The translations under genes were made by a program, and so were the position numbers. Under the pieces are notes generated by a model. The model ran no database searches and was not told where the DNA came from. It worked only from the letters and a program-made list of their open reading frames with translations. 47,878 nucleotides of DNA, taken from positions 1 through 47,878 of the forward strand of contig JAGFNJ010000041.1 in assembly GCA_017592775.1 (NCBI GenBank), read 5' to 3'. The DNA comes from Candidatus Accumulibacter conexus (lineage in GTDB: Bacteria > Pseudomonadota > Gammaproteobacteria > Burkholderiales > Rhodocyclaceae). Of this stretch, positions 1 through 47,878 are shown piece after piece (the first letter of the stretch is position 1; each line of letters starts with the position of its first letter).

Positions 1-220
1 CAAGGTCGGCGTCGCGCCAGAAAAACTCGACTATCCGCCTTCAGCGGTATCTTCGCAATATCTGCCCCGCTCCTGAGCAGAAATCCTCTCCAGTGCCTGA
101 TCCCGGCGCTAACCCCATGACTTACTGCGCATTCCTGACGCCACTTGCGCAGGCGTCATGGCGCCGAGATCAGGTTGTCTGAGCCACTGTCGGTGGCGAA
201 ACTGCCGCTGCCCGCGTGGC
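1..220. other. Window edge without an assignable gene; contains a 7-bp-stem inverted repeat
   Basis: No gene can be assigned. Frame 2 is open from the window edge to a TGA at 75-77 and would encode about 24 residues ending in QYLPRS, possibly the tail of an upstream gene, but there is too little to judge. A perfect 7-bp inverted repeat (TGACGCC at 136-142, GGCGTCA at 152-158) lies just beyond the end of the small minus-strand membrane protein gene. It could be a terminator-like hairpin, though no T-run follows. Confidence 0.3.
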
Positions 221-397
221 TCAGGCCGGGCCTGGCGGCCCGTCCTCCGACTCGTCGCTGTCGGCGCGCAGCGTCTGCTCGAGGCTCTCGAGATCCTGCC
301 GGTTCTGCCGCAGGAAGAAGAGCAGGCCCCAGACCAGCGCGGCAGCAATACAGATTCCCAGCGCAACGGCGCCCCAGTTGGTGGCTGCAGTTTCCAT
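221..397 (-). CDS. Small single-pass membrane protein (58 aa), unknown function
   Basis: I chose this short frame inside a longer open frame because the segment from the ATG at 395-397 reads like a real protein. A polar N-terminus is followed by one hydrophobic segment (about residues 9-29, [20 protein letters not shown]), then a basic RQNRQ stretch and an acidic tail ([16 protein letters not shown]). The topology is probably N-out with a short cytoplasmic tail. An AGGG lies about 9 bases upstream of the ATG. It is divergent from hfq, with about 250 bp between the two starts. I do not recognise the family. The upstream residues of the longer frame are low-complexity and proline-rich, and are probably not translated. 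Confidence 0.45.
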
Positions 398-654
398 GGT
401 CGTTGCCCTGTTGGTGGTGGAGCGGATATTGTCCCACCAGCGAGGTGTTGGGGGGGGAGGCGGCTGGCGAATCGCTCGGCAGACGGGCTCTCCGGTGCTG
501 TCGCTGGCGGTGGGGACGGCAATTCGCTGCGGCGCTCCGTCGCCGCAGCGGCCGTCGGCGACATCGATTGTCTCCCCCGTGCTGGCACGCGAAGAGAAAA
601 TCAATTATTCTCGAGCCTCAACAACGCAAACCACACCAGGATGGAGCTTCAAGG

Positions 655-894
655 ATGACGAACAAAGGGCAACTCTTACAAGACCCGTTTCTCAACACGC
701 TGCGGCGCGAGCGCGTGCCGGTTTCGATTTACCTCGTGAACGGAATCAAATTGCAGGGACAGATCGACTCCTTCGACCAATATGTCGTCCTGCTCAAGAA
801 CTCGGTCACCCAGATGGTGTACAAGCACGCGATCTCGACGGTCGTGCCCTCACGACCGATCACCCTGCAGCACGAGAACGACAGCGAGGGGTGA
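655..894 (+). CDS. hfq: RNA chaperone Hfq
   Basis: A 79-residue Sm-like protein that forms a hexameric ring and matches small RNAs to mRNAs. The sequence has the family hallmarks: [20 protein letters not shown] as Sm1 with the QDPFLN lateral and proximal-face residues, then VYKHAIST as Sm2, which carries the YKH uridine-binding motif. The C-terminal tail is short, as is usual in betaproteobacteria. The ATG at 655 is preceded by a GGAG about 10 bases upstream; the longer open frame upstream has no Hfq-like sequence. It is followed by hflX after about 107 bp, the standard hfq-hflX order. Confidence 0.97.
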
Positions 895-1001
895 GCGGTC
901 TGCCGTCGTGTTGGCGCGCAGCCGGGCGGCCGCGTGTCGCCGCGTGTCGCCCGCCTGTGCGCACTGGAGGGCAATGCTTCACAGTGGCTGCCCTTTGACG
1001 A

Positions 1002-2192
1002 ATGCCCGGCATGATGGCTGGCACTGAACGCTGTGCCGCCGCCGAGCGCGCGGTCATCGTTCAGCTCGACTTCGGCAGCGACGATCTCGCCGAGCAGATC
1101 GACGAGATCCGCCTGCTGGCCCGGTCTGCCGGTGCCGAAGTGTGCGCCGTCGTGCAGGGGCGCCGACACGCTGCCGATGCGGCGACCTACGCCGGCAAGG
1201 GGAAGGTGGAAGAGATCGCTGCCGAGCTGGCGGCGCACGCCGCCGAGCTGGTGATCTTCAACCATGAACTGAGTGCCGGCCAGGAACGCAATCTGGAACG
1301 GGCGCTGCAGTGCCGCGTCATCGACCGGACGAGCCTGATCCTCGATATCTTCGCGCAGCGCGCGAAGAGTGCGGAGGGCAAGCTGCAGGTCGAACTGGCC
1401 CAGCTCGAGCACCTGGCAACCCGCCTGGTGCGTGGCTGGACCCACCTCGAGCGACAGACCGGCGGCATCGGCCTGCGCGGCCCGGGCGAGACGCAGCTCG
1501 AGACCGACCGCCGCCTGCTCGGCATCCGCGTGCGCACGCTCAAGGGGCGCCTCGCCCGGCTCGAGCGCCAGCGTGGGGTGCAGCGCAAGGCGAGGGCCCG
1601 CGGCGAGGTGCTCAACGTCTCGCTGGTCGGCTATACCAACGCCGGCAAGTCGACGCTGTTCAACGCCCTGACGCATGCCGGCGTCTATGCCGCCGACCAG
1701 TTGTTCGCCACCCTCGACACGACGACGCGCAAACTCTGGCTGCCGGAAGCCGGGCATATCGTCGTTTCGGATACGGTCGGTTTCATCCGCAAGCTGCCGC
1801 ATTCGCTGGTGGCTGCCTTCCATGCCACCCTCGAAGCGACGGCAGAGGCGGACCTGCTGCTGCATGTCGTCGATTCGGCCAGCCCGGCGCGCCACGATCA
1901 GGTGGCCGACGTCAACCAGGTGCTGGCCGAGATCGGTGCCGCTGGCGTGCCGCAACTGATGGTGCTCAACAAGCTCGATCTCACCGGCCTGCCGCCGGCG
2001 GTCGAGCGCGACGAGTATGGTAGAATCTCGCGCGTTCGCGTCAGCGCCATCGGCGGTCAGGGGCTGTCCCTGCTGCGCGCGGCGCTGGCCGAGGTCGCTC
2101 TTTTGAAGAAGGGCGGGACACGCCGGGGTGCCTTGGGTGCCGCGGTCCTGCAGGCGGTAGATAGGCATCTTGATTCGGATGGTTCCCCATGA
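1002..2192 (+). CDS. hflX: GTPase HflX (ribosome-associated)
   Basis: An Obg-HflX superfamily GTPase that binds the 50S subunit and rescues or splits stalled ribosomes, typically under stress. The N-terminal glycine-rich domain contains the HflX signature GLRGPGETQLETDRR before the G domain. The G motifs are G1 VGYTNAGKST, G3 DTVGFI and G4 NKLD. The length of 396 residues is normal for shorter proteobacterial forms. The start is uncertain: ATGs at 1002, 1011 and 1014 are all in frame, none with a clear ribosome binding site, and conserved sequence begins near RAVIVQLDF. It ends 20 bp before the preferred hflK start, so co-transcription with hflKC is likely. Confidence 0.95.
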   Translation: MPGMMAGTERCAAAERAVIVQLDFGSDDLAEQIDEIRLLARSAGAEVCAVVQGRRHAADAATYAGKGKVEEIAAELAAHAAELVIFNHELSAGQERNLERALQCRVIDRTSLILDIFAQRAKSAEGKLQVELAQLEHLATRLVRGWTHLERQTGGIGLRGPGETQLETDRRLLGIRVRTLKGRLARLERQRGVQRKARARGEVLNVSLVGYTNAGKSTLFNALTHAGVYAADQLFATLDTTTRKLWLPEAGHIVVSDTVGFIRKLPHSLVAAFHATLEATAEADLLLHVVDSASPARHDQVADVNQVLAEIGAAGVPQLMVLNKLDLTGLPPAVERDEYGRISRVRVSAIGGQGLSLLRAALAEVALLKKGGTRRGALGAAVLQAVDRHLDSDGSP

Positions 2193-2212
2193 TTTCTAGC
2201 CTTGGCGTGTTG

Positions 2213-3478
2213 ATGTCGCTGAATGACCCGCAATGGGGCCGCGGCAGTGATGATGGCGGCGGTCGTCGCCCCAACCAGGGGCCGCCGGACCTCGAGCAGT
2301 TGTGGCGCGACCTGAATCGTCGCCTGTCAGGGATTTTCGACCGCAAGCGCGGCGGTGGTGGCGATCATGGCGGTGACCGAGGCAGTGACCGGCCGCCGGT
2401 GCAGTTCAATCCGCGCTTTCTCGGTGGCGGCATCGGTCTGCTGCTGGCGCTCGTCGTCGTCGTCTGGCTGGCCAGCGGCTTCTACATCGTCGACGCCTCG
2501 CAGCGTGGGCTGGTGCTGCAGTTCGGCCGCTACAAGGAGAGCACCGACCCCGGCCTGCGTTGGCGGCTGCCGTATCCGATCCAGTCGCACGAGCTGGTCA
2601 ATGTTTCCGGTGTGCGGACGATCGAGATCGGCTATCGCGGCAGCGAGAAGAACAAGGTGCTCAAGGAAGCCCTGATGCTCACCGACGACGAGAACATCAT
2701 CAACATCCAGTTTGCCGTGCAGTGGTTCCTCAATGATCCGGTGGAGTACGTCTTCAACAACCGCAATCCCGACGAGGCCGTGATGCAGGTGGCGGAGACC
2801 GCCATCCGCGAGATCGTCGGCAAGAACAAGATGGATTTCGTGCTCTACGAGGGACGCGAGCAGATTGCGGCGGTGGCGGCAAAGCTGATGCAGGACATTC
2901 TCGACCGCTACCAGACCGGCATCCTGATCTCCAAGGTGACGATGCAGAACGCGCAGCCGCCGGAGCAGGTGCAGGCGGCATTCGACGATGCGGTCAAGGC
3001 CTCGCAGGACCGCGAGCGGCAGAAGAACGAGGGCCAGGCGTACGCCAATGACGTGATTCCGAAGGCACGGGGTACGGCAGCGAGGCTGCTCGAGGAAGCC
3101 GAGGGCTACCAGAAGCGCGTCACCGTCAGTGCCGAGGGTGATGCCAGCCGCTTCCGCCAGATCGTCGGCGAGTATGCCAAGGCACCGGAGGTGACGCGCA
3201 GCCGGATGTATATCGAGACCATGCAGCAGGTCTACTCGAACACCAGCAAGGTGCTGGTCGATACCAAGGGGCAGGGCAATCTGCTCTACCTGCCGCTGGA
3301 CAAGCTGCTGCAGGCGGCTGGAGCGGTGGCGGCAGCGCCCGCCGCCGGCGGTCCGGAAGCTCCGCCGGCGCCGCGGCCGTCGCCCACGGTGTCCAACGAG
3401 GTACCGCCGCAGGTCGTCGAAAAGGGCGACACGCGTTCGCGCGAGACGCTGCGCCAGCGTGATCGGGAGGCCCGCTGA
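2213..3478 (+). CDS. hflK: FtsH protease modulator HflK
   Basis: An SPFH/band 7 membrane protein that forms, with HflC, the large periplasmic cage around the FtsH AAA protease and restricts its access to membrane substrates. The N-terminus is glycine-rich and cytoplasmic (SLNDPQWGRG, the usual HflK start). One transmembrane segment follows (GGGIGLLLALVVVVWLASGF, about residues 70-90), then the SPFH domain beginning RGLVLQFGRYKE, and a proline- and alanine-rich tail. I place the start at the ATG at 2213 because HflK proteins begin MSLNDPQWG; an upstream in-frame ATG at 2189 overlaps hflX. The stop overlaps the hflC start (TGATG). Confidence 0.96.
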   Translation: MSLNDPQWGRGSDDGGGRRPNQGPPDLEQLWRDLNRRLSGIFDRKRGGGGDHGGDRGSDRPPVQFNPRFLGGGIGLLLALVVVVWLASGFYIVDASQRGLVLQFGRYKESTDPGLRWRLPYPIQSHELVNVSGVRTIEIGYRGSEKNKVLKEALMLTDDENIINIQFAVQWFLNDPVEYVFNNRNPDEAVMQVAETAIREIVGKNKMDFVLYEGREQIAAVAAKLMQDILDRYQTGILISKVTMQNAQPPEQVQAAFDDAVKASQDRERQKNEGQAYANDVIPKARGTAARLLEEAEGYQKRVTVSAEGDASRFRQIVGEYAKAPEVTRSRMYIETMQQVYSNTSKVLVDTKGQGNLLYLPLDKLLQAAGAVAAAPAAGGPEAPPAPRPSPTVSNEVPPQVVEKGDTRSRETLRQRDREAR

Positions 3479-4368
3479 TGAAAGCCGGAATGAACATCAT
3501 CGCCGCCACCTTCGTCGCGGTACTCGTCCTGCTCGGCGCGACGATCTTCACGGTCGATCAGCGGCAGAGCGCGATCGTCTTCCAGCTCGGCGAGATTCGC
3601 GAGGTGATCGAGGAGCCCGGCCTGTACTTCAAGTTGCCGCTGATCCAGAACGTGCGCTATTTCGACAGGCGCATCCTCACCCTCGACAATCCCGAGCCGG
3701 AGCGCTTCATCACCTCGGAGAAGAAGAACGTCCTCGTCGACTCGTTCACCAAGTGGCGCATCGTCGATCCCAAGCTCTATTACATCTCGGTCGCCGGCGA
3801 CGAGGGGCGCGCCAAGACGCGCCTGTCGCAGACCGTCAATGCCGGCCTGCGCGAGGAGTTCGGCAAGCGGACCGTGCACGACGTCGTTTCCGGCGAGCGC
3901 AACAAGGTCATGGAGCAGATGCGCGAGAAGGCCGACCTCGATGCGCGCAAGATCGGCGTGCAGATTGTCGACGTGCGCGTCAAGCGGGTCGAACTGCCGA
4001 GCGACGTCAGCGATTCGGTCTACCGCCGGATGGACGCCGAGCGCAAGCGGGTGGCCAACGAACTGCGTTCGGAGGGTTTTGCCGAAGCGGAGAAGATCCG
4101 TGCCGATGCCGACAAGCAGCGCGAGGTGATCGTCGCCGAAGCCTATCGCGACGCGCAGAAAATGAAGGGTGAAGGCGATGCCCGGGCAACCGCGATCTAC
4201 GCCCAGGCCTTCGAGAGCCATGCCGAGTTCTACGCCTTTTACCGCAGCCTCGAAGCCTACCGCAACAGCTTCCGGGGCAAGAGTGACGTGATCGTCGTCG
4301 AGCCGGGTTCGGACTTCTTCAAGTACATGAAGAGCATGGGCCGCAGCGGCGACAAAGCCGGCAAGTGA
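3478..4368 (+). CDS. hflC: FtsH protease modulator HflC
   Basis: Partner of HflK in the FtsH-regulating SPFH complex of the inner membrane. The protein has 296 residues. An N-terminal signal-anchor ([20 protein letters not shown], about residues 6-25) is followed by the band 7 domain ([15 protein letters not shown]) and a long charged helix ([20 protein letters not shown]) typical of the SPFH coiled-coil region. It ends with the HflC-type tail [10 protein letters not shown]. The start overlaps the hflK stop by one base, and its own stop overlaps the GTG start of the next small gene, so the genes are probably translationally coupled. Confidence 0.96.
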
Positions 4369-4550
4369 TCGACAACCTGTTGCTGGCGCTGGCCCTGATG
4401 CTGGTGGTCGAGGGGCTGCTGCCCTTCGTCGCCCCGGCCACCTGGCGCGAGACCTTCCGTCGCCTGATCCGCTTCAGCGACGGGCAGATCCGCTTCGTCG
4501 GGCTGACCTCGATGCTCGTCGGCCTGGTTTTGCTGATGATCTTCCGATGA
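4365..4550 (+). CDS. DUF2065 family small membrane protein
   Basis: A 61-residue protein with two hydrophobic segments: [20 protein letters not shown] near the N-terminus and [14 protein letters not shown] at the C-terminus, joined by a basic amphipathic loop ([20 protein letters not shown]). This pattern matches DUF2065, which is very often encoded directly after hflC. The GTG start overlaps the hflC stop (GTGA) and its stop overlaps the hisZ start (ATGA). Its molecular role is unknown. Linkage to hflKC suggests an inner-membrane function near FtsH, which is inference from gene order only. Confidence 0.88.
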
Positions 4551-5710
4551 ACTGGCTGCTGCCCGAGCACATTGCCGACGCCCTGCCGGCCGAGGCGGCG
4601 CGCATCGAATGCCTGCGCCGCCGGCTGCTCGACCTGTTTCGCGTCCATGGCTACGAACTCGTGCTGCCGCCACTGCTCGAGCACCTCGATTCGCTGCTCA
4701 CCGGCTCGGGGCAGGACCTGCGGCTGCGCACCTTCAAGCTCGTCGACCAGCTTTCCGGACGCACCCTCGGCGTGCGCGCCGACATGACGCCGCAGGTGGC
4801 GCGGATCGATGCCCATCTGCTCAACCGGCAGGGCGTCACCCGCCTGTGCTACTGCGACAGCGTCCTGCACACGCTGCCGGCGGCGCTCGGCGCCAGCCGC
4901 GAGCCGATCCAGCTCGGCGCCGAACTCTACGGTCATGCCGGGGTCGCTGCCGACCGCGAGGTGATCCGCCTGATGGCCGCCACCCTCGCCGCGGCGGAGG
5001 TCAGCGCGGCGCGCATCGACCTCGGTCACGTCGCCGTCTTTCGCGCGCTGGCCGCCGCTGCCGGCGTCGACGGCGAACTCGAGGCGACGCTGCTGCTGCT
5101 GCTGCAGGGAAAGGACCTGCCCGGCCTCGCCGACACCTGCCGCCGCCTCGACGAACCATGGCGCAGCGCCCTGTTGGCGCTGCCCGAACTCTACGGCGGT
5201 GCCGACATCCTGGCGCGGGCGGGCAGCGAACTGCCGGCCCTGCCCGAGATCGTCACGGCGCTGGCGACGTTGCAGGAACTGCAGGACTCGCTCCCCGATC
5301 TGCCGCTGTCCTACGATCTTGCCGACCTGCGCGGCTACCATTATCACAACGGCGTCGTCTTCGCCGCCTATTGCCCTGGCTACTCGACGGCGATCGCCCG
5401 CGGCGGCCGTTATGATGGCGTCGGCGGCGCCTTCGGCCGGGCGCGGCCGGCGACCGGCTTCTCGCTCGACCTGCGCGAGCTGGCGCGGCTGACGGCGAGC
5501 GCGCCGCAAGCGGGCGCCATCCTCGCCCCGTGCGCGGCGGCAGGGAGTGTCCTGGCGCAGACGATCGCCGGCCTGCGCGCCGCGGGCGCTGTCGTCGTCG
5601 AACTGCTGCCGGGCGAGAGCGGCAGCGAGGGACCAGCATGCGATCGGCGGCTGGTGGAGCAGGACGGGCAGTGGCTGCTCGCGAACATCAACAGGGACGG
5701 ATCAGGCTGA
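4547..5710 (+). CDS. hisZ: ATP phosphoribosyltransferase regulatory subunit HisZ
   Basis: HisZ is a catalytically inactive paralogue of histidyl-tRNA synthetase. It assembles with the short HisG to form the first enzyme of histidine biosynthesis and gives it histidine feedback control. The 387-residue product shows the class II synthetase-like fold: [20 protein letters not shown], then the motif 2 region [20 protein letters not shown], then a C-terminal [14 protein letters not shown] resembling the HisRS histidine-A motif. It lacks the HisRS anticodon-binding domain. It is coupled by a four-base overlap to the DUF2065 gene and by one base (TGATG) to purA. Confidence 0.95.
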
Positions 5711-7017
5711 TGGCCAGGAATGTGGTGGTGGTCGGAACGCAATGGGGTGACGAGGGCAAGGGCAAGATCGTCGACTGGCTCACGGATCACGCCGGTGGCG
5801 TCGTCCGTTTTCAGGGCGGTCACAACGCCGGTCACACGCTGGTCGTCGGCGAAGAGGTCTACAAGCTCAATCTGGTGCCGTCGGGGATCGTCCGGCAGGG
5901 GGTCGAGTGCTTCATCGGCAACGGCGTCGTGCTCGACATCCACCATCTGCTGCGCGAGATCCGCCTCCTCGAAGCGGGCGGCATCGACGTCCGTGCGCGC
6001 CTGCGGATCAGTCCCGGCTGCCCGCTCATCCTCGGCTACCACGCGGCGCTCGACAACGCGCGCGAAGCCGCCCGTTGCGCCGAGCTGCGCATCGGCACCA
6101 CCGGCAAGGGGATCGGCCCGGCCTACGAGGACAAGGTGGCGCGGCGGGCGCTGCGCGTCTATGACCTCTCCTTCCCGGACCGCCTGGCGGAAAAGCTGCG
6201 CGAGAACCTCGACTATCACAACTTCGTCCTCACCCGCTATCTCAACGCCGCCGCCGTCGACTTCGACAGCGTCCTGGCGCAGGTGCTGGGCGATGCCGAG
6301 GAGATCAGGCCGCTGGTCACCGACGTTTCGGCGGCGCTGCACGCGCTCAACGAAGCCGGCAGCAACCTGCTGTTCGAGGGCGCGCAGGGGGCGCTGCTCG
6401 ACATCGACCACGGCACCTACCCCTTCGTCACCTCGTCCAACTGCGTCGCCGGGCAGGCGGCGGCCGGCTCCGGAGTCGGCCCGGGAATGCTGCACTACGT
6501 CCTCGGCATCACCAAGGCCTACTGCACACGCGTCGGCAGCGGCCCCTTTCCGAGCGAACTCGACATCGAAACCGTGGGCCAGCCCGGTCACCAGATGTCG
6601 CAGAAGGGCCGCGAGGTCGGCACCGTCACCGGCCGCAAACGGCGCTGTGGCTGGATCGATCTGGCGGCGCTGCGGCGCTCGATCCAGATCAACGGCGTCA
6701 GCGGCCTGTGCATCACCAAGCTCGACGTCCTCGACGGCCTCGAGGAACTGCGCATCTGCACCGCCTATGCGCTCGGCGGCAAGCGGGTCGAACTGCTGCC
6801 AATGGGCGCCGACGAAGTAGCGAACTGCCAGCCGATCCTCGAGAGCATGCCTGGCTGGAACGCGTCGACGGTCGGCGTGGCGACGATGGATGCCCTGCCG
6901 GTGGCCGCGCGCGCCTATCTCGAGCGGATCGAGGAACTCTGCGGCGTGCCGATCGACATCGTCTCGACCGGTCCCGAACGCCGCGAGACCATCGTCCGCC
7001 GCCACCCACTGGGCTGA
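5710..7017 (+). CDS. purA: Adenylosuccinate synthetase
   Basis: Catalyses the GTP-dependent condensation of IMP with aspartate to adenylosuccinate in AMP biosynthesis. The 435-residue protein contains the diagnostic motifs in order: [16 protein letters not shown] with the P-loop, [20 protein letters not shown], and [11 protein letters not shown] near the aspartate-binding region. The start at 5710 follows directly from the one-base overlap with hisZ and gives the normal N-terminus [13 protein letters not shown]. It is the last gene of the tight hflK-to-purA chain. The following 96 bp contain GC-rich palindromes (around 7054-7071) but no T-run. Confidence 0.97.
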
Positions 7018-7113
7018 GCGCCGTCGCCGGCAGCGGCCCGGGGCGCTGCCCTGCCGCCCGCCCGCGGGCGGTCAGGATGCGCCGCCGCCATCTGTTGACG
7101 GAGGAGAACGGAA

Positions 7114-8145
7114 ATGGGAATTCTCGACTGGTTCAAGAATCGGCCGGCGCAGTTCGACGCCGATCGCGTTTCCGAGGAACTGATCCGCAGCGCCGTCGAC
7201 AAGGCGATCACCCTCACCAATCCACGCCTCGCCGTCCTTCCCGGCTGCCATCGGCGCCTGGCGCCGGCGGCGGAGAAGGCGATCGAGTTCCTGCGCGCGT
7301 TGGTCAGCGAGATGCCGGCATCGCGGCCGCTGTCGGCCGCGAGCTGGTCCGCCGATCCGGCGCTGCGCGCCTTCTTCGTCGCGCCGACCGACATCGCCGC
7401 GGTGCTGGCGCGATCGGACAACCTGCGCACGCTGTTCGACAAGTACATCGACCTCGACGAAGCCTGTGTCGTCCTCGGCATGAGCTTCACCGAGCAGCGC
7501 GTCTTCGGCATGGCGTTGCAGGGTGACCTGGTGCAGCGTGACGTGGCGCAGACCAGCGTCAGCTTCTCCGATCACCGGGCGCACGTCTGTGGCCGCGACG
7601 AGTCGCGGCTGCGCCGCGCCGTCGGTGCACAGGCCTTCGAATACCTGCTGGCGCAGGCGCTGGCGGAAATCGGTGAGGAGCGCGTCGAGCGGCAGGAACT
7701 CGAGGCCAACCGCTCGCTGCTGCGCGCCCGCCTGCGCCTGCTGCGGCAGCAGGGGCCGGGGCTCGGCTCGCTGTACGGCAACTCGCCGCCGGCGGCGAGC
7801 AGCGAACAGGCGCGGCTCGAGGCCGAACTGCTCGACAACGAGAAACAGCTGGCGGCGATCGGCGGCAACGAGTCGGTCCTCGAAATGGAGCTGGACAGCC
7901 TGCGCGAGGTACTGGAAAATCCGCAACGCTACCTGCGCGCCGAAACGCGGCACCTGCGGCTCACCCCGATGAACATCGTCGTCGACGGCGAGAGCAGCGA
8001 AGCGGTCGTCGACCTGGACGTCCACCTGGCCGAACTCAGCGGCGCGGCGCCGGTCCGCCGCGCCGTCGTCGTCGCCCGGGTCGGCCGCGAGCAGATGGCG
8101 CAGGCGCCGACGATGAACCTGGCCGATGCCGCCCGCTACCTGTGA
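7114..8145 (+). CDS. Conserved-looking protein of unknown function (343 aa)
   Basis: I do not recognise this family. The product has no signal peptide or membrane segment and is probably cytoplasmic. It starts MGILDWFKNRPAQF at an ATG with a strong GGAGGAGAA ribosome binding site at 7100-7108. The central part (about residues 185-275) is rich in Glu, Arg, Leu and Gln (LEANRSLLRARLRLLRQQ; ARLEAELLDNEKQLAAIGG) and is predicted to form helical coiled coil. The C-terminal part looks mixed alpha/beta (LRLTPMNIVVDGESSEAVVDL). It lies 72 bp upstream of the phasin-like gene, so a role connected with granules or cell-envelope stress is possible but unproven. Confidence 0.75.
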   Translation: MGILDWFKNRPAQFDADRVSEELIRSAVDKAITLTNPRLAVLPGCHRRLAPAAEKAIEFLRALVSEMPASRPLSAASWSADPALRAFFVAPTDIAAVLARSDNLRTLFDKYIDLDEACVVLGMSFTEQRVFGMALQGDLVQRDVAQTSVSFSDHRAHVCGRDESRLRRAVGAQAFEYLLAQALAEIGEERVERQELEANRSLLRARLRLLRQQGPGLGSLYGNSPPAASSEQARLEAELLDNEKQLAAIGGNESVLEMELDSLREVLENPQRYLRAETRHLRLTPMNIVVDGESSEAVVDLDVHLAELSGAAPVRRAVVVARVGREQMAQAPTMNLADAARYL

Positions 8146-8217
8146 GGCATCGGCAGCCGCCCGGCAACCCGCCGGCGCGTCCGCAACGCAGCAGCACCAA
8201 CCAAGGAGAAAGCGGCA

Positions 8218-8709
8218 ATGAAACGAGAAGAAGTGCGTGACGAGTTGCTGGCGCCGGTCCTGCAGTGGATCCGCGTCGGGCGCCAGAGCAGCCGGCTGCT
8301 GGTCGGCTCGATGGAAGTCGTCGGCGAGCGCAGCCAGCAACTGCTGCGCGGCGCGACGCTGCGGCAGCGGCACGACTGGACGGAGATGGGCGTCATGACG
8401 CGCGAGAAGGTGGCGGTGCCGCTTGAGGCCGCCGTGGCGATGGCCTCGGCGATGCAGAGCGAGACGCAGCAGTTCGTCGCCGAAGCCGGCGAAAAGGCGA
8501 TCGCGCTTGCCGGCAGCGTCGCCGCGCTCGCCGGCAGCCGCAGCGGTGAGGACTTCAGCGCCCGCCAGGCAGCCTTCGGCGAGGCACTGCTCGCCAGCGC
8601 GCTGTGCTGGTACCAGCTCTGGGGCCGCGCCGCCGAAATCGTCGAGCAGGGAATGCGGCCGATCCTGCGCCAGGTCGAGGACAACGCCGGCCGCCTGGGA
8701 ACGCGCTAG
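8218..8709 (+). CDS. Phasin-like polyhydroxyalkanoate granule protein
   Basis: A 163-residue protein that is almost entirely amphipathic helix, without signal peptide or Cys. Composition and periodicity (VAVPLEAAVAMASAMQSETQ, QQFVAEAGEKAIALAGSVAA) resemble phasins, which coat polyhydroxyalkanoate granules and control their number and size. AAGGAGAA lies 8-15 bases before the ATG. Typical phasin_2 proteins are of similar length (about 150-190 residues). The assignment rests on style rather than on a diagnostic motif, so another helical, surface-binding protein is possible. Accumulibacter-like bacteria cycle polyhydroxyalkanoate heavily, which fits. Confidence 0.55.
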   Translation: MKREEVRDELLAPVLQWIRVGRQSSRLLVGSMEVVGERSQQLLRGATLRQRHDWTEMGVMTREKVAVPLEAAVAMASAMQSETQQFVAEAGEKAIALAGSVAALAGSRSGEDFSARQAAFGEALLASALCWYQLWGRAAEIVEQGMRPILRQVEDNAGRLGTR

Positions 8710-8761
8710 GCGGGTGAGGGCAGCGGCGCCGGCTGCCGGCCGGCTGCCGCGAGAAAGAACG

Positions 8762-8838
8762 ATGAGCATCTGGGACTACCGCCGCAACTTCGCCTACGCC
8801 GAGCCGCTCGATGTCGCCGATGAGGCTGCGTGGCTGCA
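8762..8838 (+). pseudogene. Truncated gene start cut off at the ugd boundary
   Basis: An ATG at 8762 with an upstream GAGAAAGAA opens a frame that reads MSIWDYRRNFAYAEPLDVAD and a few more residues, a convincing protein N-terminus. From about 8839 the same frame becomes low-complexity Ser/Thr/Arg-rich sequence because it runs antisense to the 3' end of ugd, and it stops at 9094. I interpret this as the surviving N-terminus of a gene truncated when the ugd-containing block joined here. A short, genuinely chimeric 110-residue protein is the alternative. I do not recognise the family. Confidence 0.45.
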
Positions 8839-10230
8839 TCAGGCCACCAGCGCCTGCCCCAAGGGCGACTCCAGCAGCGCTTCCACCTGCGCGGCCGTTG
8901 GCGGCACGGCGCCGCGGCCAATGCCGACATGCTCGAACCCTTGCGCACGCATCCAGGTCGGGTCGTACAGATTGCGGCCGTCCAGAACCAGCGGCTGGGC
9001 CAGTGCCTCGCGCAGGCGTACGAAGTCGGGGCTGCGAAACTCGCGCCATTCCGTCACCAGCAGCAGCGCCGAGGCTCCCTGCGCGGCTTCGTAGGGGTCG
9101 GCACACAGGGTCAGCCCGGCGCGCCCCGGCAAGCGCGCAGCCACCGCGGGCACCGCCACTGGGTCGAAAGCGCGCACGGTGGCGCCGCGCGCCAGCAGCG
9201 CGTCAATGATCAGGAGGCTGGGCGCCTCGCGCAGATCGTCGGTGCAGGGCTTGAAGGCCAGGCCCCACAGCGTGAATGTGAGCCCATCCAGCCGTTCACC
9301 AAAGCGCGCGACGATGCGCTCGACCAGCAGCAGGCGCTGGCGTTCATTGATCTGCTGCACCTCGTCCAGTAGCCCGAGGCGCAGGCCCGTGCCCTCGGCC
9401 ATATGGCGCAGTGCCTGCACGTCCTTGGGCAGGCAGGAGCCGCCCCAGCCGCAGCCGGCATACAGGAACTGGTGGCCGATGCGCGGATCGCTGCCGATGC
9501 CCAGCCGCACTTGCTCGATGTCGGCGCCCAGGCACTCGGCCAGGCCGGCCATCTCGTTCATGAAGCTGATGCGTGCGGCCAGCATCGCGTTGGCTACGTA
9601 TTTGCACATCTCGGCGCTGCGGCGGTCCATCACCAGCATGCGGTCGCGGTTGCGAAGAAACGGCGCATAGAGGGCGCGCATCAGGAGCGTGGCCTGCTCG
9701 TCAGCGGAGCCGACCACCACGCGGTCGGGTCGCATGAAGTCCTCGATGGCCACGCCTTCCTTGAGGAACTCGGGGTTGGCGACCACCGCAAAGGGCAGCA
9801 GCGTTGCGCGCGTGCGCAGTTCGGCGGCGATGACCTGTTGTACCCGCTCGGCCGTGCCCACCGGCACCGTGCTCTTGTCGACCACGACCTTGTAGTCGCG
9901 CATATGGCGGCCGATGCTGCGGGCCGCGGCCAGTACATGTTCGATCTCGGCCGAGCCGTCCTCGCTGGCCGGCGTGCCGACGGCGATGAAGACGATCGTG
10001 CCGTGATTGACGCCATGCTCGGCATCCAGCGTGAACTGCAGCCGCTCGGCCGCGGCATTGCGGCCGATCAGTTCGTCCAGCCCCGGCTCGTGGATGGGCA
10101 CTTCGCCCGCCTGCAGCATGTCCACCCGTGCGGGGTCCACGTCTACGCAAACGACGCTGTTTCCCATGTCGGCCAGGCAGGCCGCCGTGACGAGGCCGAC
10201 ATAGCCGGCGCCAAAGACCGAAACTTTCAT
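8839..10230 (-). CDS. ugd: UDP-glucose 6-dehydrogenase
   Basis: Oxidises UDP-glucose to UDP-glucuronate with two NAD. The 463-residue protein has the N-terminal Rossmann motif GAGYVGLVTAACLADMG, the KSTVPVG and NPEFLKEG motifs, and the catalytic-cysteine segment GCGWGGSCLPKD (about residues 258-269). A second Rossmann-like domain containing LWGLAFKPCTDDLREAPS follows. Its ATG overlaps the stop of the GT28 glycosyltransferase by four bases, and psd lies further upstream, so these three probably form one operon. The neighbourhood suggests the UDP-glucuronate is used for a glycolipid rather than a capsule; that is inference. Confidence 0.95.
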   Translation of the reverse strand: MKVSVFGAGYVGLVTAACLADMGNSVVCVDVDPARVDMLQAGEVPIHEPGLDELIGRNAAAERLQFTLDAEHGVNHGTIVFIAVGTPASEDGSAEIEHVLAAARSIGRHMRDYKVVVDKSTVPVGTAERVQQVIAAELRTRATLLPFAVVANPEFLKEGVAIEDFMRPDRVVVGSADEQATLLMRALYAPFLRNRDRMLVMDRRSAEMCKYVANAMLAARISFMNEMAGLAECLGADIEQVRLGIGSDPRIGHQFLYAGCGWGGSCLPKDVQALRHMAEGTGLRLGLLDEVQQINERQRLLLVERIVARFGERLDGLTFTLWGLAFKPCTDDLREAPSLLIIDALLARGATVRAFDPVAVPAVAARLPGRAGLTLCADPYEAAQGASALLLVTEWREFRSPDFVRLREALAQPLVLDGRNLYDPTWMRAQGFEHVGIGRGAVPPTAAQVEALLESPLGQALVA

Positions 10231-11507
10231 GATCGTTTCACCTGCATGCTGTTGCCAAGCGGGACGGTACGTGCGAGTGGGGCCGCACCCTGCGGCATCA
10301 GACCGGCCGTATGGGGTCGGCTGGCGGAGCGCGCAGCCTCATTGAGAAGCCGTTCGAGGATCTCGGGCACCTCGAAGATGGCGCGGTTCTCGAGGCGCGC
10401 CACACGCTTGCGGTAGTACTGCAGCTGCGCACGCAAGGCCTTGACCCCATTGCGGATCTCGGCCACCGAACGCAGCACCACTCCCAGACCTTCATCACGC
10501 AACCAGTGCGCGTTGTAGCGCTCCTGCGGCATCACGCCGGACCCGTCGAAACTGATTACCGGCAGCCCGCAGTGCAGGGCCTCGCTGAGGCTGCCGGGGC
10601 CGGGTTTGCCGATGAAGTAGTCACCCAGGCGCAGCAGCGCCGCCATCTGTTCGGTGTAGCCGTGCGCAATCTGGCGCCGTCCACCGGAGGACTCACGCTC
10701 CAGCCGTTGGCGCAAGGCCTCGTTGCGGCCACACAACAGGATCAGTTGCTCCTCGGGCAAGGCGCGCGCAATTCGCAGCATCTGCATCGACCCCTGGCCA
10801 CCGAAGCTGACGATGCCGACCGGATCACTCGGGTCCAGCCCCAACTCGCGCAGCGCCAGCTCGCGCGCCGATGGTGCGGGCGTTGCGGCGTAGAAGCCAG
10901 GATGCAGCAGCATGCCGGACACTTGCGAGATCTGGGCATCGGTGTAGCCGGCGACGCGCGCCTGCTGATGGGCGCGGGCGCTGCCGACGATCAGGTGCTG
11001 TTGCTGGCCGCGCTCGATCCAGAAGTGCGGCGGCGCATCGGCGATGTCGGTCAGCAGGGTCGCGAAGGGAACGTCCGGCAATGCGCTGGCCAGCGAATCG
11101 TACAGGCAGCGGTTGAAATTGGGGACCAGCGACAACACCAACTGCGGCCTGGTGGTGCGCCAGTGCTGCTGCAGCGCACGCACCAGAGGCCGGTGCGCGA
11201 GGCGGATCAGCAACTGCAGCAGGCGCAGCTCATGGCTCATGCCGTAGGTCCAGCCGCGTGCCAGGCGTCCGTTGTAGAAGTCCTCGGGGGCGCAGCCGAG
11301 CGCACGCTGGAATCGCTGGCCGGGATCGATGGCAGCGAACAGATTGACGAGGCTTGCCGACCAGGGGCGCTGCTGCTGCTTGAAGACCGTCTGCAAGGCA
11401 CGGGCCGCGGCCCGGTGGCCGCCGCCGGCGTCGAAGTAGACCAGCGTGATGCGTTTGGCGAAGTCATCCATGGCCGCCAGCATGCGCGGCTGCGGTGACC
11501 CTGGCAT
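10227..11507 (-). CDS. GT28-family glycosyltransferase, MGDG-synthase/MurG-like
   Basis: A GT-B glycosyltransferase of about 426 residues. The N-terminal domain begins ITLVYFDAGGGHRAAARAL, the nucleotide-independent acceptor domain typical of diacylglycerol glycosyltransferases and MurG. The C-terminal donor domain has GIVSFGGQGSMQMLRIA, LILLCGRNEALRQRL, and GKPGPGSLSEALHCGLPVIS, the conserved sugar-nucleotide loop. It probably transfers glucose, galactose or glucuronate to diacylglycerol at the inner membrane; the donor cannot be read from sequence. The start is either the ATG at 11507, with AGG upstream, or an internal ATG at 11471 (MDDFAKRITL). It overlaps ugd and follows psd on the same strand. 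Confidence 0.85.
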   Translation of the reverse strand: MPGSPQPRMLAAMDDFAKRITLVYFDAGGGHRAAARALQTVFKQQQRPWSASLVNLFAAIDPGQRFQRALGCAPEDFYNGRLARGWTYGMSHELRLLQLLIRLAHRPLVRALQQHWRTTRPQLVLSLVPNFNRCLYDSLASALPDVPFATLLTDIADAPPHFWIERGQQQHLIVGSARAHQQARVAGYTDAQISQVSGMLLHPGFYAATPAPSARELALRELGLDPSDPVGIVSFGGQGSMQMLRIARALPEEQLILLCGRNEALRQRLERESSGGRRQIAHGYTEQMAALLRLGDYFIGKPGPGSLSEALHCGLPVISFDGSGVMPQERYNAHWLRDEGLGVVLRSVAEIRNGVKALRAQLQYYRKRVARLENRAIFEVPEILERLLNEAARSASRPHTAGLMPQGAAPLARTVPLGNSMQVKRS

Positions 11508-11547
11508 GACGCCTGCGGGACATTTTCGTGACGGCCGACTGGCGGGC

Positions 11548-12411
11548 CTAGCCGGGCAGGCGCAGCAGCGCCTGCCCGGCCATCACCCGCGCGCCGGGCT
11601 CAATGCCCGGCAGCAGCTCGAAGCCCTTGGGCGCGAACAGCAGAATGGTGGAACCATGCTGGAACCAGCCCAGTTCATCACCCTTGCGAATCGCGGCGTT
11701 GCAGGGCATCTCGTTGGGACCGCGCCAGCGCAGATGGAGCAACACGTCGACAAAGTGCAGGCGGATGCTGGCCACCAGGATGGCAGCCACCGGTACCAGG
11801 GCGATCTCGTGGCGGCCCGGCGTCAGACGCGCGCGCAGCACGGCACGCTCATTGCGACAGAACAGGCGCTGCACGCGCTTGAGCGCGATGGGGTTGACGT
11901 TCCACGTGTCGCCGCTGATGTAGGTGACATGCTCCACAGTGCCGTCATGCGGCGCATGGAAGCGGTGGTACATGCTGGATGTCAGGCGCAGCGTGATGAA
12001 GACGCCGTCGCGGAATGCGGTCGTGTCCTGCGTCGGGCCAAACAGTTCCTCGAGCCGGTAGGGAAAGCCCTTGGCCTGGAATGCGGTACTGCCTTCCACT
12101 TGGCCGCAGGCGCCGACGATGCCGTCGCTGGGGCTGACCAGCCGGGTGGGATCGGGATCTGCGGGGCGCGCGTCCTCGACCAGCGCGCGCGTGAAGCAGG
12201 CGTGCAGGCTGTCGAAGCGCTGCTCACGGGCGTCACTGAGGTCGAGATCGGTGAACAGGCGCCAGACGCCGATCGACAGCCGCGCCAGCCAGGGGCTGCG
12301 CAGTTGGCTGAACCAGCCCATCCAGCGCGTCAGCAGCGCTCGCGGCACACGATTGGTCAGCAGGAAGTTCAGATCCTCTTGCAGCAGCACCTTTCTCAGG
12401 GTCTTTCTCAT
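11548..12411 (-). CDS. psd: Phosphatidylserine decarboxylase-family proenzyme
   Basis: Converts phosphatidylserine to phosphatidylethanolamine by means of a pyruvoyl group created by self-cleavage. The 287-residue protein shows SPSDGIVGACGQV, YHRFHAPHDGTVEHVTYISG with the conserved catalytic His, and FQHGSTILLFAPKG near the C-terminus. The cleavage motif is usually LGST and here reads HGST, so the processing Ser is kept but the preceding residue is unusual. It heads a minus-strand operon with the GT28 gene and ugd. The start codon is 3 bp from a Pho-box-like repeat that faces the other way. Separation from pssA and the company of glycolipid genes suggest a specialised second Psd. Confidence 0.85.
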   Translation of the reverse strand: MRKTLRKVLLQEDLNFLLTNRVPRALLTRWMGWFSQLRSPWLARLSIGVWRLFTDLDLSDAREQRFDSLHACFTRALVEDARPADPDPTRLVSPSDGIVGACGQVEGSTAFQAKGFPYRLEELFGPTQDTTAFRDGVFITLRLTSSMYHRFHAPHDGTVEHVTYISGDTWNVNPIALKRVQRLFCRNERAVLRARLTPGRHEIALVPVAAILVASIRLHFVDVLLHLRWRGPNEMPCNAAIRKGDELGWFQHGSTILLFAPKGFELLPGIEPGARVMAGQALLRLPG

Positions 12412-12412
12412 G

Positions 12413-12430
12413 CGGTCATTGGCTTGTCAA
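12413..12430 (+). promoter_or_regulatory. Pho-box-like direct repeat with -10 element, driving the aminotransferase
   Basis: The 18-mer contains GTCA at 12415 and again at 12426, exactly 11 bp apart (GTCATTGGCTTGTCA). It matches the enterobacterial consensus CTGTCATAAAWCTGTCAT at 12 of 18 positions. Exactly 10 bp downstream is TACACA (12441-12446), a usable -10, which is the spacing seen in PhoB-activated promoters. The ATG of the aminotransferase is at 12473. PhoB binding is inferred. Confidence 0.6.
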
Positions 12431-12472
12431 AGTGGCTTGGTACACAGGCGGCATCGTCAACAGGCCGCTCCC

Positions 12473-14122
12473 ATGGAACAACAAACCATTGCTCTCATCA
12501 CCCTCGGCGCTGCACTGAGTCTGGCGCTGCCATGGCTGCGGCGTCGGCTGCAGCTTTCGCGCGCCAAGCACCGCTCGCTGGCTGGCCACTCCCGCCTGGC
12601 CAGGCGCGTGGCCAGCCTGCTGCCGGGCTATGCCTACGGCGAGGCGCGCTTCTTCGCTGCCGACGACGCACCGCGCGAGCTGCAGGCCCAGCGCCGTGCC
12701 GGCTTCGAGCGTCTGTGCGCTGAATTCGCCGCACGCTTCGGCCGCGGCGCCGAGATGAGCGCGATGGCGCGCCAGCATATGCCCGATCTGCAGTTCACCA
12801 GCCGCTATCGCGTACCCTTCCAGTTCAGCCCCTATCTGTGCGAACGGTTGCGCATGAGCAGTTTCCTGCAGCGTTCGCACGGCCTCGAAGTCGAGGACGT
12901 GGATGGCAATACGCTGATCGACCTGACCGGTTCCTACGGTGTCAATCTGCTCGGCCATGAGGTCTACAAGCAGTGCATTGCGGAAGGCGCCGCGCTGGTG
13001 CGTGACCTCGGGCCTGTACTGGGGGCCTACCACCCGTGCGTGCTGGAGAACGTACAGCGCCTCGTGCGCATCGCCGGGCAGGATCAGGTCTCGTTTCACA
13101 TGTCCGGCACCGAGGCGGTGATGCAGGCGGTGCGCCTGGCGCGTCATCACACGCGGCGTTCGCACTTGGTGCGCTTCTGTGGTGCCTATCACGGCTGGTG
13201 GGAAGACGTGCAGCCCGGCCCCGGCAACCCGCTGCCACCGCGCCACACTTACACACTGCAGGACATGAGCCCGCGGGCACTGAAGGTGCTGCGAACCCGA
13301 CGTGACATTGCCTGCGTGCTCATCAATCCCCTGCAGGGTCTGCATCCCAATGCAGCGGCTCCAGGCGATGCGTCGCTGATCGACAGCAGTCGCTGCGCCG
13401 CCTTTGACCGCGAGGCTTACACACGCTGGCTGCACGAGCTGCGCCAAGTGTGCAGCGAGCGCGGCATCGTGCTGATCTTCGACGAGATCTTTCTCGGCTT
13501 CCGGCTCGCGCCCGGAGGCGCGCAGGAATATTTCGGGGTTCGGGCCGACATGGTCACTTACGGCAAGACGCTCGGCGGCGGCCTGCCGGTCGGCGTCGTT
13601 TGCGGCCGCAGCGATCTGATGCAGCGCTACCGCGAAGACCGGCCGGCCGACATCTGTTTTGCCCGTGGCACCTTCAACAGCCACCCTTATGTGATGGGCG
13701 CCATGAAGGCCTTCCTGGACCGGATGGAAACGCCCGCGGTGCGCCGTCTCTACGACGGCCTGGACGACCGCTGGAACGGTCGGGCAGCCCGGATCAACGA
13801 GCAGCTGGCGCAAGCCGGGGTGCCGGTGCGCGTGGCGAATCTCTCGACCATCTGGACCGTGCTGTATGCGCAGCCCTCGCGCTACAACTGGATGCTGCAG
13901 TTCTATCTGCGTCGCGAAGGCCTGCTGCTCAGTTGGGTGGGCAGCGGACGCCTGATCTTCAGCCTGAACTTCAACGACGCGGCCTTCGAGGATGTGGCTC
14001 GGCGCTTCGTTGCCGCGGCTCGCACGATGCAGGCTGACGGCTGGTGGTGGCAGGACGCCACGCAGAGCAACCGCTCCATAAAAAGCGGAATCCTGCGTGA
14101 GACGCTCGCTCGGCTGTGGTGA
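12473..14122 (+). CDS. Class III PLP aminotransferase with N-terminal membrane anchor
   Basis: A 549-residue fold-type I PLP enzyme related to glutamate-1-semialdehyde aminomutase and to aminotransferase domains of polyketide synthases. It begins with a hydrophobic anchor (TIALITLGAALSLALPWL, about residues 4-21) followed by a basic stretch. Recognisable motifs are SFHMSGTEAVMQAVRLAR (cofactor phosphate-binding region), FCGAYHGWWEDV, LIFDEIFLGFR (the Asp contacting the PLP ring nitrogen) and TYGKTLGGGLPVG with the Schiff-base Lys. Soluble relatives lack the anchor, so the substrate may be a membrane lipid or acyl chain. Placement between psd and an Mpo1-like gene, behind a Pho-box-like promoter, supports a lipid role. 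The longer upstream frame is antisense to psd and rejected. Confidence 0.85.
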   Translation: MEQQTIALITLGAALSLALPWLRRRLQLSRAKHRSLAGHSRLARRVASLLPGYAYGEARFFAADDAPRELQAQRRAGFERLCAEFAARFGRGAEMSAMARQHMPDLQFTSRYRVPFQFSPYLCERLRMSSFLQRSHGLEVEDVDGNTLIDLTGSYGVNLLGHEVYKQCIAEGAALVRDLGPVLGAYHPCVLENVQRLVRIAGQDQVSFHMSGTEAVMQAVRLARHHTRRSHLVRFCGAYHGWWEDVQPGPGNPLPPRHTYTLQDMSPRALKVLRTRRDIACVLINPLQGLHPNAAAPGDASLIDSSRCAAFDREAYTRWLHELRQVCSERGIVLIFDEIFLGFRLAPGGAQEYFGVRADMVTYGKTLGGGLPVGVVCGRSDLMQRYREDRPADICFARGTFNSHPYVMGAMKAFLDRMETPAVRRLYDGLDDRWNGRAARINEQLAQAGVPVRVANLSTIWTVLYAQPSRYNWMLQFYLRREGLLLSWVGSGRLIFSLNFNDAAFEDVARRFVAAARTMQADGWWWQDATQSNRSIKSGILRETLARLW

Positions 14123-14126
14123 GGCT

Positions 14127-14735
14127 TCAAGCCTGCCGTGCATGTGACATGGGGTCCAGCCGCTCGCCCTTGAGCAGGTGCAGTGGCGCCTTGTAGTAGA
14201 GGCTGATGTCGTGGAAGGGGTCGGTGATGATTTTCACGGCCCAGGCCAGACCGGTCAGCGGGCCATCGCGCAGACAGAGTTGGGCGACGCGCAACAGCAG
14301 GCCGGCAATGCCCAGCGAGAGCCAGGCGATGCCGACATCGTGGACATAGTCCGCGAGACCTTGGGCAGGCTCGATCAGTCCGAACAGCGACGGTTGCAAC
14401 CACAGAAGCAGCGGCAGCAAGGCCCAGGCGCTCAGCAGCACGATCTTGCGTCGCATGTTGTAGCCGACCTTGATCGCTTCCTTGTACTCGTCGCTGACCT
14501 GATTCACCTCGTCGAAGCCACGCGGCTCGAAGAAGAAGTGACCGGTCTGGCGAGTGACCATCGAGACGCCCCAGGCCACCAGGGCTGCCAGCGCGGGATC
14601 CACGAGCAGCAGGCCGTAGGCCACCAGGAAACTGATGGCACTGATCAGATGCAACGTCTGGTTGACGCGGCTCTGGTGGTAGAAGCGATGGTCGTCCCAG
14701 CGCTGAGTCTCGAGCAATATAAGGAAGTTCTTCAC
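14127..14735 (-). CDS. Mpo1-like (DUF962-type) multi-pass membrane protein
   Basis: A 202-residue integral membrane protein with about four hydrophobic segments (TLHLISAISFLVAYGLLLV, ALAALVAWGVSMV, IVLLSAWALLPLLLWL, GIAWLSLGIAGLLLRV). The N-terminal part carries the pattern YHxxxxNxxxHxI (YHQSRVNQTLHLI) and further on TGHFFFEP. These are the His-containing elements of the Mpo1/DUF962 family, whose yeast member is an iron-dependent dioxygenase acting on 2-hydroxy fatty acids. A fatty-acyl or sphingoid-like substrate is therefore plausible. It is convergent with the aminotransferase, with 4 bp between the stops, and is preceded by its own Pho-box-like repeat. The family call is by motif only. 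Confidence 0.6.
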   Translation of the reverse strand: MKNFLILLETQRWDDHRFYHQSRVNQTLHLISAISFLVAYGLLLVDPALAALVAWGVSMVTRQTGHFFFEPRGFDEVNQVSDEYKEAIKVGYNMRRKIVLLSAWALLPLLLWLQPSLFGLIEPAQGLADYVHDVGIAWLSLGIAGLLLRVAQLCLRDGPLTGLAWAVKIITDPFHDISLYYKAPLHLLKGERLDPMSHARQA

Positions 14736-14816
14736 GGGCTACCTCTTTGTCGGTGATGGGTGAAGCGCCGGGCCAGGGAAGGAGGGCGGACGCGGTCCCG
14801 ATGCTGCACGGCTCGG

Positions 14817-14834
14817 GTGACTGCGCCATGACGA
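14817..14834 (-). promoter_or_regulatory. Pho-box-like direct repeat facing the Mpo1-like gene
   Basis: On the minus strand GTCA occurs twice with exactly 11 bp spacing (GTCATGGCGCAGTCA, 14832 down to 14818), about 10 of 18 matches to the Pho-box consensus. A weak -10 candidate CAGCAT (14806-14801) follows after 10 bp. It lies about 80 bp upstream of the Mpo1-like start and is adjacent to an oppositely directed repeat. Confidence 0.5.
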
Positions 14835-14838
14835 TTCG

Positions 14839-14868
14839 ATGTCCGAGCGCTGTCAAGCGACTTGTCAC
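14839..14868 (+). promoter_or_regulatory. Pho-box-like triple repeat upstream of the first GT4 gene
   Basis: GTCC (14841) and GTCA (14852) are 11 bp apart within ATGTCC-GAGCG-CTGTCAA, giving 11 of 18 consensus matches. A third TTGTCAC follows at 14862-14868, 12 bp on. The cluster overlaps the most upstream possible start of the glycosyltransferase, which argues for the ATG at 14902. Confidence 0.5.
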
Positions 14869-14901
14869 GCAATCGTCGCTTGCAAGCAGCAGTATCCGCG
14901 T

Positions 14902-16140
<1,239 letters not shown>

Positions 16141-16206
16141 GTGGATGGCCCGGCCGGCAACCATGCGTACGGCTGCGCGACCGTTTCGTGAGCAGCCGCC
16201 GTCGTT

Positions 16207-16235
16207 TCGTAACCGCAAGGTCATTCGTTCGTCAC
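16207..16235 (+). promoter_or_regulatory. Pho-box-like triple repeat upstream of the GT4-PlcP pair
   Basis: GTAA (16209), GTCA (16220) and GTCA (16231) recur every 11 bp. The last two form GTCATTCGTTCGTCA, about 10 of 18 matches to the Pho-box consensus. GAGAAT (16246-16251), a 4-of-6 match to a -10, lies 10 bp further on. The predicted start near 16258 would give a leader of about 230 nt before the second GT4 gene, covering a short open frame. Confidence 0.6.
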
Positions 16236-16249
16236 GCAGAGTTTCGAGA

Positions 16250-16489
16250 ATGAAAAGCCCTGAAGACACGATGAAGGACCTCATGGAACAGCAGCTCACT
16301 CCTTGCAGCACGCCGGGCACCGCGCTGTACCGTGCGTGGGGCAACGCGCAGGCACACGACAGGCCGGGCTGCCGCCTGGCTGGTTCCGGCCGCTCGCCGA
16401 TTCATCCCGGTCACCGCGGCCGTCCAGCGTGGTTGCTCCACCCGGCGCCGAAAGTCGGTAGGCGCCGTTGCCGCGGGGGTGCGCGATGA
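16250..16489 (+). CDS. Possible small open reading frame in the GT4-plcP leader
   Basis: An ATG at 16250 opens a 79-codon frame (MKSPEDTMKDLMEQQLTP...) whose TGA overlaps the ATG of the following glycosyltransferase (ATGA at 16486-16489). The four-base overlap suggests translational coupling, but the C-terminal half is Arg/Gly/Pro-rich and looks like random GC-rich translation. The ATG also sits within the proposed -10, so an internal ATG at 16271 would be the more realistic start. Otherwise this is simply a long untranslated leader. No family recognised. Confidence 0.2.
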   Translation: MKSPEDTMKDLMEQQLTPCSTPGTALYRAWGNAQAHDRPGCRLAGSGRSPIHPGHRGRPAWLLHPAPKVGRRRCRGGAR

Positions 16490-17775
16490 CGGGAGTCAAC
16501 TCGACACCGCTCGCGAGCGGCTTGCCAATCGCTCCCGGGCTGCGCGTGCTGATGCTCAGCGACGTCTATTTCCCGCGTGTCAACGGCGTCTCGACGTCGA
16601 TCCAGACGTTTCGAGCCACCTTGGCCAACCTCGGCATTCAGGTCACGCTGGTTGCCCCGGACTACCCCAACAGCGCGAAAGGCAACGACGAACGGTGCGT
16701 CATGCGGGTACCGTCACGAGCGGTGCCGGGCGATCCGGAAGATCGCCTGATGTCCCTGCGTGCGCTCCATCACCTCGATCGAGTCCTCGCTGGCACGAGC
16801 TTCGATCTGGTGCATGTGCAGACGCCTTTTGCTGCGCACTATGCGTCGTTGCGGTTGGCGCGCAAGCGCCACCTGCCGTGCCTGGCCACCTACCACACGC
16901 ATTTCGAGGAGTATCTCGCCCACTATGTCCCGCTGCTGCCGCACTCCTGGCTGCGAACGGCGGCGCGCACCGTGGCGCGCCGGCAGTGTAACGCGCTCGA
17001 TGCTGTGGTCGTGCCGTCGGAGCCGATGCGCGACACGCTGCGCGAGTATGGTGTCCGCGTACCGTTGCAGGTGATTCCCACCGGAGTGCCCGAGTCCCAG
17101 TTCGCTCGCGGTGACGGTATGCGCTTCTGTGTGCGCCACGGCATTTCACCTCGCCGCCGCGTCGTCCTGTTCGTCGGGCGCGCCGCCCATGAGAAGAATA
17201 TCGGCTTCTTGCTGAACATGCTGGCACGCGCGTGCATGGCGGAACCCGAGTTGCTGCTGGTAGTCGCTGCCGATGGACCGGCGCTTCGTGACTTGCGGTC
17301 GCAGGCGACAGCGCTTGGTCTGGAAGCGCATGTGCTGTTTGTCGGCTACCTTGACCGGAATACGGATCTACGCGACTGCTACGCCGCCGCCGAGGTCTTC
17401 GTCTTCGCTTCACAGACCGAGACGCAGGGTCTCGTCCTGCTCGAAGCGCTGGCCAGTGGTCTGCCGGTACTCGCGATCGCGGCCCTCGGCACGCGCTCGA
17501 TCGTTGATCCGGGACGCGGCGCGGTCGCGGCAGCGACGACGCCGGATGCGTTCGCAGAGCAACTGATCGACCTGCTCGGCAACCGGCAGCGGCTTGCCGA
17601 ACTCGCGGCTGCGGGCCCGAGCTTCGCTCGCGAGTGGGCTGCCGATCGGCCGGCGCGGCAGTTGGCCGGTCTGTATCGGAGCTTGATCGCTCACCGGGCG
17701 TCTCTCGGCCCACGGCAGAGAGAGGTGACCCCGAGCGTGGACGCTCGGTCGATCAAGATGGAGGGCACGACATGA
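16486..17775 (+). CDS. GT4 diacylglycerol glycosyltransferase, Agt-like
   Basis: A 429-residue GT-B enzyme. It starts RVLMLSDVYFPRVNGVSTSI and contains LATYHTHFEEYLAHYVPLL, a segment characteristic of 1,2-diacylglycerol 3-glucosyltransferases and of the Agt enzymes encoded beside plcP. The donor domain has VVLFVGRAAHEKNIGFLL and FASQTETQGLVLLEALASGLPV. In marine and soil proteobacteria Agt makes monoglucosyl and glucuronosyl diacylglycerol during phosphate limitation. The start at 16486 has GGGGGTG just upstream and is preferred over a TTG at 16468. It lies 187 bp before the PlcP-type gene on the same strand, behind a Pho-box-like repeat. Confidence 0.85.
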   Translation: MTGVNSTPLASGLPIAPGLRVLMLSDVYFPRVNGVSTSIQTFRATLANLGIQVTLVAPDYPNSAKGNDERCVMRVPSRAVPGDPEDRLMSLRALHHLDRVLAGTSFDLVHVQTPFAAHYASLRLARKRHLPCLATYHTHFEEYLAHYVPLLPHSWLRTAARTVARRQCNALDAVVVPSEPMRDTLREYGVRVPLQVIPTGVPESQFARGDGMRFCVRHGISPRRRVVLFVGRAAHEKNIGFLLNMLARACMAEPELLLVVAADGPALRDLRSQATALGLEAHVLFVGYLDRNTDLRDCYAAAEVFVFASQTETQGLVLLEALASGLPVLAIAALGTRSIVDPGRGAVAAATTPDAFAEQLIDLLGNRQRLAELAAAGPSFAREWAADRPARQLAGLYRSLIAHRASLGPRQREVTPSVDARSIKMEGTT

Positions 17776-17962
17776 CCAGGAACGTGGCCGGCTTCGTGCT
17801 CCGTGGACCGCGAGCCGCCGTCGCCACGCGGATCGCACCACGAAGTGGAAGCCTTGGCGGCGCTGCGACGCCGAGCGCCGGGGGATCATGCGACAGCCGG
17901 GCCGTACGCCCTGCGCGCGCGAGGTCCTCGGACATGCGGGGATTGCCGCAGGGACTGCGCCC

Positions 17963-18790
17963 ATGAAAGTGCGCTCGATCTTCGTCTCGGACGTCCATCT
18001 TGGCACCCGCGGCTGTCAGGCCGAGCGTTTGCTGGAGTTTCTCCGCGAGCACGAGGCGCAGTATCTGTACCTGGTTGGCGACATCGTAGACTTCTGGGCG
18101 ATGCGTCGCGGCATCCACTGGACGCCGGCACAGAATACGGTCGTGCAGAAGATTCTGCGTCGCGCGCGACACGGTGAGCATGTCATGCTGATTCCGGGCA
18201 ACCACGACGAAGCGCTGCGCGAGTACGACGGGGTCTCCTTCGGCCAGATTCTCGTGCGCCAGGAGCACGTCCACGTCACCGCCGACGGCCGTCGCTTCCT
18301 GCTCCTGCACGGCGACGAGTTCGATCAGGTGACACGCCATCACCGCTGGCTGGCGATTCTCGGCGATGTCGGCTACGATGCGCTCGTGCGCGCCAACGCG
18401 CTGCTCGCGCGCTTGCGCCGACTCCTGCGGCGGCCAGGCTACTGGTCGCTGGCCGGCTATGCGAAGAGCCGTGTCAAGCGTGCCGTTTCCTTCATCTTCT
18501 GCTTCGAGGACTCGGTGATCCACGCCGTCAGGGCGCGCGGTCTCGATGGCGTGATCTGCGGCCATATCCACAGCGCGACGATCCAGGCCAGGGACGGGCT
18601 GACCTATGCCAACTGCGGCGACTGGGTCGATAGTTGCACCGCCATCGTCGAACACCTCGACGGCCGTCTCGAACTGATCCGCGCCTGGCAGCCGGTGCCG
18701 CTGACGGTCCCTGGCGCAGCGGCGCAAACGCGACCACAACCGGAGCCGGTCGCTGTTCCGTCCGCCGCGGCGCAGCGCGAGGCGCTGTAA
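17963..18790 (+). CDS. plcP: PlcP-type phospholipase C (LpxH-family metallophosphoesterase)
   Basis: A calcineurin-like metallophosphoesterase of 275 residues. The metal-binding blocks appear in order: SDVHLG, VGDIVDFW, IPGNHDE, LHGDEFD and GHIHSA. The family is usually annotated UDP-2,3-diacylglucosamine diphosphatase. The segments FVSDVHLGTRGCQAERLLEF and NCGDWVDSCTAIVEH match my recollection of Sinorhizobium PlcP, which cleaves phosphatidylcholine to diacylglycerol under phosphate limitation, better than LpxH. Being next to an Agt-like gene supports PlcP. A basic helix (RVKRAVSF) could bind membranes. The ATG at 17963 follows AGGGA; the longer upstream frame is unsupported. Housekeeping LpxH remains the main alternative. 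Confidence 0.75.
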   Translation: MKVRSIFVSDVHLGTRGCQAERLLEFLREHEAQYLYLVGDIVDFWAMRRGIHWTPAQNTVVQKILRRARHGEHVMLIPGNHDEALREYDGVSFGQILVRQEHVHVTADGRRFLLLHGDEFDQVTRHHRWLAILGDVGYDALVRANALLARLRRLLRRPGYWSLAGYAKSRVKRAVSFIFCFEDSVIHAVRARGLDGVICGHIHSATIQARDGLTYANCGDWVDSCTAIVEHLDGRLELIRAWQPVPLTVPGAAAQTRPQPEPVAVPSAAAQREAL

Positions 18791-18884
18791 CGCCACGGCA
18801 CCGCGCCGACGGCGCGGCGCACGCCATGGGCGGTCCCCAGCGGTTCAGCAGCAACCGGTTCGCGGCCAAGCCGCGCGAACAGAA

Positions 18885-20750
18885 TCAAGCGTCCTTGAGT
18901 TGGGCAACCGCGAGCTTGCGCAGCGTCGGCTGTTGCTTGGCGAAGTGCTCGTCCATGCGCCCGATGATCCCGTTCAGGAAGCGGACGGTTTCGACGATGT
19001 TCGGACCCTTGTTGAGCATGGCGCACTCGGCGAGGATGCTCATCGCGGCATCCGAGACCTCGGCACGCGATGGCGAGCCCTTCTTGGCCATGCCTTCGAG
19101 GATCTGCGTGGCCCAGATGACCGGTACGTGTGCCGCTTCGCACAACCAGAGGATCTCCTGCTGGACTTCCGACAGCCGCTCGAAACCGACCTCAACCGCC
19201 AGATCGCCGCGTGCGATCATGACGCCGACCGGAGGCGAATGCAGGCTCGCCAGGAGGATGTGCGGCAGATTTTCGAAGGCCTGGCGGTTCTCGATCTTGA
19301 GCACGATGCCAAGGTGGCTCGCTCCGAGCCGATAGAGTTCGTCATGCAGGCACTCGACGTCCGCAGGCCCGCGTACGAAGGAGAGGGCGACCATGTCTGC
19401 CAGCTTGACGACTTCGGGCAGATCATTGCGGTCCTTGTCGGTCAGCGCCGACATCCTGAGCGCCGTGTCAGGGAAGTTGATTCCCTTCTCGGCGCGCAGC
19501 TTGGCGCCCTGAGGCCCCGTATGGGTGATCCTGACCGTGATCCGTTCACCGTCCGCCTGGCTTACGATGCCGCCGATCTTGCCATCGTCGAACCAGACAC
19601 TCTGTCCTGGCTCAGCCTGCTCGAATGCCGCGTCGAGCGTACAGTGGATGTGCGCCGGGCTGATCACGCCGCCGTCTGCGTCACGCTCGGCGTCGGCTCC
19701 CGGCTCGTCGGCGCGGGTCAGAACCAAGTGGTCGCCTGCCAGCAGCTCGATCGGACTGACGACCGCGGGCACGTCGACGACGCGGCCGGCGCCGACCGGC
19801 TCGCCGGCACGTGTCGCGCTGACGGCAGTCCCCTCCTCGACGTAGGCTGTCCGCTCGATCTCGGACAGCCAGCACGTGCCGACCGCCTCGCGGACGTGCA
19901 ACTGGTGGTCCTGATCTCGTGCGTCGGTAAAGCAGATCAGATCGCCTGGCGCGAGTTGCGCCAGGCAGTTTCCGTCGATCCTGAGCGTGAAGCGAATGCC
20001 CCGGGGGGGCGGCACGACCGCATCCGCCGGCGTCAACCACACTTTTCCAGCGACCGCGAGGCGACCGAAAACGTCCCGCTTGGGAGCGAGCCGGATCACT
20101 CTGCCGCTGGCACGGATCGACCCGGTGCGCAGCTTGGGTCCGGCCAGATCCGCCTGGATGCGGCAGCTTCGCCCGACCGCCTGTTCGGCGCGACGCAGGT
20201 TCTCGACCATGGCGGCCCAGACTCCGGGACCATCATGGGCGCAATTGATGCGCATCACGTCCATTCCGGCGAGCAGCAGATCATGCACCAGCCGCGAATC
20301 CGATGCCGCCTCGCTGGGCATGGTGACCATGATGCGCACGGGGCGGTCGGCGGGCTCCGGCCCGAGCAGCGCTCGCGTGTGATCCCGCAACAGCAGCGGA
20401 CCGGTATGGAAATCGACCGGGGGTTCGGGCGCGGGACCAAAGCCCCTGCCGGTGAGCTGCTCCAGGATCGCCATCACCGAGTTGAGGCTCGACATGGCGT
20501 GCGGCTGGAGTATGCCGAGAGACGACAGGCCCAAGGAACCGAGATCCTGCTGCAGGCTGCGGATGTCGTGCTGGCGGATGCTGAGGTAATGGAGGAAGTT
20601 GCGGGCGCTAGCGCGATGGCTCGGTTCGATTTGCCCCAGTTCCGCTGCGTACGCCTGCTCAAGCTTGCTGGCGCCGTCGCGCAGGGTGCCGAGTTGAGCC
20701 ACCAGTCGCTCCAACTGGCGAGGCGTGAGCTGCGTGCTTTTCGTGGTCAT
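18885..20750 (-). CDS. Divergent pyruvate kinase-like protein with N-terminal extension
   Basis: A 621-residue protein whose C-terminal 480 residues carry the pyruvate kinase barrel: RIMVTMPSEAA in place of the usual TLGP opening, MRINCAHD for the NFSHG region, QADLAGPKLRTG, a lid-like B domain, DLPEVVKLADMVALSFVRG, LKIENRQAFENL, MIARGDLAVEVG and ATQILEGMAKKGSPSRAEVSD. The Glu and Asp that bind the metal (KIEN, RGD) are retained. It stops after the barrel, without the C-terminal allosteric domain, and has about 130 extra helical N-terminal residues. The ATG at 20750 follows GGGACCC. It is the last gene of the minus-strand pst run. Activity on phosphoenolpyruvate is likely but not certain. Confidence 0.8.
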   Translation of the reverse strand: MTTKSTQLTPRQLERLVAQLGTLRDGASKLEQAYAAELGQIEPSHRASARNFLHYLSIRQHDIRSLQQDLGSLGLSSLGILQPHAMSSLNSVMAILEQLTGRGFGPAPEPPVDFHTGPLLLRDHTRALLGPEPADRPVRIMVTMPSEAASDSRLVHDLLLAGMDVMRINCAHDGPGVWAAMVENLRRAEQAVGRSCRIQADLAGPKLRTGSIRASGRVIRLAPKRDVFGRLAVAGKVWLTPADAVVPPPRGIRFTLRIDGNCLAQLAPGDLICFTDARDQDHQLHVREAVGTCWLSEIERTAYVEEGTAVSATRAGEPVGAGRVVDVPAVVSPIELLAGDHLVLTRADEPGADAERDADGGVISPAHIHCTLDAAFEQAEPGQSVWFDDGKIGGIVSQADGERITVRITHTGPQGAKLRAEKGINFPDTALRMSALTDKDRNDLPEVVKLADMVALSFVRGPADVECLHDELYRLGASHLGIVLKIENRQAFENLPHILLASLHSPPVGVMIARGDLAVEVGFERLSEVQQEILWLCEAAHVPVIWATQILEGMAKKGSPSRAEVSDAAMSILAECAMLNKGPNIVETVRFLNGIIGRMDEHFAKQQPTLRKLAVAQLKDA

Positions 20751-20976
20751 TGTGGGTCCCCTGGCTGGTCTGGTGGTGGGGCGCCAAGACCCCGACGGGG
20801 AGTGTACGAGGCCATTGTTTCGGCCACGTGACGGCACCTGGAACGCGTTCACGGGGGTTCGGAGACCTGGACCACGAGGCGACGCCATCAGCGGCCACAG
20901 GGGTCATGGCGCCGTCAGCGCACACTTCGGCCGGCGTCGCGATTGCACGGCTCACGGCCGTCGGCGGACCCCGCCG

Positions 20977-22290
20977 TCAACGCCCTTTCCGTCTTCTGCC
21001 GGTGCCGAGCCTGCGCAGCATCAGGTAGGTGGCCCAGCCCATCAAACCCATCGCAGCCGCCAGCCCGGCGTAGGCGCTGGGCCATGGAATGTCCGCCGTC
21101 ATCATCGAGAATTCCGACATGCCACCGATGCCGGCAAGCATGTTGAGTGGCATGATGACGACACTGAAGATGGTGAGGCGCGACACCTGCTTGTTCTGGT
21201 TGATGTTGATGAAACCGACCGTCGCGTCCATCAGGAAGTTGATCTTGTCGAACAGAAAGGCGGTGTGGCTGTTCAGCGAATCGATATCGCGGAGGATCTG
21301 CCTCGCGTCGTCGAGCTGGCCCGGCAGGAGTCGCCGACTGCGTATCAGGAAGAAGAGGGCGCGCTGGGTGTCGAGGATGTTGCCGCGGATGCGCCCGTTG
21401 AGGCCTTCTTCCTCGGCAATGCCAGCCAGTACCGTCGCGGCGTCCTCGTCGCTCATCGCCTCGCTGAGTACCTGGCGGCCGATTTCCCCGAGTCGCTGGT
21501 AGATACTCTCCAGGACATCCGCCGAGTACTCCACGTCGGCACCGTAGAGGTCGAGGATCAGGTCGATGCTGTCCGCCGCTGAGCCGGTCTGGCTGCGGGC
21601 GCGTTGCCCCTGCAGCCGGAATACCGGCAGGTCCTCGTTGCGGACCGTGAACAGGATGCCCTGGTGTACGATGAAGACGACCGGGATGCTCTTCGATACG
21701 CCGTCGCGGTAGAGCAGGAAGTTGGACCACAGGCGAAGCGAGCCCGTTTCATCGACCTGGAAGCGCGAGCTGATCTCAAGGTCGGTGGTCTGGCCCGGGT
21801 CCGGAAGGGTGACGCCAAAGTGCTCGCCAACGTAGCGACGTTCCGGAGCGGTCGCGCCGAGCAGGTCCAGCCAGGCTGGGCGGATTCCTTCGAGATCGTG
21901 GCGGCCGCCGATGCACACCTGGCGCACACGGCCATCGACAACGTCGAAGGCGTTGATCCGGCTTTCGGCGAAGCGCGGTTCACGGCTGCCCACCAGGGTC
22001 TCACGCAGGGCGTCGGAGAGCTCCCACAGCACTTCGTTCTCGCGCGCATCCGGAAGGCACATCCAAAGCAAGTGTGCTTCGTCGATCGGCAGGGTCTCGA
22101 GCAGGCCGGCGATCGCCTGGCTCGGCATTCCGTCCAGTCTGTTGGCGATTTCCGCTACGTGCTGGCGGTGCACCAGCGATTCGACGATCGGCTGGCGCAC
22201 TCCGTGCTGACTGTGGAGCAGCCCTTCGTACAACTTCTGCTTGCTCAGCAATTCCCGTATGGCTTGCTGGGAGATGATCCGCTCCGGCAT
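20977..22290 (-). CDS. CorA-family divalent-cation channel with MgtE_N-like domain
   Basis: A 437-residue protein. The N-terminal 100 residues (IANRLDGMPSQAIAGLLETL, PDARENEVLWELSDALRETL) look like the helical MgtE N domain that gates Mg transport. The middle is the CorA cytoplasmic domain with the long stalk helix, and the C-terminus has two membrane helices. The CorA selectivity motif, normally GMN, reads GIGGMSEF here, so the Asn is replaced by Ser. The start at 22290 overlaps the stop of the upstream Fic-like gene (TGATG). It probably moves Mg or another divalent cation, useful when phosphate or polyphosphate is taken up with Mg. The ion specificity is unproven. Confidence 0.75.
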   Translation of the reverse strand: MPERIISQQAIRELLSKQKLYEGLLHSQHGVRQPIVESLVHRQHVAEIANRLDGMPSQAIAGLLETLPIDEAHLLWMCLPDARENEVLWELSDALRETLVGSREPRFAESRINAFDVVDGRVRQVCIGGRHDLEGIRPAWLDLLGATAPERRYVGEHFGVTLPDPGQTTDLEISSRFQVDETGSLRLWSNFLLYRDGVSKSIPVVFIVHQGILFTVRNEDLPVFRLQGQRARSQTGSAADSIDLILDLYGADVEYSADVLESIYQRLGEIGRQVLSEAMSDEDAATVLAGIAEEEGLNGRIRGNILDTQRALFFLIRSRRLLPGQLDDARQILRDIDSLNSHTAFLFDKINFLMDATVGFININQNKQVSRLTIFSVVIMPLNMLAGIGGMSEFSMMTADIPWPSAYAGLAAAMGLMGWATYLMLRRLGTGRRRKGR

Positions 22291-23054
22291 CAGTTGCCGC
22301 AACCCTGACGGCGGCGATCCCGGTCATGCTTGCCTGCGCCGGCGCCATTTCTCAGCGGCAGCAGGAACTCGGGTCGTGACTCCGCAAGCATGAGTTCGGC
22401 ATACCTTTTCCTGATTTTCGGCAACTGGAAGAGCGCGCGAATGCCTTTCTTCGGCACGCGACGGACGACCGACGCCGGATTGAAGTAAGCGACGGCATTG
22501 TCGACCGTGAGCACGAACGGAGGCAAACCCTCACGCAGCAGCAGAAAGCTCGCGATCAGCGAGGCGCTGCGGTGATTGCCCTCGATGAAAAGCTGCGGCT
22601 TGCTGAGAATGCGGACGAATACGCCCGCCGCCCGCTTCCACACCGATTCCTTGCGATGCATGTCGTACCATTCGAGCAGGTCACGTACGCCGTGCTCGTT
22701 GTGGAAGAAGCGCGCCTCGGTCGCGGCGACATGATTGGCGTACTCCTGCCGCCGTTCCCGACTGGTCCCACAGAGCACGGTCGTGTTGATCTCCAGCAGG
22801 CGATCGACCTGCTGCAGGTCGAAGAGATCGACCCCTTCGTTCACGCAGCGGTCGATCAGCGCGTAGCCTGCGAGCATGTTGTTGCGCACGAGGTCGACCA
22901 ACGGGTCGCGCCGTTCATCCAGACGCGCGTTGAGCTGGCCGAAGTTTTCCTGGACGTTGCGCAGGCTGCGCTCGATGACGGACAGGTTCAAGAGGTGGCA
23001 GGAAGTCATCGGCTCGACCAGCCACTCCGTCACCGGCCAGACCATGCGAACCAT
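22290..23054 (-). CDS. Fic-domain-like protein with degenerate active-site motif
   Basis: A 254-residue soluble protein. The segment KPQLFIEGNHRSASLIASFL resembles the Fic/Doc motif HxFx(D/E)GNxRxxR. The phosphate-binding GN and the first Arg are present, but the catalytic His position is Gln and the last Arg is Ser. An AMPylation reaction by the standard mechanism therefore looks unlikely. An upstream helical region includes FFHNEHGVRDLLEWYDMHR, and the C-terminus is basic. It lies between the second pstS and the CorA-like gene and is coupled to the latter by a one-base overlap. In-frame ATGs at 23054 and 23045 are both possible starts. The function is unknown; a regulatory pseudo-Fic is one reading. 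Confidence 0.6.
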   Translation of the reverse strand: MVRMVWPVTEWLVEPMTSCHLLNLSVIERSLRNVQENFGQLNARLDERRDPLVDLVRNNMLAGYALIDRCVNEGVDLFDLQQVDRLLEINTTVLCGTSRERRQEYANHVAATEARFFHNEHGVRDLLEWYDMHRKESVWKRAAGVFVRILSKPQLFIEGNHRSASLIASFLLLREGLPPFVLTVDNAVAYFNPASVVRRVPKKGIRALFQLPKIRKRYAELMLAESRPEFLLPLRNGAGAGKHDRDRRRQGCGN

Positions 23055-23112
23055 CAGCCCGCACTGGCGGCGTCGCGACCCAGGACAGCGGCCGAGCTAC
23101 CGCGGACCTCAG

Positions 23113-24168
23113 TCAATTGACCCTGCCGAGTGCCGCTTGGCTGCGGACGATCAAATCGCCAGGCAAACGGATGAAGCCCATTTCGCTGCTCATGTTCTGG
23201 CCTTCCTGCAGCCCCCAGTTGACGAAGCGTTTCAGCGCCTGTGCCTTGGCCTGATCCGTGTAGCGCTCCTTGAGCAGCAGCCAGGTCAACGAGACGATCG
23301 GGTAGGCCTCGGCGCCGTCCGGGTCCGGGATGAAAACACGCAGGTTGGCGGGAATGCGCGCGAGGTTGGCCGCGAGCGTCGCCTCGCCAACGCCATCAGC
23401 GGGTGCGACATAGCGGCCTTCCTTGTTTTCCAGGTGGGCGACCGGCAAGCCGAGGTGTTTGGCGAAGCCGAATTCGACGTACCCGATCGAGCCGGCAGTC
23501 ATCTTGACGCGCGCGGCAACCCCCTCGTTGCCACGCACCAGCATCGTGCCGGCAGCCCAACCCACGGTCTTGCCGGTACCTGGACCGCGGTCGCGCCATT
23601 GTGTGCTTGCAGCGCTGAGGTGATTGGTCAGAGCGTAGGTCGTGCCGCTGCTGTCCAGCCGTGCCACCAGCACGATCTCGCGGTCGGGCAGGTTGAGCCC
23701 GGGGTTCGTCGCCTGGATGCGCGCGTCGTTCCAGCGGGGGATCCGGCCCATCAGCAGCGCTGCATAGGTATCGCGCCGAAGCTGCAACGGCCCATTCAGT
23801 CCGGGCAGGTTATAGACGAGAGCGATCAGGCCAGCGGTCACAGGTACCAGCACGGCACCCTGCGGAGCCGCAGCGATCTGCTCGTCACTCAGGGCGGCAT
23901 CGCTGGCGGCAAAATCAACCGAGTCGGCCAGAAAGCGTTTGACGCCTTCGCCGCTACCGACCGCCTTGTAGTCCAGCACGACCGCCGGGTTGACATTGCG
24001 GTAGGCGGCGATCCACTTCCGGTAGAGCGGTGCAGGGAAGGTGGCGCCGGCACCGTTGAGGACGATGCCCGCCTCGCTCGATGCGGGCGTTTGCGCCTGC
24101 ACGCCGGGTAGCAGCAGGGTCAGGCCGGCGAAGATCGCGCCGACAGCGGCAATTCGCAGTTTTTTCAT
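23113..24168 (-). CDS. pstS: Phosphate ABC transporter substrate-binding protein PstS (second copy)
   Basis: A periplasmic phosphate-binding protein of 351 residues. The Sec signal peptide (MKKLRIAAVGAIFAGLTLLL, cleavage after VQA) precedes the PstS motifs GAGATFPAPLYRKWI, YKAVGSGEGVKRF, DFAASDAALS, RLDSSGTTYALTNHL and GSIGYVEFGFAKH. A GGAGG lies about 12 bases upstream of the ATG. It follows pstB by 21 bp in the same operon that begins with another pstS. The two PstS proteins are clearly different in sequence, so they may differ in affinity or ligand (phosphate versus analogues). Confidence 0.93.
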   Translation of the reverse strand: MKKLRIAAVGAIFAGLTLLLPGVQAQTPASSEAGIVLNGAGATFPAPLYRKWIAAYRNVNPAVVLDYKAVGSGEGVKRFLADSVDFAASDAALSDEQIAAAPQGAVLVPVTAGLIALVYNLPGLNGPLQLRRDTYAALLMGRIPRWNDARIQATNPGLNLPDREIVLVARLDSSGTTYALTNHLSAASTQWRDRGPGTGKTVGWAAGTMLVRGNEGVAARVKMTAGSIGYVEFGFAKHLGLPVAHLENKEGRYVAPADGVGEATLAANLARIPANLRVFIPDPDGAEAYPIVSLTWLLLKERYTDQAKAQALKRFVNWGLQEGQNMSSEMGFIRLPGDLIVRSQAALGRVN

Positions 24169-24189
24169 ACGGGGTCGTCGCCTCCTCGA

Positions 24190-25002
24190 TCAGCTGAACT
24201 GGCCGCTGATGTAGTCGCGCGTCAGCTTCTCGCGCGGGTTGCCGAAGATCTGCTCGGTTGGCCCCAGTTCGACGAGATAGCCGGTGCGTGTGCCGGCGGA
24301 GATGTCGACCGAGAAGAAAGCCGTGGTATCGGCCACGCGCGTTGCCTGCTGCATGTTGTGCGTGACCAGGGCGATGGTGTACTTCCTTTTCAGCTCGACC
24401 ATCAGTTCCTCGACCCGGCGGGTGGCAATGGGATCGAGTGCCGAGCACGGTTCGTCCATCAGCAGGACCGCGGGCTCGGTGGCTATGGCGCGCGCGATGC
24501 ACAGGCGCTGCTGCTGGCCACCAGAGAGTGCCAGGCCGCTGACCTTCAACTTGTCCTTGACTTCGTCCCACAAGGCGGCACCCTGCAGCGCGTCCTTGAC
24601 GCGGTCACCGATATCGCCCTTGTAGCGATTGAGGCGCAGACCGAAGGCGACGTTGTCGAAAATGCTCATGGAGAACGGGTTGGGTTGCTGGAAGACCATG
24701 CCGATGTAGCGCCGGACGACCACCGGATCGACTCCCTTGCCATAGACGTCCTGGCCCAGAAAATGCACATGGCCCTCGAAACGGAAGCCGTCGACCAGAT
24801 CGTTCATGCGGTTCAGGCTACGCAGCACCGTGCTCTTGCCGCAACCGGAAGGTCCGATGAAGCCGGTGATCCTGTTCTTCTCGATCGGCACGTGGCTGTC
24901 GCGAACAGCCATGAAGTTGCCGTAGAAGATCTTGTCGAGTTTGCAGTCCATCACCGCTGCGGTCGCTGCGGTGCCTGCGGCGGGTTGTGTGTTGGCGTTC
25001 AT
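24190..25002 (-). CDS. pstB: Phosphate ABC transporter ATP-binding protein PstB
   Basis: The ATPase of the high-affinity Pst phosphate importer (270 residues). Motifs: Walker [11 protein letters not shown]-loop VFQQPNPF, signature LSGGQQQR, Walker B VLLMDEP and H-loop VTHNMQQA. The N-terminal [16 protein letters not shown] is a normal PstB beginning after a short Ala-rich leader. The ATG at 25002 follows AAGGAACC. In many bacteria PstB also takes part in PhoR signalling through PhoU, but no phoU is present in this window. The gene is flanked by pstA and the second pstS. Confidence 0.97.
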
Positions 25003-25021
25003 GGTTCCTTGCCTAGGTAGG

Positions 25022-25915
25022 TCAAAACCGCGGGCGGCCGATGATGCGGCTGACGATGTTGATGACCAGCACGATCATCACCAGTACCAGCGACGCGGCC
25101 CAAGCCAGCTCGATCTGGTTGTCGAAGGGCATGCCGGAGAAGTTGTAGATCAGGACGGCCAGCGATGCTGTCGGCCCCATCAGTTCGAGCGAGCCATCCT
25201 GGAACAGCCAATAGTTGCTGAACAACGCAGTGAACAGCAGGGGGGCGGTCTCACCGGCGGCGCGTGCCACGGCGAGCATGACGCCGGTGAGGACGGCTGG
25301 CATGCCGGTCGGCAGGACGATCTTCCAGATTACCTGGGTCCTCGTGCACCCCATGCCGTAGGCCGCATCCTTCATCGCCTTGGGCACCATCTTCAGGGCT
25401 TCCTCGGCGGTCAGCACGACGATCGGCAGCATCAGCACGGCCAGCGCCACACCGCCGGCAGGCGCCGAATAGCTGCCGGTGGTCAGGACGACCAGGGCGT
25501 AGGCAAAGACGCCGGCGAGAATCGAGGGCAGCCCGGTGAGGGTCTTGGCGGCGAAACGGGCCACGGTGGCCAACTTGCTGCCCGGACCCAATACGGAGAG
25601 AAAGATCCCCGCGAGAATGCCGACGGGAATCGCGATCAGCGCGGCAATGCCGACCATCACGAAGGTCCCGACCAGCGCATTGCCGAAGCCACCGCCCAGC
25701 TCGAAGCCAGCGGGCGGCAACTCGCTGAGCACTTCCCAGTTGAGGCGGCTCCCGCCGCGCATGATCAACATGTAAAGCACGGAGAACAGCGGTACGCTGG
25801 CGATCACGGCGCACGCCCAGGCCAGTCCGCTGAGCAAGGCGCTGCGCAGCGAGCGTCCTGCCAGCTTGCGCTGCAGGCTGGGTGCCGGCTGGCCCGAAAC
25901 GGACAGGTTCCGCAT
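25022..25915 (-). CDS. pstA: Phosphate ABC transporter permease PstA
   Basis: An inner-membrane permease of 297 residues with about six transmembrane helices, the first being [19 protein letters not shown]. The typical PstA segments are [35 protein letters not shown] and, around the EAA loop, [20 protein letters not shown]. The ATG at 25915 overlaps the pstC stop (TGATG); a GTG three bases earlier is also possible. It forms the channel with PstC. Confidence 0.95.
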
Positions 25916-26880
25916 CACTTGGCTCCCCGCTGGGACATCATCATGATCGACGAACCGACGAGGTTGACCACCAGCGTGATCAGCATCAGCACCAGGGAGG
26001 CGTACATCAGCACCTCGACCTCGGCCGGCCCTGCTTCAGGGAAGTTCAGTGCCAGCAGTGCCGCCAGCGTGTTGGCCGGAGAAAACAGTGACAGACTGAT
26101 CTGGTTGGAGTTGCCGACCAGCATGGCGAGCGCCATCGTTTCGCCGAGGGCGCGACCAAGACCGAGGACCAGGGCGCCGAAGATGCCGGTAGCAGCCGTT
26201 GGCAACATGACCTTGAGAATGGCTTCCCAATGGGTGGCACCCATGCCGTAGGCAGCCTGCTTGGTCTTCAGTGGTACTGCGCGCAGCGCGTCCTGCGATA
26301 CCGCGGCGATCGTCGGCAGGATCATGATGGCGAGAACGAGTGCTGCAGGCAGAAGACCCGGGCCACTCAGGCTCGACTTGAAAAAGGGCAGCCAGCCAAG
26401 CGTTTGATGCAACCAGTCGGCCAACGGGCGAATCGCCGGAATGACGACGAAGATTCCCCAGAGCCCATAGACAACGCTGGGAATGGCGGCCAGCAGTTCG
26501 ATGATGGTGCGAAACAGCGCGGCCAGGCGTGGCGGCAGGAAGTCCTGGGTGAGGAAGATGGCCATCATGACGCCGAAAAAGCCGCCAATCAGCAAGGCCA
26601 GCAGAGAACTGTACAGCGTGCCCCAGATGGCTGGCAGGATGCCGTATTGCAGCTGGTTGGGATCCCATACCGTGCCGGCGATGAAGCCCGTGCCGTATTT
26701 CTGCATTCCAGGCACGGCCTTGCCGCCGATCTCCACGACCAGGGCAACAACCAGCAGCAGGATCAGGAAGACGCCGAAGTAGCACAGTCCGCGAAAGCCG
26801 CGATCAACCACCAACTGCGTCGCCGTGGGCGGCTGGCAAACGGAATCGTTCAGCGGCAGAACAGCAAAGGGCTTGTTCAT
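25915..26880 (-). CDS. pstC: Phosphate ABC transporter permease PstC
   Basis: An inner-membrane permease of 321 residues that pairs with PstA. Recognisable parts are the first membrane helix GLCYFGVFLILLLVVALVVE, WDPNQLQYGILPAIWGTLYS, AAIPSVVYGLWGIFVVIP, and the EAA-type loop DALRAVPLKTKQAAYGMGAT. A strong GGAGGATCTC precedes the ATG at 26880. About 108 bp separate it from the upstream pstS. I see no obvious terminator there, so the operon probably continues. Confidence 0.96.
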   Translation of the reverse strand: MNKPFAVLPLNDSVCQPPTATQLVVDRGFRGLCYFGVFLILLLVVALVVEIGGKAVPGMQKYGTGFIAGTVWDPNQLQYGILPAIWGTLYSSLLALLIGGFFGVMMAIFLTQDFLPPRLAALFRTIIELLAAIPSVVYGLWGIFVVIPAIRPLADWLHQTLGWLPFFKSSLSGPGLLPAALVLAIMILPTIAAVSQDALRAVPLKTKQAAYGMGATHWEAILKVMLPTAATGIFGALVLGLGRALGETMALAMLVGNSNQISLSLFSPANTLAALLALNFPEAGPAEVEVLMYASLVLMLITLVVNLVGSSIMMMSQRGAK

Positions 26881-26988
26881 GAGATCCTCCAGTTGGATTG
26901 TCGATCGCGGGTCGGTGGTGCGTTCGGGCTTGCCGGTGCAGGCGGTGGGCTGGGGGAGCGAGACACCGCGTCACGGCAACCTGCGCGC

Positions 26989-28008
26989 CTATTTGATGCT
27001 GGCCGCCGCCGTGCGCACCTGATCGACCACCGTGGTCGGCAGCGGAATGTAGCCCATCGCGTCGGCCATCTTCTGGCCTTGCGTCAGACCGTACTCGACC
27101 ATCTCGCGCATCGCCTGCGCCTTCTTCGGATCGGCGTTGTTCTTGCGGAAGATCATCCAGGTGTAGGAGGTGATCGGGTAGGCCTTGGCGCCATCCGGGT
27201 CAGGCAGCCAGGCAATCATGTCCTGTGGCAGCTTGAAGCCGGCGAGCGTCTCCCCGCCGCTGCCAGCCGCAACGTATTGACCCGCCTTGTTCTGAAGCAG
27301 CGCGTACTCGACCTTGGCCAGCTTGGCAAAAGCGTATTCGATGTAGCCGATGGCGCCCGGAGTCTGGCGCACGGTCGCCGTCACGCCGTCGTTCTTCGGC
27401 GACTTGATGAACTTGTCGCTGGCCGGCCAGTTGACCGTGTTGCCTTCGCCAAGCGTCTTCCTGAACGCATCGTTGATGGCTGCCAGATGCTTGCTGAAGA
27501 CGGCCGTGGTACCGGACGAATCAGCACGGACGACGACCGTGATCGGCAGATCGGGGAGGCTCACGGCCGGATTGGCGGCGGTGATCCTGGCGTCGTTCCA
27601 GCGGGTGATCTTGCCCAGGAAGATGTTGGAATAGACCTCACGCGGCAGCCGGACGCCCTTGGGATTGCCCGGCAGGTTGTAAGCCAGGACGATCTCGCCG
27701 GCCGTCATCGGCAGCAACTGCACGCCTTCGGGCACCTTCGCCATATCCTCTTTGCTCATCGCGGAGTCGCTGGCAGCGAAGTCAACGGTCCTGTTCAGGA
27801 AATCCTGGACCCCCGCACCGCTGCCCTTGGACTGGTAATCCACCGTCAGATTCGGGTTCTTCTTGCCCAGATCCTTGAACCAGGCGAGATAGAGCGGTGC
27901 CGGAAAGCTGGCGCCGGAGCCGATCAGACGAATCCTCTCCTGTGCGAGGGCAGAGGAAGAAAGAGTGAGCGCGGCAGCGCAGGTCACAGCGAACATGATC
28001 CGTTTCAT
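26989..28008 (-). CDS. pstS: Phosphate ABC transporter substrate-binding protein PstS (first copy)
   Basis: A periplasmic phosphate-binding protein of 339 residues, first of the pst genes in transcription order. The signal peptide is MKRIMFAVTCAAALTLSSSA, cleaved after ALA. Motifs are GSGASFPAPLYLAWFKDLGK, DYQSKGSGAGVQDF, DFAASDSAMSKEDM, RADSSGTTAVFSKHL and GAIGYIEYAFAKL. CCGGAG lies about 9 bases upstream of the ATG. I found no GTCA repeat with 11-bp spacing directly in front of it, so expression may come from the promoter near 30.7 kb and pass through the EAL and HAD genes. Confidence 0.96.
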   Translation of the reverse strand: MKRIMFAVTCAAALTLSSSALAQERIRLIGSGASFPAPLYLAWFKDLGKKNPNLTVDYQSKGSGAGVQDFLNRTVDFAASDSAMSKEDMAKVPEGVQLLPMTAGEIVLAYNLPGNPKGVRLPREVYSNIFLGKITRWNDARITAANPAVSLPDLPITVVVRADSSGTTAVFSKHLAAINDAFRKTLGEGNTVNWPASDKFIKSPKNDGVTATVRQTPGAIGYIEYAFAKLAKVEYALLQNKAGQYVAAGSGGETLAGFKLPQDMIAWLPDPDGAKAYPITSYTWMIFRKNNADPKKAQAMREMVEYGLTQGQKMADAMGYIPLPTTVVDQVRTAAASIK

Positions 28009-28066
28009 CAGTCAGACTCCGGAGGTGGTCACAAAGCCATGAGTGTGATGGCGCGTTGTTGCGGGA

Positions 28067-28681
28067 TCATGTCGGTCGGGGCTCGGCAGACCCCGGGCAG
28101 GTGATGGCGTACCTGCCATCGATGGGTCGTCCGGGATCAGGCACCGTCTGACGCTGCGGGTGTTCCGCGGCGACTGGCCATCCCCGGCCAATGTCGTCGA
28201 CCGCTTGCAGCACCCGGTCGATCCAGCAGGGGTCATGGGGATCGACCTGCACCACGCGGAAGCCGTAGGCTTGACCTTCCATCCTGACGCCCTCGGAATC
28301 GTCGACATGCAGGTCGATGCCGAACGCCGGCGGAAACTTGGAAGGTACACTGCGAAGAAAACGAAGACCAGACGTGCTCCGATGACGCTCGCTGTTGACG
28401 ATGCCATGGACATGAATCCCGTGCAGCAGCAGCCACTGCCGAATGCGCCAGGGTGGGCGGCTCGACGTCGTGTAGATCCAGATTCGCCAGCCCCTGCGCC
28501 GCAATTGCGTGATCAGGCTGCGGGTTCCCTGCCGCAGGGGCTCGCCGAACCACCATAGTGAAACGGCTGCCAGGAACCCGCTCTCCCTGGGCACCATGGC
28601 GCCATGGCAGGTGAGCGTTTCGTCCAGATCAAAGGAAATGCGCAGTGGGCCGAAGCCCGGACGCGATCGTTGCGACTCCAT
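28067..28681 (-). CDS. HAD-superfamily hydrolase
   Basis: A 204-residue soluble protein with HAD motif I SFDLDETL (Asp nucleophile, about residues 16-23) and motif II inside IWIYTTSSRPPWRI, where the Thr/Ser follows a short strand. A later acidic segment (LHVDDSEGVRMEG) fits motif IV. Its natural phosphatase substrate cannot be told. It begins 5 bp after the EAL-CBS-GGDEF stop and ends 58 bp before pstS, so it is probably co-transcribed with the transporter and could release phosphate from an intracellular ester. The C-terminal 30 residues are Pro/Arg-rich and may be disordered. Confidence 0.75.
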   Translation of the reverse strand: MESQRSRPGFGPLRISFDLDETLTCHGAMVPRESGFLAAVSLWWFGEPLRQGTRSLITQLRRRGWRIWIYTTSSRPPWRIRQWLLLHGIHVHGIVNSERHRSTSGLRFLRSVPSKFPPAFGIDLHVDDSEGVRMEGQAYGFRVVQVDPHDPCWIDRVLQAVDDIGRGWPVAAEHPQRQTVPDPGRPIDGRYAITCPGSAEPRPT

Positions 28682-28686
28682 GAAGT

Positions 28687-30636
28687 TCAGGTCTTGGTCC
28701 TTTCCCGCGTTGTTCCCCCTGATCGTTCTTCGGGCGGGACTCTGGGGTTCGAGGAGGCATCCCGGCGGTACCCTTCGCTCGGCGGTCCTGCGGCGGCGGG
28801 CTTGCGGCAGGGCGTCAGAAGGCCAGCAGCGGACCAGGAGTCGTCCGCTTGGCCAGACCGGCGCCGCTCAACGAATACGCAGCCGCTTGGCGCCTCTCCC
28901 GGCACCCTCCTGGCCGCCTTCTTCGCCTCCTTTTTGGCTACCGCTACAGCCGCTGCAACTTCGCGATGCGAATCGCATTGTCCGGGATGGACGCGCACGG
29001 CACCCACGGAGAGCGTCGGCCAGGCCTGGAAGACCAACTCGCCCTTGCGGTTCTCGGCCATGTAGCCATCGCCACCAAGGCCATTCGCAGCGGCCATCGG
29101 CTGCATCGCCTTGGCGAAGCGATCGACGATGTTCCAACAGCGAGCTTCCCAGTCAGCACTCTGGAAGGCAACAAAGAAATCGTCGCCACCGATGTGCCCG
29201 ACAAAGTCGATACCTTGATTGACCGTCTGGCAGATCAGGCGTCCCAGGAGCTGGATGACGTCGTCGCCACGCCGATAGCCGTAGGTATCGTTGTATGGCT
29301 TGAAATTGTCGACATCGAGATAGGCGACGACGAAGCTCTTGTCCGCTGCCAACATGCGGTCAATGTGCTCGTTGATCGGCACGTTGCCCGGTAGTTGCGT
29401 GAGGGGGTTGGCGTAGCGGGCGGCGCTGATCTGCATTTCGGTGATCATGGCCATCAGGTCGTGGCTGCTGCCCACGCCCAAGTATTTTCCTTCGCCAGTA
29501 ATGATGAAGCCGTCGAACAGGTGATGCTTTGGGGCCAGCGCCAGCATCATCGCCAGTTCCTGCGCGGTGGCCTGCTGATCGACGACGAGTGGCGCGTGGT
29601 CCATGATCTGCGTACAGTTGGCGCGACCGAAAAGCTCCCGCTGGAAGGGGCGGGCGAAACGCTCGAAGAGGGTGTGACGATTGATGAGGCCGACAGGCAC
29701 GTCACCACGCACGACCGGCAGCACGTCGAGTTCGCCATCGGCCTCGAAGCGGGCCATGACGCTCTCGTTGGTCGCATGGGAGGGCGCCGGCGTCACCGGT
29801 CGCAGCAGATTCATGGCAGTCGCCATCCGCGAACCGGCGGGTGAAAGAGCAAGCTGCTTCTGCGCCAGTGCCTCGACGACGATGGGTGACAGATGACGGT
29901 CCGGGGAGGTCGCCGGTCTGGCGACAAAGAACCCCTGCGCACAGGCGATGCCCAAGTCGCGGGCAAAGACAAAATCTTTGCAGCGTTCGATGCCCTCTGC
30001 CACGATCGACGCATGGCAGATCTCGGCGAGATCCTGCATGGCGCGAACGAAGTGGTATTTCATGCGGTCATCGGCGATCCCGTGGATGAAATGCTTGTCT
30101 ATCTTGACGAACTCGGGCCGCACTTCCGACCACATGCGCAGGTTCGCAAAGCCTTCACCAAGATCGTCGATGGCGATCTGGAAGCCGCGCCTGCGAAAGT
30201 GCAACAGCCCTTCATGCATCCCGGGCAGATCGGTGATCTGCTGGTTCTCCGTCAACTCGATGACCACCCGATTCGCGGCGATTCCCAGGTCGTTCAGCAG
30301 ATGACAGGTCGCGCCGTTCATCAGGCGATCGTCGAGCAGGCAGCCTGGCGTGACGTTGAGAAACAGCCTCCCGGGCAAGCCAAGGCGGGCAAAGGCACGC
30401 AGGCTGGCCTCGCGGCAGGCCTGTTCGAGTGCGCCGGCCAGTCCGGCGCTACGCGCCGCGGCAAACAATTGGTCTGGACGATGCAGCGGCGAACTGGCGG
30501 GTCCGCGGATCAGCGCCTCGAATCCCAGGTAGGCCTGTGCCCGGAAATCGAGAATGGGCTGAAAGACCGGGTGCAGCAGACCCTCGCGAATGACGCGCCC
30601 GATGTCCTCGGCTGCGTCCCTGAGCGGCATGACCAT
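28687..30636 (-). CDS. EAL-CBS-CBS-GGDEF cyclic-di-GMP protein
   Basis: A 649-residue soluble signalling protein. The EAL domain (about residues 15-245) keeps the phosphodiesterase residues: FEALIRG, LNVTPG, ELTEN, AIDDLGEG, VKIDKHF and VAEGIE. A paired CBS region follows (about 275-390: ESVMARFEADGELDVLPVVR, CTQIMDHAPLVVDQQATAQE), then a GGDEF domain (DVDNFKPYNDTYGYRRGDD, HIGGDDFFVAF). The signature is GGDDF, a conservative Glu-to-Asp change, so cyclase activity is possible but uncertain. CBS domains may sense adenine nucleotides. I start it at the ATG at 30636 because the longer TTG start at 30702 lies in a Pho-box-like repeat. It heads the minus-strand pst run. Confidence 0.88.
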   Translation of the reverse strand: MVMPLRDAAEDIGRVIREGLLHPVFQPILDFRAQAYLGFEALIRGPASSPLHRPDQLFAAARSAGLAGALEQACREASLRAFARLGLPGRLFLNVTPGCLLDDRLMNGATCHLLNDLGIAANRVVIELTENQQITDLPGMHEGLLHFRRRGFQIAIDDLGEGFANLRMWSEVRPEFVKIDKHFIHGIADDRMKYHFVRAMQDLAEICHASIVAEGIERCKDFVFARDLGIACAQGFFVARPATSPDRHLSPIVVEALAQKQLALSPAGSRMATAMNLLRPVTPAPSHATNESVMARFEADGELDVLPVVRGDVPVGLINRHTLFERFARPFQRELFGRANCTQIMDHAPLVVDQQATAQELAMMLALAPKHHLFDGFIITGEGKYLGVGSSHDLMAMITEMQISAARYANPLTQLPGNVPINEHIDRMLAADKSFVVAYLDVDNFKPYNDTYGYRRGDDVIQLLGRLICQTVNQGIDFVGHIGGDDFFVAFQSADWEARCWNIVDRFAKAMQPMAAANGLGGDGYMAENRKGELVFQAWPTLSVGAVRVHPGQCDSHREVAAAVAVAKKEAKKAARRVPGEAPSGCVFVERRRSGQADDSWSAAGLLTPCRKPAAAGPPSEGYRRDASSNPRVPPEERSGGTTRERTKT

Positions 30637-30684
30637 CTTCGTGCTTGTCCCGCGGAAGTAGTCAGGCCAGTGTAGGTCCGCCAG

Positions 30685-30702
30685 ATGACGAAACGGTGAC
30701 AA
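30685..30702 (-). promoter_or_regulatory. Pho-box-like direct repeat plus -10, facing the EAL-HAD-pst run
   Basis: On the minus strand TTGTCACCGTTTCGTCAT has GTCA twice at exactly 11 bp spacing, 11 of 18 consensus matches. TACACT (30674-30669), a 4-of-6 match to a -10, begins exactly 10 bp downstream. The predicted transcript would start near 30662, upstream of the ATG at 30636. Confidence 0.65.
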
Positions 30703-30708
30703 GCCGTC

Positions 30709-30726
30709 CTGTCATCTTCCTGCAAA
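30709..30726 (+). promoter_or_regulatory. Pho-box-like site facing the OlsB-like gene
   Basis: CTGTCATCTTCCTGCAAA has a perfect first half-site (CTGTCAT) and a degraded second one (CTGCAAA) at 11-bp spacing, about 11 of 18 matches. The -10 candidate CATGCT (30737-30742) is weak. It is divergent from the neighbouring Pho-box-like repeat, and the two cores form an inverted pair. Confidence 0.45.
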
Positions 30727-30904
30727 CTTGCCGCCCCATGCTGCGCGCAACGAATCCCTTCCCGTGCGCGCGGCGACCATCACCGAGGCGCCGTTCTGCT
30801 GCTGCGATCACATCCCTCGTCGATCCAGCCAGATGCGCCGCGCCCCCATCAGTGGCCAGAGGTCGGGAATGAAGGTTCGCCAAGACAAGAATGGAGAAGT
30901 AGGA

Positions 30905-31696
30905 ATGGAGAAGTTCATGCAAGAACAGATCAGCCAGCTCAATAGCCGGGTGCGCGACAAGTCGGGCTATCGCGTGGATTTTGCCTGCGGCGAGGAAGAG
31001 ATCCGCGAAATTCAGCGCCTGCGCTACCAGGTATTTGCCGCCGAACTGGGAGCACGCTTGTCTTGCCGGATTCCTGGTCACGACAGCGACCTCTACGACC
31101 ACTACTGCGAGCATCTCGTTGTCCGCGCAGGCACATCGCAAGGAATTGTCGGCGCCTGTCGCGTCCTCTCGCCTGGTGCGGCACGTCAGGTCGGCGCCTA
31201 CAACGCGGAGGGCGACTTCGATCTGAGTTCCCTGGAAAACCTGCGTCCGCAGATGATCGAGGTCGGCCGCTCGTGCATTCATCCGGATCACCGCAGTGAT
31301 GCGGTGGTCACCCTGCTGTGGGCCGCGTTGGCTGAGTACATGGTGAGCCGAGGTTGTGAGCACCTGATCGGCTGCGCATCCATCGGTATGGCCGACGGCG
31401 GACACAATGCCGCCAACCTCTTCCAGCAATTGTCGCCGGCACAGATCGCGCCGATCGGCTTTCGCACCCATCCCTTCGATCGCCTGCCGTACGAACGGCT
31501 GGCCGACGGCGCACCGGTGCTCATGCCGGCATGGATCAAGGGCTACCTGCGTGCCGGCGCTTGGGTTTGCGGCGAGTTGGCCTGGGATCCGGATTTCAAC
31601 ACTGCCCAGGTGCTGCTGCACCTGCCCTTGTCGCGCTGGAACACGGGCTATGCTCTGCCGCCTTGCCAGCGGAGGACGGAGTGGCAATGGACCTGA
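30905..31696 (+). CDS. OlsB-like GNAT N-acyltransferase (hemolysin family)
   Basis: A 263-residue protein of the family that contains ornithine acyl-ACP N-acyltransferase OlsB and proteins named putative hemolysins. Signature parts are EIQRLRYQVFAAELGA, DHYCEHLVV, GIVGACRVLSP, MIEVGRSCIHPDHRS and LWAALAEYMVSRGCEHLIGC. OlsB makes lyso-ornithine lipid, the first step to a phosphorus-free membrane lipid. No olsA partner is adjacent, so the O-acylation would need another acyltransferase. The ATG at 30905 follows AGTAGGA; the upstream frame is unsupported. It overlaps sixA by 10 bases. The amino acid accepted is unknown. Confidence 0.78.
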   Translation: MEKFMQEQISQLNSRVRDKSGYRVDFACGEEEIREIQRLRYQVFAAELGARLSCRIPGHDSDLYDHYCEHLVVRAGTSQGIVGACRVLSPGAARQVGAYNAEGDFDLSSLENLRPQMIEVGRSCIHPDHRSDAVVTLLWAALAEYMVSRGCEHLIGCASIGMADGGHNAANLFQQLSPAQIAPIGFRTHPFDRLPYERLADGAPVLMPAWIKGYLRAGAWVCGELAWDPDFNTAQVLLHLPLSRWNTGYALPPCQRRTEWQWT

Positions 31697-32139
31697 TCCT
31701 GTGGCGGCACGCGGACGCGGCCGAGGGAAAGGGCGGCATCGCTGACGGCAAGGTCCGACTCACCGCGCGTGGCAGGAAGCAGGCCGAGCACATGGCCGAG
31801 TGGCTGAAGGCGCAGCGACTGAGCAAAGTGAGAATTCTCGCCAGCCCCGCCGAGCGGGCAAGGCAGACCGCGCACGCACTGGGCTTGCCCTACAAGGTGA
31901 AGGAGCAACTGGCGGTCGGCGCCAATACGGTCGACCTGCTCGCCGCTGCCGACTGGCCCGATTACCACGGCACCGTGATTCTCGTCAGCCATCAGCCGGC
32001 ACTCGGTCGCCTGGCTGCGCTGCTGCTCTCCGGACAGGAGGCGGACTGGACGATCAAGCGAGGCAGCATCTGGTGGTTCAGCAATCGCGTCCGGCGCGAT
32101 GAGACACAGACCGTGCTGCGCGCCGTAATCAGCCCATAG
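31687..32139 (+). CDS. sixA: Phosphohistidine phosphatase SixA family
   Basis: A small (150-residue) histidine-phosphatase-superfamily protein. It begins DLILWRHADAAEGKGG with the catalytic RH motif (here WRHA). LTARGRKQAEHMAEWL, ASPAERARQTA and the second catalytic His in VSHQPALGRLAALL follow. E. coli SixA removes phosphate from histidine phosphotransfer proteins, including NPr of the nitrogen PTS. The ATG lies inside the end of the OlsB-like gene, so the two are co-translated. The family call is secure; the target here is unknown. Confidence 0.9.
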   Translation: MDLILWRHADAAEGKGGIADGKVRLTARGRKQAEHMAEWLKAQRLSKVRILASPAERARQTAHALGLPYKVKEQLAVGANTVDLLAAADWPDYHGTVILVSHQPALGRLAALLLSGQEADWTIKRGSIWWFSNRVRRDETQTVLRAVISP

Positions 32140-32233
32140 GCACCCAACGCAGACCCCGAAGCAACGACGGGAACCGAGTCTGCTCACGCTCGGCACTTGG
32201 CTTCAGTAGCAGCCGGACCGCGCCGCCGCGCAT

Positions 32234-32665
32234 TCAGGGGAGTCTGCGCGCCCAGTCCCGGCGGGCTCTCTCTCCATTGTCGACCAGGCGCCACCCGCCG
32301 CAGAGATCATGCGCCACCATGCCGCGTGGACCCTGCCGTCCGTTGAACGCCAGGGAAACGACCTGCTCCGGATTCTCCTTCAACCGTGCCGCATGCAGCC
32401 GCAACTTGCCTTGTCCCGCGGGGTCGATACGCGTGGCACGTCCGGCGAAGTAGATGCTGTTTGCTTCGTCAGGCACGACCGAGTTCGTGTGCCGGGTTGG
32501 TGGGGGCTTGTCCAACGGCAAATCAGTGGCTGCGGCAGGACCGAGCGACCGTGTCGGCACGCCTTCCGACGGTGATGTGGCGGAAGTATTGCACCCCAGG
32601 AGCATGACCCCAAGGGTCACCAGCGACAGGCATGAGCGCGTGCGCAGCTTCTGTCCAGGCTTCAC
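32234..32665 (-). CDS. Lipoprotein with degenerate OmpA-like domain
   Basis: A 143-residue secreted lipoprotein: basic N-terminus, hydrophobic segment and lipobox LLGC (Cys at residue 25), followed by a Pro/Ser/Thr-rich linker. The C-terminal half (SIYFAGRATRIDPAGQGKLR, LHAARLKENPEQVVSLAFNG) resembles an OmpA/Pal peptidoglycan-binding domain. The part that should read GHTDxxGxxxYN has decayed to FNGRQGPRGMVAHDLC, so the usual diaminopimelate-binding Asp and Arg are not evident. Its ATG overlaps the stop of the marR gene (ATGA), implying co-expression. Confidence 0.65.
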   Translation of the reverse strand: MKPGQKLRTRSCLSLVTLGVMLLGCNTSATSPSEGVPTRSLGPAAATDLPLDKPPPTRHTNSVVPDEANSIYFAGRATRIDPAGQGKLRLHAARLKENPEQVVSLAFNGRQGPRGMVAHDLCGGWRLVDNGERARRDWARRLP

Positions 32666-33168
32666 TGCGGATTCCTTGCGATGTCGGCCAGCGGGACACT
32701 GGCGAAGGCATCGTTTCGTCCGGGGAGATGCCGTATCAACTCAGATAGATTGATATACAATGTTTGGAGTGCGACTTCCGGCATGGCGGACAGCGCTTCG
32801 GGAAGGGCGCCTTCGGCGGAGCCGGGTAGCGCCGCGATGGCCTTGACGCCGGCGGGCGCGAGATGGAGGCCAACGCGGCGCTGATCCTCGTGTCTGCGCG
32901 TCTTGATGAGGTATCCGCGAGCGACCAGCTTTTCAACGAGTTGACTGCATGTGGACTGATGTATGGCCAGAAGTGCCGCGAGGTCCGTCACTCCGAGCCC
33001 CGGGCAGCGTTGAACCTCCTGCAGAATCCACATCTGCGAACCGGGAAGCCCGCAGCGTTCTTCCACCTCACGGAAATACTGGCGCATCGTGCCGTAGATC
33101 ACGCGGAACTGTTGTAGAACCGCCAAAGGGACCTGCGGCGTGGCCGTCGGCAGAGGGAGCGTCATCAT
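32662..33168 (-). CDS. MarR-family transcriptional regulator
   Basis: A winged-helix repressor or activator of 168 residues. The core MarR pattern is visible: LPGSQMWILQEVQRCPGLGV, then TDLAALLAIHQSTCSQLVEK as the recognition helix region, GYLIKTRRHEDQRRVGLHLA as the wing with the conserved D-x-R, and TPAGVKAIAAL-like sequence (here APAGVKAIAAL). It is divergent from the antiporter genes across about 160 bp containing a strong palindrome, and is followed by the OmpA-like lipoprotein gene. It probably controls its own operon and the antiporters. The ligand is unknown. Confidence 0.88.
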   Translation of the reverse strand: MMTLPLPTATPQVPLAVLQQFRVIYGTMRQYFREVEERCGLPGSQMWILQEVQRCPGLGVTDLAALLAIHQSTCSQLVEKLVARGYLIKTRRHEDQRRVGLHLAPAGVKAIAALPGSAEGALPEALSAMPEVALQTLYINLSELIRHLPGRNDAFASVPLADIARNPQ

Positions 33169-33201
33169 GCGTCAGTGATTGCGTTGGTCGAGAAAGCGAA
33201 T

Positions 33202-33220
33202 TATATTGCCTGGCAATGTA
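33202..33220. promoter_or_regulatory. Palindromic MarR operator candidate
   Basis: ATTGCC (33205-33210), a single T, then GGCAAT (33212-33217) form a perfect inverted repeat. It extends imperfectly to TATATTGCC/GGCAATGTA, 19 bp in all, in an otherwise AT-richer stretch that also holds TATATT. The size and symmetry fit a MarR dimer site, between marR and the antiporter. Confidence 0.6.
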
Positions 33221-33327
33221 CCGGCGATGGTTTTTTTGAGCATGCATGTTTGGCGATGATCTCGCGCGGAAGCGGCTGGTCACGCTTTGCCGCCACGCCG
33301 AGAGAAGCGGTGAGGACTCACGACTCC

Positions 33328-34557
33328 ATGTTCAATTCGGTCCAGATTCTCGGCATGGCGCTCCTCGGCGGTTTGGCTGCAGGCGAGCTCGCGCGTCGCG
33401 GGTTGCGTTTGCCACGAACGACCGGTTACGTTGTTTTCGGACTGCTGGTCGGGCAGAGCGGACTGGGGTGGATAGCGCCTTACGATATCGAGTCCAACCA
33501 GCTGTTCATCGACCTGGCACTGGGTCTGATCCTGTTCGAACTCGGCCATCAGGTCCCGCCTGTGGCTGCCAGCGAAGGCTTGAGCCGACTGCGCGCGGGG
33601 GTACTGATCTCCCTTACCACGGGATCGGCCATCGTCCTGGCGATCCTGGCTCTGGATTTTTCCGCCAGTTCCGCCGTTTTCGCGGCAGCCCTTTGTCTCG
33701 CCACTTCGCCAGCGATCACCATTGCGACTTGCGGCGACGTAGGTGCCAGAGGAGACAAGACCGACTTGCTGTTCACCATGGTGGCGATCAATGGATGCGT
33801 TGCCTTTGTGACCGCCACTTGGTCCATGCCCTTCCTGGTGGAGGACGCGGCAATCAGCAACCTTGCCGGCGTCTGGACGGCGACACGGGGACTGGCCGCG
33901 GCCGTGGTACTGGGCGGTTCCTGCTCCGGGCTGGTGCTGATCGGCGCTCGACTTCTGGGGTGGCGGCCAGAGCACCAGCACCTGCTGATTCTCGGTAGCA
34001 TCCTTCTCAGTGTGGGAACCGCCATTCACCTCGAGATCTCGGTGCTGCTGCCGATGCTGCTGTTTGGCTGCCTGACACGAGCGCTTGACCGGAAGCAGCA
34101 GGTCGTCGCCATCCGCATAGCCCGTGATGCCAGGATCTTTCTCGTCGTCACATTCGTCCTTGCCGGTGCCGTCCTGGATGTTGGCGTACTCATGGGCCAT
34201 TGGCTGGAAGCCCTCGTGCTGGTGATCGCCCGCGCCGCAGGACAGGTCGCTGGCGTGTTGTGGAATCGGCATTGCCTGCGCTTGAACACTGAATCGGCAG
34301 TCTACCTGTCTCTCGGGTTGCAGCCGATGTCGAGCGTTGCCCTGGTTCTCCTTGCCAACGTGCAGACGCTCTACGCCGGTCTTGAGCCACGACTGACGGG
34401 CGCCTTGCTGGCGACGATTCTCCTGATGCAGTTGTTCGGTCCCCTGGCGACACAGACGGCGATCAAGGGCTTCGGTGAGGCGACCCGTCTGCCATCGCTC
34501 GACCCGGCGGTAGACCAGCCGGCCGCCAAGCGCAGTTCCTGTGGCGCAGATCGATGA
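33328..34557 (+). CDS. Cation:proton antiporter (CPA2-type), first copy
   Basis: A 409-residue membrane protein with 11-12 hydrophobic helices. The start MFNSVQILGMALLGGLAAGE, followed by LPRTTGYVVFGLLVGQSGLG and LALGLILFELGHQV, matches the NhaA-fold/CPA2 exchangers (Na+ or K+ for H+, KefB/KefC-like membrane domain). There is no TrkA-N domain at the C-terminus. I chose the ATG at 33328, with GAGG 12 bases upstream; the longer GTG frame from 33175 would run through the operator region. Its stop overlaps the start of the amidotransferase remnant (ATGA). Confidence 0.82.
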   Translation: MFNSVQILGMALLGGLAAGELARRGLRLPRTTGYVVFGLLVGQSGLGWIAPYDIESNQLFIDLALGLILFELGHQVPPVAASEGLSRLRAGVLISLTTGSAIVLAILALDFSASSAVFAAALCLATSPAITIATCGDVGARGDKTDLLFTMVAINGCVAFVTATWSMPFLVEDAAISNLAGVWTATRGLAAAVVLGGSCSGLVLIGARLLGWRPEHQHLLILGSILLSVGTAIHLEISVLLPMLLFGCLTRALDRKQQVVAIRIARDARIFLVVTFVLAGAVLDVGVLMGHWLEALVLVIARAAGQVAGVLWNRHCLRLNTESAVYLSLGLQPMSSVALVLLANVQTLYAGLEPRLTGALLATILLMQLFGPLATQTAIKGFGEATRLPSLDPAVDQPAAKRSSCGADR

Positions 34558-34784
34558 GCAGACGGCCCTTGCGCATCGGTCTCTCGGCACGCATCGACCA
34601 TCCGCTGGTCGGTGCGACGGGTCTGCAGTCGAAATCCCTGCACTATCTCGGCGAAACGGCGGGCAAGCACCTTCATGAGGATTGCGACCGGCACAGCCAT
34701 GCGGTCGAGTGGGCCGCCAGATCCGGCTTGGCGAAGCTCCATCCGCACGCGTTTCTCGCCGCTGCCCGCGGCCGACTCGGGTGA
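34554..34784 (+). pseudogene. Remnant of a class I glutamine amidotransferase-like gene
   Basis: The first 40 residues (LRIGLSARIDHPLVGATGLQ, then SKSLHYL) resemble the N-terminus of the gamma-glutamyl-GABA hydrolase-like amidotransferases that often sit beside YbdK-type ligases and KefB-type antiporters. After about residue 40 the frame becomes unrelated sequence and stops at 76 codons, and only 13 bp remain before the next antiporter gene. The rest of the domain, including the nucleophilic Cys and His-Glu pair, is missing. An internal deletion is the simplest explanation. The ATG still overlaps the antiporter stop, preserving the operon join. Confidence 0.5.
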
Positions 34785-34797
34785 GGGGATCGGAGCG

Positions 34798-36075
34798 ATG
34801 CTGACCGATATTCTGTCGTTGGCACGAGCCGCTTGGGAAGATCTGCAGGAGCGCCTCTTCTTCCTGCCACCCTTCCCGGATGAAGTCGATTCCCTGGCCT
34901 TGTTCAGCATGCTCCTGGTCGTCGGTTTGCTGGTCGGCGAGTGGCTGCGCGCCCGACTGGGTTGGCCGAAGGTCGTTGGCTACGTGCTGGCAGGGGCGCT
35001 CTTCGGTCCCTCTGTTCTCGGCTGGATCAGCATCGAGGCGCTGGCCCAGACGCGACCGGTTGCCGATGCCGCACTCGGACTGCTGATGCTCGAGATCGGG
35101 CGACGCCTTGATCTGCGCTGGCTCGGTCATCATCGCGGTCTGCTCTGGGCAGCGATCGCGGAAATCACCCTGTCCTTCACGGCCATCTTCCTCTTTGCTT
35201 GGGGAGTGGTCGGGCTGATCCCGGCATGGGCGGCGGCTGCCGCGGCCGTCACCATGGCTTCGGCGCCGGCGGTCGTCCTGCTGATCGTCGAGGAGTCCCG
35301 CGCGCAGGGGCAGGTCACCGAGCGAATGATCATGCACACGGCGCTGAGTGCCGCTGCGTCATTCGTCGTGTTTGCCGTCGTCGTCGGCGTGGTGCATGCG
35401 GAGTACAGCGACGATTGGCTCAATGCCGTCGTGCATCCGTTGTGGGTTGTGGTCGGTGCCTTGGTCGTCGCCTGGCTGATGGCGCTGCTGGCGCTCTTGG
35501 TCGCGTCCCGGTTGCCGAAGCGCTCGCTGGCACAGGTCTTCATCCTCGTCGCCACGGCCTTGCTCGCCGTTGGCACCGCCCGCATGCTGGCGGTGCCGGT
35601 GTTTCTGACACTCTTCCTGATGGGGGCGATCCTGTCGTTCGGCGATCATGAGAGAACGCTCAGCTATACCGACCTGCCGGAAGGACACTGGTTGCTGGCC
35701 ATCATCCTCTTTGTCGTCGTCGGCGCCTCGCTGCCGTGGCAAGACTTCACCTGGCTGATCGGATTGCAGGCGGTTGGCCTGTTGCTGGTTCGTGCGGTGG
35801 CCAAGGTGGCCGCCCTGGCTTGGGCCGGGGATGGCCTGAACGCAGTCAGGAGGCGGGTTCTGGTGGGAATCGGCATTCAACCGCTGTCAGCCACCGCCGT
35901 CTTCATGGCCTATGAAATCGCCGGACTCTATCCGGAAATTGGCCGTTCGTCGCTGTCATTGCCGCTGTTTGCAGCCGCGATCATGGAACTCACCGGCCCT
36001 GTGCTTTGCCGCTTCGCCCTGGTGCGAGCGGGCGAGACTGCGCCGACGGACCACAGCAGGGAAGGAGTGGCATGA
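34798..36075 (+). CDS. Cation:proton antiporter (CPA2-type), second copy
   Basis: A 425-residue membrane protein with about 12 helices, clearly related to the first antiporter but not a recent duplicate. An N-terminal amphipathic stretch (SLARAAWEDLQERLFFLPPF) precedes LALFSMLLVVGLLVGEWLRA, VVGYVLAGALFGPSVLGWIS and LGLLMLEIGRRLDLRWLG. No TrkA-N domain is present. GGAGCG is just before the ATG at 34798. Its stop overlaps the YbdK start (ATGA). Two exchangers in one operon could form a heteromer or act on different cations; this is inference. Confidence 0.82.
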   Translation: MLTDILSLARAAWEDLQERLFFLPPFPDEVDSLALFSMLLVVGLLVGEWLRARLGWPKVVGYVLAGALFGPSVLGWISIEALAQTRPVADAALGLLMLEIGRRLDLRWLGHHRGLLWAAIAEITLSFTAIFLFAWGVVGLIPAWAAAAAAVTMASAPAVVLLIVEESRAQGQVTERMIMHTALSAAASFVVFAVVVGVVHAEYSDDWLNAVVHPLWVVVGALVVAWLMALLALLVASRLPKRSLAQVFILVATALLAVGTARMLAVPVFLTLFLMGAILSFGDHERTLSYTDLPEGHWLLAIILFVVVGASLPWQDFTWLIGLQAVGLLLVRAVAKVAALAWAGDGLNAVRRRVLVGIGIQPLSATAVFMAYEIAGLYPEIGRSSLSLPLFAAAIMELTGPVLCRFALVRAGETAPTDHSREGVA

Positions 36076-37226
36076 GCCAGCCGATCGCCGAATTCAAACA
36101 GAGCCAACCGCTGACCCTGGGGGTCGAGCTTGAGTTGCAGTTGCTTTCCGTGCGCGATTTCGACCTGACGCGCGGAGCGACCGATCTCCTCGGCAGCATG
36201 GACTACGATGGTCGCTTTGGTGAGATCAAGCTTGAAATTACCGAAAGCATGATCGAGGTCAGCACATTGCCGCGGACACTCGTCGATGGCATTGCTGCGG
36301 ATCTGGTCGGGCTGCGACAAGCGCTCGTCAATCAATGCGCGCGCAACCACATCGCCGTCTGCGGCGGTGGCACGCATCCATTCCATCGCTGGTCGGAGCG
36401 CCGGATTTGTCCGGGTGACCGCTTCGATGAGATCTACCATCGCTATGGCTACCTCGCAAAGCAATTCACGGTGTTCGGCCAGCACATCCATGTCGGCTGC
36501 TCGTCGGGTGACGACGCGATCTGGTTGACGCAGGCCCTTGGAGCCTATGTGCCGGTTTTCATCGCGCTGTCGGCCTCGTCGCCCTTCGTCGATGGCGAAG
36601 ACACCCTCTTCCAGTCTGCTCGCCTGAACGCCGTGTCGGCTTTCCCATTGAGCGGGCAATGTCCAGCGTTGCGAGACTGGGCCGAGTTCATCGAACACTT
36701 TTCCTTGCTGCAGGCCTGTGGCATCGCTCGCAGCATCAAGGATCTCTACTGGGATATTCGCCCCAAGCCCGAATTCGGTACCGTGGAAATCCGCATCTGC
36801 GACACGCCACTGACCGTCGAGCGCGCCGCGGCACTGGCAGCGTTGGCGCAAAGCCTGGTCCGCCGACTCTTGCGTACGCGACCCGTCCTCAACACCCAAC
36901 GGCAGCTTCACGTTGCCCGGTACAACAAGTTTCAGGCTTGCCGCTATGGTTTCGACGCCCAGATCTCTGATCCGATCGGCCTGCGACAGGTCCCTCTGCG
37001 GCAGATCGCCCGTGAGTTGCTCGCCGCGTTGGCCGAGGATGCGCGCGAGCTGGGCTGTTGCGCATGGTTGGAGCTTCTCGACGCCTCCTTGGCCAGCGAG
37101 ATTTCCGACGCCAGATGGTTGCGCAGGCGTCAGGCCATCCACGGAAACCTGAACGACGTCGTCCGTGAGGCAGCAATGCGCTTTGGCAAGAATGGGGGCA
37201 TGAACTTCGCCGAGGAGACACGATGA
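36072..37226 (+). CDS. YbdK-family carboxylate-amine ligase (glutamate-cysteine ligase 2 type)
   Basis: A 384-residue ATP-grasp-like GCS2 enzyme. Family features: LTLGVELELQLLSVRDFDL at the start, EITESMIEVSTLPR, GGGTHPFHRW, QFTVFGQHIHVGC, and KPEFGTVEIRICDTP. E. coli YbdK forms gamma-glutamylcysteine only weakly, so the physiological product is unknown. Coupling with KefB-like exchangers, which in E. coli are controlled by glutathione adducts, makes a gamma-glutamyl compound a reasonable signal. The ATG at 36072 overlaps the antiporter stop, and its own stop overlaps the next start by four bases. Confidence 0.9.
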   Translation: MSQPIAEFKQSQPLTLGVELELQLLSVRDFDLTRGATDLLGSMDYDGRFGEIKLEITESMIEVSTLPRTLVDGIAADLVGLRQALVNQCARNHIAVCGGGTHPFHRWSERRICPGDRFDEIYHRYGYLAKQFTVFGQHIHVGCSSGDDAIWLTQALGAYVPVFIALSASSPFVDGEDTLFQSARLNAVSAFPLSGQCPALRDWAEFIEHFSLLQACGIARSIKDLYWDIRPKPEFGTVEIRICDTPLTVERAAALAALAQSLVRRLLRTRPVLNTQRQLHVARYNKFQACRYGFDAQISDPIGLRQVPLRQIARELLAALAEDARELGCCAWLELLDASLASEISDARWLRRRQAIHGNLNDVVREAAMRFGKNGGMNFAEETR

Positions 37227-38485
37227 AGTACTGGCTGACGGTGCTGTCACTGATGTTGCCTTTGGCGTTGCCAGGGCATGCGGCAGAGGGGTGCGTCATC
37301 GAGACGGTGGCGAGGAGTGCAAGCGGTCTTGGCCCATGGATCAACCAGGACAACTGGCTGGCACCCGAAAATCTGCGCGTCGGCCTGCAGTCGGCCGGCA
37401 GCTTCATGCCGTTGCTCAGAATCAATCCGATGACTGCAGCGCAGGTCCTCCGCCCCGCGTCCCGACAGCTCGATCTCGACAAGATCAAGGCGCGCGACCC
37501 GCTCGATCGGCAACAGCGCGATGCCGGGTTCTTGCTGGTCACCCGCTTGTATGCTGATGGCGTGGTGGTGCTGAGCGATGGAAGGATCGCGGGCGAGCGC
37601 TACTGGAACGGACTGGCAGCGAAAGACCAGCGACTGCTGCTTGGTGCAACGCGGCCGTTCCTTTCCCTGATGGGTGCAATGGCTGTTGCCCAGGGCAAGC
37701 TCTCACCGGACCGGTCGATCATCCGCCACATACCAGCCCTTGGTACTCAGACGGGGCTGCGCAAGCTGTCGATCCGGCGCCTGCTCGAAGGCGAAGGTCG
37801 CTTTGACTGGTCGTCACATGAGGTCGATGACTGGCTGGCTGCCGGTGGATGGCACTCCGGCACGAACCCCGGCGGGATTCGGGCGTGGCTTGGCCAGCCG
37901 GGCCGCTGGGAAAGGGACTTTTCCATCGCCCCCATGCCCGGCGACGTCGGACCTGATGGCGATCTCCTCGTCTGGGCAATCGCCGAAAGCCACCGCTTGC
38001 CGCTGGCGCAGGTTTTTTGCGAAGAAGTGTATCGCAAGCTGCGGCCCGAGACTCCTGCCCTCTGGCTGACCGACGTCCAGGGAACGGAACTGTCCGCTGG
38101 ATTGGCGCTCTCACTGCGTGACTTTGCCCGTTTCGGACAATGGCTGATCGACGCCAGGAACAACAGCCGACGGAGCAGGATTCCGAACTGGTTCATCGAA
38201 ACGCTGACCGCCTCCGCCGGGCTGCGCACGGAGAAAGCTTTGGAACTCGCGGGTCTGAGAAAAGGCAGCGAATTCCGTTATGGCTTTGTCCACCTTGGCG
38301 GCGCACAGAACCGAGTCGCCGTGCTGGGTCCGTACGGCAACAGCCTGTACATTGATTTTGATCGCCGACTGGTGATCGCCATTTTTGCGGCCTATCCGCG
38401 GGATCAGACGGCCGCAATGCGCGCCACGCTCGAGGAAGTATGGGATGCCGTGGGTTCGGCAACACAGTCGGGTGGCCGGCGGTGA
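37223..38485 (+). CDS. Beta-lactamase-fold protein lacking the SxxK nucleophile
   Basis: A 420-residue exported protein (signal peptide MKYWLTVLSLMLPLALPGHA). It follows the class C beta-lactamase/serine hydrolase pattern: DGVVVLSDGRIAGERYWNGL, then a region aligning with the usual SxxK helix, RRLLEGEGRFDW, and a C-terminal NRVAVLGPYGNSLYIDFDRR. The SxxK position reads GATR in LLLGATRPFLSLMGAMAVAQ, so both Ser and Lys are replaced. The Tyr motif (normally YSN) appears as GPDGDLL. It is therefore probably a non-catalytic periplasmic binding protein. It is the last gene of the antiporter-YbdK operon and overlaps ybdK. Confidence 0.78.
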   Translation: MKYWLTVLSLMLPLALPGHAAEGCVIETVARSASGLGPWINQDNWLAPENLRVGLQSAGSFMPLLRINPMTAAQVLRPASRQLDLDKIKARDPLDRQQRDAGFLLVTRLYADGVVVLSDGRIAGERYWNGLAAKDQRLLLGATRPFLSLMGAMAVAQGKLSPDRSIIRHIPALGTQTGLRKLSIRRLLEGEGRFDWSSHEVDDWLAAGGWHSGTNPGGIRAWLGQPGRWERDFSIAPMPGDVGPDGDLLVWAIAESHRLPLAQVFCEEVYRKLRPETPALWLTDVQGTELSAGLALSLRDFARFGQWLIDARNNSRRSRIPNWFIETLTASAGLRTEKALELAGLRKGSEFRYGFVHLGGAQNRVAVLGPYGNSLYIDFDRRLVIAIFAAYPRDQTAAMRATLEEVWDAVGSATQSGGRR

Positions 38486-38698
38486 AGCGGGTCGGCCCGT
38501 ACGCCTTCCAGCGGAGGCATCCCGGCGTTGTGACCGGGACTCGGGGCGGCATGGCCGCCGCCCGTTGTCCGATGCCGACCGGTCATCGCCTGCGACTTCT
38601 GCAACGGCCGCGCCACTCGACGCTCTGGGTCGCGGCGCGCGCAGGTTGATCAAGGCCGCGCGCGTGGTGACGCCCCGCAACCGCCGGCAGAATTCCAC

Positions 38699-40867
38699 AT
38701 GAGCTGGGAGATACACCGCGCCGGCCATGCCTTTCAGCGTTTCGCCAAAGACTGGAACCGCCTCAACGACGAACTCCATGGCGGCCACCCCGCGTTCGAC
38801 AGCCGCTTTGTCGGTGCACTGCTCGCCCACTTCGGTAGCGGCAGCGAATCGCTGTGCATCCACCGCAGCGGCGACGATGTCGATGGTGCGCTGATCCTCA
38901 GCGGTCGCGGCTTCGGGCGCTGGGCACTCTTCCTGCCGGCGCAGGCGCCGGTCGGTGCTCTGCTCGTCAAGGACGCGCGCTGCCTCGAGACGTTTATGCC
39001 GGCGCTGCCCGGTCACGCGTGGACGATCGATCTGCTCGCCATCGACCCCGCGTTCGAGCCTGACTGGAGCCGTCTGCTCCTGCCGCGCACCGTGGTCCGC
39101 CACCAGTTGACGATGGCGGTCGCAACCGGCGGCGACTTCCTCGCCTACTGGCAGGCTCGCCCGAACAAGCTGCGCAGCAACCTGCGCCGCTACCAGCGCA
39201 GGAGCGGCGATCATGCCGCCAGTGTCCGGGTCACCCGTGATCCGGGGGAGATCGGCGCCGCCGTCAGCCGCTACGCCGAAGTCGAGAGCGTCGGCTGGAA
39301 GGCCGCGACCGGCACGGCGATTGGCACCGACAACCCGCAGGGACGCTTCTACGCGCAACTGCTGTCCGACTTCGCCGCCTCGGGCCAGGCCCGGGTCGTC
39401 GAACTCTGGTTCGACGACAGGCTTGGCGCCTCGCGCCTCGTGGTTTGCCACGAACGCATGTGGATCATGCTGAAGACGACCTACGACGAGTCGCTCGCCG
39501 CGATGGCACCGGGGCGGCAGCTCCTCCACGAAGCCCTGCAGGTCGCCTTTGCCGACATGCCGGCCGGCGCCGTCGAGTTCTACACCAATGCGACTCGGGA
39601 CCAGACCGAGTGGGCGACGCATCTGCGCCATGTCTGCCACCACCAGCTCTACCGCAATGCGACCGTCGCCAACGTCCACGGCATCGCGCGCGCGCTCCGC
39701 GGCCGGTTCGCCGGTCGCGACGCGGCGCAGCCTCCTGCAGCCTTCGATGCCACGGGCGTCGCGGCCTACCGCAACCCGGCCGAGATTCCGCCGGCGATGC
39801 GCTCGCTGTTCGACGCAGCCGCTGGTCGCGAAGTGGAGCTGTCGCTGGAATGGTTCGCCAACCTGCAGGCCACGGTCTTCGGCGACGACGACTCCGTCCG
39901 TTATTACGGCGCCGAGCTGAATGGCTCGCCGACCGTCATCCTGCCTGTGCACGTGAGTCGAGGAGACGGAGGCAGGGCGCCGGAGATCGAATCGCTGTCG
40001 AATTTCTACACCTCGCTGTACGCGCCACTCGTCGGCCCCGGCGCCGACCCGACCGACCTCGCCCGGCTGTTGCAGGCCGCCCGTGCCGACTGCGCGCGCG
40101 CGAGCGTGCTGAACTTCCATCCGATGGCCGTCGACTCGCGCGCGTACGAGGCGATGGTCGTCGCCCTGCGCAGCATCGGCTGCATCCCGTTCCGCTATTT
40201 CTGCTTCGGCAACTGGTATCTCAAGGTCGACCGGTCGTGGAGCGCCTATCTGGAACAGCGCGACGGCGTACTGCGCAATACCATCCGCCGCAAGCGCCGG
40301 CGCTTTCTCGCCGCCGGCGGCAGCTTCGAGATCGTCACCGGCATGGCGGAAGTGGAATCGGCCACTGCCGAGTTCAACGCCCTGTACCGCCAGCGCTGGA
40401 AAAGAGCCGAACCGTACGCCGCATTCATTCCCGGCTTGATGCGTTGGCTTGCCGCCAGCGGCACGTTGCGCCTGGGCATCGCGCGCCTCGGCGGCAAGGC
40501 GATCGCCGCCCAGCTCTGGATCGTCAGCGGCGGCAAGGCCAGCATCTACAAGATGGCCTACGACGAGGCGCAGGCCATCCATGCGCCGGGCACGCTGCTG
40601 ACCGCCCACCTGATGGAGCGAGTCATCGACGTTGATCGCGTCACCGAGGTGGACTACCTGATCGGCGACGACCCGTACAAGCAGGCGTGGATGAGCCACC
40701 GCCGCGAACGCTGGGGCATCGTCGCCTACGACGCCGCCAGCCTTCCCGGCATTGCCCGGTTGCTGTTCGAAATCCTCGGCCGGGCGATCCGCAGGACGCC
40801 GGCCGGTATCGACGGCAAGCAGGGCTTGTTGTCGACCAGGCCGAGCTGGCGCCGGCGGACCCCTTGA
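38699..40867 (+). CDS. Tandem FemAB/BcsL-like GNAT acetyltransferase (722 aa)
   Basis: A large soluble protein that appears to contain two GNAT domains of the Acetyltransf_6/FemAB type. The first (about residues 130-330) includes KLRSNLRRYQRRSG, EVESVGWKAATGTAI, FYAQLLSDFAASGQARVVEL and LHEALQVAFADMPAGAVEF. The second (about 380-700) includes LRNTIRRKRRRFLAAGGSFE, LYRQRWKRAEPYAAFIPGLM, LRLGIARLGGKAIAAQLWIV and DYLIGDDPYKQAW. Single-domain relatives act in exopolysaccharide and exosortase-linked pathways and are about 350-400 residues. The acyl donor and acceptor are unknown. The ATG at 38699 has no strong ribosome binding site. It stands apart from both neighbouring operons. Confidence 0.72.
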   Translation: MSWEIHRAGHAFQRFAKDWNRLNDELHGGHPAFDSRFVGALLAHFGSGSESLCIHRSGDDVDGALILSGRGFGRWALFLPAQAPVGALLVKDARCLETFMPALPGHAWTIDLLAIDPAFEPDWSRLLLPRTVVRHQLTMAVATGGDFLAYWQARPNKLRSNLRRYQRRSGDHAASVRVTRDPGEIGAAVSRYAEVESVGWKAATGTAIGTDNPQGRFYAQLLSDFAASGQARVVELWFDDRLGASRLVVCHERMWIMLKTTYDESLAAMAPGRQLLHEALQVAFADMPAGAVEFYTNATRDQTEWATHLRHVCHHQLYRNATVANVHGIARALRGRFAGRDAAQPPAAFDATGVAAYRNPAEIPPAMRSLFDAAAGREVELSLEWFANLQATVFGDDDSVRYYGAELNGSPTVILPVHVSRGDGGRAPEIESLSNFYTSLYAPLVGPGADPTDLARLLQAARADCARASVLNFHPMAVDSRAYEAMVVALRSIGCIPFRYFCFGNWYLKVDRSWSAYLEQRDGVLRNTIRRKRRRFLAAGGSFEIVTGMAEVESATAEFNALYRQRWKRAEPYAAFIPGLMRWLAASGTLRLGIARLGGKAIAAQLWIVSGGKASIYKMAYDEAQAIHAPGTLLTAHLMERVIDVDRVTEVDYLIGDDPYKQAWMSHRRERWGIVAYDAASLPGIARLLFEILGRAIRRTPAGIDGKQGLLSTRPSWRRRTP

Positions 40868-40968
40868 CGCAGCCCCGCGCTCCGCGCACCATTTTGTCCG
40901 CACCACCGTCGTGCCCATTGCGTTCGCTTCTCTTCCATCCCGACCGTTTCGCCAAGGAGATCCCGCTG

Positions 40969-41436
40969 ATGAGCCAGAACCTGATCGCCCTCAACCTCAC
41001 TCCCGACGACATCGCCGCCATCGACGCCGCACTCGCCACCCTCGAGAGCCGCCTCGCGGGGCTCGTCGAACTCTCGCCCGAAGAGCGCCGCAGCCTGGCG
41101 AAGATGGGCGACAAGTCGGAAGCGTTCTGCCGCCAGACGCTGATCGTCCTCGACCAGAACCGGCAGATCGTTCCGGCCGGCCTCGACCTCGCCGGCGCCG
41201 AATCCGACCTGCAGCAGCTCGACCTGTTGCGGCCGCGGCTGGCTCGCCTGCGCCGCCTGAAGACACGTGCCGAGGACACCGAGATGGCGCTCGGCAGCGA
41301 TGTCCTCAGTGCCGCGCTCGAGGGCTACGCGCTGGCCAAGGTCTTCGGCAAGGGCGCCGGTCTCGATGCGCTGAAGGATGTCGTCAGCGTCCGCTTCAGC
41401 CGCAGGCGCAAGCCGGAGGAAGGGGCCACCGCCTGA
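40969..41436 (+). CDS. Small helical protein of unknown function (155 aa)
   Basis: A 155-residue soluble, mainly helical protein starting MSQNLIALNLTPDDIAAIDA, with AAGGAGA about 10 bases before the ATG. The sequence LAGLVELSPEERRSLAKMGD, then KSEAFCRQTLIVLDQNRQIV, suggests two helical repeats. The C-terminus is basic (VRFSRRRKPEEGATA). I do not recognise a named family; the overall pattern resembles conserved small proteins of environmental proteobacteria that are annotated as hypothetical. It is 101 bp downstream of the tandem GNAT gene on the same strand. Confidence 0.72.
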   Translation: MSQNLIALNLTPDDIAAIDAALATLESRLAGLVELSPEERRSLAKMGDKSEAFCRQTLIVLDQNRQIVPAGLDLAGAESDLQQLDLLRPRLARLRRLKTRAEDTEMALGSDVLSAALEGYALAKVFGKGAGLDALKDVVSVRFSRRRKPEEGATA

Positions 41437-41997
41437 GGGTCGGCCGCGTGTCGGGTGCGACCGCGGCAGGCGGTTCGCAGCCGGCGCGCGGCTGACGGGC
41501 CGGGGGCATCGTGCCGTGGGTGGCAGGCGGCAGGCAGTTGACTCCGGTGCCGGGGCAGGATGCCGCTTCGGCCGGGTACGCGGTGCGACGATCCGGGTAC
41601 GGCACTGGTGACCCCGAGCTTGCCCACGGCGCCCGTCGAGCGATGGGCGCCGCGGTTGCCGATCGACGCCCGGCGGCCGCGGCAGCGAGCCCGGGCCATC
41701 GCCGTTCGCGACTCGCTGCCGGCAGCTTTCCGCTGGCCGTGCCGGGCGCGGCGCTGCGCCGGCGCAGCAGGGCAGCCGCACGACTGCGGCTGCGCGCTCG
41801 ATCACTCGTGCAGGAAGGTTCGGCTGTCCCTTTCGCAGCCCGAATGCTCGCCGCGCGATCCCTGCCGCCGCCGCTGGCGGCGCGGCGGTAGCCAATCCTG
41901 GAGTAACATGCCGCATCCGCTGCCCCACGCGAACCGATGAGTGCGGCCGCAGTCCATCCATCGCTCGCGGGTTGCGGGCAACCCTCGGGAGACCAGA
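41437..41997. other. 561-bp gene-free stretch before the cas operon
   Basis: Very GC-rich sequence with no reading frame that looks like protein. Open frames here are Arg/Ala/Gly/Pro-rich on both strands, which is what random GC-rich DNA gives. I see no CRISPR-like direct repeats, no clear promoter with AT-rich -10 and no T-run terminator. It may carry the cas promoter in its last 100 bp. Confidence 0.5.
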
Positions 41998-43074
41998 ATG
42001 CCGGACCTTTACGCCACGATCCGGGCTGCCGTCAGCGACGCCGCCGGCATCAGCGTCAACGCCAGCCTCGTCGCGCTCGACGGCAGCCGTCACGTGCTGC
42101 CGCCGACCTACGCCGATGCGCCGCTGGCGCACAACATGACACCACTCGACGCGCGTGGGGTCGCCGCCTGGGTCAGCATCGACAGCGCCGCGTCTTTCGC
42201 CAACCGCATGGAGGAGCAGTTGCGCCGCGCCGATCTCGGTCTCGACCCGCTGCGCGTGCAGGTGGCCGGCAGAAGCCTGTCCACGCTGCAGCTGCCGCAT
42301 CGCGCTTACGACGCGATCCTGCGCGACTCGTCGCTGGCCGGGCGATCGTTTCGCAAGACGGACGTCGGGCGGGCCATCATCGCCGCCACGCCGGCGGATG
42401 CATCGGCGCTGTTGCGCCATGACCCGGCGGTCCTGCTGTTCGGCGGTTGGGACTCGACCGGGCTGCACGGCAGCAGCGGCAACGAGCGACGCTGGCCGGC
42501 GGCAGTCAGCGTCGAGATCTACGGCAGCAATGCGCTGCCGATCCAGCGGGCTGGCGGTCGCATCGATCCGTTGGGCATCACCCTCGATGCCGGTCCCGTC
42601 ATTCCCGATGGCGATTCGTACCGTCTGGTCGGCGAAGGGGAGAAGCCACCGAAGGGTGCCCTGCGGCCGTCGGAAATCAATCACGGCAACATCGCCCCGT
42701 CGCTCGCGACGAAAGGCGTCCTGGTCGAGGACATCCGGCTTGCCGGCGCCCTCAGTCTGTCCCGCCTGCGGCGCTACCACTTCGGTGGCGACGCCGGGAA
42801 CGATGTCGCCGCGCGCACGGCGCTGGCGCTGATGGGTCTCTACGGCATTGCCGCGGTGATCGACGATGGCCTCGACCTGCGGCGTGACTGTGAGCTGGTG
42901 GCCGAGACCATCTCCTGGGCGATCCGTGGCAGCGGTCGTGCCGAGCCGCTGCAGGTCACCGTGGCGGATGCCCGCGACGCGCTGCGCCGGGCGCTCGCCG
43001 ACATCCCCCTGGCCGAGCCCTTGTTGTTCCAAGCCGACGACAATCTGGAGCAACTCGTCGCGCGGAGCCACTGA
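41998..43074 (+). CDS. csb1: Type I-U (I-G) CRISPR Cas7-like RAMP protein Csb1
   Basis: A 358-residue protein assigned to Csb1 (GSU0053 family), the Cas7 backbone subunit that lines crRNA in the type I-U/I-G effector. Csb1-like features are the early LVALDGSRHVLPPTYAD, LDARGVAAWVSIDSAASFAN with NRMEEQLRRADLG, the VLLFGGWDSTG loop, the KGVLVEDIRLAGALSLSRLR strand, and the C-terminal ALMGLYGIAAVIDDGLDLRR. The ATG at 41998 has GGGAGA upstream, and Csb1 homology begins near here; an in-frame GTG at 41941 is less likely. Its stop overlaps the csb2 start (TGATG). Confidence 0.88.
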   Translation: MPDLYATIRAAVSDAAGISVNASLVALDGSRHVLPPTYADAPLAHNMTPLDARGVAAWVSIDSAASFANRMEEQLRRADLGLDPLRVQVAGRSLSTLQLPHRAYDAILRDSSLAGRSFRKTDVGRAIIAATPADASALLRHDPAVLLFGGWDSTGLHGSSGNERRWPAAVSVEIYGSNALPIQRAGGRIDPLGITLDAGPVIPDGDSYRLVGEGEKPPKGALRPSEINHGNIAPSLATKGVLVEDIRLAGALSLSRLRRYHFGGDAGNDVAARTALALMGLYGIAAVIDDGLDLRRDCELVAETISWAIRGSGRAEPLQVTVADARDALRRALADIPLAEPLLFQADDNLEQLVARSH

Positions 43075-44378
43075 TGCTCGTTCTGCGCATCGACTTTCTG
43101 AATGGCGTATACCACGCGGCCGACCCGACGGCACATCGCCAATCGGAGTGGCCGCCGCACCCCGATCGGCTGTTCCAGGCGCTGGTTGCTGCCGCCTACG
43201 GTTCCGGCATCAGCCCGGAGCCGCTGCGGGCGCTCGAGGGGGCGGCGCCGGAACTGGTCTTTGCCGCTGCCGAAGCGGCCGTCTCGGGTTCGCTCTACCC
43301 GCCGGCGACATGGCTGGAGCGACCGACTGGCGAGCCGTGGAAGCGCACCAACGTCATCAAGCACGATCCGGTGCGAGTCGGCATCAGCGATCCGGTCTAC
43401 CTGATCTGGCGCGACGTGCCGGACACGCTGCAGCCCGCTCTGGCGGCCATCGCTGCCGGAGTCAGCCACCTTGGTCGGGCGAAGACGCCGGTCGTCGTTG
43501 CCCTGGCCGATGAGGTTCCCGAGCTGCCGCATCGTTTGCTGCCGTCGCCGACCGGCGAGTCGCTGCTGCGCGTGCCGCAGGCAGGTCGGCTGGCCGAACT
43601 CGATGCCGCCTTCGCTGCCGGACGACGCGCCGGCATTGCCGACATGGTGGGCTATACCGACGCGGTCGACCGGGTGGCGCCGTCACCGTGGGGTGAACTC
43701 CTCGCCCTGCGCCCGCACCGGCTGCTCGACAGCCGGCGCGCGGCGCAGTGGGCAGGCGCATTGCGGGCCGCCGTCCTCAGCCTCGCGGGTGACGCGGCTT
43801 CGCCCCTGCTGCACGGCCACGGCGGCGATCACGCCGCCTGGGCAGTCATCCCCGACGTTGGCCACGCGCACGCCCGCGGTCACGTGCTCGGCCTCGGTCT
43901 GTGGCTGCCGCGCGCGATCGACGCCGATGCGCGCGCCGATTGTCTGTTGCCACTGCTGCAGGTGCAGCAAGTGCGCGTCGGGCACCTGGCTGTCGACCTG
44001 TCCGTCGTCGCGGCGCGGCAGCAGGTGCCGCAGGGACTGGCGCGCGCGACCTGGTCGCGGCCGGCACGCACCTGGGCGTCGGTGACGCCGGTCGTTCTCG
44101 ACCGGCATCCGAAACGCGGCGAGAGCGTCGAAGACCTCGTCGCCGACTCGCTCGAACTCGCCGGTTACCCGCGTCCGCTGGACGTCGCCGTCGGGCAGCG
44201 GTCGATCTTCCGCGGCGTCGCGGCGGCGCACGAGTTCACGCCTCGCGGTCACGGGCGCTGGACGCACGTGGCGTTGACGTTCGCGCGGCGGGTCGCCGGG
44301 CCGATGCTCGTCGGCAAGGAGCGCCACTTCAGCATGGGCTTGCTGCGCCCGGCCGACGACCGGGGTGTGCCCGCGTGA
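43074..44378 (+). CDS. csb2: Type I-U (I-G) CRISPR protein Csb2 (Cas5-Cas6 fusion type)
   Basis: A 434-residue protein of the Csb2 (GSU0054) family, in which Cas5-like and Cas6-like RAMP halves are fused; the Cas6 part is expected to process pre-crRNA. The N-terminus LVLRIDFLNGVYHAADPTAH with PPHPDRLFQALVAAAYGSGI is typical (start strand plus the WPPHPDRLF motif). SLYPPATWLERPT and the C-terminal RGVAAAHEFTPRGHGRWTHV and VGKERHFSMGLLRP also fit, with a His in the latter a candidate catalytic residue. It overlaps both neighbours by one base, so the effector genes are translationally coupled. Confidence 0.9.
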   Translation: MLVLRIDFLNGVYHAADPTAHRQSEWPPHPDRLFQALVAAAYGSGISPEPLRALEGAAPELVFAAAEAAVSGSLYPPATWLERPTGEPWKRTNVIKHDPVRVGISDPVYLIWRDVPDTLQPALAAIAAGVSHLGRAKTPVVVALADEVPELPHRLLPSPTGESLLRVPQAGRLAELDAAFAAGRRAGIADMVGYTDAVDRVAPSPWGELLALRPHRLLDSRRAAQWAGALRAAVLSLAGDAASPLLHGHGGDHAAWAVIPDVGHAHARGHVLGLGLWLPRAIDADARADCLLPLLQVQQVRVGHLAVDLSVVAARQQVPQGLARATWSRPARTWASVTPVVLDRHPKRGESVEDLVADSLELAGYPRPLDVAVGQRSIFRGVAAAHEFTPRGHGRWTHVALTFARRVAGPMLVGKERHFSMGLLRPADDRGVPA

Positions 44379-46759
44379 TGCCGCCAGATTTTCCCACCTG
44401 GTATGCGGAACGGCACGGCTACCAGCCGTTTCCCTGGCAGGCGGCGCTGGCCGCGCGCATCGCCGCCGGCGACTGGCCCGACGCGCTCGATCCGCCGACC
44501 GGCAGCGGCAAGACGGCGGTGATCGACGTCTGGTTGTGGGCGCGCCTGCGTCGGCTGGCGGTCCCCAGGAGGCTGGTCTATGTGATCGACCGCCGTCTGG
44601 TGGTCGACGGCGTCAGCGACTACGCCCGTGCGCTCGCCGACAGCCTCGCCACCGAGCAGCGGCCGGCGGTCATCACCATGCGCGGCGGAATGAGCATCGA
44701 CGAAAGCTGGCTCGCGGACCCGCTGCGACCGGCGATCATCGTCTCCACCGTCGATCAGGCAGGCTCGAGACTGCTCTTCAGCGGTTACGGCATCAGCCCT
44801 CGGGCGGCGCCGATTCACGCCGGGTTGCTCGGAAACGATGCGCTCTTCGTCGTCGATGAGGTTCATATCGTGCAGCCGTTGCTGCAGACGCTGGACAGCG
44901 TCGCGGGCCAGCGCGGCAACGCCATACCGCTGCCGTGGCGCGTGTTGCCGATGTCGGCGACGTGGAGCGGGCCGCGCGTCCACGGCCTGAGCGACGCCGA
45001 TTGGCAGCATCCGCTGCTGGCGCGCCGGCTCAGCGCCGCCAAACCGGCCGTGCTGCGCCATCTGCCGGCCGAGACCGACCTCGCGCACGCGCTGGCCGCC
45101 GAAGCCCGGCGCCTGCGGCGGGAAGGCGCGGCGGTGGTGGCCGTCGTGTGCAACCGGGTCGACCATGCGCGGGCGGTGTTCGCTCATCTCTCTGGCGATG
45201 GCGAAGCGGTTCTCCTGACCGGCCGCATCCGGCCATACGACCGGGCGCGCCTGAGCGCCGAGTACCTGCCGCGGATGGCGGTCGGCAGCCGCGGTCGGCG
45301 GGCGCCGCTGTTCGTCGTCGCGACGCAGACGATCGAGGTCGGCGCCGACCTCGACATGGATGCCCTCGTCAGCGAGTGTGCATCGCTGTCGGCGCTGCGA
45401 CAGCGCTGCGGGCGCCTCAACCGCCTCGGCGAACTGGCGAGTGCGCCCGCGGTGATCGTCCATCGGGAGCCGCCGGGCAAGTCCGATCCGGTCTACGGCG
45501 AGGAAATCGAGCGGGCGTGGAAATGGTTGAATCTGGTCGGCAGCGGCAAACCGGCGACGGTCGATTTCGGGATTGGCGCCATGGACCGCGCGCTGGCGGA
45601 ACGGCCGCCACCGGCAGAGGACCGGCAGGTGGCGCCGCTGCTGTTGCCGGCGCACGTGAACCTGCTGGCGCAAACCTCGGTCCGCCACGGGATCGATGTC
45701 GCTCCCTGGCTGCACGGCTGGCGCAGCGGGTCGGCCGACGTCCATCTGTGCTGGCGGGCCGACTGGTCGCAGGATGCGGTGCTTGCCGCTCCGCCGGCAG
45801 AGCACGAACTGTTGGCGGTGCCGCTGTATGCCTTCCGGCGCTGGAGCGCGGCGGTCGCCGATGTCGAAGGCGGCGAGCCGGTCGGACGCGAGCACCTGCA
45901 CCGGCAGCAATGCATGCGCTGGGACGGCGAGGAACCGGCGCTGATCGCCAGCGACGAGGCGCGGCCCGGCGATACCCTGGTGCTGCCGGCGGACGCCGGT
46001 GGCTGCGACCCCTATGGCTGGGCGCCGACCTCGCGGGCGATGGTCAGCGATGTCGGCGATACGGTGCGCCGCGTCCGCCTGCATCCGCAGGTGCATACCG
46101 AACTGGCCGGCGAGATTGACGCGCTGCTGGCGGACGACGACGCGACCGATGCCGACTGGCGGGAGCTGGCACGCCGCAGCGGCGTCCTCGACGGCGAACC
46201 GGGTCGCGTCCTGGCCTATCCGGGCGGCTGCGTCGTCCTGCGCGCGTCCGAATGGAGCAGTGAGAGCGGCTTGCGCGCGGTCCCGCTGGCGCAACACCAG
46301 CAGGCGGTGAGCACGCGCGCCGCCGCGCTTGCCGCCGGCAGCGGGCTCGCCGATGAGCTGGTCGACGCCCTGCGCCGCGCCGGTGCGGGTCACGACACCG
46401 GCAAGCAGGATCGCCGCTGGCAGGCGATGGTGGGTGGCGACGGTTCGCTGCTGCTGGCCAAGGGCCCCGGCAGCGACAGCCGCTGGCTGACGCTGCCGCG
46501 CGGCTGGCGGCACGAGATGGCATCGGCCGTGCACCAGAAGAACCCGCTGGTGCGTCACTTGGTCGGCACGCACCACGGTCATGGGCGGCCGTTGCTGCCG
46601 GCGGCGCCGGACATCGGCCTCTGGCGGCGACTCGGCGACTGGGCCGAGGAAGCCGGCGAGCTGCAGCGCAGCTACGGCGCCTGGGGACTCGCCTATCTCG
46701 AAGCGCTGCTGCGGCTTGCCGACTGGGCGGTGAGCGCCGAGGAGCAGGCATGGAACTGA
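44378..46759 (+). CDS. cas3: CRISPR helicase-nuclease Cas3, type I-U with C-terminal HD domain
   Basis: A 793-residue protein. The helicase comes first: Walker A PPTGSGKT (about residues 39-46), the DExH box VVDEVHIVQP (about 158-167), SAT motif LPMSATW, and motif VI QRCGRLNRLGE. The HD nuclease follows at the C-terminus (HQQAVSTRAAALAAGSGLAD, then AGAGHDTGKQDRRWQ near 670, and VRHLVGTHHGHGRP with further His residues), ending ADWAVSAEEQ. Helicase-then-HD is the reverse of most type I Cas3 proteins but is characteristic of the I-U group. It should unwind and degrade DNA recruited by the Csb complex. It overlaps csb2 by one base and csb3 by 10 bases. Confidence 0.92.
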   Translation: MPPDFPTWYAERHGYQPFPWQAALAARIAAGDWPDALDPPTGSGKTAVIDVWLWARLRRLAVPRRLVYVIDRRLVVDGVSDYARALADSLATEQRPAVITMRGGMSIDESWLADPLRPAIIVSTVDQAGSRLLFSGYGISPRAAPIHAGLLGNDALFVVDEVHIVQPLLQTLDSVAGQRGNAIPLPWRVLPMSATWSGPRVHGLSDADWQHPLLARRLSAAKPAVLRHLPAETDLAHALAAEARRLRREGAAVVAVVCNRVDHARAVFAHLSGDGEAVLLTGRIRPYDRARLSAEYLPRMAVGSRGRRAPLFVVATQTIEVGADLDMDALVSECASLSALRQRCGRLNRLGELASAPAVIVHREPPGKSDPVYGEEIERAWKWLNLVGSGKPATVDFGIGAMDRALAERPPPAEDRQVAPLLLPAHVNLLAQTSVRHGIDVAPWLHGWRSGSADVHLCWRADWSQDAVLAAPPAEHELLAVPLYAFRRWSAAVADVEGGEPVGREHLHRQQCMRWDGEEPALIASDEARPGDTLVLPADAGGCDPYGWAPTSRAMVSDVGDTVRRVRLHPQVHTELAGEIDALLADDDATDADWRELARRSGVLDGEPGRVLAYPGGCVVLRASEWSSESGLRAVPLAQHQQAVSTRAAALAAGSGLADELVDALRRAGAGHDTGKQDRRWQAMVGGDGSLLLAKGPGSDSRWLTLPRGWRHEMASAVHQKNPLVRHLVGTHHGHGRPLLPAAPDIGLWRRLGDWAEEAGELQRSYGAWGLAYLEALLRLADWAVSAEEQAWN

Positions 46760-47613
46760 GCGCCCTGCGCGCCAACAACCCAGTCGCGGTGATGGCTGCC
46801 TATGGCGCCCTGCGGCTGCTGCCTGGCGCCAGGCTGCGCTGGGCAGGACCACATCCCGAGTTGGAGTGGCACGCAGACGTCATCGATTCTCTCGCCGCGC
46901 GCCTGCCCGATCGCCCGCAGTCGCCGGAACTCGGTCTCATCGACGACCCGCGGCAGATCGACGGCGCCGAACACTACCGGCAGTTGGCGAACCGGATGCC
47001 GGGCGAGTGGCTGCTGGCCTACGCTGCCGAGACGGCGGCAGGACTGCGACCGACCGGTCTGCGGCTGCTCGGTGGAAAGCATCTGTTCATCAGCAATGCG
47101 CGCGAAGTCATCGCCGCGCTGCAGCGGCACGACGTTCGCGGCAAGCTGGCGGAGGCCCTTCTCGGCCCCTGGCGCTACGAGGACAAGGGGCTGCAGGCCT
47201 GGGGCTGGGATGCGGCGGCGCGGATCGATGCGGCCGCATCGGCGAAGGCGGTGACTGCGGCGCCCAAGTTCGGTGTCCTCGGCGCCTATTGGCTGGCCTG
47301 GGAGTCACTGCCGTTCTGGCCGCTGGTCAACGGTCGAACGGTCGGCATGGACCGCCGCCACTGGGTCTACCCGACTTGCGCCGTATGGCTCGGCGCCGAC
47401 GGCCTGCGTGCGCTGATCCTCGCCGCGGGCGAACTCGACGCGCGCGAGGCGAGGGCGCTCGGCGTTCGCCTTTGGCGCTGCGAGCGAATCGGCAGCAGCG
47501 ACTACGGCGGCGTGCTGGGATGGGCGACACCGCTGGTTGCGCGAACCGGTAGCGAGCGGCGAAATCCCGCGGGGTCCGCGCGCAGCGCAAGCCGTGGAAT
47601 ATTGATCGTTTGA
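46750..47613 (+). CDS. csb3: Type I-U CRISPR protein Csb3/Csx14-type (Cas8-like subunit)
   Basis: A 287-residue protein encoded last in the cassette and starting inside the end of cas3. It opens ALRANNPVAVMAAYGALRLL and has LLGGKHLFISNAREVIAALQ, WRYEDKGLQAWGWDAAARID and FGVLGAYWLAWESLPFWPLV. These resemble the short large-subunit-like proteins named Csb3 or Csx14 in I-U systems that lack the long Csx17 (Cas8u2). The family call comes mainly from gene order (csb1-csb2-cas3-csb3) plus this pattern, so it is less certain than its neighbours. It would provide the PAM-sensing large subunit role. The last 20 residues are Ser/Arg-rich. Confidence 0.75.
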   Translation: MELSALRANNPVAVMAAYGALRLLPGARLRWAGPHPELEWHADVIDSLAARLPDRPQSPELGLIDDPRQIDGAEHYRQLANRMPGEWLLAYAAETAAGLRPTGLRLLGGKHLFISNAREVIAALQRHDVRGKLAEALLGPWRYEDKGLQAWGWDAAARIDAAASAKAVTAAPKFGVLGAYWLAWESLPFWPLVNGRTVGMDRRHWVYPTCAVWLGADGLRALILAAGELDAREARALGVRLWRCERIGSSDYGGVLGWATPLVARTGSERRNPAGSARSASRGILIV

Positions 47614-47714
47614 GGCGGAGAATGAGTGCCGGCAAGCACGGTCGACCGCGTTGCTCGGACAGGTTCGCGCACGGTGCGGGAAATTGAGCATTGAATCAGA
47701 CGGCTGCCGCCGAG

Positions 47715-47752
47715 CAGCCGCATCCTGCCCTTCGGGGCAGGCTTCGTTGAAC
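47715..47752 (+). repeat. Single CRISPR-repeat-like hairpin downstream of cas genes
   Basis: Contains a perfect 7-bp stem with a TTCG loop (CCTGCCC 47724-47730, GGGCAGG 47735-47741) and ends TTCGTTGAAC, resembling type I repeats with a central stem and a TTGAAC-type 3' end. Only one copy is visible before the window ends. It could instead be a terminator hairpin (no T-run) or a REP-like element. Confidence 0.35.
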
Positions 47753-47834
47753 CTAAAAACCGCAGTTGCCAGCGTGCAAACCGGCTGAACCTCAGGCAAT
47801 GTGTGGCTTGTTGACGGACGATAGAGGTCACCAA

Positions 47835-47878
47835 ATGGGTGAGGCGAAACGGAAGCTGGAGAAGCACAAAGAAATGGT
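47835..47878 (+). CDS. Start of a gene cut off by the window edge
   Basis: Fourteen codons are visible, reading MGEAKRKLEKHKEM, after AGAGG about 8 bases upstream of the ATG. MGEAKRR-like openings occur in assorted small soluble proteins, so the family cannot be told. It does not look like the start of Cas4-Cas1 or Cas2, the genes expected next in a complete I-U locus. Confidence 0.4.
   Translation, partial: MGEAKRKLEKHKEM

What the first reader, a model, noticed from the sequence alone, without database searches (positions are those of the whole stretch)
12413..30726. Pho-box-like repeats at four intergenic regions define a likely phosphate-starvation regulon
Direct GTCA repeats with exactly 11-bp spacing occur at 12415/12426 (+), 14832/14821 (-), 16220/16231 (+) and 30700/30689 (-). 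Two further variants lie at 14841/14852 (GTCC/GTCA) and 30711/30722 (second half degraded). All are intergenic and point at the aminotransferase, Mpo1-like gene, both GT4 genes, the EAL-HAD-pst run and the OlsB-like gene. Two sites (12413-12430 and 30685-30702) have a good -10 exactly 10 bp downstream, the classic PhoB geometry. With equal base frequencies an exact GTCA-N7-GTCA is expected once per 65,536 positions per strand, so four within under 1 kb of intergenic DNA is striking. I did not scan every coding base for the motif.
Basis: partly seen in the sequence, partly recalled or inferred. Interest (0 to 1): 0.82.

Follow-up and report, generated by a model that had tools for sequence, protein, structure and literature searches.

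The report
Phosphate-starvation switches for membrane-lipid genes
A stretch of a Candidatus Accumulibacter genome (a phosphate-hoarding wastewater bacterium) carries a set of likely phosphate-starvation control sites in front of genes for phosphate uptake, phosphorus-free membrane lipids, a c-di-GMP enzyme and an extra pyruvate kinase, which suggests that these genes are switched on together when phosphate runs out.

Summary
GTCA-N7-GTCA occurs six times exactly in the window, against about 0.7 expected from the rest of the genome; all six are intergenic. A 36-bp matrix (Pho box plus -10), trained on pstS promoters of 28 other genomes, gives eight window hits above 9.5, seven intergenic. In 296 kb of other own-genome DNA it gives six: three intergenic, at the pst region and phoU-phoB, and three coding. 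The Pho-regulon reading is well supported but needs correcting. The strongest site was missed: 20799-20834 (-), before a PRK14725-type pyruvate kinase; so was one before pstS1. The two GT4 sites are weak, and the exact repeat at 20903 is chance. The island resembles PlcP-Agt/OlsB lipid remodelling. Two parts look new to me. The pyruvate kinase has a Pho box in 11 of 15 related genes and 9 of 27 more distant ones. The aminotransferase is closest to the MycA aminotransferase among solved structures and recurs beside Mpo1-like and Psd genes; its Pho boxes in relatives are individually weak. PhoB binding and induction were not testable.

The parts
20799..20834 (-).
   Evidence: matrix score 29.8; rank 1 with both reduced training sets; box before the same gene in relatives
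30667..30702 (-). Pho box with -10 (TACACT) before the EAL gene and the pst genes behind it
   Evidence: exact GTCA-N7-GTCA; score 22.0; 23.4 in close relative L219
30709..30744 (+). Pho box (second half GCAA) with -10-like CATGCT before the OlsB-like gene
   Evidence: score 19.8; 18.7 in L219
28040..28075 (-).
   Evidence: score 13.9; 12.2 in L219
12413..12448 (+). Pho box with -10-like TACACA before the aminotransferase
   Evidence: exact repeat; score 11.7; 20.3 at the same place in L212 (10.7 with the base composition of L212)
14799..14834 (-). Probable Pho box before the Mpo1-like gene
   Evidence: exact repeat; score 10.0; boxes before mpo1 in L212, L214, L239, L243; -2.7 with out-of-genus training only
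11477..11512 (-). Possible Pho box before the GT28-ugd pair; its -10 abuts the likely start (ATG 11471), so the message would be leaderless
   Evidence: exact repeat; score 9.8; start analysis; -2.9 with out-of-genus training
16218..16253 (+). Weak Pho-box-like site with GAGAAT before GT4b
   Evidence: exact repeat but score 2.5; similar site before gt4b in Ca. A. aalborgensis L002 scores 16.1
14841..14880 (+). GTCC/GTCA/GTCA repeats before GT4a; not a matrix match in this window
   Evidence: sequence; best score there -0.1; GT4a box 17.8 in L212
20903..20917 (+). Exact GTCA-N7-GTCA judged to be chance (points at the back of corA)
   Evidence: rank 4788 and 809 with two matrices
8839..10230 (-). 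UDP-glucose dehydrogenase family (ugd)
   Evidence: Pfam PF03721/PF00984/PF03720
10227..11471 (-). GT28 glycosyltransferase resembling diglucosyl-diacylglycerol synthase
   Evidence: PF04101 23 bits, cut-off 22; NF010135 72 bits, far below its cut-off 500; start
11548..12411 (-). Second phosphatidylserine decarboxylase-like gene (psd paralogue), GST processing motif (recalled) kept
   Evidence: PF02666 185.8 bits; another psd on contig C26; alignment
12473..14122 (+). Class-III aminotransferase (amt), hydrophobic N terminus, presumed PLP lysine in an invariant YGKT
   Evidence: PF00202; MycA best solved-structure relative; A1; hydropathy
14127..14735 (-). Mpo1-like membrane protein
   Evidence: PF06127 21.1 bits, just under the cut-off 24
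14902..16140 (+). GT4 glycosyltransferase a
   Evidence: Pfam
16486..17775 (+). GT4 glycosyltransferase b
   Evidence: Pfam, NCBIfam
17888..18790 (+). PlcP-like metallophosphoesterase (name by context and recall)
   Evidence: PF12850; next to GT4 genes in many Rhodocyclales loci
18885..20750 (-). PRK14725-type pyruvate kinase, third in this genome
   Evidence: NF011314 768 bits, cut-off 642; two full-length canonical ones elsewhere
23113..28008 (-). pstS1-pstC-pstA-pstB-pstS2 transporter genes (phosphate role inferred from order and likeness to other pst genes)
   Evidence: generic Pfam domains; likeness to pst genes of relatives
28687..30636 (-). EAL-CBS-GGDEF c-di-GMP protein
   Evidence: Pfam
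30905..31696 (+). OlsB-like acyltransferase
   Evidence: PF13444; NF052554 131 bits, below cut-off 350

Best explanation
These are PhoB-binding sites (Pho boxes): phosphorylated PhoB sits on two 11-bp repeats in place of a -35 and recruits RNA polymerase to a -10 about 11 bp downstream (recalled mechanism). At low phosphate they would switch on together: a second pst transporter; a PlcP/GT4/GT28/Ugd set that strips phospholipid heads and puts sugars on the diacylglycerol; an OlsB-like ornithine-lipid step; an EAL protein that lowers c-di-GMP; an uncharacterised aminotransferase-Mpo1 pair; and a third pyruvate kinase. Shown here: the sites, their match to independent pst promoters, their intergenic placement, and their recurrence before the same genes in other genomes. 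Inferred: PhoB binding, induction and the lipid products.
For: Matrix from pstS promoters of 28 other genomes: eight window hits above 9.5, seven intergenic; 40 order-2 simulated sequences gave 0.25 hits above 10 on average against 6 observed, and never more than 15.0; Fisher p = 4e-7. In 296 kb of other own-genome DNA the three intergenic hits are pstS 36.9, a small ORF upstream of pstS 30.1 and phoU-phoB 26.8. PhoB is present over its cut-off. Relatives: L212, from another family, has boxes at amt 20.3, mpo1 15.7, gt4a 17.8 and pk 29.3. Pyruvate-kinase boxes in 11 of 15 related genes and 9 of 27 more distant ones. The two canonical pyruvate kinases of this genome have none in 350 bp upstream and its canonical psd none in the whole locus. 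Column-permuted matrices almost never reach 13 (0.06% for 747 control promoters). PMC12604563 reports pst and pho genes rising in Accumulibacter at low phosphate (passages).
Against: No expression or binding data. The amt, Mpo1 and GT28 sites score only 10-12; with out-of-genus training Mpo1 and GT28 fall to about -3, and with same-genus training alone two coding hits stand among the top five. GT4a and GT4b do not pass the matrix in the window. In the other own-genome DNA three of six hits are coding. With ORF-caller starts, 0 of 13 amt promoters in relatives reached 13; with homology-based starts the amt signal is collective only (13 loci, combined p = 1.4e-7, loci partly related), the best single amt site there being 11.6. 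plcP has no box of its own here. 4 of 15 related and 18 of 27 more distant pyruvate-kinase genes lack a box. The bare repeat is not enriched genome-wide.
Confidence: 0.88

Rival explanations
1. The repeats are chance GTCA pairs in a region that happens to hold pst and lipid genes.
For: GTCA-N7-GTCA is no commoner in the genome than its reversed control, 81 against 93. One of the six window copies (20903) is chance by the matrix.
Against: Independently trained matrix, intergenic bias and recurrence in other families.
Confidence: 0.05
2. The sites bind another OmpR-family regulator with direct repeats of similar spacing, so the genes answer to another signal.
For: The genome has many PhoB-like response regulators: 67 matches to the PhoB family, 1 over its cut-off.
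Against: The matrix comes from pstS promoters and recovers phoU-phoB and pstS in this genome; the neighbours are pst genes.
Confidence: 0.06
3. Only the strong sites (pyruvate kinase, EAL-pst, OlsB-like) are real; the aminotransferase, Mpo1, GT28 and GT4b sites are decayed or non-functional.
For: Scores 2.5-11.7 and sensitivity to the training set.
Against: Boxes at some orthologous amt, mpo1, gt4a and gt4b promoters elsewhere; exact repeats in intergenic DNA.
Confidence: 0.3

Closest known systems
PhoB/Pho-box regulon (Escherichia coli pst and phoA type)
   Same: 11-bp direct repeats with GTCA, -10 at fixed distance, pst genes and phoU-phoB under the same motif
   Different: Here it also seems to cover a PRK14725 pyruvate kinase and an aminotransferase-Mpo1 pair that I recall from no described Pho regulon
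PlcP-Agt lipid remodelling (Pseudomonas aeruginosa PA3219/PA3218/PA0842, passages of PMC8528852; marine bacteria, passages of PMC4796936)
   Same: Metallophosphoesterase beside GT4 glycosyltransferases and Pho boxes at the cluster
   Different: Adds GT28 plus Ugd, an OlsB-like gene and pst genes; the characterised proteins were not fetched, so no direct comparison was made
RapA, phosphate-starvation c-di-GMP phosphodiesterase of Pseudomonas fluorescens (passages of PMC3032545)
   Same: c-di-GMP enzyme behind a Pho box
   Different: Sits at the head of a pst gene run; kinship with RapA not tested
Mycosubtilin synthase MycA aminotransferase domain (PDB 6kfm)
   Same: Best solved-structure relative of the amt family, 226 bits against 150 for the next protein
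   Different: Stand-alone protein, hydrophobic N terminus in 6 of 10 sequences as cut by me, next to psd and Mpo1 genes, not a synthase module

Membership tests
PhoB-dependent promoter (Pho box) | two GTCA-like half sites 11 bp apart | tested here: met
PhoB-dependent promoter (Pho box) | -10 at fixed distance, box in place of -35 | tested here: met
   20799, 30667, 30709, 28040 and 12413; weak at 14799, 11477 and 16218
PhoB-dependent promoter (Pho box) | same motif at pst and phoB promoters of this genome | tested here: met
   36.9, 30.1 and 26.8
PhoB-dependent promoter (Pho box) | PhoB encoded in the genome | tested here: met
   300.9 bits, cut-off 296.2
PhoB-dependent promoter (Pho box) | PhoR encoded in the genome | not tested
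   a passage of PMC11131965 says PhoR-B is conserved in all Ca. Accumulibacter genomes
PhoB-dependent promoter (Pho box) | PhoB binding and induction at low phosphate | not testable with these tools
   needs cells or protein
PlcP-Agt lipid remodelling | calcineurin-type phosphoesterase next to a GT4 glycosyltransferase | tested here: met
PlcP-Agt lipid remodelling | sequence kinship with characterised PlcP and Agt | not tested
   no characterised sequence was fetched
PlcP-Agt lipid remodelling | glycolipids replace phospholipids at low phosphate | not testable with these tools
   needs lipidomics
OlsB (ornithine lipid N-acyltransferase) | NCBIfam equivalog cut-off | tested here: not met
   131 of 350 bits needed; called OlsB-like only
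PRK14725 pyruvate kinase | NCBIfam equivalog cut-off | tested here: met
   768.5, cut-off 642
Mpo1-like (PF06127) | Pfam gathering score | tested here: not met
   21.1, cut-off 24
RapA-type phosphodiesterase | EAL protein under a Pho box | tested here: met
   kinship with RapA itself not tested

The most novel reading that the evidence does not exclude
The aminotransferase, the Mpo1-like protein and the second Psd form an undescribed phosphate-starvation lipid pathway: an aminotransferase related to MycA puts an amino group on a 3-oxoacyl or similar lipid intermediate to make a phosphorus-free aminolipid, with the Psd paralogue and Mpo1-like protein acting on the same lipid. The same regulon carries a dedicated starvation pyruvate kinase, a type found in 29 of 369 sampled genomes of the class.
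Probability: 0.3. Interest if true: 0.8.

Novelty: new member of a known kind. Interest (0 to 1): 0.55.

Why it matters
Accumulibacter is the model polyphosphate-storing organism of wastewater treatment (recalled). A regulon that swaps its phospholipids would be a second way of coping with low phosphate besides polyphosphate. In the held library, Accumulibacter with 'Pho regulon' and 'phosphate starvation' gave 0 papers, with 'lipid remodel' 0, and with 'ornithine lipid' 1, by its title on Rhodocyclus genomes; two Accumulibacter papers found hold no word beginning with 'lipid' in the main text. The work also ties two gene families to phosphate starvation across several families: the PRK14725 pyruvate kinase and, more weakly, the MycA-like aminotransferase with its Mpo1/Psd partners. 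That gives a direct handle on what they do.

Tried and rejected
The first motif models were trained on the wrong strand for loci matched on the minus strand, and the very first on too long an upstream stretch as well, so that it locked on to a coding element; both were discarded and redone.

Rejected: the exact repeat at 20903 as a Pho box; O-phosphoethanolamine phospho-lyase as the aminotransferase's role, because no such name appears among the 60 shown of 173 solved-structure relatives, a weak argument since it rests on names and a capped list.

Gene starts for amt in relatives were unreliable with my ORF caller, hence the repeat with homology-based starts.

An error found on checking: the upstream stretch of one pyruvate-kinase locus (L204) was cut by a contig end and scored at the wrong place; one search repeats all 16 + 27 loci with the right positions. 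L204 changes from -2.1 to -8.5; the counts do not change. An earlier count said 13 of 16; the tables give 12 of 16 at 14 or more (own genome included), and 13 of 16 as best hit of their locus.

Dropped rows: L200 (truncated pyruvate kinase, 1 of 17) was left out. L175 was left out of motif training, and L146 (own genome) out of the matrix; L166 stayed in although it shows no clear box. L001 and L216 were left out as near copies. L180/L250 (weak amt, 30%) was not counted as an amt locus. Two training promoters (L160, L169) lie inside loci scored (L024, L010), neither of them a row labelled pstS1. The printed output was cut in the middle (part of L040 to L044 not seen).

Paper searches on the aminotransferase and Mpo1 side and on pyruvate kinase with Pho box listed no paper that by title or abstract start concerns these genes; the papers listed only there were not opened.
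Full report
What was checked. The window lies in a 4.87-Mb genome of 102 contigs. Its closest named PlcP relatives are Candidatus Accumulibacter genomes (95% to L001), so I take it as Ca. Accumulibacter, a polyphosphate-storing betaproteobacterium (recalled). Two further exact copies exist, at 11496-11510 (-) and 20903-20917 (+). With my own gene calls, all 6 of 6 fall in intergenic DNA, which makes up 4,391 of 47,878 bases, against 15 of 75 for the other copies in the genome. The genome as a whole holds 81 copies and 93 of the reversed pattern. The bare repeat therefore means nothing by itself; its local density does (Poisson p = 1.3e-4).

An independent matrix. The pstS gene of contig C54 was sought in 60 other genomes. 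A 36-bp model (box plus -10) was learned from the 190 bp upstream of 28 of the 30 loci returned; the own genome and a cut-off copy were left out. Two earlier training runs were wrong and discarded. The learned motif is a Pho box, roughly TGTCATCAA-CTGTCACA, followed by a -10 at fixed distance; one of the 28 (L166) shows no clear box. On the window it gives eight hits above 9.5, seven intergenic: 20799 (-) 29.8; 30667 (-) 22.0; 30709 (+) 19.8; 28040 (-) 13.9; 12413 (+) 11.7; 14799 (-) 10.0; 11477 (-) 9.8. One hit, 19634 at 9.6, is coding. Forty simulated sequences gave 0.25 hits above 10 on average, against 6 observed, and never more than 15.0. In 296 kb of other own-genome DNA (stretches chosen around exact repeats, plus contig C74) there are six hits: three intergenic (pstS 36.9, a small ORF upstream of pstS 30.1, phoU-phoB 26.8) and three coding at 11.1 to 13.9. 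With training outside the genus only (11 promoters), 20799, 30709 and 30667 remain the top three, the fourth is a coding hit at 9.4, and 14799 and 11477 fall to about -3. With same-genus training only (17 promoters), 14799 and 11477 score 11.1 and 7.4, but two coding hits (11.0, 9.7) stand among the top five. The repeat at 20903 ranks 4788th and 809th, so it is chance.

What the genes are. Reading left to right: ugd and a GT28 resembling diglucosyl-diacylglycerol synthase; a second psd (another lies on contig C26); a class-III aminotransferase; an Mpo1-like protein; two GT4 glycosyltransferases; a PlcP-like phosphoesterase; a PRK14725-type pyruvate kinase (the genome has two canonical ones besides); corA; pstS2-B-A-C-S1; an EAL-CBS-GGDEF protein; and an OlsB-like acyltransferase. 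Several labels are below curated cut-offs (OlsB, Mpo1, and GT28 for its NCBIfam model), and the name PlcP rests on context and recall. Together they look like the PlcP-Agt phospholipid-to-glycolipid switch described in P. aeruginosa (passages of PMC8528852) and marine bacteria (passages of PMC4796936), both of which report Pho boxes. The EAL gene recalls RapA of P. fluorescens (passages of PMC3032545).

Conservation. In 21 of 80 loci brought in by PlcP, mostly Rhodocyclales by their titles, pst genes lie divergent from an olsB-gt4b-gt4a-plcP run, many with Pho boxes (output partly cut). Scored over called promoters in 102 loci (101 gave any), boxes of 13 or more occur at 10 of 10 pstS1, 1 of 1 pstS2, 7 of 10 histidine phosphatase, 4 of 6 pyruvate kinase, 12 of 28 plcP, 8 of 17 EAL, 10 of 26 gt4a, 7 of 22 olsB, 4 of 22 gt4b, 2 of 9 mpo1, 0 of 13 amt, 0 of 5 psd, 0 of 29 pstC, 0 of 5 pstA and 0 of 2 corA, against 60 of 747 other promoters; four families with one row each had none or are named here. 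The amt zero is against my reading. My ORF caller seemed to set some amt starts too far upstream. With homology-based starts the 13 amt promoters carry a collective signal (combined p = 1.4e-7), as do 12 mpo1 (2e-5) and 10 gt4a (2.7e-4), but not 9 psd (0.39). These loci are partly related, so the p-values are optimistic, and in several loci the best amt hit is no convincing box. L212, from another family, has psd/amt/mpo1/gt4a in the same order, with boxes at amt 20.3, mpo1 15.7 and gt4a 17.8, and pk 29.3 on the same contig. Those figures use the window's base composition; with L212's own they are 10.7, 7.9, 9.2 and 19.8.

Pyruvate kinase. This is the strongest site and was not in the finding. 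Of 15 related genes scored (one truncated copy left out; two are from one genome), 11 have a box of 14 or more, and in 12 it is the best hit of the whole locus; the own gene makes it 12 and 13 of 16. Of 27 further genes from as many genomes of the class, 9 reach 13 and in 13 the upstream hit is the best of the locus (which corrects one misplaced locus and repeats). The two canonical pyruvate kinases of this genome have no box in 350 bp upstream (best -7.9), and the canonical psd locus has none anywhere. The alignment to a solved pyruvate kinase covers the barrel in two stretches, with an insert of about 155 residues and no match over the C-terminal domain; the residues I recall as catalytic look kept. 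One library search for pyruvate kinase with Pho box listed six papers, none of which by title or abstract start concerns this; they were not opened.

Aminotransferase block. amt is rare: 4 of 40 relatives besides the own genome at 1e-40, one of them weak (30% identity), and 10 of 368 genomes of the class besides the own at 1e-120. In the stretches around 13 amt loci other than the window, mpo1 is found in 10, psd in 8, GT4 in 8 and a PlcP-like gene in 6; several contigs end early. Two loci have DUF3419 plus methyltransferase genes beside amt; I recall DUF3419 as BtaA, and btaA/btaB beside plcP are described in passages of PMC4796936. A profile of ten amt proteins matches the MycA aminotransferase domain best among solved structures, 226 bits against 150 for the next protein. 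I recall that MycA aminates 3-oxoacyl chains. In 6 of 10 sequences as cut by me the N terminus is hydrophobic (17-residue mean above 1.6); some of the other four may begin at a wrong start. That makes a lipid substrate plausible but does not prove it.

Verdict. Mechanism inferred: PhoB activation at low phosphate; lipid swap, phosphate uptake and c-di-GMP decrease as outputs.

Noticed in passing
window 18885-20834: PRK14725-type pyruvate kinase with a strong Pho box; box recurs before this gene in other genomes.
   Followed up: yes
window 11548-14735: psd / aminotransferase / Mpo1-like block recurs in the same order in several families, often with GT4 and PlcP-like genes in the stretch.
   Followed up: partly
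L081 3722-4279 (own contig C54): Small ORF (121 aa, no Pfam match) upstream of pstS behind three GTCA half sites in 11-bp register.
   Followed up: no
L247, L248: DUF3419 plus methyltransferase genes (betaine-lipid type, recalled) beside an aminotransferase relative that is about 190 residues longer.
   Followed up: no
window 28687-30636: EAL-CBS-GGDEF protein under a Pho box; EAL genes with boxes in 8 of 17 scored promoters of related loci.
   Followed up: partly
window 22290-23054: Fic-like protein, below the Pfam cut-off (22.3 of 24), between corA and pstS2.
   Followed up: no
window 31687-32139: Histidine-phosphatase-family gene behind the OlsB-like gene; related loci often have a Pho box right before it, 7 of 10.
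   Followed up: no
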